Part shown: in pieces, positions 1 to 64,000 of the stretch
Position numbering within the stretch: the stretch's first letter is position 1
How the letters are laid out: every line of letters starts with the position of its first letter
DNA from: Tetmemena sp. SeJ-2015
Lineage: Eukaryota > Ciliophora > Spirotrichea > Sporadotrichida > Oxytrichidae
DNA length: 64,000 bases
Assembly (NCBI GenBank): GCA_027382625.1
Contig: JAJKFJ010023567.1
Span: 1-64,000 of the forward strand
Direction of reading: 5' to 3'
Notes under the pieces: generated by a model
Databases searched by the model: none
What the model was told of the DNA's origin: nothing
What the model saw: only the letters and a program-made list of their open reading frames with translations
Program-made: the position numbers and the translations under genes

Positions 1-728
1 TATAGTTCAGTAAAAAGACGAAAAACAGTGGCTACTTACTGTAGAAGCTAGCTTCCTAACCAGTAGTGAAAAATCTGGGCTAATCATATAATAATATTCA
101 TAAATAAATTTTGAAATCTAAATTCAATTTGAACGAATTTTAATCTTGAGAGTGCTTCCATTAAGCTGCAATAAACATATTTTTAATAAAAAATTTCAAT
201 CTTTTAAAGTATAATTTTATGTATTGCTTCAAATTCACAATTATTGATAGCTAATAAGTTATTTTATTTTTAAATTATTGCACATAAAATATAAATCGAT
301 AAAACAAAAAATTGAAATTCACAGTTAAACTATGCTGGTAGGTGAATGCACTAATAATGAAAAATGGATAATTAGTAGAAAGGTTCTCTGATTAAAAAGA
401 AGTTTTATAGATATAATTTATTTTTATAAAATAGAATATTATTGCTTTCATTATCATAATCAAATAAGTATGCAAAATTATTGGATTATAAGGTAGTCCT
501 TGTCCTAGAATTGGCTTTTAAATTAAAATTTATGAATAAAATAGATAATTTTTGTTTTATTCAATAAAAGTTTAACTTTTAGCCAATATAAAATGGTGAC
601 TGATTTACATGAACTTGATAATGTTTAATTATCCATTAATCACCAAGAATCGATAAAAGTAACTAGAATATATATATATATATTTTAGATTTTTCTATTC
701 TGACTCTTTAGTTCATAATTAAAATTTT
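1..728. other. AT-rich non-coding stretch
   Basis: No convincing coding frame is visible in either strand under the TAA/TAG=Gln code. The sequence is simple, AT-rich and has no recognisable RNA gene. It ends at the 8-bp target duplication AAAATTTT (721-728) of the next element. Confidence 0.5.
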
Positions 729-1544
729 GGGGGGGGCCTTTCCTCGTCATCCACTTTTTTCATGAAAATATGAAAAATCACTGTCTAGCCTAAAATTAGC
801 CAAAAACACCAATTTTTTAGTCCTAATTCAATTTCAGAAGGCTTATAACGATCATATTCTTTAATTTAGAAAACATTTGAGCCTTCGGGAAATATTCATT
901 TATAAAAAATTAAATTTTAAAGGAGTGGCAATATCTCTAGGATATTTAATTCAATCACAAGTTGAAGATATCTAATGTAAAAAATAAAAAGTACTCTAAA
1001 CCACCTTATCACAGTTATCGAGTCTTTTCATTTTTAGTATCCTTTAATAGCATACATAATCCTGAGCTAAAAATATATCTAAGTCAACTTATTTCATTAA
1101 ATACATATTGTTCTTTGATTGTATGATTAAATATGAAATTTCATGTATTCTTAATTTCTTTCAAAATATTCTAGAATTGAATATCGAAGCCTTAGCTTTT
1201 AAAAAGCTGTAAGCATGTTTAAAGGAAATTCATCTCATTTATAAATGTCTTTTATAGCATTGATATTTTTCTTAGTTAACTATTATCTTATATTTTGAAA
1301 ACATATATTTTTATTCAATAAAATAAAGTCTTTATTCTATAAAATTGCATTAAAAATACAAAATTTTGTCTTACTGATTCTAAAAAAATTAAGCTCTATT
1401 TTCTAAATTAAAGAATATGATCGTTATAAGCCTTCTGAAATTGAATTAGGACTAAAAAATTGGTGTTTTTGGCTAATTTTAGGCTAGACAGTGATTTTTC
1501 ATATTTTCATGAAAAAAGTGGATGACGAGGAAAGGCCCCCCCCC
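729..1544. mobile_element. Long-TIR element with G-tract ends, copy H1
   Basis: An 816-bp element starts with a run of G followed by CCTTTCCTCGTCATCCAC and ends with the inverse complement. The terminal inverted repeats extend inward for about 145 bp (roughly 729-875 and 1400-1544). The element is flanked by a perfect 8-bp direct repeat AAAATTTT (721-728 and 1545-1552). The middle is AT-rich with no transposase frame, so this is a non-autonomous, MITE-like element. An 8-bp target duplication is seen in hAT, P and Merlin-type transposons; the superfamily cannot be decided from the ends alone. Three more copies lie at 15202, 49703 and 57398. Confidence 0.85.
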
Positions 1545-1638
1545 AAAATTTTAATACAGATATATTTTAATGCTCAATTTAAGCTAAAAGAGATTCATTA
1601 GCTAAAATTATGCTTAGCATGAAAATTTAATAACATAA

Positions 1639-2044
1639 TATAGCTAAGAATTTTATATAAAATTTAATTATTAAATTAAAATATATCAAATTAATGGCAA
1701 ATGAAATGTTCAATTTGAATGATTATGATACCATTGATTTATAATAAAACTCCAAGAATTTTATCTCCTTGAAAATTTTATGTGTCAGTGCTCAGAGCAA
1801 AGTTTTAAGAGACATAAGATTGTTGAAGTCTAATATTTTAGTCAATTGGAATTTTTGCACATCATAAATCACTACAGAGAGGGCTGCGAAGATTATCAAA
1901 GAAGAAAATCATATTAATTTTGGATATCCTATCGATCAAATCTACAAACCAAAGGGTGTTATTGCGATTACAAATGTCACTGAGTTTCAACTCTTTATTT
2001 ATTATTTTAATTTATCACCGATTCTAATATAATTCTCAATTATA
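1639..2044 (-). mobile_element. TATAG element (IES-like MITE), type A, inverted copy
   Basis: About 400 bp, bounded by TATAGCTAAGAATT on the left and the complement of TATAATTGAGAATT on the right. It shares an internal body with the other A copies: a stretch around GCTCAGAGCAAAG, a CTACAGAGAGGGC block and an ATTTATTATTTTAATTTATCACC block. It lies tail to tail with the forward copy beginning at 2061, giving an inverted pair separated by only about 16 bp. No coding capacity is seen. Confidence 0.7.
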
Positions 2045-2470
2045 TTTTTTTTTTAATTATTATAGTTGTAATTTTAATTGATTTCTGTGATTGGTTAAAG
2101 TAATAAATGGAGAGTTGCAACTTCGTGTCGGTTGAAATCACAGATACATCTCGCGATTTTCAGCTTGTTCCATAGCTTATCAAAAATTAATATGAGTTTT
2201 TTTCTGTAATCATCATCGTAGCACCTCTCAGCAGTGAGATATGATGTGCGCTCTCCTCTTCATCCTCATTATCACTTTCTTATTAAGTTGTGTCGCTTAT
2301 AACTTTGTACTGAGCACTCCCACACAAAAGTTGCAAGAATTAAAAGTTTTTAGAATTTTATGTAGAAACGAATAGTCTAATAATTATTTAATTTGGATAC
2401 ATTTCAACTGCCACTGATTTATTCCATTTTAATTTAATATCTAATTTAATTCTCTTTTTTATTAAATTCT

Positions 2471-4024
2471 AATTATTAAATTAGAAAGTTAATAACTTTC
2501 CCATACCATTAAACCAATACACAAGCAAATGGTTCTTCAACTTGAAAACAACATCATTCCAGTCATATCCCAAATGCTGAACTTCTTCCCTCAAGCTAAT
2601 ACCCTGACTAAATCATTAGAAAGCTTACACAAAGCAATCAAGAGATCCCCCTCCAACGGAATCCAACTTTCCCACAGATAAAACAACATCCTAATCAAAG
2701 GGATCTCTCTACTTCTAACCTTTAGCTCATTCAGGAAAGCTATTTAAGATACCCTAACTCTTGATATTCTTACTAAACTAATCTAAAATGACAATAGGGA
2801 TCTTCAAACTAATGCCGGTCGCAAGAATACAATCCTTGGAATCGTTGAAATCCTAATCCGAGCTGGCAAACTCAGAGACAAGACCCACTTTTAACAATAC
2901 CAACCAAAAGCCAGTGGTCCTTAACCCCATTAAGATTCGAACAACCCTATTTAATAAGAAACCTAACCCACTATTTAATAATAAAAAGGGGTGAATCTTT
3001 AATCAATTAAAGTTTAGAAATTAACTTAATAATAGGTGACGCATTATCTTTAATGCCACGTCACGACGGGTTAACCTATTAAATATAAAGTTTAATCAAT
3101 CGAACTTAATATTTAATAACTTTAATCAAACATCTCTGATATTAAATAATAGATGGTAGACCTCACACAACCCAAAGGGCAACCCAATAAGGTAGTCTAC
3201 GCGGAAGAAAAGTAACAACCAAAAATCACCCAGTTCTTCAAGAAAGGAAAAGTGGACAAGGTGATAGAACAACTCAGCTAGGATCTTGAAAAGAAAATAA
3301 ACCTGTAACCAGAAGAAGGAAAATATCTCAAATGGCACCAACCAGAATACCTTTAACAGAAAAAATGGTAGGAATCAGCCTATATCTAGAAGAATAATGA
3401 ACTCACATAGTTCTAACAAAAAAGATTGGACCTTATCCACTACCCAATCATGAACCTCCATTCAATAAAACTCTGGCTCTAAAACAACATTGACAATAAC
3501 AACCTGAACTAACCCCCAGAGGTAATAGAGATATTTAAAACTTTCCTTCTCTATGTATAGAACCATACCAATAAAAGTCCTTATCAAACCATTCAGGCCC
3601 TCCTCCACAACTTGCCAATTTTAGTGGAAATTACCGAGGATTCCATGGCTGAAAGAATCCTCAAGATTGCCAACGACTGGGACCCAGTTGAGACACTTGA
3701 CATACTGGATGAGATAACTGACCTCCCTAAACGCAATTGGGAGAGATTCAGAGATCTATACAAACAGAAACTAACCAGACCCCCAGACGAATAACCATGG
3801 TTCAAAGGAGAGAAGAAAAATGACTCCGAGGACGACGATGAAGATTGGTCAGATTAGTGTGATGACCTAAGCTACGAAAGCTAATGACATCGTTCAAACT
3901 TCAGTTGACTTAATTTGTTTGACTGTTTAACACGGGAGTGGCTGTATAGCTTCCCTAAGTTTAACATATAACACGCAAGACGCTAGTTCGTCTAAAATGC
4001 GTTGTTATTATTATTATTATTATT
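2471..4024 (+). mobile_element. LINE-like retroposon insert with target duplication and (ATT)n tail
   Basis: The insert of about 1.55 kb is flanked by a direct repeat of 10-12 bp, (TT)ATTAAATTCT, at 2459-2470 and 4023-4034. It ends in a simple (TTA/ATT)n tail at about 4003-4027. Target duplications of this length with a short tandem-repeat 3' tail are typical of non-LTR retrotransposition. The body carries one long intact ORF (2529-3887) and a 3' untranslated part of about 115 bp that is less AT-rich. No reverse transcriptase is present inside the insert, so this is either an ORF1-only or non-autonomous LINE derivative, or a retrocopied host transcript. Confidence 0.7.
2529..3887 (+). CDS. 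Intact 452-aa ORF1/Gag-like protein inside the retroposon insert
   Basis: Reading TAA/TAG as Gln, an uninterrupted frame runs from ATG 2529 to TGA 3885-3887. The N-terminal ~110 residues are helical with many Leu/Ile. The centre (~130-260) is very rich in Gln and basic residues and includes heptad-like stretches. The C-terminus (~350-452) ends in a strongly acidic Asp/Glu tail. The protein has no IES and no intron, unlike most genes in this window. I recognise no catalytic motif. The layout (helix, basic Gln-rich middle, no enzyme) would suit a LINE ORF1 nucleic-acid-binding protein, but that is inferred from the insert context and not from homology. Confidence 0.6.
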
Positions 4025-5029
4025 ATTAAATTCTCAGCTATATTGTCTAAGAAAATCTTCCTCTTCAAAATGTTTATTTACATTAGCCTATATATTTTTG
4101 TTTATTTATTGTAATATTCATAAAACTAAAGGAGATCTTCCAGATAACACCATCCTCAGAAGACCAACAAATTAAATGATATTCAAATGACTGCTCAAGA
4201 AGAAAAAATGATCAAAATGGAGGGGACGAACAGCACGAGGGCCCATACCTCACCTACTGTACAATTTTTGTGGTTACATTACCATGTACCGCAATAATTC
4301 AAATGAGCTTCAAAGCTTTAGCTTTCTTAAATATTTTTATCCAGGAATTAATAAGGAAAAGAAAGTAAGTTAGAAATAGTAAATCTCGGACATGGAATGC
4401 GGTACAAAATTTGGCTAGGTGTGGGGTAGGACGAGTAGATGATTAATACTTAATACCTGTGTCAAGTTGAGTTTATCACTTAGAGATGATAAATTTTATT
4501 AATACGTATATTGATAATAGAATGCTATTTGCAGAGTGTATTGGGCTGGCAACTCTGAAGATTTGCTTTTTAAACCCATTTTCAAATTTTTCACTGATAT
4601 AATTGAATAGTTATCCCAGATCTCTTAAAATTATTTTTAGAGCCCACAAAAAGCAATGATAATAGATAAAATCTAAAGTAAACTCAAAGGGTAAAAAAAG
4701 GGATGGTTATTTAGTGCTTATTTAGCATATTTTTAAGGAGAGAGTTTTCAGGGATGAGAACGTATGCAACTCTTAGCTCGAGCAGTAAAATTTATAATCA
4801 AATACAGTAGTATCCTATGCCTAACAAGAGGTTTTTATCAGTTGATGGCTCAAAAGCCTATTGATTGATGTTTTGAATCTACAAAAATAACAAAAAAACT
4901 TATCTCTTAATTAAGGAGTGATCAGACTTAATTAAGTAACTTAAAGCATTATTAAATAAAACAGCCAGAGGAAGAATAAATATTAGGCATTAGACTGATT
5001 TATAATTTGATTAAACTTTTAAAAGTTCT

Positions 5030-5240
5030 GCATCACCTCTCCCTTAAATATGGGCATCATAGTTTCATATTAAAGGTCTCCCATAGGATGCATCTAGGTA
5101 CTCTCTAGCTATTTTCTTCTGACAATAGGAGACCACTACTGATAGCTCTGAGGGAATCGGCCGTTTCCACTCACTGCAGGTAATGGCTTAGAATGCCAGA
5201 CGTTAAAACCATCTCTAACTTAGGGTGTGAAATACTACAC
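5030..5240 (-). pseudogene. Fragment of a repeated protein family (copy 1 of 3)
   Basis: On the minus strand, an open frame downstream of about 5234 contains a TP-x-VRDGFN block. It aligns with TPLVREGLKY in the 19.3-kb copy, and the DNA around ACTTAGGGTGTGAA is visibly alike in both. The fragment lies inside the 2.26-kb TIR transposon, which suggests the family may be transposon-borne or have been captured by it. Boundaries are uncertain and no function is recognised. Confidence 0.35.
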
Positions 5241-5714
5241 TTTTGTGCATGTGCGCCTGCCTAGTGGTTCATTAGATTACTCAAAAAGTTTACACTATGC
5301 CTCCGCTTTCTTACTTGGGACTACATCTTAGTGTAATTTAACAGCTGGCATTGTCATTTCGATATCATCCTTTGCTCTCTCGCCCATGATCTTGCTGACC
5401 GTAGTTGCCATAGTCGATTATTCGTCTGCTTCTATCATTCTTTTATTTTTAATCTTTTTTTTGTTGAAATTTTTCTTCCTAAAATTCAAGTCAATTCTAT
5501 CCTCAAATCAATCTTCAAATGGAAGGCTAATTTAATAAACTAGAGAATCTAAAAAAATAGATGATCATAATTCCTAGAAACATAAAATGTCTGTCATAAT
5601 TAATTAACATATCTATAATTTGAGCTATTAAAAAAGTAGCACAGTATATTGCATAATTTATTTCTATCAATAAAGTTAACACCACAAATTTTTAATTCAA
5701 TTCTCATTCAAAAA

Positions 5715-6221
5715 ATGGAGATTCGGCTTTTTAAGAGTTTTAGAATTGAAACGGATTTAATGAGAGACCCCGGAAGGGTATAAACAGAGAACTTAGGTAA
5801 CTTTAAAACCTCCTATAGTGACAACATTGATGTCACTAATAGCTGTGAATAAAAAGACAATGGTATACAGTGGGAACTAAAATATTCGAGCACCCCTTCT
5901 GGCAACCTCATTAATCTCCTAAATTCTGAGTAGATAATGCTAAGCATAAAGACCTTTGATGTTGAGTGTTACTCTTAGAGGCGAAAAAATGACCTAGTCC
6001 TCCTGATATATACAGAAAACTCTTAGATGCTAAGTGTCATCAGAATAATACAAGTGGTCGAGCGCGAAATACTATTTAAGAGAAAGCAAATTAGCAAAAA
6101 CAACATTCCTTTGCACATATTAAGAATCAATCATTACACCTTTGGTAAGGAGCGACTGTCTTGTGGATTTTTTATAATTGCTCATCTCATAGCCGCATTA
6201 CTAGACTCTATCGCCTCTTGA
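5715..6221 (+). CDS. 168-aa ORF inside the 2.26-kb TIR transposon
   Basis: Open from ATG 5715 to TGA 6219-6221 with TAA/TAG as Gln. The N-terminal third is polar; the C-terminal 60 residues are mixed basic and hydrophobic and contain ERLSCGFFIIAHLIAALL. The frame ends immediately before the right terminal inverted repeat, as expected for a gene belonging to the element. I could not match it to a known transposase or peptidase family. A faint likeness of the SCGFFI block to Ulp1-type Cys motifs is not enough for a call. Confidence 0.45.
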
Positions 6222-6487
6222 GGAATGAACCAATGCTATCGAAATATTGGATAACGGCTATGATCTTACCACACCTAGCCGAATTTCGTACCGCGTCAAA
6301 GGTCCAAGATTTTCACTTTAAACTAAATTTCTTTTCCCAATTAATTCTTGGATAAAAATATTTAAGATTGCTAAAGCTTTGAAGCTCATTTAAATTATTG
6401 CGGTACATGTTAATGCAACACCAAAAAAATTCTAATGTATGTGGGGTATTGGTCCTCGTGCGGTGGGGGGCTCATGGCCCAAAATGG

Positions 6488-7400
6488 CCATTAAAAATTC
6501 AAATTAATAACTCTATTTATCAATAATATTATGATTTAAAATATTTAATTATATTTGTTTAGTATATTCCAATTATTATTTAAGCATTGAAGGGAAGTGT
6601 AAATATTGTTGGAAAAATAAATTAACTTTTAATTGTTTAAGAGAAATTATATGAAGAGTATATTCTAATTTGAATAATTATCCTAGATAAATATTTTTAA
6701 TAGGAAGTGATTGATTTTCATATTATAAAGTCAAAAATTAATGAAAATCGATATTTAATTAAATTATAATTTATATATTTTAATTATTGGCAGTTAAGTT
6801 TCGAGCATCTCATTTAGATATGAGCTAATTTGATATATTAGTAATTACTTCATGTGTATATTCTTCTCCAATACTAGAGCAGGTGGACTTTAAGAAATAT
6901 TTATTAAAAAATTTCTGAACCAAGATATTAATTTTAGGCCAAGATTAAAAAGCTTATACCTGAGGTAAATCGCTCTACAGATCTCAATAGAAGAATGAAT
7001 TTGCATGAAATTTAATGTAATAAATACTCAGCTATAATAATAAAATATGCTTTATAGTATTATAGATTTGATAATTAAATTTTTCTCTTTTCATAAAATA
7101 ATTAGTAGAAAGTAACTTACTATTACTTCTTTATTGTATCTCAAATTAAGATGTGATTTAAATTTTATTTCATTACATTTAAAGTCTTAAACATCTAATT
7201 TATTATTTTTCAATCATCTTATTTATAATAATATGCGATTTGTATTTCAAATTCAAATCATACATTTATTTTTAGTGATTTAAAATCTCGATGTTTAAAA
7301 AAGCAGTCAAAATTTTAATTAGCTTTTCGAAATAAATTAAATGGTTAGTCATGATAGAATTGCAAAATTTCTATTAAAATGATATTTTATCTTGTTAATT
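6488..7400. other. AT-rich spacer without recognised genes
   Basis: Simple AT-rich sequence between the TIR transposon and the JmjC gene. No frame with domain-like composition, no tRNA and no repeat family member was recognised. The upstream part of the JmjC gene, if it has an additional first coding piece, could lie here but was not found. Confidence 0.4.
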
Positions 7401-7460
7401 AAAAATTCGCTGATAGAACAAGAAAATACAGTTTCTGAGGCGTTAGATGAAATTTAAGAA

Positions 7461-9954
<2,494 letters not shown>

Positions 9955-10253
9955 GCAACTAGCCCCTCAAACTTATAATAATATATAATCTGCTCTTTTT
10001 TACATTCAAATATTCAAATTCAACCTTTATAACTTTAATCTTTTGCTAATAATATGCTAATTAATATATAAAAAATTTGCCACAATTAAAATATAAACAA
10101 AAAATTAAGCTAAAATTTTTAATATTTTTAGGAGAAGACAGGAGGAGGTTTTTATTTTTAAATAATTATAGCTAGCTTTCAATAAATAAATTAAATAATA
10201 GAGATAAACTTTCAAAATGGAAGAAAGAATCAGTTTCAGACAGAATATATTTT

Positions 10254-12834
10254 ATGAATGGGCTTAGTTAGTGTCTGAAATGCACTCCATATTTCTCAGA
10301 AGAAGCAGCTATAAAGTTAAGACAGTATAGATATATTTTAATATGTTGGAGCAGACACAAGTATAACCTACAAATACTTTTATAATCCAGTAGCAAATAA
10401 GCTAGTGACATTCTTGCCTGAATGGTTGGCGTAAGTGAATATTTTAATTATGACGTAATAAGCTGCTAAGTTTGTAATAGGCCCAATATGGTAAGCAAAG
10501 CTGATCAGTTAATTTTGTAAAGATTACTTTTATTGGGTTCATGTGCGTGGTGATTCCTTTCTTAATCTTATTCACTAACTTCGGAACTGACTTTGAGGGT
10601 GAGGTGCCTGCCTGGTGGTGCTATTTCTCAGCAGTCACCTTCTTTTCCTATCGAATATACATATACCCATAATATATTTTAATAACCTTGTCACATATAT
10701 ATGCAATAGAGATAAAACAATTCAAAATCAATATGATTTTAATCTCATAATAATTTTATAATTATTACTTTGATTTTTTAATAAAAACTTTTTTTTAAAA
10801 AAAGATTGAAATTTTAAGACTTACTACGGGATTATTTAACAATAGAGATTAGAGTTAAATTTACAGGAAAATCTTCTTATCGAAATTAAATAATTAAGAA
10901 AGATATCTAAAAAAGAAATTTAATGAAGCAGAGTTTCTTTTATAAAATATAAAGGATTAAAAGGATAAGTAATTATGATAATGTTTACAAATGAAAAATT
11001 ATAAAAAAATTAAATAAATGTATAGTGAAACAATATTTATATCTAAGCGATTGGTTTTTCTTAACTTTTAGTTTATTAAGATTTAATTTGATTTGCGTCG
11101 ATATTTAAATGCTGGATGAAATGGATGGAAAATAAGCTCGGAGAACTGGGAACTCTTCTCCTCTGGGACTTTTATTCGACCATGGATGTGACTCATTCAC
11201 AACAGGCCTTATGACACTTGAATTTATGAAGCTCATTCAAGTTGGAAATAGCCCCATTTTTTTAATTGGCTTGATAGCCACCACTCAGTCTTTCCATTTT
11301 TCAACTCTGGAGGAGTATTAAATTAACTTGAGTTTTAGCAAATTAAAAAATATGAACTAAAGGATTATGTTGGGGGCCTGTTTCTTGGAGTTGGAAATGG
11401 AGCAACTGATGGTTCAGTAGCCATAATAGGGCTTTTAGTCTACTGTGGAGTAGCCGGATAATAATTCTGGAAGAATATAGTATCAATGACACTGTTTGGA
11501 GAGACCTACTATATGCAAACTTCTCATGTTTTTATTTACGGGTTCTTCTTGTCATAGATAATCGCGAGTCTTTATAAGTAAGAGTTACTAAAATAATGTT
11601 TTGTTTAGTGGTGTGCTGATTATAGTTAAAATTTAAATTAAAACCTGAAATAAGCTAAGATAATAAATGAAGAGCATTAAAATGTTGGCCGTTAAATTGC
11701 TAGCTAAGTAGCTCAATATGGAGCTTGTCAGATAGCTCCTTAAGATATAAGAACAGTTTGCTCTATTGCCACCACGATAGGAGGTGTCTACAAGAGATTT
11801 TGATATCAAAATCTCGGAACCAAGAAATTAGCCAAAGTCAAAAACTTATGACAAATCTAACTCGCCACATAGGCCTCCTAAGAAGAAGTTGCAAGGATTA
11901 AAGTTGCTTAAAATTGAATGCTTAATCGAATGATCATAATTTCAGCCCAATATCTCGCACTTCAACTGCAAATGATTTATAATTTATTAATTGATTTATT
12001 AATTTAATTATCTTTTTTATTAAATTCTGAGCTATAATTATTTTAATACAGATAGTAAAGCATAATTTGAAGGAACTGACACCGGAGTAAAGAGAACTAG
12101 GAGAACCTCTGAGATATTTTGACTTAGTGCAGCAGTACATTGGATTCTACTCTATTTATGGGTTTATTTACGCTGCTGTTATGGCTGTTGATCCTCAGCA
12201 GAGCTCAGTTATCTATTCAAGTCCGTTGCTCCCTAGTGCACTTGCTGTTTTCTTATATGTGCACAATACTGTTGGTATTCAAGTAGCTCATGTTAGCAAA
12301 TAACGATATACTCCTTGGACAAGACTAGTCCTTTTCAATACCGTTAAAATATAAGTTATACTTGCAGTGAGTGCAATCTTGTCAAATAAAAGCTGTAAGC
12401 TCTTCTAGTCATTAGTAATGGAATTTAGAATTGAGCATTGATCAGTAATATTAATTATGCCGCAATATAAACTTATTTAAAAACCCAGAAGTTTAGTTGT
12501 TGATGGTTGGCCTTCTTTTAGTAACTGTTATTTGCTAATGGCACTTTATTTTGAACGTTATCTATGAGATGACAGTGATACTTGGAATAAGAGTTTTCAA
12601 AGTTAAGCCTGTAAGTCAACGTGCTTAATTTTACATGAAATATAATTTCTTCTTTTAGAAAAACTTGCTCTACCAATCTGAACCATTAAGAAGTGAGGGA
12701 AGGCAATCTAGATAGAAATGCAAGACATCGGACGCCCTGATTCGCAAGAGGAGGATATTGAATCAACAAATCCATCTTAAATTCTAGGCGGTTCTCATTA
12801 TGATAGAAGCAATTAGAAAGGCAGACTAAACTGA
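10254..12834 (+). CDS. CDP-alcohol phosphotransferase (choline/ethanolamine type), interrupted
   Basis: An integral ER/Golgi membrane enzyme that transfers phosphocholine or phosphoethanolamine from the CDP-alcohol to diacylglycerol (Kennedy pathway). The N-terminus YFSEEAAIKLRQYRYVGAD, PEWLAPN and several hydrophobic helices precede the diagnostic motif DG-x2-AR-x8-G-x3-D-x3-D, seen here as DGKQARR then GLLFDHGCDS. C-terminal membrane segments continue to about 12600. GT-AG introns: 10431-10480, 10491-10522, 11578-11608 and 12611-12658. IESs: a 10-bp deletion at 10331, 10654-11107, 11316-11365, a TATAG type B element (11621-12036), and an unresolved gap at about 12370-12480. Removing these gives continuous family alignment. 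The frame after the last intron is unclear, so the stop at 12832 is tentative. Start ATG 10254 is chosen because it alone is in frame with the conserved N-terminus. Confidence 0.88.
10654..11107. other. 454-bp IES in the phosphotransferase gene, pointer AAT
   Basis: AAT occurs at 10654-10656 and 11108-11110. Joining them gives FFSYR-M-LDEMDGKQARR, which aligns without gap to the family pattern Y-Q-S-LDAIDGKQARR. The enclosed DNA is AT-rich with no member of the TATAG family recognised. A TA-based alternative leaves two extra residues. Confidence 0.7.
11316..11365. other. 50-bp IES in the phosphotransferase gene, pointer TAT
   Basis: TAT at 11316-11318 and 11366-11368. Excision joins STLEEY to VGGLFLG in frame, matching the EEYYTG-type region of the family. 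The segment lacks GT-AG ends, so it is not an intron. Confidence 0.75.
11621..12036 (+). mobile_element. TATAG element type B, acting as an IES
   Basis: Begins TATAGTTAAAATTTAAATT and ends ATTAAATTCTGAGCTATA. It shares terminal sequences with type A but has a different body (TTGGCCGTTAAA, CTCAATATGGAGCTTG, a GGAGGTGTCTACAAGAG block). Removing it so that one TATA remains keeps the phosphotransferase frame open, once the adjacent 31-nt intron is spliced. The left and right flanks are both TATA, so the duplicated target is TA or TATA. Confidence 0.85.
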
Positions 12835-12902
12835 ATTTATTGATTTCCTTATCTTTACATTTTCCATTTTTCTTATAAGATTATTAAATAAATATAAAAA
12901 CG

Positions 12903-14085
12903 ATGAGACAGGCAATTTCCCTTACTATTCTCTCAGTGCTAGTTGCTACTTCCTACTCACTTTAAACTATTTATTAAATTTAACTTAGCAAGGAAGAATT
13001 AGATGAGATTTGGGCTCCTTCTACTACAATTTAGTAATTAATGCTTTTACTTTTGCTATTTACTTTTTATTGTGATTGATGAGGACAAGCTGCCAATAAG
13101 AATATCTGAGAAGCTCTATGACGAAATAGTGGTGGACCCTATGACAAATGATATTTACCCAGGTCTGCCTTGGTTCATTTACTTTTACTCTCGCAATTGC
13201 CATTTCTGCCAAGAGTTTAAGCCTGAGTTCGAGGACTTTGCTAGCAGATTGACTGACATAGCACGCTTTGGAATGATTGATGCCCATGAGTGCGAGTATA
13301 TAAAGGAGTCATGGAGGTTTAAGTACTACCCTACCCTGGCACTGATGTACAACGGAATGGTTTACGAGTATGAGGGCTATAGAACATTCGAGAGTATCAG
13401 AGCATTCATTAAATAAGATCATATCTATATCAACAAACAGTATGAGATCCCACCACACATCGGACAACTTGGACTCTGGATGAGGTACGCTGAAAGAGAT
13501 ATCCCCAGGTACGAGAAGAAGCTTGATGCCCTCATCTTCCAAAAGCTAGACCTCCATGAAAAACTATCAACCACTGAAATATTAATTACATCATTGAAAT
13601 TAAATTATAGAATACTCTTCTAATTTGTAATGACAGAATCGGTATGAGCAGTTAAAAATAAAATAATCTAAAAATATTATACTCATCACCTTATTAGTTT
13701 ATTTATAGATTGTTAGAGTGATTAATTTTTAAATTTTAGCATTAGTTTCTTAAAGTTTTTTCTTATTATAAATTTAAATAACTCTTTGAGATGTATCTCG
13801 ATATAAGAATATTGCATTTTATAATTTATTATAAAACTAAGTTTATTATAGAGTTAAAAGTATAGATGGTTTTAGATTTAAATTTATTTTCTATGTAAAT
13901 ATGTGTGTAATAAATTTGAAAAGGCAGGTATTTTAGGTGGAATATGTTTAGTAGGTTTGCTAATTCCTTGTTTGGTGGCTTGTTGTTGCTGCTGTAAATC
14001 AAAAAAGAAGGTTTCTGAGTAATCTTCTACAAAATAATAGGAGAGAAAGCCAAGCTCAAAATCAGTCAGAGAAAAAATAGATTGA
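12903..14085 (+). CDS. TMX-like transmembrane thioredoxin/PDI-family protein, interrupted
   Basis: A probable secretory-pathway thiol-disulfide oxidoreductase. Residues ~1-20 (MRQAISLTILSVLVATSYS) form a signal peptide. A thioredoxin domain follows with PWFIYFYSRNCHFCQEFKP, giving the CxxC active site C-H-F-C, and a conserved YYPTL cis-Pro strand. A membrane helix (GILGGICLVGLLIPCLVA) near the C-terminus precedes five consecutive cysteines and a basic Ser/Gln-rich cytosolic tail. Two IESs must go: 13032-13071 (pointer ATT) and 13557-13916 (pointer TGAAAA); both deletions restore the frame exactly. Stop TGA 14083-14085. The Cys5 cluster just inside the membrane is a likely palmitoylation site (inference). 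The gene lies about 70 bp after the phosphotransferase on the same strand. Confidence 0.85.
13032..13071. other. 40-bp IES in the TMX-like gene, pointer ATT
   Basis: ATT at 13029-13031 and 13069-13071. Deletion joins IWAPSTTI to VIDEDKLPIR in frame. No GT-AG boundaries are compatible with the frame. A 25-bp TA-bounded alternative (13032 to 13057) also restores frame but adds residues. Confidence 0.6.
13557..13916. other. 360-bp IES in the TMX-like gene, pointer TGAAAA
   Basis: TGAAAA occurs at 13557-13562 and 13917-13922 in the same codon phase. Excision joins LDLHEK directly to the transmembrane helix AGILGGICLVG. The interior is AT-rich and has no coding frame of note. Confidence 0.85.
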
Positions 14086-14465
14086 AATATCTTTCCCTAA
14101 TTTTCTCATCAAATCTAACATTTATTAACAATAATATGTTTAAGTGCTTATATTTGTATTATCCCTTGATTCTATAATTTTGGTTGAATACGTCATTCAG
14201 TTTTTGGCTTTAAAATAAATTTATAGTGTCCTTCAGCCCTTTTCCTATTTGTGAAAATAATTTGAACTGAAGAAAATTAAATAATTCATTTTTAATATCA
14301 TCTTTAATCATATAATATTTTTAAGTCAAAAGATTTATCAAATTATGATAACAAGGAAATTTGTAGAGAATTTAATTTTTTTAAAGAGATTAGTTTTGAA
14401 AGTGATAGACTAATAATTAAATTTATGTTATAATAATAATTATTAATGAATTTTAAATGAATAAT

Positions 14466-16822
14466 TCATAGAAGAGATTATGGAATCATGTCTCTGAGCA
14501 AGGTTTTGATAAAGAAAGCATGAATTTCATGAACCCATCCTCCATGAGTGACATAAGAAGTAGCGTTGTTAAGGGCACCATAGGCTGATGCTTCAGGAGT
14601 AATGACATTGAAGAAACTAACTTTCATTCCGTTGATATTAGTGGCTACGGTTCCAGGTTTCAAACAAAGCACGTCGATGCCTTTACCATTCAACTCGTAA
14701 TAGATACCCTTAGTAAATTTATCATCAAACACCTTAGATGAACAATAACCAGTAATTTAAGGCAAGGTAAGATAGTCAACAATCGATGACACGTTTATTA
14801 TCAAACAATCATATTTATATTAATCATAACCCAATTCAATTTACATATTTAATAACTACTCCCAATTTATTGTAAAATAGAATAAACCAGTTAAAGTGTC
14901 TCAAATTTGAATAAAAATCATAGCATTTGAATAAACATAAAATTACTAGAAAATTATATCCTTGAAACTTTTGTTTGGGAAAGCTCAGTCAAGAGTTATT
15001 AGCAACTAAGCTGATACGAAAGAGACGATGAATGCGAGCAATATATCTCACTTTTGAACTCTTTGTCAAAGATGATGAAAGCAGAAGTTAAATATAACTT
15101 TTGATTGGCTGTCAAACAAGCCATAGATGGAGGAGTTTTAGCAATTTCAACTGCAATCAAACTTTATAATCTTCAGTTAATATTTTACCAATCATTCTTT
15201 TGGGGGGGGGCCTTTCCTCGTCATCCACTTTTTTCCACAAAAATATGAAAAATCACGATCTAGCCTAAAATCAGCCAAAAACACCAAATTTTTAGTCCAA
15301 ACTCAATTTAAAAATGCCTGTCCTAGTCTTATTAATTATTTTAGAGAAGTTATCATCAATTTTTTAGAACTTGGGGATTGATTATTTTATCTTTAAGGCG
15401 GCTTTATAGAGAAAAACCTTTATTTTTTTTGCAAAGATTGGTACATATTTTTTATGGATACTCAATAAAGATATTCATGATTTAAGTCATTTATTGATAT
15501 AAGTTTCTTACAAATAAGTTTAAAGTTATTTAAAATAAATATCTAGTTTATTACATATAAAATCTTAAAAAAGTTAGAAAAAATAAAAAAAGACTTCTTT
15601 ATATATCATGCTTATATAGAAAAATGGCTGCAATAAATATAAATAGATTTATATATTAATTTTAGATTAATTAGCTTTTAATAGGTGCTTTAAGTAAGAA
15701 GAGAATTCTAAAGCTCTTAAATAAAACAAATAAGATCTATGAGTTATTTTTTTTAATTTTGAAATCTTATACTCATTCATAAAGGTATTGAATTTATTTT
15801 AATTTGTGATCTTTCATTCACAATTTAATTTTTTCGAAATCCGTTTTCCTTCAAGGTTCTCCCAAATACTCTAAAATAAAGAATACGAGTATGGTAGGCA
15901 TTTTGAATTTGATTTTGGACTAAAAATTTGGTGTTTTTGGCTGATTTTAGGCTAGATCGTGATTTTTCATATTTTCATGAAAAAAAGTGGATGACGAGGA
16001 AAGGCCCCCCCCATTCTTTTTTTAATTTAATTTATAAAAAAATGCTGGAATTATTAATTATATTATCATCATTAGTTTAAATAAGAAAGCAAAAGATAAG
16101 AAAGTTATACTTTTAAAAATAAAACAAATAGGATAATTATTTCTTGAATAAAATGAAGTATAGAGTTATGATTATACTTATTATAATTATTTGTATCAAA
16201 GATCTTTTGCCAGTTTTTTTCTTTCTGTCAGATAATCTTTGGGTGAAGGCTTTAGTGAGTAAAACTACAGGGTAGCAATTGACTACGCATTCATTTCTAA
16301 CTTTTGAGGGCTCAATGTTTTAAAGCTCATTAGGAGCATTACTAACTCCCACATTTACAAACAAAATACAATTTAAATGAAATAGTTATAAATAGTTTGA
16401 ATTGTTAATCAGCACTGACACATCTAATCCCTCTAACTGTCTCTCAATCTTAGTGTAAACCTCATAGGAGGATTAATAATTATATGATCCTTGGGTGAAG
16501 TCGAATTAAATAACTCTAGTGTCTCTTCTGTGCCTCTGCTGGATTTCTTAAGCAACCTTAGCAAGCTTTTGAGCATCTCTTGAAATAAGAACGATGTTAA
16601 ATCCTCTAGCGGCAAGCTCAAACGCTAATGCTTTTCCAATACCGTCAGTAGAGCCAGTCACTACAGCCCAGGAGTCCTTACCATACCTATCAGTGCTCAC
16701 TTTAGTTCCAATGAAAAGGTTTCTCAAAAGAAGTAAGAATCTGCAAGCCCATGTCGTCAAATTAAAATAATCACCATTAAAGCTCCCACCAGCAGGAACA
16801 AGTGCTCAATTGAACAGATCAT
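14466..16822 (-). CDS. 17beta-HSD12 / very-long-chain 3-oxoacyl-CoA reductase-like SDR, interrupted
   Basis: A short-chain dehydrogenase of the ER membrane; family members reduce 3-ketoacyl-CoA in fatty-acid elongation or act on steroids. From the start at 16822 ([11 protein letters not shown], membrane anchor) come [16 protein letters not shown] (Gly-rich NADP site), [30 protein letters not shown] after an IES, then INVSS (catalytic Ser), GYCSSK (YxxxK), and [11 protein letters not shown]. Stop TGA 14466-14468. IESs: 16353-16400 (pointer ATT on +), 14799-16193 (pointer TATCAAA on +), and apparently a 5-bp deletion near 16765 linking the membrane anchor to TTWACRF. All catalytic residues are present after joining. 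Confidence 0.88.
14862..15193 (-). mobile_element. TATAG element type A, degenerate copy in the SDR IES
   Basis: The body matches type A blocks (AGTGTCTCAAATTTGAATAA, TATATCCTTGAAACTTTTG, CAAGAGTTATTAGC). The usual TATAG start is lost and the far end stops at the insertion site of element H2 (TTTTACCAATC before ATTCTTTT). Confidence 0.6.
15202..16012. mobile_element. Long-TIR G-tract element, copy H2
   Basis: An 811-bp copy closely related to H1, with G-run/C-run ends and CCTTTCCTCGTCATCCAC inverted repeats. It is flanked by the perfect 8-bp duplication ATTCTTTT (15194-15201 and 16013-16020). The interior is non-coding. It inserted into a TATAG copy within an IES, so it is removed together with that IES. 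Confidence 0.88.
16353..16400. other. 48-bp IES in the SDR gene
   Basis: ATT at 16353-16355 and 16401-16403 (AAT on the coding strand). Deletion joins SVLINN to VGVSNAPNE, restoring the NNxG region common to SDR enzymes. Confidence 0.8.
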
Positions 16823-16900
16823 TTTAATATTTACAAAAGATATTATCATCCTAAATTTAATCTACTTCACAATCTTTAAATTTAAATAATAAACAAAATT

Positions 16901-17305
16901 TCATTTTCCTTAAGGAGGTTTTGAGGCTTAGTTCCTATTAGAATTATAAACTGAGTCACTTTTTGATTAAGTGTCACCTAGTATTGAGTTCATGATATTT
17001 TTAAGTTGCTGTTAGGGATGATTAGATTATCTTGTTTGTGAGCCCTGACCTCTGCTGTGAATTTACTTCTTTGGCTAGTCTACATTTTGCTAAGGAGCAG
17101 CTTAATAAATATTAAAATGACTGTAAGCTGGAGAGTTAGAAATGAAGCTTGATTTTCCATTACTGATTCCAGACTGATTGAGTAGAGACTACTGCGTCTT
17201 TTGTATTCTGATTTCTATCTCGTCGATCTGATCATTGACACTCATAATTAGTAGGTTCATTCTTCTCTCAGTATCTATTGCTATCTTATCGTCAAGTTTC
17301 TTCAT
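16901..17305 (-). CDS. 134-aa Gln/Ser-rich protein with N-terminal coiled-coil
   Basis: Open from ATG 17305 to TGA 16901-16903 with many TAA/TAG codons read as Gln. The first ~45 residues form a charged amphipathic helix (KKLDDKIAIDTERRMN, then DQIDEIEIRIQKTQQ). The rest is low-complexity and rich in Ser, Asn, Gln and Pro. The stop lies about 80 bp from the SDR start on the same strand. An earlier coding piece may exist upstream. No family recognised; the composition is consistent with a scaffold or RNA-associated protein, but that is only a possibility. Confidence 0.55.
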
Positions 17306-17584
17306 GAACAGAATCTTAATTACATAATTCAAATTCGTTAATCAGATCACAATTATTTTCTTTAAAATAATTGAATTAGAATAATTATAAGGGAATTAAC
17401 TTTCGTAGGCTTAGAATGTTTATATATTTTACAAAAAAATATCATTATAAAGTCTAATTTTATATTATTTACTCTATAAATTTATTTTAGGAAAAAGAAA
17501 TTGTTTAAATAGATTAAACTCTTTTGATTACTTGCTTTAATTAATTACTTAAAAAAAGTATCTAAAATATAAATGACAATAAAT

Positions 17585-18814
17585 AATTGACCCTTTCCCT
17601 TATTCTTTACTTAAGAAAATTTGGAGAGAAGTTCTGACCCCTTTCATACTCGTTAAATATCACCCAATTATAACTATGGTAATACTGAGAGTCTTCATAC
17701 TATATAACTCCAAAAGAGATGGTTGCTTAACCTTTAGTTAATATAAAGATTGAAGCACTGCCTCACAAGTAGCATAATCTTGAATAATTCCCTGCTTTTG
17801 GTATGGATTTCATTATTATGATCATTAACTCATAGGAAAAGAAATCATTCATCAAATATCTTTTTAAACAATAAAATGCTTAAAGCGATGCCATCTTTAA
17901 TCCAAGAAATGTGAATGTAAGAGCAAACTCAACTCATATTTAGTTGTGAAATCATAACTTATTACAGCATATTAATCATCCATTTCTTAGAAAGAACTGC
18001 TATTCAGAGGTAAGTTTATCATCAATTATTAAAGTATTACCATTTAGATTATGTTTATCATAAAAGAACGAGTAGTGAGAGAGAAAAAATAAATAGTTGT
18101 CTTGCCTGGTAGAGAGGGAGAGTGATAAATAAATAATCCTCACCTAAATAAGATAATTAAACTCAGAATTCAAACCTTCTTAAATGGTATATAGCCTTTA
18201 TTATTGGCCAGTACTAAAGCTTTGATCTGAAAACTAACAGTCTGTAGAAGTGACTTCAAGTTCGAAGACTTTGTCAAAAATCCTTTATAAGAAAAATAAT
18301 GATTTTTTAAATCTAAAATTTGTGATTAAAATTTAATCTGAATTAGATCCTTGTAAAATAGCTCCATTTCTCTTTTGATTTTCTTAAGTTTATCTAACCC
18401 TATAAATTGATTTGAATTTGATGATTAATCTTAAGTTGATCTTTAAGAATCTTGTCTAGAAGATCCTTCAGTGTCTAATTTTTTATGATGGATGTCATTG
18501 TAAATCTTAAATTCTTCTTAAGTAGAGGAAGCAATGGTTGCTGAGGCAGTGGAATTATTTTGATTTTTGATTTTTTCCTTATCTAGTTTGTAAGTTAGGA
18601 GTTTGATTTCTTTTCTGGCTTGCTCTCTTCTCTTTTCCAACTCTTCTATAGTTATTTTTTGTTCTTGAATTTGGTCTTAAAGTTTAGTGAAACTACTTTG
18701 TTCATCTATGGCTTTAGCCTTATAAGCTTCATATTCCTCTTAATTAAATAAAGAAATAGACTTCTATTTTGATTTTGAAATGCTTGGTTTCTTATAGTTC
18801 CTTTGCTAAAACAT
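17585..18814 (-). CDS. Unidentified interrupted gene with N-terminal coiled-coil
   Basis: From ATG 18814 a frame of over 180 codons includes a long coiled-coil (EEYEAYKAKAIDEQSSF, then EELEKRREQARKEIKLL) and a Ser/Gln-rich linker. After about 18320 the best frame shifts to FDKVFELEVTSTDCQFSDQ. A probable intron or IES covers about 18020-18140. Two further pieces follow: EMDDQYAVISYDFTTKYEL at about 17980, and SFGVIQYEDSQYYHSYNWVI at about 17690-17600. The pieces lie in linear order. No domain is recognised. Junctions were not solved, and one in-frame TGA near 17780 probably marks another eliminated segment. Confidence 0.5.
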
Positions 18815-19269
18815 CGAATTCTAATCTAAGCAATATAAATGCAATATTAAATAATCTAAGAGAAGACAAGTCATCTTTAAGTTGCTAGTTCAATTAAGTT
18901 AACGACTGTTGTTAAATCACTTAATTCTTAGATTTGCTATTAGATCTATGAGAAGCTTACTTCAATTAGCTTTACAAAACAATTTAAAATATAAAAAATT
19001 ATTTATCTCTCTCATTTATTGAGAAAGTGAAACGATATCATCTAATTTGTTTATTTAAATTTGTTTACTAAATTAAATTTCATAATTGGAAATTTGAATT
19101 TGATATGCTTTATATATATATAGTATCTTATATTTTCATTTATAACATATTAGCTAATCAATGTGAGGCAAAATCTTAAATTATGGGTTTACAAAATATT
19201 CCTGAGATAATTTATATTGTTTGCGATTGCTGCCGACTCGCTACTCTCTAGCTTATTTACTTCTTGATC

Positions 19270-19890
19270 TCAGCGGTAGGATCTACTTAGATAGCCGTAA
19301 AAGGACTCGAGCGCTGCCATTGACAGAACAGGGCAATAGGAATCTATATACTTCAAACCCTCCCTGACTAAGGGTGTGAACTGCCGGTCACTCTAGAGCA
19401 TCAGACGCCTAGTTTTAATGTGAAGCAGATAGTTCTAAGATAGCTCACTCCACTCCTTCAGTAGTGGGACATGGAATATGCTTATATGAGGTTAGCCTGC
19501 TCCTTGATCTTCTTTGGCCTCTAGTTCTGAAGGGAGTTAGCAGAAAATCTTGCGCTGACCTCCGTTGATCTCAGATTGCTCACAGAGACTAGAAATCTGA
19601 TAAGTGAATGGGACAAGTTCCGCTCCTGTTTATTTCACTTCAAAGATTAATTTTTTGAATAGAGTTAGAAATTAATTATTGTCATAATATTACTAAATAG
19701 AGTTGCTCAAGAACATCAATAATGCATTTTTAGAACCTACCTAACTGCGTCTTTACAACTTCCAGAAGCCATTATGAGTAATGGTGTATCTCCAGTTCAT
19801 CACCTTATCGATTTCTTCTCACAATGCCACTAAGATGAAGCAAGAGTTACTGAGGGAGTTATGGTGGCTATAATATTTAATAGATTAATT
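19270..19890 (-). CDS. Repeated protein family of unknown function (copy 2 of 3)
   Basis: The main frame (about 19650 to TGA 19270-19272) encodes about 125 residues: PFTYQISSLCEQSEINGGQ, PLLKEWSELSQNYLLH, FTPLVREGLKYIDSYCPVL and a basic end. Coding-like sequence continues upstream to about 19890 in shifted frames, so one or more IESs lie near 19660-19700. The DNA is less AT-rich than its surroundings. Related sequences occur at 5.03-5.24 kb and 50.64-51.07 kb, the latter with frameshifts. This could be a multigene family or a transposon-borne gene; no function can be assigned. Confidence 0.5.
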
Positions 19891-20319
19891 AACTCAGTAG
19901 GTAACGAGGTTCATTGAATATTTAATTATTTTTTTAGTATATTTATAAATATGAGTTGTTAAATAAAAATACACTCAATGGTTCCAGCCATATTTAATTG
20001 CTCAAATAGTTTATTTTAGATAATTTTAAATAAAAAAAAGAGCATATTCTTAATTAAATTTTGATATGAATTCCTTAACCGAATTTAAGGTAAGCTTTCT
20101 TAAAGGCCATAGTTAAAATATTTGTCTATTAGAGATAATCTATATCAGAAATCTTATAAAACTCTTTAAGAGTCTCTATTATAGTTGCTCATTCTTTATT
20201 AATTTAAAGAAAAAATTAAGTAATTATTTATGATTTCTTTTTAATTATCATTTCTGCAATTAAGTATGAAAGACAACAATCAAACACTTTTAATAAAGCT
20301 ACATCATGGGTTAGCTATT

Positions 20320-20541
20320 TCTCATTATTCTCAACTTGTGTGAAAGAAAAGTATAGGACCAGACTCTCAGAAAGTTGTAGGATAGTTTAGGAAAGAGGAG
20401 TTAGGTTATCTCAAACACATAGAATCATACAAGCTAGAATTTATTCTAAAAACAAAGACAAAAATTGATGAGGAGCAGTAGAATTTAGATAAGATTTAAG
20501 ATATCAACCTATATTTAGAATGTATTGCGCTTTGAACTAAC
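20320..20541 (+). CDS. Weak coding-like ORF
   Basis: A charged frame on the + strand ending at TGA about 20539 contains KVVGQFRKEELGYLKHIES and a Lys/Glu-rich helix. There is no clear start, no homology and no restored frame. Because only TGA terminates, it may be a chance ORF or part of a longer interrupted gene. Confidence 0.25.
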
Positions 20542-20688
20542 CTATATTCTTGTGTATTTCAGAAGATTTTATTCATCAGCTTCAATTTCAAAATTTCATT
20601 TTTACTGACTCCAATTTTCCATTGAATTCTCACTATAATTATATTTGCATGAATACAATTTTTTTATATTTTAATAGAAATACTCTAT

Positions 20689-21058
20689 TCAAAGATGAGA
20701 TAAATGCTATAAATATTGTTTAATTATTTACAAATCTGCATTTGAATCTTAGTCATTTATGATGATTGACTTATTCTTCTTGATGAGGTTGGGAGTGATT
20801 GAGTCATGAGTTTCTTCATTGATTTATGAGTTTGTTTGGAGGAGGCTTTGAGCTTTATTAATCAACTATTGCGTCTTCTTATAATCATCTATTGCAGATT
20901 CATTATCTTGTTGTATTTCATTCTCGTCTAAATAATTTATAATAATTATAGTCTTTGGAGCTTGAATGTCGGGATGAAAATTATTCCTGCCTTCTCATTT
21001 CTTACTGCATCTAAAGTCTTTAATTTTTTTCATTATCGTTCTTTCTCAATTAAATCAT
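20689..21058 (-). CDS. 120-aa Gln/Ser-rich charged protein with a 10-bp IES
   Basis: ATG 21058 begins MIQLRKNDNEKNQRLQMQQE, with further Ser, Asp and Lys-rich sequence to TGA 20689-20691. The frame is interrupted only at 20931-20947 (+ strand), where AATAATT is repeated 10 bp apart. Deleting 10 bp joins KDYNY to LDENEIQQDNESAIDDYKK. The clean rejoin supports a real gene and a very short IES. Function unknown; probably largely disordered with short coiled-coils. Confidence 0.55.
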
Positions 21059-21254
21059 AATTTTAATATAAATAATTAATAAATAGAACTCTCTAATTTT
21101 AAATTTAAGAGCCCTATATTGCTAATTAGAATTACAAATCCACAATCTAATATTAAATAATAAAGTTAGCGAAAGGTAGACAACAATTTTTGAAGCTTGA
21201 GGAGATAACTTAAGTCACAAAAATTTCCAACAAAAGTTAGTTAATATAGTTCTC

Positions 21255-21580
21255 AAATATATTAAAGCATGAGAAGAATTCATGCAGCTCTCATTAGCAA
21301 TTGAGCATTATGAAAGAGATTCTCCAGACTCATTTAGTGTGAGAACCCATAAAGTGTTACCGAGATTACTAACTGGATGCAAAGAAGCACAATAAGGTTA
21401 CCACCATCTGCGGCTATATACCGAGCGTACTCTGGATTCAATACGTTAAACTTCCGGACTCAATTTCTTCATAATAGAAGCTCAGTAAAATTCTGGCCCC
21501 TTGGAACTTCTGAAGAGACACAGTCCAGATTTCTTTGGGTACTTTATTTGTGTATTCTCAAGTACCCTTTTAATAGCTTT
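21255..21580 (+). repeat. Repeat family D, copy 1 (coding-like)
   Basis: A less AT-rich block resembling 62390-62660. Both contain GCATGAGA near the start and a TTACCACCATCTGCGGCT / CTCACCACCCTCTGCGGCT segment, which can be read as a TTxCG peptide in one frame. A frame from 21377 (MQRSTIRLPPSAAIYRAYSG) is open for about 90 codons but is not clearly the right one. No function is recognised. Confidence 0.35.
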
Positions 21581-21589
21581 TTGACTCAT

Positions 21590-22285
21590 TACGTCACTGT
21601 TATGCTCTATACTCACAAAAATACTAACCTTATAAAAGTGACTTATCTGTTAATAAGATAGATATCTGTTTAATTATTTTTGCTTAATAAATAAAAAAAG
21701 TAATCTCATTTTTTTCATTTAGAACAAACAATCTTTAAAAAAGTAAAAATAAACTAATTAATGTTTTTAAAAGCAAAGAATTTTAGTAAAAAATAAATAA
21801 AATATCATACTAAGTTAAGATTAGTTTTTTTATTTATTCCTTTTAACTTTTCATCATAAAAAAATTTTCTTTTCTTCCATTTTCTTAGAAATTTAATATT
21901 TTTTTTTCAACTAAAATTAAAATATTTTAGAAAATATTTGTTTTATTTAACTATAAAATTTTTTTTAACAAAAATAATCTAGGAAATAAATAGTGTTATT
22001 TAAAAGATATCGGAAAATTAATTGAAGATGCTAAATTAACTGTAAATTATTAATTAGAGACTGAAAGTTTTAATTTTTTTAAAAAGAAAAGTTTTATTTA
22101 GATAAAGCGATGGATATTTGATAGTAGCATAAAATATCTGGAAGGTTAGGAAAAATTGCTTCTAATACAAAATTTGTTAAGAAAAGTTATAATACAGATG
22201 TAAAGGAAAACATATTAAAATGAATCTATGATGTCTAAAGATATTTAAAGATTATGATGCAGTTATGCTTATAATATAGATTGAT
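21590..22285. other. AT-rich stretch
   Basis: Runs of A and T dominate. No convincing gene or repeat was recognised. The end of the coiled-coil gene that follows may reach into its right part. Confidence 0.4.
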
Positions 22286-22289
22286 AAAT

Positions 22290-23165
22290 TATTAAGATTT
22301 AAGGAATACTCGCCTCTAATTAGAGATCTTCAACTTTCTTTCTAAAATATTATATCATTGCCTCTTAAGATTTCACTGTGCTGCGTGACTATTTTAATTC
22401 CTCATTCAGCTTTTCAATGACCATATCTTTCATAAACACTTTTTCATTCTATTAACCATGATGCTTATCATTTTCCTGATTTAGCTTAGATATCTTTTAT
22501 ATATAATATATGTATATATTTGCTTATATCTTTTCCTCTTGAAGTTTGATAGTGGCTTCTTATTGCTCAATCTTATCGATGAAGTCTTACTTTTAGTTCA
22601 TCAACTCTGCCAACTTCTTTTAAAACTGATCACATAGTTTCTCTTTCTTAATGTAGTGTTAAATATAATAAGTATTCGGTCTTAAACCTCAAGTCTTCTT
22701 GGAGCTTTTCATTAGCGGTTTCTAGGTCTTAAATTTAATTGAGTTTTTCTTGAAAAATGGAATTCAATTCTTGTAAGCTTTCGTTTTTGTCTTTGATTTG
22801 AGTTTGGTGGAGTTGATTTTCTGATTGCAATTTTAAGTTTGCTTAATCTAGTAGGAGTTATATTTGGTTGAGCTTATCCTCGTGTTCTTTTTGCTACTGT
22901 TGAGAAATAAGTGCAAGTTTATTTTCATCGCCAGTTGCTTCTTAAATCTAATCTTTTAGAGTTAGTTGCTTGTTTAGTTCTCCAATCTTCTCACTCAGAT
23001 CTTTTATTTGACCTTCAAATGTATATGTTAACAACATCAATAAATTATAAGTTCTCTCACTCAATATTGACTCTTATTCCAATCTATACTTATCAAACTG
23101 CTCTTCTAACCCTAGCTTTGATATTTGCAGTTCTCGGAATTCTCATCATAATAATTATCACTTAT
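22290..23165 (-). CDS. Long coiled-coil protein, interrupted
   Basis: Minus-strand heptad-rich sequence runs almost continuously: FRELQISKLGLEEQFDKY, then IKDLSEKIGELNKQL, NQIQLLLDQANLKLQ, ELNSIFQEKLNQIQDLE, ELMNQKQDFIDKIEQQE and VIEKLNEELKQS. Removing a 22-bp segment bounded by TAC near 22660 and a segment of about 37 bp bounded by AAAAGATAT near 22490-22540 keeps one frame throughout. A further short interruption lies near 23040. Both gene ends are unclear. The protein is probably structural (cytoskeletal, basal-body or tethering type), but no specific family is identified. Confidence 0.65.
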
Positions 23166-23199
23166 TATATATTTTTAAAAGTATTCTTAACCTAATATT

Positions 23200-24130
23200 T
23201 CCCGTTAAACTAAATTAAAAGCTATCTTGCTCTCCATTATAAAAATGCATCTAAATTTAACTTAAAATTTAAAGTTATAATTGTAAATATTAATAAGATA
23301 AGAACTTAATTTTGCTATTGCAACGATGAATAGAATAAAATGATTTAATTTCTTATTTAATTCTAACGTTGTTAATTTTTATTTATTGTATGGAGATTAC
23401 GGAAAATATAGATAGAGACTTTACTCATATAGTTATATTACAATCCTTCTAAATTACATAATCATCTTTTGCTTTCTTTTTTACTCCAAAGATATATAGA
23501 TATAACAAATTTGTTTATTGAAAGATATAAATCGATCTCAATGTTTTAATTTAGTATATTATTTTAATCAAAGCGAGTAATTAAATTAAAATGATATTAT
23601 CCAAACCTAATTAAATGATTATAGAGTTAATAAATTTATTTAATCTTTGCTTGTCACTAACATTTAATTTAAAGAGAGGAGATTATTGATCTTAAATAAA
23701 CTGATTGATGAGTCCCTATTATTTAAGCAGAACAGATATTCCAATCGAGATTATTTAATTTTCGTAATTACCATCTAATAAAACCTGATAGTCTTTTCAT
23801 GGCAAGATGTTTCACTCCTCTTTTAATTAGATTTCACAATTCGATTATATAAAATTTTAACACGCAATAGATTTAAGTTTGCAGAGGATAATCTATTCTC
23901 TTTATTCCGTTAAAAGTCTCTAATCTCTAATTAGCAAATTACACATAGATCTACTTGATTAAATTTTAGACATATTGAGATTTCATTAGAAAATGTTATA
24001 TTTACTTTTGTTTTAACTTTAAATTTTAAATTTTTTCAATTTTAAATTTTAAAAAAGTGGGAAAAATAATTCCCAAAAAAAAAAAGATTATATTTTAAAA
24101 AAGAAAATTTAATTTTAAAAAAATTTCTTT
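23200..24130. other. AT-rich non-coding stretch
   Basis: No plausible frame, RNA gene or member of the named repeat families seen. It includes long A/T homopolymer-like tracts near 24000-24120. Confidence 0.45.
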
Positions 24131-24138
24131 TCTTGAGA

Positions 24139-24946
24139 TCATTTTCTGACATCAGAGTTTGAACATGTTCTATTATAATTTGTTAAAACTTCAATAAATT
24201 GAGTACCTTTGAGTCTCTCAACATTTTCTTAAAAGCAAATATTTTTTTTCCCGGTTTTTTTTCCAAAAAATTTAAATTTTTAATTTAAAAAATTTTAATT
24301 AATTTTAGAAATTTTAAATTTTTTAAGATTTTCAAACAAATGGGAAAAAATTTTTCCTTATTATTGTTTTTTGAAAATTTCTTATATTTTTTATTATTAC
24401 TTGTTGCAATTCCTCATGGGAAAACTCAGCCATCGTATTCAAAGAAAATGTCACAGTCGTTTTTTAAGGCTACTCACTTCGAGAGTCTGGATCTGTATTC
24501 TACGACTATTGTAATTACTTAAAATTAATATATTAAACCATAACTAAATTTAAAACAAATAATTATAATAAATAATTGTCTGCTCACTATTACTTTAAAA
24601 TTGATAATTCAAGATTTTATTATTTTTTTAATTAGATATTGTGAGTTTGTGGGAGAGAGAACTTAACCGGTTTAAGGTTTGGCCTGATTTGTTTGCTTTG
24701 ACGATGCCTTAAGTTGCAGTTTTTCCTATTCATATGGGTTTGGGTTATTTTTAATTTCTTTTTGCTGTGAGGTTTATTCATCCAAGGCTTGTGCAGGCTC
24801 ACTGTGTAAATCTTTAGGCGTGTTAATTGCTTAACTAATTTGCTCAGCTCCTTCATTAATTAAATAAATGGATTAACGAAGCCTTTGATTTTATCTTTGA
24901 TGTTAACTTGCTTGATCTTTGACTTGAGATTAGCGAATGTATTCAT
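24139..24946 (-). CDS. Gln/Asn-rich protein, interrupted, unidentified
   Basis: ATG 24946 starts MNTFANLKSKIKQVNIKDKI. A 5-bp deletion at an ATT repeat (about 24850) joins GFVNPFI to NEGAEQISQAINT. A polar Gln-rich stretch follows to about 24635. After an IES of about 120 bp, NTDPDSRSEQPQKTTVTFSL then AEFSHEELQQ is seen (to about 24390). A last piece, ENVERLKGTQFIEVLTNYN, ends at TGA 24139-24141. The pieces are linear and share composition, which supports one gene. No domain recognised. Confidence 0.5.
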
Positions 24947-25039
24947 ATTTTGTATTTTAATTATTTGATTTTAAATCTTATCTCATGATTCAAAATCTAC
25001 TGTATGGTTGTGTAATTAAAATCTTATTGCTTTTAAATT

Positions 25040-26119
25040 ATGTCGTTACTCACGTCACTTGCAAGAAGAAGATTTTCAGAGCAGGTAATCCAGCAACAAA
25101 AAGGCCAGTTTAGAAGAGCTATCTACGCTGGAAGTTTTGATCCTCCTTCAAATGGCCATTTGGATATCATTGAAAGAGGACTTTAATTATGTGATGAACT
25201 GCATGTCGGAGTCGCCATCAATAATACTTATTTATTTTACAAAGAAGTAATCATAAATATAGATCTAACTTATTTAAAGGCCTATATTTTCATTAGAGGA
25301 AAGAATCAGACTACTTAGAAAAATAACTCACAATAGAGATAATGTTAAGATAGTTGGAATAGAAGGATTACTAGTAGACTATGCCTAATAGAATAACATA
25401 GACTGCTTTGTAACATATCTTTATATTATAAGATATAGCTAAAAATTTTATGGAAAATCAAATTATATATTAAGTTAAAATGGATTTAATCAGCTTCAGT
25501 TAAAGTGTCTCTGATTTGAATAAATATTACACTATTCGATAAAGCATAAAATTCTTAGAGCTTTATATCCTTGAAAATTTTGTGTTTGAATGCTTAATCA
25601 AGAGTTATTAGTGACACAAAAATTTATAAAGTAGACATTTGGAGTTTGGGAATTTGCGCACATTATATTTTGCTGATGAAAGGTGTTGAGATGATGATTG
25701 CTATAAAACAAGCTGCAGATCATAGGGTGAATCTGTGATTTTTAAACAGACACAAAGTTGCAACTCCACATTTATTATTTTAGCCAATCACTGATTTTAA
25801 TTAAACTTTTAAGTATATTATAGATAAGAGGAATAAGATCTTTCGCTGATTTTGATAGCGAATTTTCAATGGGAATCATTATTGCATTTATAAAAGGTTT
25901 AACTTATGTTTAAGTATAATAAATATGTGTGATAATAGAAGACTAAGTGGGAGGGAAACCATCTTCCTTATGGCAAGCAGCAGTAGAGTGCACATCTCTT
26001 CTTCAAGAATAAGAGAGCTATCTATGTATGGAAAGAAACTAGACAACTTCGTACCAGAAGCAATTGAAGAAGAAGTTTACGATCACTTATTCACTGTATA
26101 TCATTAAAACGGACATTGA
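25040..26119 (+). CDS. CoaD-type phosphopantetheine adenylyltransferase, interrupted
   Basis: Catalyses ATP + 4'-phosphopantetheine to dephospho-CoA + PPi, the fourth step of CoA synthesis. The N-terminus [15 protein letters not shown] is basic and Arg/Ser-rich like a mitochondrial presequence. The nucleotidyltransferase core follows: [21 protein letters not shown] (the T/SxxH-type signature with GH), [61 protein letters not shown] and ISSSRIREL (the ISSS motif), ending [15 protein letters not shown]. IESs: about 25236-25272 (pointer TTTA), 25428-25823 (a TATAG element, pointer ATAAGA), and about 25869-25924 (pointer ATG or AT). The length (about 190 aa) is the family norm plus the leader. 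A bacterial-type CoaD in a eukaryote is noteworthy. Confidence 0.92.
25428..25823 (-). mobile_element. TATAG element type A forming an IES in the coaD-like gene
   Basis: Begins with ATAAGA followed by TATAGCTAAAAATTTTATGG and ends TATTATAG before a second ATAAGA (25824-25829). Excision with one ATAAGA left gives [12 protein letters not shown] in frame. The body matches type A (AGTGTCTCTGATTTGAATAA, GAAAGGTGTTGAG, CCACATTTATTATTTTAGCC). The copy disrupts the active-site region if not removed. Confidence 0.9.
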
Positions 26120-26124
26120 TTTTT

Positions 26125-26640
26125 AAAATCATCTCAATTCTTTAAATCCATCATTCAAGTTAATCAAATATTAAAATCATTTAGGACTCCACTATAAGAG
26201 ACCTAGAAAAGCCTCTCAGCAAGTGATATTAAAATAATTTTTGCTGAACGAAACATTAACTGAAAGACTATATATAATTTTATGCCAAAGATCATGAATT
26301 TGAAAAACGAAATTATTTTTTTTAGAAGCATAAGGTTTCATTAATTTTTGTCAAGCAATCATTTTAAAGAATACTGATTAAATGAATATATTTGTTGAGA
26401 ATAAAATTCTTAACTTGTTATGATCTTTTTCGAACATCTTTCTCACTTAAAATAATTTAAACTTTCTTTTTTGTCAGTTCTTCAATTATTCCAAGAAAAA
26501 TAAAAGAATCAACAGCGATCCAATATTGATAATCTAATAATATAGGAAGGATTGGCATAGATAATCGTGGGTTATTTTTTCTTATAAATACATTGTATTT
26601 GCTTCCTTGTTGGTTGATTAATAATATATTCAAATTAAAT
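26125..26640. other. AT-rich intergenic stretch
   Basis: Nothing recognised. This is the spacer between the coaD-like gene and the ubiquitin-like locus. Confidence 0.4.
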
Positions 26641-26661
26641 TTTGAAGTTAAATTAATTTAT

Positions 26662-26999
26662 ATGTCTACTATCACAAAGACACAACAAAATCAGCCTCTA
26701 AAACTAGCTCAAGCTCAAAAACTTGAAGGTGACCATGAAGGAGTGTCCAGATTAAAAATGCTATACCTCCTGATCAGCAGAGACTCAACTTCAATGGCAA
26801 GCTCAAAGAATTACAAAAGTATGCTTGCATTTGCGCACTTTTGAACATCAACAAGATTACATCAAGCGCATGAACAACTCTCACCGGCTAAAAAATACAA
26901 AAGGAGTCAAAACTCATCCTCATCAAGGAACTTCTTAAAGAGCAGACTTAAAAACTAAAACTAAGTCCGAAGACTTGCTCTTCATAATCTTCACCCTGA
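26662..26999 (+). pseudogene. Ubiquitin-like domain gene, broken or interrupted (copy 1)
   Basis: In one frame IKNAIPPDQQRLNFNGK is a clear match to the ubiquitin segment containing IPPDQQRL. About 100 bp later, in another frame, KIQKESKLILIKEL matches the NIQKESTLHLV strand. An N-terminal frame from ATG 26662 (MSTITKTQQNQPLKL) may be the first strand. The frame changes near 26750 and near 26820-26880. A paralogue at 58.9-59.3 kb is interrupted at the same place, so the second break may be a conserved IES rather than decay. The lysine and C-terminal Gly-Gly features of true ubiquitin are not seen. Confidence 0.6.
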
Positions 27000-27095
27000 T
27001 CTAGTAGGTCCTGGCTACCTCATTAAATTTAAAAGCATAATGCATTAAAAACTAATTATAATTTAATTATATTTTACTTTTCTCTTTCCCTCTAT

Positions 27096-30000
27096 CTTCA
27101 TTAAAGCGCAACGAGGCAAACCGCATCCTTTTTTGAGTAAAATTTAGTATGCTTATATTGGTTTAGTTTACTTTAAAATTTAAGGTCTTCATTGTAAAAG
27201 ATAAGTGATTTTATTTAAACTAGTTTTCTTTTTTTAATACTATCTTTATCTCGATCCCTCCAAATTTTATCAAAAGTAAATATAAAGATAAAATATAAAA
27301 AGTAATAATGGATCAAGTTGAGGACTAAGGATAGTAGTACTAAGTTTAAATAAAATATAAAGAGTATTATTTGAATTAGTTGAGTTGTAGTCATTAGCAT
27401 GGAAAGGTGCATCAGGTCCGAAGAAAACAATAGTGCTAATTAAGTAGTAGGCTACTGTGAACAACATTTGGAGAGACAATACCATCCTAAATATTTTGTT
27501 CTTAGTTAGTTTATAGAGCAAGGTTTAGTTTGGAGATTCAAACCCAATAGCATTTTATTTTAAAGCAAGATATGCCAACATCACTAGTAGATAAGAGCAG
27601 TTGAATTTGTGCTCCTGCTCAAACGTCAAATTCCAGTAAAGATAGTTACTCTTTAGCTAATAGTAATTTCCATAGAGAATCTTTTCGTATTAATCGACAA
27701 TAGTTTCTGAGTGTACATCTTAATTGAATTCTTTAGCATAGAATACTGGGAAGTGCACTCTGAAATTATCAATGGCCTCTCTGATGTAGTACATTCTCAC
27801 TCCATACATCATAGCAAAGCACAAAAAGATTTTAATCAGAGAAGACTTTATAATGAAGATTGCAAAATCTAGATAGGACAGATACTTAGGACTGAGTACG
27901 TGTCTTTTCATTATAGAGTTCTTAGTGGGTCTTGACATGCATGAAAATGAAAACAAGGGAATGAAAGCAAATAGTACGTACACTGCCTCCAATTTGTCTA
28001 TATAATTATGCAACCCCAGAATCAAGTCCATAAACAATAGCAAAAATACTAGCAAGTAAAGGAATATCGCCAAAAGAGAAGCCTACTCAACTGACTCTCT
28101 TAATCTCCTTGCTTCTCTAAAAACTGAAAAGAAGAAGTATATGTTCGTATTTGCATCGAACACAAAAGTACAGGCAAGTGAGTTTATAGCTGCACTTAAT
28201 CTTTCAAGCTTTGTAGGGGTATATTCTGCCTTAAAATGAGAGTTATTTCCATTCATTAGCTTTTATCGCTACTAGTTCTAAGATCAATATAATTAAAATT
28301 ACTAACATAATTTTAAACAAAAGTAATTTAATTTTATATATAAACAGAATTATTATAATGACCAGCTTTTTTTTTTAAAAAATAGAAAGTTTGAAATTAT
28401 AAAATCAAACTTATTTTTATCTTATTTGTATTAAATTAATATTAAAATAGCATAATTTTTCTTATCATAAAAGCAAATAATTTTTATCTTCAGCAAATAT
28501 AAAAATACTTTGCTCTTATGAAATAAATTTAATATAAGATATTCTTCCATTACACCTGAAGCATCGATATTAGGGCTCTATCATCATTCCAACAGCCACG
28601 TTAGCTTATTAGAAGATATGTAGATTTTCTGAATTCATAATGTTTCCGATGCAGCAAACAACATCTCCATTTTCTTGATAAATCTAGAACATTGAATTAA
28701 TATTAACTATCAGTTTGAAGTAGTTGTTTCTGATGAAGAGTCGCAGAATAATGGGACTTAAAGAGGAATCTTATCAACCTCCTCGATATGCTTCTTGATG
28801 CCATCTATTCCATAAGGCAGAATCAGATGGCCATCTTGATTGTACAATTTAGTAAAGTCAGATGGGTTTTCAGCCAAACTAATCCAAGCATTCCATTCAC
28901 TATCAATACCTAACTCCTTTGCAAATGTCTTAGTTTCTAGAACTCCCTCTTTTGAAAACAAAACTCCTCTGATTCCTGCATCTTGAAGGCTCTCAAACAA
29001 TTTATTAGCTTCCTGCTTCTTGTGATGCTTTATCCCAATAATCCCTAAGAATATTTGGTTTTTCTGTGAGCTCTGCAAAGATTCTCTTATTTTTTCAGGT
29101 CTCTAGGGATTTTTATGCTCTATTAAATTCTGAAGATTAGGAGTCAATGGTTTATAAGAGAAGCCTATAGTCACAAAATCTGAAGCTTTCCATTAGAAAA
29201 GAATATCTTTTATGTGATCTTGAACTTTTTTATTGAGAGGAACTACTTTTTCTCCGTTCCAATAATCTGAACATGAATTGAAGATAAAATATTATAAATA
29301 ATGTTTGCCTCTCCTCTGCTAAATATAAAATATATTTATTTTAAGTCTCTCCATTTATACTGATTCGCAAGTATAAATATTTTATTAGTTTATGCTATAA
29401 TACATTTATTTAACAATTAAAATAATGAAGCTTGTTTTTTTTATTTTTCATAAATTTAAAATTAATCCGCAATATTCTGAAATGTTGAATTCAGGAAAAA
29501 ATAATTTTATAGAATTTTTAAATATGTTTTTACCAATATAGATTGAAGCAACTAAATATATTAGAGAGAATGATATCTTTAATGTATAATTCCTGATAAT
29601 TAATAGCATAGGTGAACCGTTTTGTCATAAGAATAGCTAATGGAGCTTATTGCAAGGACTGTCAAATTATTTGACAAGAATCAACGATAAAATATGACAA
29701 TTGCTCCTAGTAGGTTACTTGTGCTGTGAATTGCTCTAGCCAACTGTCATCGCCAAGACTGCGTAAGGGAATTACTACTACTCTCAAATCGAGTATTCCC
29801 TTCCAGAAGACTTGGTCTGCCGTCTCTAGATTTTGCTTAGAGAGCTGAGGAGCGACCAGATGCAAGGATCAGCACTGGAGGAAAGGAATTCCTTTTGTGA
29901 CGCCCAGCTGACTCAACAATTTTCAACAAAGTAAGTAGCCCTCGAAGTTGCTAGCATCTTCCTCCGCCTTTTCTATATAATATCAGCAATTAATTTAAAA

Positions 30001-33000
30001 TTTAAATAATTAAAACATTATTTTTAAAGTGTTGATTATAAAAATCGTATTTATATATTTTTACATGCTAAATGTTTATAGCTTAGAACTTGACTTGTCT
30101 TTTACGACTGTAGTAACGATATGAGAAAACTTCTGAGATTTTTCAAGTTGCATTTTCTTTAAATTCTTTTAGTCAACAAAGATATCTTTTCCTTTGTGAG
30201 ATAGCTCGCTTTTTATGGACTTTATTTCCAAAGGATCTTCTTCTTAAAGCTCAGGCATGCTTCCTCCCTTGTCACTTTTGCTGAGAGCATCAAAGTTTAA
30301 GTGACTCTTTTCTTCAAGATCTATAACCTTCTTTGCTTCCATATTTCTTTTCTCTTTCTTTTGAAGCTATTAAGATTTTTTTATATTCCAAACTGACCCA
30401 AGAACTTCGTAGTTATGGAATGAGTTGTCAGTATGTCCAATTAATTTAGATAAAGCACACACGCAATCCTGATGAGCTTCTGCTTCTCTTTCCATTGCAT
30501 TTATGAAATGAAACCCTATTTCATTTTTGATTTAGTCCTTTTGAGCTTAGCTCTTAGTAAATATTTCTTTTAGCTGAAATTCGCTGTCAGTTTCTTTGGG
30601 ATTTCTGGAAAGCATCATAGCAAGACCAAGAGCCTTTATCAAGCTTACATATTCTTTTTAAGCAAGAGGATTTTCAAACGAGTACACATCTTCTTCAGTT
30701 TTAACATGGGAGTCATGAATCAAGTCAAATACTACTTTCTGCTCTTAGTTATCTATTAATCCTATTTCATCCACATATTTACTAGTGTCTGCTATTATTC
30801 CTTCCTTATCTACAAATGCTAACACTGACACTGAACTTAACGCTGCCACTACGTTATTCAAATGGTTAGACCCACTTCTTGCATAGTTCCAAAAATGTCT
30901 CCAATTCTTTGTAATCCCTCTGTTCTGGAAATCGTAATTTTTATAGAAGGAATCTGTCCTCACAAATCCAGTCATCATTTACTGCCATCTTTCATTCTTC
31001 TTTATTCTTTTTCTTTCTCTTCTTCGTATCTTCTTTTGATTTTACTTCCCACATCTCATGCTAACAATATATACTAATTATTGGATGAATAAGATAGGGT
31101 AATCATGAATAAGAGATTAAAAATGAAGTGTTTGTATATGTGGTGGGAGTGGACTTGATGATCAGGGCGTAACAGTAGTGGATATGATTAAATTAATCCC
31201 TATTCCCATTAATTTCAAATTATTTAAAATTCATAAATTAACGATTTATCTGATATAATATCGAGATACTCTCAATTAATAATCATATCTCAAAGTACAT
31301 CATCAAGTGAATTGCACTCAACAACCTTAATCACAGAATTCATTGGTCGCAAGAGGGCACCTAAATTCTATTAGTCTAGGACAAGCATCAGCGCAAAAAT
31401 ATAAATTTGAATTATAGGCAAAGATGGGCTGCAGTCTTCAATTACATTTGCCAATTAAATCTCATACCTAAAATAATTCGTTTTGGGGTGGAATGATATA
31501 TTTATATCAGGGTTATTTCGCATTAATCTTTTTTTTATCAACCGGTGATAATCATTTCGTATTTGAGCCATAATGCAAAAGAAGCAGAATATCTATCTGA
31601 GTTCGATCTATTAGTGCTTCTTTTTCTTTTTAAGTTTATTCAACAAAGGCTTATCCAATATTATACTATTGTTCATAGACTCCTTATTCAGACTGGTAGT
31701 CTGCTTCTTTAATAGCTTGTAGAAATTAGTACTCCCTGTCAACTTCTTATTGTAATCGTCAAACTGTAAGGAATTGAACAAAGTAATTATACAATATATT
31801 ATTTTAATTTAAAATTTAATTTTATAACTTTTCTTAAACTAAATTTAGCATAATTTCTGTCATTTTTAAAGAAATATCTATTATAAATGAGCATATAAAT
31901 CTTTTTTAAACTCTATATCTCTTATCAGTACTTAAATAAGGATTATTTTTAAGAGAATTAGACCCATTATTTTAGCAATATATCTCTAATATATCTAAAC
32001 TAAATCCTCTCCCATAAACATTGCAATAATATGATTTTCATGTTGTATCTATTTGATTAAAGCAGATTAATAAGAGAATAATATACATTCTCTTTAAAAA
32101 TGCTTTTGATTTCTCAATAATTCTGAATATACATTTAACTGTTTAATTATGAGAGCATTAGCCCATGCCTCACAAATTAAAAATATCTGAGGCACAATAA
32201 ATGAATACCCTATAAGGGTAAGATACACGCTTTTGTCAAAATAATCTAGAGACTTTCGCTGATAAATGAAAGCAATATTTATAGACACACAAACTATCCA
32301 TCCAACAGCTTAGAATATGGTTACTATCTTCTCTGCCAGCTGCACATTAGAGAAGTATAGCAAGTTCTTTGAAAAATTCTTCCTTGACTCCATATTGTTA
32401 ATGAATTCAGTCATATCAGTAATGCATGGAGTGGTCTGAACTTCAAACAGTTTGTATTCCTTTTTCTGCCTCTCACTAAATATTTTAAACATCATTATAC
32501 TTACAAGGCATCACTTGGATCTTCTGTATCCATATTTTCTAACCCATTTCTTTAATGAACTTGTCTAAGAATGTCATCTATTCCTGTCAATTAAACTACT
32601 TGCCCTTTTCCAAAGAACTTAGGATCTTAGGAATTTATCTAAGGAGTTTTTGAAACACCTAGTCCATAAAGCTGTGAAGAGTTACTAAAAAATTTGAAAT
32701 AATTAGTTATCCTTCTTTTTTGGAATCCCTTCAACATTAAAATATAATTTGATAATAATAAAATCAAAATATTTATAATTTAGAGCATGTAAGTTTCTAG
32801 TGATATTTTCATTCTGCAGGATGTCGCTGCTTTTATTGAGAGCACTTATTTTCTATGAGGAGTTAGATACTGTATTCCTGCCTATCTTATTGTAGCTGCT
32901 ATCATCTTTGTTAACTGTGTTTGAATCTTAAAGTAAAGTAAAGTAAAATTTGAGGAATGTAAATTAATAATAATTTTTAAAAACCAGCACTAATCGTACT

Positions 33001-35415
33001 AGTTAAGAATCACGATATACCATCCTATGTAAGTTTGCGTTATATTAAGTTTTTGTAGGGATATTTATACCCCAGAGGACAACCGCTAGAATTAAAATTT
33101 CCTACATTTGCTGGGAACTGTCTCCTTTCTCATTCTGCTTCCAGCTTTTTGTTTGAATCTTAAATTTAACATACAAAGTTTAAATCTCAATTTAAAAAAA
33201 ATATTCCCCTACAAAATAACGATTATTTTATGTGATAGAATTTTTTTCATTAACATAGACAAAATTGAAAAATCTATATTTAACCTTTTTGCATGGAATT
33301 AAATTTTATTTATAACCATAACTTAATTGCTATTAAGACTATTGACTACAATTTTCCATGCTTTGGTTTCATCGTCACTAAGCAGCACATAGAGCACATT
33401 GAACACACTCAATTTTATGTTTCGCTCAAACTTTTCAAATGAAGTCATATCCTATTGAACATAATAACACTTACAAAAACGTTTTAGAAGAAAAGATTTA
33501 TGGCAATAGACTTCCTCGTCTTCAATGTTGCCATGCTTGCACAAAAATTAAATTGTTTCTTACAAATTCTCTTAATTTTTAAATTTACTTGCCATTTTTA
33601 TTAGAATTACCCTTAGAATTTTTATTAGGATTTGCCATGATTGAAAAATAAGGTCTTTGGTCTTATTCTTAAAAATAATTATTTAATGTTGTTTTAACTT
33701 TCATATTAAATTATTTCTAGTGTAAAATTATAATGAATTTGAGATATTCTCAATATACTTTAAATTATTACCTTAAATTTAATAATTATTCATTTTCAAA
33801 TAAATTCCCAATATGCTGATAAATTTAAATACGTGTAGGCTCTCTTAGGATGCTTGAATTGAAAATGATGGTATTAGCTATAACTTAATAGCATAACTGT
33901 TGCAAAATGTTTTTTGACTTCCTCTTCATATGTCTCTGATTTTTTAACGTTCACTTTAAAATTAATCTTTCTTGATATTTTAATTTTTTGACCGCTTGCT
34001 CTTATAATTGTCCCACCATGGTTTTTCATGTTTTTGAGTTAGTTTTGTGTTCTAATAGTTTACTGGAGGAGAGAATGTGGTTCTTGCTGTATCTGACTAG
34101 CTTGAGTCAAATCTCATATATTGGTTTTTAATGCTGTTGTTTATTTTAAATGCTATGTCTGTTGTCCGAAGATGATAACGAAGATAAAGCAGCTTGTCAA
34201 GTAGTTCAAGAAAAACAAATAGAGCCAACTCTTAAGGATTTCAACCTCCTTTTTCCATTTTAAGATTAGTTTATTTATTAAGTTCAAAAGAATATCAAAA
34301 AGGCATAGGAGAGCCTCAGCCACTAAATTAAAGACAATATTATATTGTATCTTGTAAAATCAGATTAATTTTGTATTAAATTATGCAAAATATTGAGAGA
34401 AAATAATTTAATTTTATTTATTCATATTTAAAATCAATTAATTAAATAAAATAATTTAAGTTATCTATTGATAATTATAATAAAATATAATACTTTGCAC
34501 CTTCTATTTAAATTTAAATTGAATGGGATGATAGATCTGCATTAACAGAAGTCGAATCTTCATAGAATTTAATATTCAATTTTATTGTTATTATATAAAT
34601 TATATAATCATTAGTCTATTATTTAGCAAAAAAATTAAATAATAGTCTAAGGAAAAAAAATAAGAAATAGATGACATTCATTACTTCTTTTTACTCAACC
34701 AAATATTCATGATTATATGTAATGAAATCGTATAATTTTGCAGGCTAAATTGGAATTTTGAATGATTGTTAATTTATGTTTTGTGAATCTTTCCTTAGTA
34801 ATTGTATTTGAAAAGTCTTATAAAATAATGGTATTCACTTAACAGGATCGTATTATAAATTGATATCCGTTGAAGGAGTGGGAATACATAAATTTAATTA
34901 TTAAAGCAAATTCGGAGAGAGGTTAAAGAACTGAAACTTCATAGGTTTATTAAAGCCTATGCCAATTTTTCTTCTATATAAATACGTGAATGACTAATTT
35001 AATCGCCATTTTAAACTATTCTATTTTTTAAACTATCTTATTTCTTGGAAATTTGTATAATTGTATACAAGGCCATCTCATTTATGTATCCCTTTCATAA
35101 TCTCTACTTTAAATGTTAGCTGAATTTTCTGTAGGTTATTTTTAGCAATATAACGAGATTAAGAGTCAAACCTGAGTAAGTCAAAATAAGACTCGCCAAT
35201 TTTTATATATGTATATAAAATGTAGTTAGTTTATATGCCATCGCTAAATGGAAAGTAAATTTCATAAATAAGTTAAATTAAAGATTAGAATTTAATCAAA
35301 GCAGGCGCGACATCACCTGGAAAAAGCTTAATTATATCACCTTTAGCAAGAGTGTTGTTTGGTATCTTTCTCCATTTACCTCTTCGCAGCGTCCAAGTAA
35401 AACAATTTTGATAGT
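27096..35415 (-). CDS. TMEM94-like P-type-ATPase-fold membrane protein, many IESs
   Basis: Large ER/plasma-membrane protein of the TMEM94 family (P-type ATPase fold lacking the phosphorylated Asp; proposed Mg2+ transport). Pieces in order on the minus strand: WTLRRGKWRKIPNNTLAKGD followed by IIKLFPGD (A-domain-like, 35.3 kb); KLFEVQTTPCITD and two membrane helices (32.1-32.5); SVLAFVDKEGIIAD and VCALSKLIG (30.1-31.0); DYWNGEKVVPLNKK, FAKELGIDSEWNAWISL, LPYGIDGIKKHIEEVDKIPL and GDVVCCIG (28.6-29.3); then VFREARRLRESVEQ, SRPTKNSIM and six or so membrane helices (27.3-28.25). It ends KIWRDRDKDSIKKRKLV after a 13-bp IES with pointer AAATATAAA (+ strand, 27278 and 27291). A TTGAA-bounded 23-bp IES lies at 28692. 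TGA at 27096-27098 is the best stop. The N-terminal helices before 35.4 kb were not found; a minus-strand piece at 35.61-35.82 kb may belong. Confidence 0.8.
29425..29990 (+). CDS. Open frame on the opposite strand in a gap of the TMEM94-like gene
   Basis: From ATG 29425 a frame runs 90 codons to an in-frame TGA (29695-29697). It then continues in the same frame for about 80 codons through DNA that is less AT-rich than its surroundings (SLPEDLVCRLQILLRELRSD and so on). A candidate GTAAGT intron start lies near 29938. No family recognised. It sits between two coding pieces of the minus-strand TMEM94-like gene, so it would be a nested gene in an IES, an inverted coding piece of another gene, or a relic. 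Confidence 0.35.
33310..33595 (-). CDS. Coding segment of an unidentified protein
   Basis: ATG 33595 starts a clean frame, MASKFKNQENLQETIQFLCK, containing HGNIEDEEVYCHKSFLLKRF and FEKFERNIKLSVFNVLYVLL, then SDDETKAWKIVVNSLN. The composition (Cys, Trp, balanced charge) is protein-like. It lies between pieces of the TMEM94-like gene on the same strand. It may be a nested gene whose later parts include the charged pieces near 32.6 and 32.85 kb, or a lineage-specific insertion of that protein. A helical-repeat fold is possible but unproven. Confidence 0.5.
33796..34112 (-). CDS. Unidentified ~105-codon ORF
   Basis: Open between an upstream TGA (34113-34115) and TGA 33796-33798. It contains a Gln-rich N-part, GGTIIRASGQKIKISRK, and a C-part rich in Tyr, His and Lys (HHFQFKHPKRAYTYL). 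The codon pattern is plausible, but there is no homology and the start is unknown. It also lies in the large gap of the TMEM94-like gene. Confidence 0.4.
34320..35280. other. AT-rich stretch without recognised genes
   Basis: No convincing coding, RNA or repeat signal. Probably non-coding or IES sequence within the upstream part of the TMEM94-like gene. Confidence 0.4.
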
Positions 35416-36045
35416 AAGAAAACTTTAAAATAATATCAAGCTTACTCCTATTTTAAAAACATCCTTTATAATATTTAATAAAAAAATTCTTAAAGAAAAT
35501 TTTTATTATAAATTATTGAAAGCTCCAGTAAAATTATAAATTTTGAGAATTACTTTATTTATTTGGTGCTAATTTAGTAAGTTGATTATAAGATAGAATT
35601 TTAATCCCAATTGATATAGTTTAATTGAATAATTATATCTTCAGATACTGGCTTATATTTTCTATAGTAAAGTATAAAATATTGTCACATATTATGCTTG
35701 GTTCCTTGTTGATTGTGAGTATTACTTGCTCTTTCTTCCGCATTCTATTCTTAATTTTATCATATGAGAATTTAAAGTACATGGCTATTCTTCTTCAGTT
35801 CAAAAATTAATTCAGCCATTGTAATCCTCAAATTTTAGTAATTCTTTTAGAAAAATAGAAGATTGTAAAAAATCTAAGCACTAATTAAATAAGAGTAAAA
35901 TATTACCAAAACCAAATATTTGAAATAATATGAAACGAAATCAATTAAAATTGGAGGTTATTTAAAATATTTAATTTAAATTCGTAAAATAGTCCTCAAG
36001 CTACATCTTAATCGATTGCTTACATTATAATTATAATTTAATAAA

Positions 36046-36397
36046 TATAGAGTTAAAAATGAAGGCCTTCTAAATGAGATAGATGGCTCAACATTAGGCT
36101 TGTTCGATAGCTCTTTAAATTATAAGATGATTAAATTCTACAACCCATATGATAGGAGGTCTCTATGAAGAGATTTAGATACTACAAATTTTGAACAAAT
36201 TAATTATCCAAATTCATAATTTATGTCAGAGGTAACTCTTTACAAAGACCTTCTACTAAGAAGTTGCAAGGATGAATTTTTTTGCTTTTTATTTCATGCT
36301 AATTGTAATAATTTCACCCCAATATCTCACATTAATCTACCAAGAATTTCAAATTATATATTTAAATATTTGTCTTTTTTTAAAATTCTCAGCTATA
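36046..36397 (+). mobile_element. TATAG element type B
   Basis: Starts TATAGAGTTAAAAATGAAGG and ends AAAATTCTCAGCTATA. The body matches the copy at 11621 (GGCTTGTTCGATAGCTC, ATGATAGGAGGTCTCTATG, AAGAAGTTGCAAGGATG). No gene has been recognised around it. Confidence 0.75.
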
Positions 36398-36714
36398 TTA
36401 AAAAACTAATTTATTCTTTGAGATTCCTTTTTAGCTAAATTTGAAATAGAGATATGAATTTTTCAATGCTATAAATCCTAATTTCTGTGTCTCATTGCTA
36501 TAGAAATTTATGCTGGAGAATCAAAGTATATACTTATTATTTATATTTGAGATGCTAAGATAATTTAAATATTAATTTATTCTATTTTCATTATAATGTT
36601 AATTTATAATGCCTCTGCTAAAACAAACTTTATAAAATAAATTGCTCAATTAACTATGTGCTATCGATTCCACTAAAAAAATTAGAAAATATTTATGAAT
36701 TTAATATATTATAA

Positions 36715-36960
36715 TAGCTCTTGTACCGGTTGCTATTTTTTCCTCCCTTTTCCGCGCCTGATCAGAATTGGACGTTGGGTTTTTGCGGTGACCTCTCGGA
36801 AAGCCGGTGGATTTCAGATCGACATCAGTGGAGCTAGATTGGCAAGACCACGTAGAGATCCTCCTCCATCTCTATAAAGGGAGGTAGTGCGTCATCACTA
36901 ACTAACTGACGATGGGCTTTCGCGGTGACGTGGCACAACTGATCAAGGAATCACGCCTGT
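36715..36960. other. GC-rich orphan island
   Basis: About 245 bp of markedly higher GC content in very AT-rich surroundings. It contains a near-repeat (TTTTTGCGGTGACCTC and CTTTCGCGGTGACGTGG), a TGATCA palindrome twice and several possible short hairpins. A frame of 60 codons crosses it but has no recognisable content. It could be a structured RNA gene, a SINE-like element or a fragment of mobile DNA; I could not match it to tRNA, SRP or RNase P RNA. Confidence 0.4.
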
Positions 36961-36964
36961 GAAT

Positions 36965-37670
36965 TACTTAAAATCGATTAAGTATTATATGCCCGTTAGG
37001 GGTGCTTAATTCCTAATAAATTAAATAATAGCTCTTGAAAAACTGATTAATCATATCCAAAACCAATAAAATCAATCTTTAATAAACTGTAATAACCCAT
37101 ATTTTATTTCATACTCCTTATTATTAAGGTTTTAAAATTTTTTAAAAATATTTTATTTAAAAGAGTAATATGATGGGCAATTTAATTTCTATGAATAATA
37201 TATTTTATGGCCATAATTTTCTTAAAATAACAAAATACACTTTTCTCAATAATTTTACTATTGATTTTTGGATTCACGGTAGTTTTAGAATCTCAAATTT
37301 TAATTAATCATATAAGGCTCTGGTAATAATTTCAAATGTAAGCTTTAAAAATATTCAACCTTTTGTTAAAGCAATTAGCTCAGAGTAATAGTCTACAATG
37401 GTATAGACAAAAAGAAATTAAAAAGATAGAGTCCGTTCATATATAATATCTTCAAAAAAAAGGTTCTTAAATTAATGTTTAATTTATTTTCGAACAATCA
37501 TTTGATCTGCAGCAATATCAGATAAAGAAGCATCCAAAAAGTTACTACCTTAATTTATTATTTAAATCCATTCTTCAATGAAACATCTAATTTAGATTTC
37601 ACAGTTTAATATTTTCTAAGTTACTATCACAATTAATAATTATTGCATTTCACGATTAGATGATAAAATC
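36965..37670. other. AT-rich stretch
   Basis: No gene, RNA or repeat family recognised before the TATAG element at 37674. Confidence 0.4.
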
Positions 37671-37673
37671 AAT

Positions 37674-38086
37674 TATAGTTGAGAATTAAATTAATATCAG
37701 TGATTAGTAAAACAATAAATGGAAAGTTGCAGCTTCATGGTTGTTAAATTCGTAGATTTCCTCCCAGATCTGCAGCTTGATTGAAGGCCTATCTAAATTA
37801 ATATGAGTTATTTATTTTCTCATTTTATAGAACTGCTCAACTACGAGATATGTCGAACGAACTTATTTTCATCTTCCATTTAACTTCATTGAAACTTATG
37901 TTGCTTATAACTTTGAACTGAGAACTACCATGCAAAAATTGAAAGTATATAAGGTTCTTTGAATTCCATGCTAAATCGAATCGTCATATTATTATATAAA
38001 TCTGAGACACTTTATCTGAAACTGTTTTATTCTATTATAATTTAATATATGAATTAATTTGATTTTTCATTAAATTCTCAGCTATA
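37674..38086 (+). mobile_element. TATAG element type A with well-preserved termini
   Basis: The clearest ends of the family: TATAGTTGAGAATTAAATT on the left and ATTAAATTCTCAGCTATA on the right, so the terminal inverted repeat is TATAG(C/T)TGAGAATTxAAT. The first eight bases fit TAYAGYNR, the consensus of Tc1/mariner-derived IES ends in other ciliates. The body carries GGAAAGTTGCAGCTTC and TGTTGCTTATAACTTTG. Confidence 0.85.
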
Positions 38087-38210
38087 TTAATAGTGAATTG
38101 CAAATATATTGAGAGCTTTAACTCTAGATTACGTATTAAAAGTGTATTATTATACCTATTAATATAAAGGAAAACAATTCTTAAATACAAGCTTTTCTTA
38201 TGATCTTATC

Positions 38211-38548
38211 TATCTTTCTCTAATTTAAAATGGCTGAGGCTCCTACTCCAGCTCGACCAAGCTAGTCTAACTTCCACGACACCGGCAAGCCAAGCAGCAC
38301 ACAGCCACCTACAGAGGCCAACCTCAGCAGAGCCAGCGAGGGTGCAGAATCTCCGAACTTCTTCGACAATCTTTAGCTCTCAGCTTCGGCAAGACAGAGA
38401 GACTTCACTGAAAGTCAGTAAGAGTCGAGTCACTGGCTGCGTTCTGCTTGCCTTGCCTGTGTCGTGGAAGTTAGACTAGCTGGTTCGAGCTGGTGATGGG
38501 GTAGAAGAGCCTCAGCCATTTTAAATTAGAGAAAGAAAGACAAGAGAT
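38211..38548. repeat. Inverted duplication of a gene start (palindrome)
   Basis: The arm at 38211-38305 (ending CACCGGCAAGCCAAGCAG) and the arm at 38443-38548 are inverted copies of about 90% identity, separated by about 137 bp. Each arm includes an AT-rich leader (CTTTCTCTAATTTAAA) followed by ATGGCTGAGGCTC, so the structure has two convergently oriented ATG starts. Small indels shift the frame in the right arm. Confidence 0.8.
38230..38496 (+). CDS. 88-aa Ser/Pro/Gln-rich ORF within the palindrome
   Basis: ATG 38230 to TGA 38494-38496, starting MAEAPTPARPSQSNFHDTGK and continuing through a Ser/Gln-rich loop region. The last ~28 codons are read through the inverted arm, which is unlikely to be the natural C-terminus. 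It looks like the disordered N-terminus of a larger protein whose other coding pieces were not found nearby. A truncated homologous start lies on the opposite strand from about 38532. Confidence 0.4.
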
Positions 38549-38569
38549 CATGAAGAATTCTTTTCTTTT

Positions 38570-39230
38570 AGATTCTCAGGTATAATTAATTCATTTATTA
38601 ATTGTAATTCATAATTGCAGAGTGAGGAAATCTTAGTTTCTTTTTTTGAAATTAGCCTTTTCATTGAAAGTAACTAAAAACTAAGATGCAAGTAAACCTT
38701 GAAATTTTTAATCCTAATTTGAATATAATTTTTGGGTTTAGATATTATCGGCTCTAATATATCAATTCTTTTCTTTTAATTAATCTGATTTTAGAGTTGA
38801 AACTAATTGCCAAATGCAAACTCGTTTATAAGATTGAGATTATTCCTAAGAGATTCCCAAATAAGTCAAGCAAACCAAATATGGCACGAGAAATATGCTT
38901 TTACCTTTCAGCTGGAGTAAGATAATTGACGACATAATTTATAGAGAACTAAGGATCAAACCTTTTGCGGTTAAACAAAATTAAGCAGTGTTTAACAATA
39001 TCCGATATTCCATAAACCACTGAAATTTCACAAATGAAAAAAGCGAAAATAAAAGTCAAGGACAAGCAAAAAATATTTGAAGTTTTAAAAAGGAACTTAA
39101 AGGAAAGTTAGTTTCTGCATATGTTCTCAATCGTAAAATCGTATTTCACTATTATCCATTATATATTTTTACACATGAAATTGTTTGTTTGTTTTTTTTA
39201 ATATTATGGGTGAAATACGATTATGAGAGC
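38570..39230. other. AT-rich stretch
   Basis: No gene recognised. A TCAGGTATAAT near 38580 recalls a TATAG-element terminus, but no body follows. Confidence 0.35.
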
Positions 39231-39239
39231 AATAGTACA

Positions 39240-40245
39240 ATGACAATTTCATTTCAGTCTCTATTTATAACTGAATATTTTTAGTTTGACTGTGTCTTAG
39301 ATTTTCCCTGTTTTGAATTCAGAGATTTGTGTTCTTTTATTTCTTTTGGATACTCTTTAACTCAATTTTTAAAAGTTTAGCTGCCTTCACCTTGATCATG
39401 AGTCCTCTTTAAATTGAGTAATCATTTATCTTACTTCAGTTTATTGGGAAGTGCCTCTTCTCTTTACTAATTCTTTGTGCTTGACTCATATGCCAAGTTT
39501 CATTAGAAGAGTCTTGTTAGTATCAAAGAGTTCCAGTTCGGCAATGATATTCACTATAAAGCCAGATTATATCTGAAATTAATCGGTTACTTAGTGCGAA
39601 TTAATGCTAAAACCTCAACATATATCTAAAATAAGATTATAACCTTCAAGGTTTACTTAAATTTTAGTCTTTGAGATACTTGCAGTGAATAAGATAAGCG
39701 ACAAATGTAGGGCTTAAGAGTCCCTTACTCTGCCATTTTGAGATTATTATTTAAATAATGAATTTATTAATAGACTCTTGTTAAGCTAACTATGGTTAAA
39801 GCTCTAAATATACTTAAGAAGTCATTTTAATTATTTTTTTTTATCATCTATTCGTGTCTAATCTATAATATGCTCTATAATATATCTTAAAATGTATAAT
39901 TAAGAAAACTCTTTCTCTTAGCTTTGAGAAATAAAGATATTCTTCCAGTCTCTGTCAGACAAAGCCTCTAAAATTTTGATAAGAATATTAATGTTACCAT
40001 TATTTTTGGGTTCAAACTGTTCAATAAGTTTTTGAATTTTACTGTCAATATAAATAAATATTGAAGACTTTGTAATTAAGCCTTTAAACTTTTAGGTATA
40101 TATCTAGTATTATTAAGAACAGGACAACAATGGTGGTGATAATATGCTAAATTATTGTAGTGTCTTTTTCTACATAGTCTATCAACATGTTTTGAGAGTC
40201 TCCATCAGTAATAGTCTGTCTTAGCTCCGTGATGTTGTAAATCAT
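39240..40245 (-). CDS. Unidentified interrupted membrane-protein gene
   Basis: ATG 40245 begins MIYNITELRQTITDGDSQNM. A membrane helix (IITTIVVLFLIILDIYL) follows at residues ~36-52. After a break near 40045, KLIEQFEPKNNGNINILIK and ILEALSDRDWKNIFIS continue in a good frame to about 39900. Further pieces near 39560-39240 include IVNIIAELELFDTNKTLLMK and a Lys-rich end (IKVKAAKLLKIELKSIQKK). Order and composition suggest one gene. Junctions and family are unresolved. Confidence 0.45.
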
Positions 40246-40719
40246 TATAAATTTATTATCATTTATTCAAATTATTTAAAAATAAAAAAATATTAACAAA
40301 TTGAGTTGTCCTGATTCCAAAAAGACACAAAGTACATTAACTAACTTTTCAAGCACCTCTCACTAAATCTGAAGCTACTCTTTAATTCTTATTTATTATT
40401 TTCTTTGTAGTTTTCACATTAAATCTTAAAATGGTAATTATTTAAAAATGAGTTGATTTATTTCATTTTTTTTTCTTTACTTTTTGTTTTACGATATCTC
40501 CAATGTAAAGAAAATATAGAATCTAAAATACTAAAAATTTTAACTAATGATTTGGATCTAACCAGATAGTTCTTCAGAAGTTAGATAATCAAGAAACTAT
40601 TTTCCTAATTAAGTTTATGCTTAAATACATCTTAAATGGATGTCAAAATATATTTTTAATAAATTATAACAATTGCTCCAAGCTCATCTAGGATGTTGCA
40701 AATTTTATGGTTTTCTCAA

Positions 40720-42045
40720 TCAAAGCTTTCTAACTAGATGTGTTTTCCTAATTTTGAACTTTAAATATTCAAAATGTTCTCTATTGAGCATGGGCATGTG
40801 GTTAAATGCAGTATGCATTAGAAAGTAGCTGACCACTCTCAAAGCCATTGAGTAAAGCTCGTTTTTGAGTGTCATCATCCTTAAGCCAGTGTCTAATTCT
40901 AACAACAGGAGGGATGTCCAAATCAAGAGAAGCTTAACCTGTGGACGATACATTCTATAAATCGGTAAGGAAGACATCGGGAGGGGTGGGAACTTATTAT
41001 TCTGAAATAGATCGGATAGTAATCACCACCTTGAAAATATACACCAAGGGAGAATGCTTGACAAACTGGCTACTTTATTTAGGAGCTTGAGCTTTTACAC
41101 TGAAATCAATCGAAGCTATCATTCTCAATTGCAGAAGCTGTGTTGCTTAAAAGTCATGAACATTCTTGAAGATGCGCGAGCGCATCTTCAAGAATTTCTT
41201 CCCTATAAATAATTAGATTATGGCGAAGGACACCCTCAACCACTGATTTCGCATATAAACCTTAGGTCTGTAGTAAGTGATACTTTTTATAGTAGGCACT
41301 TAAGTTATTCTCTAATTGTATACAAAATTCTCAGATCATCAAACTCTTTTTGAATAAACCCTATAGTATCACATATTGTGATATTATTTTGAACCTTCTG
41401 TCCTAATTTGCAATTACTGTGATGTTGCTATATAGCCTCGACGTTTTAACTGCTAAAGAGTGGTGAAATTTGATGGAAATTATTTTCTTGGGGACTTTTA
41501 ATGAGCATACTTTACTAAATAATTACTAAATTTTATGAGAGTCTAGAGCATCTGGCTTCAAGATCTATTGGAGAGTGCTTTAGGATGAGGGCTGGAGATA
41601 GTAAATGATAACATTGCTGTACTTAAGAGTTTAAGATCTTACTCCTAGCGAGAGACAGCTTAGTGCTATTATAGCCCTTTGGAAGAAACTAACATCTTTC
41701 CTTAGCTTCCATAGACCAAGCACCTATAGATTCTATTATTTTTTATTTCCTGATAGAATCCAAATGATCGCTTTTGTACCTTTAATTGCCTTGAAACTCC
41801 TTGATCGTGAACACCTAAAGACAGGAAAAGAATTTTAAAACTCTCTGGGCATCCCTATATTTTTATGACTTCCGAGTTCTTCCTTTCTCGCGATAAAGCG
41901 AGCCCCTTTTAAGCTTGCTTCTCCTTTACATTTCTTGGGATTTTAGTAGGGTAATGTGATTACTTAACCTGTTGGAAAGAAACCTCTATTTTAACTCCTA
42001 CCACGGTACCGTAGCTATGTCGCTCTTAGCAGGTGCAACATGCTT
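40720..42045 (-). CDS. Large unidentified ORF in two frames (about 400 codons)
   Basis: From about 42045 down to 41130, minus-strand DNA stays open for about 290 codons with one small frame adjustment near 41300: basic N-part (QEMQRRSKLKRGSLYREKG), then IGFIQKEFDDLRILYTIRE, NNLSAYYKKYHLLQTQGL and VVEGVLRHNLIIYREEILED. A second piece (about 41120-40780) reads MIASIDFSVKAQAPK, PTPPDVFLTDLQNVSS, DIPPVVRIRHWLKDDDTQKR and ALLNGFESGQLLSNAY. The two pieces meet at a perfect 16-bp hairpin (41162-41195). The LRILYTIRENNLSAYYKKY part faintly recalls SPX-type helices, but this is not sufficient for a call. The start is not identified. Confidence 0.5.
41162..41195. repeat. Perfect 16-bp inverted repeat with 2-nt loop
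   Basis: ATTCTTGAAGATGCGC, then GA, then its exact inverse complement. It is unusually GC-rich at its centre for this region. It sits exactly where the coding frame of the surrounding minus-strand gene changes. Confidence 0.9.
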
Positions 42046-42434
42046 TACTATTTTTAATTTAATAAATTCCCTATTTAATAACAGAAGACTAATGTTTACA
42101 TCATTTATTTTTAATAAGCAATTATATTAAAAGCTTAGCCCAGTTTTATTATTTTTATTCAGCATTTATCAGTCTTCATAAAAATGGGAATTTTTATTTT
42201 CGTTTTCATAATTAAAAAGATTTTCAATGTCCAAATCCATAAATAATTAATTTAATTTGTTTGTTTTTTTTAAAACTTTTTCTCAAAAATAATTTTAAGC
42301 TGTGGGTATAGGTTCGCTTTATCTTAGATAATAAATTTGATAAACTAAAAGTATTAAATCTATAGGCACATAAACTTAAGTCCTCTATTAAAAGCCTCTC
42401 GTTAATTAATAGCTCTCTATAACTATGATGAACT

Positions 42435-43200
42435 ATGAGCACAAGCTATAAAGCTACTAATGCAACTCAAAAAATAATCAATCTTAATATTATTTTAGAC
42501 AAAGTAGGCGCAGCAGACGTAGTTCAATTCCTGAAGAACTTTATCCCGATACCAATGGCCAGCAACAACCATACTCATCTTGTTTTCTTCAAGCAGCTCT
42601 AGAATCAATTCAGCTTAAAGGCAGACCTATACTCCTACCTCAAGTACCAGTGTAAGCCATTCCTATGCTTAATCAATAACTATAGCTGACTTCAATATCC
42701 CATCCTTAAAAAAGATAAATCTCATATTTTTGAGAGATGTTCCTTTGAAGAGAGAACATCTACTTCACTCCTCAGACATTGCGCACATATCTGCGCCAAA
42801 TTTGCCTGAGTTCTATTCAACCAATCTATTTAAGATGATCAAGGATGACAAGGAGCTCCTCAGTCATCTCTACTATTATGAGGGCTTGGTAGAACTCCCA
42901 GAGAGCCTCTTTTGTTGGCTGTACTTAGCACCTTGAGGTATGAATATCTTCAGGAAGCTTGTCCACTCTTAATAACTCCGAGTGGCAGTCCAAAGAGAGG
43001 ATGAGAAGCTAGAAACCATTGAAGTCAGTCAAGAGATACTCTATAACCTAGAAAGTCTATTCCATTCTACTCTATTAAAATATATTCTTAATTAAAATCC
43101 TATAGATTAAAAGAGGAGGGCACTCGCCTTGATCAGAGCAAAGCCACCTAGTAATAAACAGCAAACGAAGCGGAAGATCTTGAGACAGCTTACAATTTGA
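42435..43200 (+). CDS. Unidentified gene with in-frame TGA codons or interruptions
   Basis: ATG 42435 starts MSTSYKATNATQKIINLN. ILDKVGAADVVQFLKNFIP and HLVFFKQLQNQFSLKADLYS follow before an in-frame TGA at about 42690. From about 42735 another frame reads HISAPNLPEFYSTNLFKMIK, DDKELLSHLYYYEGLVELP and ESLFCWLYLAP, then TGA, then (same frame) GMNIFRKLVHSQQLRV. A Lys/Arg-rich end at TGA 43198-43200 closes it. Codon use and composition look real. The breaks are probably short IESs. No family recognised. Confidence 0.5.
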
Positions 43201-43209
43201 CCATAATGA

Positions 43210-43727
43210 GATAACATCCCAAAAAAATAATATCGATTTTATTTTATAGATGAAAATTTAATATATTTAAAAAAAAAAACTTTAAATATTTAAATAGATT
43301 TATGTAATTATAGAGACGGTATATTAACCGAAATATGCGATGCATATTGGAGCTACTTTAAAATGCATGTATTCTTAATTTAAAATTTTTCTTAATCAAA
43401 TTCTATAGAAGTCTTCTTGTAACTCATTTAAGTCTTAATTCTCAAAATAAGCTTAATTTATCCCGTTTTTGAATTCATTTTAGATTAAAGAAATTTAGTA
43501 ACTATATTTTGTTTAAATGAAGTCTGTTTGGCTTAAAATTGTCTTATTTTTTTAATCTTGAAATAAAAAAGTAGTCTTTATTTCTTTGCAATAATCAATT
43601 ATTGAGGAACCTACTTTGATAAGAGGTTCCACTATTTATTTTAAATTATCAACAATAAAAAGATTAAACAAGAAATTCCAAATGATTAATAAAAATAAAT
43701 CTTAATTTATTCCAATATATAATTAAA
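43210..43727. other. AT-rich spacer
   Basis: No coding or repeat signal recognised. Confidence 0.4.
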
Positions 43728-44640
43728 TCACTCATCTTTCTCAATCGTTTCCCTACTGTACTTTGCAGTATTCCTGCTTTATTGATTCAAGAGACCTCCT
43801 AATAATACTTTCGTGTTAGGCTTCAGAGAGCATAAAGTTTTCTCAGCTTGGGACTTCTTACTAAAAACCTTCACTCGTGAGAATACATCATCGATTGGAT
43901 TGAATGGTGATGAGTAGGGAGCATTGTGTATGAGCTAGATCTCCTCACAAAGAAATCGGCACTTTATGCGAATGGTTAGCTCCGACGCTAACAAAAACAC
44001 CATTGTAGTATCTAGTGAGAGAATTTCCTTTTGTCTTCTTAGCTCTATCACAAGGTCTTCTATCTTTATCGACATCTTTCACAGCATAAAGATTTCTAAC
44101 CCTTAACCTGTACTGAGTATCACTAGAGCTGCAATGGTGACAGCTTGATCTTTTTAATAAACAATATCTGATTTTGGTAGGGCTTTGCCCATGACCGTAT
44201 ATTGACTATGAGGGGCTTGAAAATATTTAATCTAGATATATTATGTTTAAGCCAGCCCTGGCGAGATCCAACACATTACATAAATTCTAAGCTTTGTGCT
44301 CTTTATTAGATCAACCCTATTGGTAGACAAGTTATAGAAAAAGCGCATGACCTTGCATTTCACACAATGAGAGATGTAGATTAGTCTTTCATAGGATAGT
44401 AATTGGTTTCTTGAATCAGTACAATAAGTGCGGGCTTTTTAAATTGATTATTAATTTTACATTCCTAATAATTTACTTTACTTTAAATTAGTCTGAGTTG
44501 GTTCATTGTTAGCTTCTTATCTGGATATCGTCTATGAATTTCAGGCATCACCGCTCTAAGATAGGTGAGTCTAACCTGAGAGGGTGTGATCGCTCAGGAG
44601 ATTGTATAAGTTTTAATAAATGAGATGCAATCTCTTATAA
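43728..44640 (-). pseudogene. Tc1/mariner-IS630-type transposase remnant
   Basis: A 115-codon frame (44075 to TGA 43728-43730) ends with IHNAPYSSPFNPIDDVFSRVK. This matches the HNAPYSPELNPIE-x-x-FS-x-(L/V)K block around the third acidic residue of IS630/Tc1 transposases (here D in PIDD). Upstream, in other frames, come QAVTIAALVILSTGQGLEIF (like the first catalytic strand region) and RLTYLRAVMPEIHRRYPDKK (HTH-like) up to about 44640. The frames are discontinuous and the expected first catalytic Asp was not identified, so it is decayed or interrupted. No terminal inverted repeats were found around it. Confidence 0.6.
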
Positions 44641-44959
44641 GCTTATTGTGGCTGGGATTGCTATTGTTTAATAGCTCCCTGACATACAGTCTGGATAATA
44701 AATATTCAAAAAGCGAGTAACTGCTTTAATAAAGAGTAGGTGGAAATAGACGTTGCTGTTTTCACTAAGTTCGCTGATCCAAAATAATGTAGAAGATCGA
44801 TGATTCTTCAGTTTGCATCAGTAATAGAAAGAAAAACTTTATAATTTCTTTATCTACCTCATTCATGATATATCCTTCTTGAATGCCAAAGTGTATCTGA
44901 ACTCGTAAGACTACTCCATTAAAATTTAAAATATCTTAAATAATTAAAAACCATATTAT

Positions 44960-45720
44960 TAATCCTTTAGCAAATAAGAATTAGATTATAGTTGTCTTTC
45001 TCTTTTTTTATGTTTTAATTTTAATCTAAACATATTTGACACCTAAAATGTTACATTATTTGAGTGATCGTTGGTATTTATTTATTTAATTTTGAATAAA
45101 TCATACCAGCAGTGTACGCAAAACTTAAAACAGTGAAAGGATGAATCACTCTCAGAAATGCTTCTAAAGTAGTTTTCTTGCACCTTTATGTATGATCTCT
45201 AAAATTTTCTTCTCTTTGTTTTAGCAAGTTAATTTAAAATACCCTCAAATTTACTTATTCTAATTTGTGAGATAAAAGATTTATAAATTATTAAACGAAA
45301 AAATATATTAGTAAAATTATATAAAATATTGAAATCTCACTAAAGGGCTTTCAGTTTTGACTGTCAAAGCCACTTTTATAAGAGAAATATAATAATAAAA
45401 TATTATATATCTAAATCTTAAAGCACAAAGTTTAATAATAAAATTAACAAATGAAAGCAGGATCTCTATTTAATCTTAAAATTTTAATTATAAACTAGAA
45501 GATTATGTATGGTAAGTGTAAAATGATTTTTAAATTTTTTTAGAAACGCATTAGAATATTTGTGTGATAAATTTAATCTAGGATATATTTAATATTTAAT
45601 TGCCTCTTTTTTATGTTTGATAACAGAATAATTCTAATTTTTATTTGGCTAGCTGATATAATATTTTAACTTCTTGAAATAGATGAATAGTCAATAAAAA
45701 GCTGAATCGTGTTACTGAAT
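44960..45720. other. AT-rich stretch
   Basis: Nothing recognised between the transposase remnant and the small TIR element. Confidence 0.4.
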
Positions 45721-45725
45721 ATTTA

Positions 45726-46226
45726 TATAGGTCAAACACGAATAGTTGATTGCTGATTTTAAAATTCTTAAATGCAACGAAGCTTAATTACAAGTCAGAG
45801 TTTAATTAATTCAGTTCAAAAATTAAAATGAAAATTTAATGGAACCCGGAGAACACTACTCATAACATCGGATTCATACTAAAAAATGCATTCCCAATTT
45901 CTAGAAATCATAGACTTGAATTCCTATTAGCTTAAAATGATGCCATTGATGAAGAGGGGGCATTACTGTATAATTCGCACATTTCCACCAATAAGATGAA
46001 AGTATTAGTCATCCTAATGTCGATATGCAATCAGATAAACACTATTTCGAAAGCAACTAATTCCTTTCTAATGCAGTTAAAAATATCTGTACTTATCTAA
46101 AGATAAACTTTCTCAAAATACATATTTCACTAAGGATTTAGACTTGTAATTAAGATTCTTGCACTTTTTGGTCGTTGTATTTATGAATTTTAAAATCAGA
46201 AATCAACTATTCGTATTAGACCTATA
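45726..46226. mobile_element. 0.5-kb TIR element with TATAGGTC ends and an internal ORF
   Basis: Inverted repeats of about 55 bp: TATAGGTCAAACACGAATAG then TTGATTGCTGATTTTAAAAT on the left, and the inverse complement with a few changes at 46165-46226. The outer bases are TATAG, like the TATAG family, but the rest of the sequence is different. Most of the interior is one ORF. The flanks are TA-rich, so a target duplication of TA is likely but cannot be proven here. Confidence 0.75.
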
Positions 46227-46250
46227 ATATGTTTTTTTTTATTAATTTGA
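45828..46250 (+). CDS. 140-aa ORF carried by the 0.5-kb TIR element
   Basis: ATG 45828 to TGA 46248-46250, reading TAA/TAG as Gln: MKIQWNPENTTHNIGFILKN, a polar segment with NDAIDEEGALLYNSHIS, then a hydrophobic stretch (MKVLVILMSICNQINT). The last ~25 codons read through the right inverted repeat, so the natural stop may differ. It is small for a transposase and has no DDE-like pattern. It could be an element-borne solo ORF comparable in concept to ORFs in some ciliate germline elements; function unknown. Confidence 0.45.
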
Positions 46251-46479
46251 TCCTTAGTAATATAGAGATTGATTATTTATGCCAATATTATAGCATACAA
46301 TATATTTCAGTGAAATCTAAATGTATATTCAATTTGAATTAATTGAAATGCATATATTTCTTTATAAGTCGTTTATATTATTAATTAGGGAGATTTATGA
46401 AGCAAAATAACGGCGATTTGGATTATATTTCGGACAGCATTACTTTATATTTAAAAAAAAAAAGATTAATTTATAAGTA

Positions 46480-46868
46480 AAAATTAAATGAAAATTAGGA
46501 TTTAATAAAATAATAAATGTTGAGCTCTAAAATATTGGCTGTTAAAATGCATGCTACTACATTCAATATGAAGCTTGCTCGATAGTATAAGTTTGTTATG
46601 CTGAAATTTAGATAGGATATGGTTTTGAAGTAATATCAATATTGCAAACTCTGAATAAATAAATGAGTAAGGTTTAAACATGTGATGGAGGTAACTCTCT
46701 CTGCGGTCTTGCTATGAAGAGCACAAAATGTTGAAAATTGCTTATAATTTAATCCTTAATTTAATGATAATTAATAAGCTCAATGGTTAACTCCTCAACT
46801 GCCACTCATTTTTAAAATTTATAAATTAAATATTAATTTATTCTTTTTTTTATTAAATTCTATATTTA
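46480..46868 (+). mobile_element. TATAG element type B, degenerate ends
   Basis: The body aligns to the 11621 copy (ATTGGCTGTTAAAATGC, TTCAATATGAAGCTTGCTCGA, GGAGGTAACTCTCTCTG, TTTTTTTATTAAATTCTAT). The ends have lost the TATAG motif. Confidence 0.6.
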
Positions 46869-46874
46869 TAATTT

Positions 46875-48650
46875 GTTAAATACCTACCTCGGTCAAATTT
46901 AAAAACTAAAAATAATTTGAGTTTGTCATAAATATACAAATTCTTTATTTGAATTAATTTAATAGAATGAGATGAGTTTGTCAAACAAATCATTAAGAGA
47001 TAATTCTTTATTTTAATCAATTATAGTAAAAATAGAAATAATAGAGAGAAATTAAAAATAATTATTAAAAACATGAGTGAACGTTTATATTTTAAGGCTT
47101 GATATCTCGATGTATAATTCCATTTTATTTTCTGTTTGATTTAATTATATTTAAATTTGAATTCAAACTATTTAAACTTATATTATTTAATTAAAACATA
47201 TAAATATGGGTATCAATGGAAAGCCCATTAAAAAGTAGAAAGTTTTTGTCCTGTTGACTTTGGCTGAATCTAATATTTAATGGCATGACCTAAAAAATAT
47301 GTTTAATTTGTTTTTAATTGGTGGTGGCTGACATCAAAGTGAGGTTGACTCCATTATTTATTAGATTTAAGAAATATATCAAGGATAAAGTCCTATTTAT
47401 TTTAATTTATCTTTCAATCTATCCCAAAATCGCTCAAATTGAGCACTTTTACCTGAAAGCACAAAGACAACTGAAATTAAGAAGCTCATTCAACCTATTA
47501 TAACGAATAAAACGCAATCTTTTATTTAATTTAAATTTCCAAAAATTATTTCTATTTTTTCAATAATAAAAATAAATAATATTCCAAGTAATAAAAATCT
47601 TTATTTAAATAATTCCATTGATGAAATTAATATAAATTAAATAAGAATTGAATCTTTCTCCAATTTATTTTTTTAATTTAATTTTGTAGAGATACAAAAT
47701 TGTATCTAATAGTTTAAATTTAATAAATAAATAAATTTAAATAAATAATTATCTGATTTAATAATTTAAAGTCTCTTAGGCCCTCAATTATTATTCTAAA
47801 ATTATGATAAGAATGTTTGTTTACGTAATCAAAGCATCATAAATTATTTACTAATGAATTGAATAACTTTCGTTTTTTAATTGCAAATCAACCAAGGATT
47901 AAATAATATTCTATATCTTAACTTTATTTGGTTGTAACTTTTTTATTTTCCATATCGATTCTTGAATTGCAAATTTATTATAAAAAATAAAATTATATTT
48001 TTTTCCTCAATATATCTCTAGCAAATATGCAATATAAATTTAAAAATTAAAATATGTTTTATGATTTATAATTTAAATTAATAAATTTTGTTGCTGGTTT
48101 GAATAGCTTCGTTATTGTATAAATAAATTTGATGCTAATATTCCTAGTTAAATTAATTCATCGAATTATAAATAAAATTCAAAACCTTTAAATTTTATAA
48201 TTGATCTTAAATAAATTAAACAAAAGTTTCCTTTAAATACAATATTATCTACTAAATAAAACATTATTTTTCATTCAATAATAAAACAACTTTAATTAAC
48301 TAAATCAAATTAAAAATATATTTATTTTTTATAAGTGTTATCTGTAACAGATTAGTAGCTTTAGACTAACTTATACTTATAAAGTTAAGAAATTTGAGAC
48401 AGCATGCAATTTTATACAATAAAAAAAGTTGTAAGAGAATTAAAAGTATAGAGGTATCATTTTCATTAAATTTTAATAATTTAATTCAAATATTTATTCT
48501 CCAGCTGCAATGCCGTTTAAAGATAAAATATATGTTAATTTCATTAATTCTTGTTTTTGGAAAACTATCGAACTTCAACAAAATCTTTTCTAAGGAAATC
48601 AATTAATTATTTAGTATAGTTAAAAATAAATAAGGATTAGGTGAAATTAA
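46875..48650. other. Long AT-rich stretch with at most a weak gene start
   Basis: Mostly simple AT-rich DNA. Around 47205-47500, a frame starting MGINGKPIKKQKVFVLLTLA is followed in another frame by VADIKVRLTPLFIRFKKYIK. This could be an interrupted small gene but is unsupported by homology. Nothing else recognised. Confidence 0.35.
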
Positions 48651-48655
48651 TTATG

Positions 48656-49287
48656 GGATGAATAAAAAAGGATTATCCACAGGTCATGAACAAGAAATAC
48701 AACGTTAAGTGTGACCTGAAGCATCAGAGCTCAAATTTAAAGCTGATAGCGCCAACTGAAAAACTTAATTTAAATAAAATTTATGAATTGATATTTACAA
48801 AGATGAAATAGAATAGCAAATTTTACTCCAAGACTTACCCTCCTCATCAAGCTGAGAACTGTTGAGGTGCCTCAACTCAAAGCAAAGAAGTTATTAGATT
48901 TGAGAACTATAACTTTTCTTAAGATCGCAGGTTTGATAATAGCAAGTACAGTTTAATTTAGAACTAAGAATTTGAGTATAAATGCAAAGACTGTTGATCC
49001 GATATTGTAAGTAACTATTTTTATAATATTTTTTAGAAGAGTCTTAAAATTGAAGAGTACATGGAAAAGAATGAATACTAAAAAAAAAGAAAGATTACCA
49101 ATCAGCTGTCTTGGAGTAAGAGTTGCTATTCTATTTCATCTTTGTAAATATCAATTCATAAATTTTATTTAAATTAAGTTTTTCAGTTGGCGCTATCAGC
49201 TTTAAATTTGAGCTCTGCTGCTTCAGGTCACACTTAACGTTGTATTTCTTGCTTCATGATCTGGGGATAATCTTTTTTATTCATCCT
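48656..49287. repeat. Large palindrome: 180-bp inverted duplication around a 270-bp loop
   Basis: Arms at 48656-48836 and 49107-49287 are about 93-95% identical in inverse orientation. Both contain GAAATACAACGTTAAGTGTG, GCTGATAGCGCCAACTGAAA and TTACTCCAAGAC. The left arm and loop are coding-like on the + strand (NVKCDLKHQSSNLKLIAPTE, then QAENC, then FENYNFSQDRRFDNSKYSLI). CTGTTGA, containing an in-frame TGA, occurs twice in the loop (about 48864 and 48990), 126 bp apart. Confidence 0.8.
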
Positions 49288-49702
49288 ATAATTTGAGAGC
49301 GAATTAAATAAAACTCCTCTTTTTGGGTTTACAATAATTTATGAAAATAGGAGCAAGCAATATTATCCTTACTGTTTAGTCTATATTAAATGAAATAATG
49401 CTGATACAATAAATTTAATTAACCAACTATGTAATTAAATTTAATAAAATATGCAAAAAAGTAAAATGTTGTTAAAAATCATTTTCTTATTCTTTTTATT
49501 CATCCTATTATAACGAATCAGATTCAATAAAAATAAGTACCTCAATCTTATATTAATTTCCCTGACTCAATTTATTTCTATTCTAAACATTACTATTTTA
49601 TTTAATGGTGTAAGAATTCAAAGATATATGAAAATAAAAAGTAAAAATTCTTAGCGATGACTATATTTGGCTATTAATCTCAAAATAGATGTTAAAATAA
49701 AT

Positions 49703-50325
49703 GGGGGGGGGCCTTTCCTCGTCATCCACTTTTTTCCATTAAAAATGAAAAAACATTATCTAGCCTAAAATCAGCCAAAAACGACAATTCATTAGTCTAA
49801 ATTCAAATCCAAACAGTCTAACCTACTCATATTCTTAAATTAAAAGAATTATCTTAAAGATTTAGCAGGTAGAGAACAGAAAAATTAATCTTTATGACGA
49901 CATTATAAAAAAACAAAATATATTTTTTATTATTAGAGCATATTTAAATAAAAATACATCACATAACAACAAAGATAGATCAAGATGTTAATTTTTAAAG
50001 TAATTAGGCTTTAATGCATGCTCTAGAATAAGAAGAGAATCCTAAATCGCTTATATATAAGTTTAGATATCTATGAGTTAATTTTATATTCATTAAGGCA
50101 TTTAATTTATTTAAATTATCTTTCCATTTGTTTAAAATTACATTTTTTTAAAATAAAGTTTCTTTCTAGGCTCTTCCAAATTCTCTAAATATAAGAATAA
50201 GAGTAGCTTAGACTCTTTGGATTTGAATTTGGACGAAAGAATTGTCGGTTTTGGCTGATTTTAGGCTAGATGATGATTTTTCATTTTTTCATGAAAAAAG
50301 TGGATGACGAGGAAAGGCCCCCCCC
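49703..50325. mobile_element. Long-TIR G-tract element, copy H3
   Basis: A 623-bp copy with the G-run/C-run ends and CCTTTCCTCGTCATCCAC repeats. It is flanked by the exact 8-bp duplication AAATAAAT (49695-49702 and 50326-50333). Shorter internally than H1 and H2. Non-coding. Confidence 0.88.
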
Positions 50326-50639
50326 AAATAAATTTTTTTAATTTTAGTTTATAATTGAAGGTATATACGTCAAGTTTTAAAGACCTAACTTGATTTAACT
50401 CTGCATTTTAATTTTAGTAAATTATGATATAATTTTTATTTCTATATTTATTTCAAGAAGATAATTAGGGTATAATTAAATAATCTCTTAAAAAATATCT
50501 GTGATTTATAACTGCTGAGATTATTAAACCCATTTTAATTGTAACTTTACTGATGTGGTTTTATATTAATTAGCGATATGATTGGCGAGTCTATTATATT
50601 AGTTTTTATACATGAATACCTGCCCTATTAGATAAGGAC

Positions 50640-51070
50640 TTACTCCTTATGGATCTGTAAATCATTTTGCTGGCAACCAGGTACTCTTTACAAATTTACT
50701 GCTGTCAGTTCTTGGATCACTTCCAATAGTCGCAAGAGGGTTAGGGAGTTACCACTCGCAGCACAGGGCAATAGGAATCCCTGCCATTCAAACCCTCCCT
50801 CACTCAGGGTGTAACCAGTCACTCGAGAGTCTCGAGAGGCAAGACTGAAATGTCTAGCAGATAGGTATAAGAGAGATTGCTCTCTTCCTTTGGTAGAAGA
50901 ACTCAAGATGTTCTTATCGGAGGTAACCTGTAACGGAAATCGCTTTGACCTCTAGTCCAGTAGTCCTTCCCAATTATTGCTTCCCCAAGACTTTGGTCAC
51001 TGGATGTCCGCCTCGTGTGCGATTTATTTCCACCAGTTGCTTGCCTGCTGGAATCCTGCCACATCAGTTA
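50640..51070 (-). pseudogene. Repeated protein family of unknown function (copy 3 of 3), frameshifted
   Basis: DNA alignment with the 19.3-kb copy is evident (AGGGCAATAGGAATC, CAAACCCTCCCT, AGGGTGTxA on the + strand). On the minus strand the equivalent of VREGLKYIDSYCPVL reads SEG then LNGRDSYCPVLRV, but frame changes occur on both sides, e.g. 4 bases fewer near 50815. It is probably decayed or IES-interrupted. Confidence 0.45.
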
Positions 51071-51164
51071 AGAGATAAGATTATATATAATTTAAATAAC
51101 TTATAATTCATTTCAAAATATAATTAAATATTTTATCAAATTATGATGGAAAAAATAAGCTTCC

Positions 51165-51490
51165 GTAAAAATGTCATTAAATTCGAAAATTATTAAATCA
51201 TTTGATTTGCAAATACTAAGGGTTTTATATCCTTCCAACTTATATTTGCAAGAACTCAATTCAGAGATATAAAACACACAAGTTTTAATGATTAAAATGA
51301 AGATGATAATGATGAGTAGGTGATATATATCTCACAACCAAGAGGTCCTATGTAGATGATTTAAGAATAAATTCATATTTATTTTCAATGACTATCGAAC
51401 AAGTTAAAGATCAAAAGTGAATAAGCCATTTTAATAACAGAATTTGTGATTCCCATTGATTTTTATTTATTTTTTAAACCATATCAGTTT
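51165..51490 (-). mobile_element. TATAG element type A, degenerate
   Basis: The body shows GGGTTTTATATCCTTCCAAC, AGAACTCAATTCAGAGATAT, AACACACAAGTTTTAATG and a late GAATTTGTGATTCCCATTGA block in type A order. Ends are not preserved. Confidence 0.55.
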
Positions 51491-51573
51491 AGTTTTTATG
51501 ATTTAACAATTTAATTTTATTAAGGAAAAATAAGAAACCCTAAAGGGTATATTCTTGATGTAACAGCTTAGTC

Positions 51574-51954
51574 ATGATCTAAACGCACAAAACCCACATC
51601 GAAAAACACTAAAAATGCCTAGGTCCATCCTCTAAGATCTCTGTGTCACGCTCATGGATATAGTTGAGAAAAATATAGGATAGATTTAATCTATAACCAC
51701 AAACTCTCTACATCGTTTGGTAATCACCTTCAAGCTGCAAAGCTGAAGTTCGTAGGATATCCCTCCTGAGTCACGTTGGTTATGAGAGTCAGCTCAATAA
51801 CACTTATCTTATTTATCAATCAGTGAGCAACAAACAACCTTACCTACCCCAGCTAAGTCAAGGTAATCCAAGCACACTTTGGTGCCACTTCACTGGTCTT
51901 AGGTTTTAACTTACTAATTCAATGATAAATATTAATCAAAAATAAAATATATGA
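51574..51954 (+). CDS. 126-aa ORF, unidentified
   Basis: ATG 51574 to TGA 51952-51954. It is polar, Ser/Gln/His-rich and moderately basic (MIQTHKTHIEKHQKCLGPSS; RISLLSHVGYESQLNNTYLI). The base composition is less AT-rich than its flanks, which favours coding, but the complementary strand is also partly open and there is no homology. It may be part of a larger interrupted gene. Confidence 0.4.
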
Positions 51955-51959
51955 TTGGA

Positions 51960-52920
51960 TATATACATTTATTATTTTGCATATTTCATTCAATTCAATC
52001 TGTGATTTTATTAAATAAATATTAAATAATTGAAAGTAATTATATTGATAAAATATTGGTGAGTCCTATTTGAGATCAATTAATATTTGCTTTGTGATTG
52101 TTTAGAATGCTCTCCGAGTGCCTCTGCATTTTATACTAGTATAATTTAATAATTCAATTGTATACTACTTCTCTACTAAGAGGAATTATTTATTATGCAT
52201 ATGAATTCTACTTTATCAAACTTTATAATTCTTAAGTATTTAATTCATTTTTTTTAACGATGGTTAGAATTAATCCAAAAATTTATTTGATAAAATAACT
52301 AATTTATAAATTAATGAATGTAAATTAAATTTTTAATTTTTGAATTATATAAACACTATTCGATAAATCATACAATTTTAATAGGTTATATCTTATAAAT
52401 TTTTTACTGGAGTGTTTAACTTGTATATTAGTAATGCATAATAACTCAAAAATTGGACAAAAGCTTTTAACGTATGCAAATTATATCTGCGCAAGAATTT
52501 TAAGCAGATTTTAAAAAAGATTAAGCCTATTATTTTATATTGATTATAAACAATGCTTAAGATAGAGATTTAACCACATAATATAAATTCAGTCAAACTT
52601 TCCATTCAAATTTATTAAGACATCTTCGGTTTAAAATAAGTATAAGACTATTAAAATTATTAAGATATATTTCATAATAAAATTTATAGACTATTAAAAT
52701 TATTAAGATATATTTTATAATATAATTTATTGAGTGGAAATAGTAAATAAATTGGAATAATATTTCAGTTTAATAAAATATGAATTTAAATTATTTTTCG
52801 TTTTATTTTAGTTATTTGTTTGAGTATTAGCCATATTCCTTGAATCGATGATAAGTTGTATAATTTGGATGTAATTAAGTTATATTGAATAAAATATTCT
52901 AAAGCAGTTATAATTTTAAT
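51960..52920. other. AT-rich stretch
   Basis: No gene recognised. A tandem-like duplication of about 45 bp (ACTATTAAAATTATTAAGAT twice) lies near 52645-52720. Confidence 0.4.
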
Positions 52921-52923
52921 TAA

Positions 52924-63420
<10,497 letters not shown>

Positions 63421-63600
63421 TCAATTCTAATTCATTAATTCTTTTTTCTTAAATATCTTAGTCTACAATTCAATAGTTTAAAAAAACATAAATATTTTAT
63501 TCAAATTTAAGATTACATATTGTATATTAAAATTATCAAGAGAAATGATGTCTATGTAATATCTATCATGTTTATGAATATTCAATTCAAAAAATCTGCA

Positions 63601-64000
63601 TATTAAAGATGAAAATTTAATTAAAATCGATGATTGGATAAAATAATAAATGAGAGTTGCAACTTCGTTTCAATTTAAATAATAGATTCACCCCTGATCA
63701 ACAGCTTGTTCGAAGGCAATCAAAAATTAATATGAGTTTCTTCTTTAATCATCTTCAAGCCCCTCTCAGCAGTGAGATATGCTTCGCATATTCTTCTTCT
63801 TTTTCGTTTTCAAACTATTAAAAACTTGTGTCGCTTATAATTTTTTACTGAGCGCTCCCACAAAAAGTTGTAAGAGCAAATGTTCTTGAAATTTCATGCT
63901 TTATCGAATGGTGTAATAATTGTTCAAATCTGAGATCCTTCATCAGTCACGATTTTTATCCATTTTAATTTAATATCTTATTTAATTCTCTTTTTTATTA
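63601..64000 (+). mobile_element. TATAG element type A, cut by the window end
   Basis: Starts TATTAAAGATGAAAATTTAA and carries the typical body (GAGAGTTGCAACTTCG, CCCCTCTCAGCAGTGAGATA, GTGTCGCTTATAATTTT, GAGCGCTCCCACAAAAAG). It ends in TCTTTTTTATTA, just before the expected right terminus. Located directly after MORN piece 3. Confidence 0.75.

Follow-up and report, generated by a model that had tools for sequence, protein, structure and literature searches.

The window, a stretch of 64,000 nucleotides from Tetmemena sp. SeJ-2015, appears to be germline-type ciliate DNA in which genes are interrupted by non-coding stretches; its genes were read with UAA and UAG as glutamine, an assumption at first that the gene matches later bore out. 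Profile and BLAST searches recovered at least 15 copies of a repeat with TATAG ends, nine near full length and six degenerate or partial, and shorter matches occur as well (e.g., 52339-52419). Full-length copies lie at 1639-2044 (+ strand) and 37674-38086 (-), and others at 11621-12036 (-; diverged), 56240-56654 (+; left terminus degraded), 58092-58495 (+), and 63604-64000 (-; cut by the window end). The copy at 7952-8369 (+) is flanked within a single gene by a JmjN-like and a JmjC coding part, and that at 25434-25817 (+) lies within the coaD (PPAT) gene. The copy at 2061-2476 (-) is interrupted, a retroelement-like insertion, read by eye, having apparently moved its outermost ~15 bp to about 4028-4042. 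Degenerate copies are found at 14829-15194 (+), divided by a GGGGGCC-ended element (15201-16012) that leaves a remainder at about 16013-16036, at 36039-36397 (-), at 46472-46861 (-), where both end regions match, and at 51100-51463 (+), together with a fragment at 53880-53995 (-) and a shortened copy of ~200 bp at 60787-60987 (-), one end region of which was recognized by BLAST and the other by motif only.

Other repeats are layered over these copies. The retroelement-like insertion (approximate boundaries 2470-4030, + strand) carries a long ORF read in code 6 and a (TTA)n tail, and is flanked by a 10-12-bp repeat with ATTAAATTCT; no Pfam family matched the ORF at an E-value of 0.01, and its QPKITQFFKK stretch resembles a PCNA-binding motif, as judged by eye. 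Elements ending in GGGGGGGCC (the GGGGGCC ends), with TIRs of ~150 bp, occupy 716-1556, 15201-16012, and 49694-50335, with part of another at 57819-58025; by eye, the three fuller ones have 8-bp flanking repeats, namely AAAATTTT, ATTCTTTT, and AAATAAAT. Since the TATAG copies at 14829-15194 and 2061-2476 each hold an inserted element, as read by eye, they are older than their insertions. A short-chain dehydrogenase-like gene is also in two pieces (16712-16206, by Pfam; 14735-14490, by eye), with one of the GGGGGGGCC-ended elements between them. Another repeat of ~570 bp, with many copies at ~77% identity, is found at about 26536-27103, and in contigs C4158, C3726, and C2092 its coordinates point to a position within a TATAG copy. 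A further repeat of ~515 bp with ~48-bp inverted ends, whose listed copies are 85-95% identical, was observed outside the window (L027:8490-9004), and a long simple T tract lies at 62904-63137.

The TATAG copies represent a single element of ~413-417 bp in the window, present on both strands. An earlier note on this DNA had described two types, A and B, with common ends and different bodies, but these proved to be the same sequence on opposite strands: 37674-38086, reverse-complemented, aligns in full with 7952-8369 at 67% identity. With A and B reduced to one element, the suggestion that two bodies share one transposase falls, while the recognition of a non-autonomous family with Tc1/mariner-like, TA-type ends stands. 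Window copies are about 66-75% identical in long alignments. A young subfamily exists beside these old, diverged copies, and other elements are nested in the old ones. Among 20 copies fetched from 40 scored matches, 19 matched profile positions 2-417, and non-allelic pairs among these 19 were 85-94% identical. The young set used below comprises 17 of the 20, two allelic duplicates and one truncated copy (L058) having been left out; all 17 lie outside the window and measure 416-419 bp. Their consensus has imperfect TIRs of ~14 bp, TATAGCTGAGAATT on the left and TATAGTAGGAATTTT on the right (reverse complement), and the TIR form of the family is TAGCTGAGAATT. No Rfam family was matched across the whole window at gathering scores, and from this and its length the body appears to be non-coding, with no recognizable coding content. 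A short, apparently non-coding element of homogeneous length with imperfect TIRs and a target-site duplication has the features of a MITE.

The family is abundant. The TATAGYTGAGAATT end motif has 20 window sites at up to two mismatches vs. 4.49 expected, and the exact terminal 14-mer (TATAGYTGAGAATT) occurs 1,886 times (952 + 934) in the 146-Mb assembly of 5,213 contigs vs. 24 (15 + 9) for a reversed-pattern control; positions were listed for 100 of the 1,886. Together with the window copies, these counts bear out the earlier description of some 15 copies of ~0.4 kb in both orientations. The profile gave 10 matches in 200 kb, namely the leading 10 kb from each of 20 contigs whose numbers were picked at random. 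A query with L021, whose main repeat is the TATAG element, gave about 3,700 first-look candidates, a figure that counts redundant contigs as well, and 39 of them were scored. Redundancy is illustrated by window positions 24600-31200, which recur at 100% identity in contig C2786, and at least one contig (L037) is bacterial, as judged by eye.

The mode of insertion could be observed at one locus. L021 carries a TATAG copy at 6684-7099, whereas the homologous contigs C4225 and C3556 lack it and have a single TA there; TA was therefore duplicated on insertion. Both contigs are 92-94% identical to L021 over 10 kb with no other large gap in the matches, and their empty sites appear to be the same sequence throughout the ~600 bp read; they could be paralogues or alleles of L021. 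The duplication is thus shown at one locus with two empty homologues. The order at the filled site (left flank, TA, TAG...CTA, TA, right flank) is that of Tc1/mariner-type elements, although TA duplication is not exclusive to that superfamily.

The gene interruptions proposed earlier held for two genes. The copy at 7952-8369 separates a JmjN-like stretch (matching KDM4A in PDB, E = 9.4e-5) from the JmjC/C5HC2 part of the gene, and the copy at 25434-25817 interrupts coaD, whereas no separate phosphotransferase gene was identified among the selected window proteins scanned. The coaD locus is the sole one at which a junction was placed, by homology. When 401 direct-repeat joins were scored against two PPAT sequences, the best (128.0) used TAA at 25411-25413 and 25825-25827, 23 bp to the left and about 8 bp to the right of the element, and gave a gapless product reading through DCFVRGIRSF that matches PPATs in PDB (best E = 4.6e-31). 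The second-best join (123.5) lies partly inside the element with its left side shifted, a join at the 6-bp pointer ATAAGA scores 115.0, and joins 1-3 bases off the element ends are in frame, score 106.5-109.5, and add about 9-12 residues. Joining exactly at the TA ends breaks the frame and scores 100.5. A putative IES at 25411-25827 (+), with pointer TAA at both edges, would thus hold the copy, which has most likely been nested in, or become part of, a larger IES, and near-end excision is disfavoured by homology to PPATs. The element ends accordingly do not coincide with the preferred MDS-IES junctions at this locus. No second coaD locus beyond the duplicate contig C2786 was found among 40 scored of 2,446 candidates obtained with 24600-31200 as the probe.

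These observations bear on the possibility that the TATAG copies are mobile IESs (MITIES), i.e., that at many loci the element is the IES and is excised exactly at its TA ends in macronuclear development, with coaD in a nested minority. The preferred coaD junction outside the element argues against this, and across the copies the evidence is divided. The first eight bases had been said to fit TAYAGYNR, the form expected under such a reading. This holds for 33 of 34 ends of the 17 young copies, but among 14 older copies from the window and the 20 random contigs only 17 of 28 ends fit, the other 11 no longer doing so. Several further copies are flanked on both sides by coding-like DNA, as mobile IESs within genes might be, whereas the low GC of the adjoining flanks (a mean of about 0.25 within 30 bp of 37 copies vs. 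0.29 beyond 60 bp) speaks against it. Under a codon model, the best coding frame at L027 runs on through an exact TA join with either of the two window sizes used, but the coaD copy has an offset of 2 for that join and the other copies have mixed offsets; the signal was too weak and mixed for frame continuity to serve as an excision test. L027 matches an ankyrin family weakly (Ank_4, E = 6.7e-4, short of the curated cut-off), and none of 34 candidate homologues for placing its junction reached an E-value of 1e-3. Nor did mean joined-ORF length favour joining exactly at TA (211 for TA, 217 for TA+1, 208 for TA+2, and 216 for none) in 37 of 39 copies, those with allelic or short flanks being left out and one further window-edge match dropped; this measure is uninformative on excision because the code used has TGA as its sole stop, and it was set aside. 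On balance, excision at the element's own ends at many loci appears unlikely.

Contigs with telomere-like ends were also considered. C298, C334, C508, and other contigs end in C4A4 repeats and are possibly macronuclear chromosome ends. Together with UAA and UAG as glutamine codons, such repeats point to a spirotrich. Two C4A4-bearing contig ends (L013 and L014) were tried as macronuclear probes and rejected, their homologous contigs being uninterrupted in 1.5 kb.

A stronger proposal, made in the earlier note, is that the copies are domesticated IESs, in which selection maintains the ends for the sake of host genes that depend on precise excision there. Substitution patterns were compared by position in 35 of 37 copies (the interrupted copy at 2061 and the allelic L008 were left out). 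Considering all substitutions, TATAG changed at 0.6% vs. 7.0% for the body in young copies, as conserved excision signals would, and at 4.3% vs. 24.7% in old copies; before comparison, boundaries could be moved by as many as 6 bases so as to fall on TA ends, and terminal conservation is therefore favoured in the old-set figure. Constraint in the source lineage for transposition also predicts a lower all-substitution rate at TATAG. Private substitutions in the 17 young copies amounted to 1/170 at TATAG of both ends vs. 112/5,726 in the body (Fisher p = 0.38, a weak test) and to 10/306 at positions 6-14 (p = 0.14). These rates are indistinguishable from that of the body and show no clear avoidance of the ends, the 1/170 leaning weakly towards conservation. 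Positions 15-40 had fewer private changes than the body (7/884, p = 0.014), which domestication could also explain; this and the lower all-substitution rate at TATAG may reflect constraint either in the source lineage or on the copies. Both window copies confirmed as gene-interrupting (7952-8369 and 25434-25817) lack TAYAG at one end, their right ends being TATAAGTC and TATACTTA, contrary to what selection for excision at those ends would maintain. With the coaD junction outside the element and its exact TA-end join out of frame, ends that act as excision signals were not supported; domestication is not proven, has one locus speaking against it, and is very improbable.

The source of transposase was sought among the transposons of the assembly. 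DDE_3 transposons are common (921 candidates, 150 scored), whereas the 13 DDE_1 candidates included a single match (E = 5.2e-4), which coincided with a DDE_3 match. Five DDE_3 loci were fetched, one bacterial and four with ORFs that look TBE-like by eye. The four non-bacterial loci match the TATAG end motif only at 3 mismatches. For two of them, the near-identical L038 and L039, one end was located, with CATAAGCT followed by ATT or ATA; it is not of the TATAG type, and this single end is compatible with ANT duplication. At the other two, L040 and L041, no end was located. On C306, exact ends 3.1 kb apart form an opposed pair, which was rejected as an autonomous element since the 1 kb at its middle looks by eye like host coding sequence. 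The full-length, transposase-encoding relative looked for following the earlier note was therefore not found among the fetched DDE_3 loci and the C306 pair. Because no autonomous element with TATAG ends was identified among the four non-bacterial DDE_3 loci (ends located at L038/L039) and the C306 pair, the mobilizing transposase is one that we only infer.

An abundant TA-inserting MITE family is of a known kind. In Paramecium, the 233-bp family FAM_2183 has thousands of copies with 72% mean identity, some intragenic (PMC8354472). It resembles the TATAG family as a short, non-autonomous repeat at high copy number with comparable identity (about 66-75% here). Its copies are described there as 80% mobile IESs and 20% nested (PMC8354472), a precedent for TATAG copies as mobile IESs; however, those junctions come from macronuclear data and in 80% the copy is the IES itself, whereas the coaD copy looks nested, by homology. 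The account of BogoMITE of Blepharisma gives a median of 388 bp (for copies of <5% divergence), thousands of copies, and occasional nesting in unrelated IESs (PMC9942856), so that these MITIES are similar to the TATAG family in length, in number within a ciliate germline, and in nesting. However, BogoMITE has an autonomous pogo-type (DDE_1) partner, whereas the single DDE_1 match here overlaps a DDE_3 match. The TBEs of hypotrichs, as tabulated, are Tc1/mariner elements that duplicate ANT and whose TIRs carry telomeric repeats (PMC4724952). TBE-like DDE_3 transposons, judged by eye, are present in the same assembly, but the TATAG family duplicates TA and its ends lack C4A4, setting it apart from TBEs. 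In Oxytricha trifallax, similar IESs at non-homologous loci were reported for 31.5% of the IESs examined (PMC10901763), and the TATAG family shares with these mobile IESs the occurrence of similar sequences at non-homologous loci.

Taken together, the observations probably reflect a TA-duplicating MITE family, likely moved by a DDE_3 transposase, that is carried as a passenger in germline-limited DNA. The element is a ~415-bp, apparently non-coding, non-autonomous DNA transposon with imperfect ~14-bp TIRs that integrates at TA, duplicating it, and its mobilization in trans is most likely due to a DDE_3 transposase of the Tc1/mariner type. Copies would persist in germline-limited DNA, existing IESs included, and the host's pointer-based rearrangement would remove the DNA that holds them, so that the TATAG ends would serve transposition rather than developmental excision. 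For the arbitrary pointers that the earlier note supposed at the other IESs of this genome, there is only a hint, in the form of a single 129-bp insertion edged by a 13-bp repeat (L020:8232-8244 vs. C1548:1294-1422), seen as coordinates and resembling an ordinary long-pointer IES. Were TA-inserting MITEs to act as mobile IESs at many intragenic sites, two excision grammars, one TA-ended and transposon-type and one with arbitrary pointers, would coexist in one genome, which seems rather doubtful. Its very many TA insertions of differing age, some of them intragenic, make the TATAG family suitable for testing ideas on the origin of ciliate IESs. To judge from the coaD copy, transposons may become established within existing IESs and be carried along, and counts of transposon-like IESs should therefore separate nested copies from those that form the junctions.
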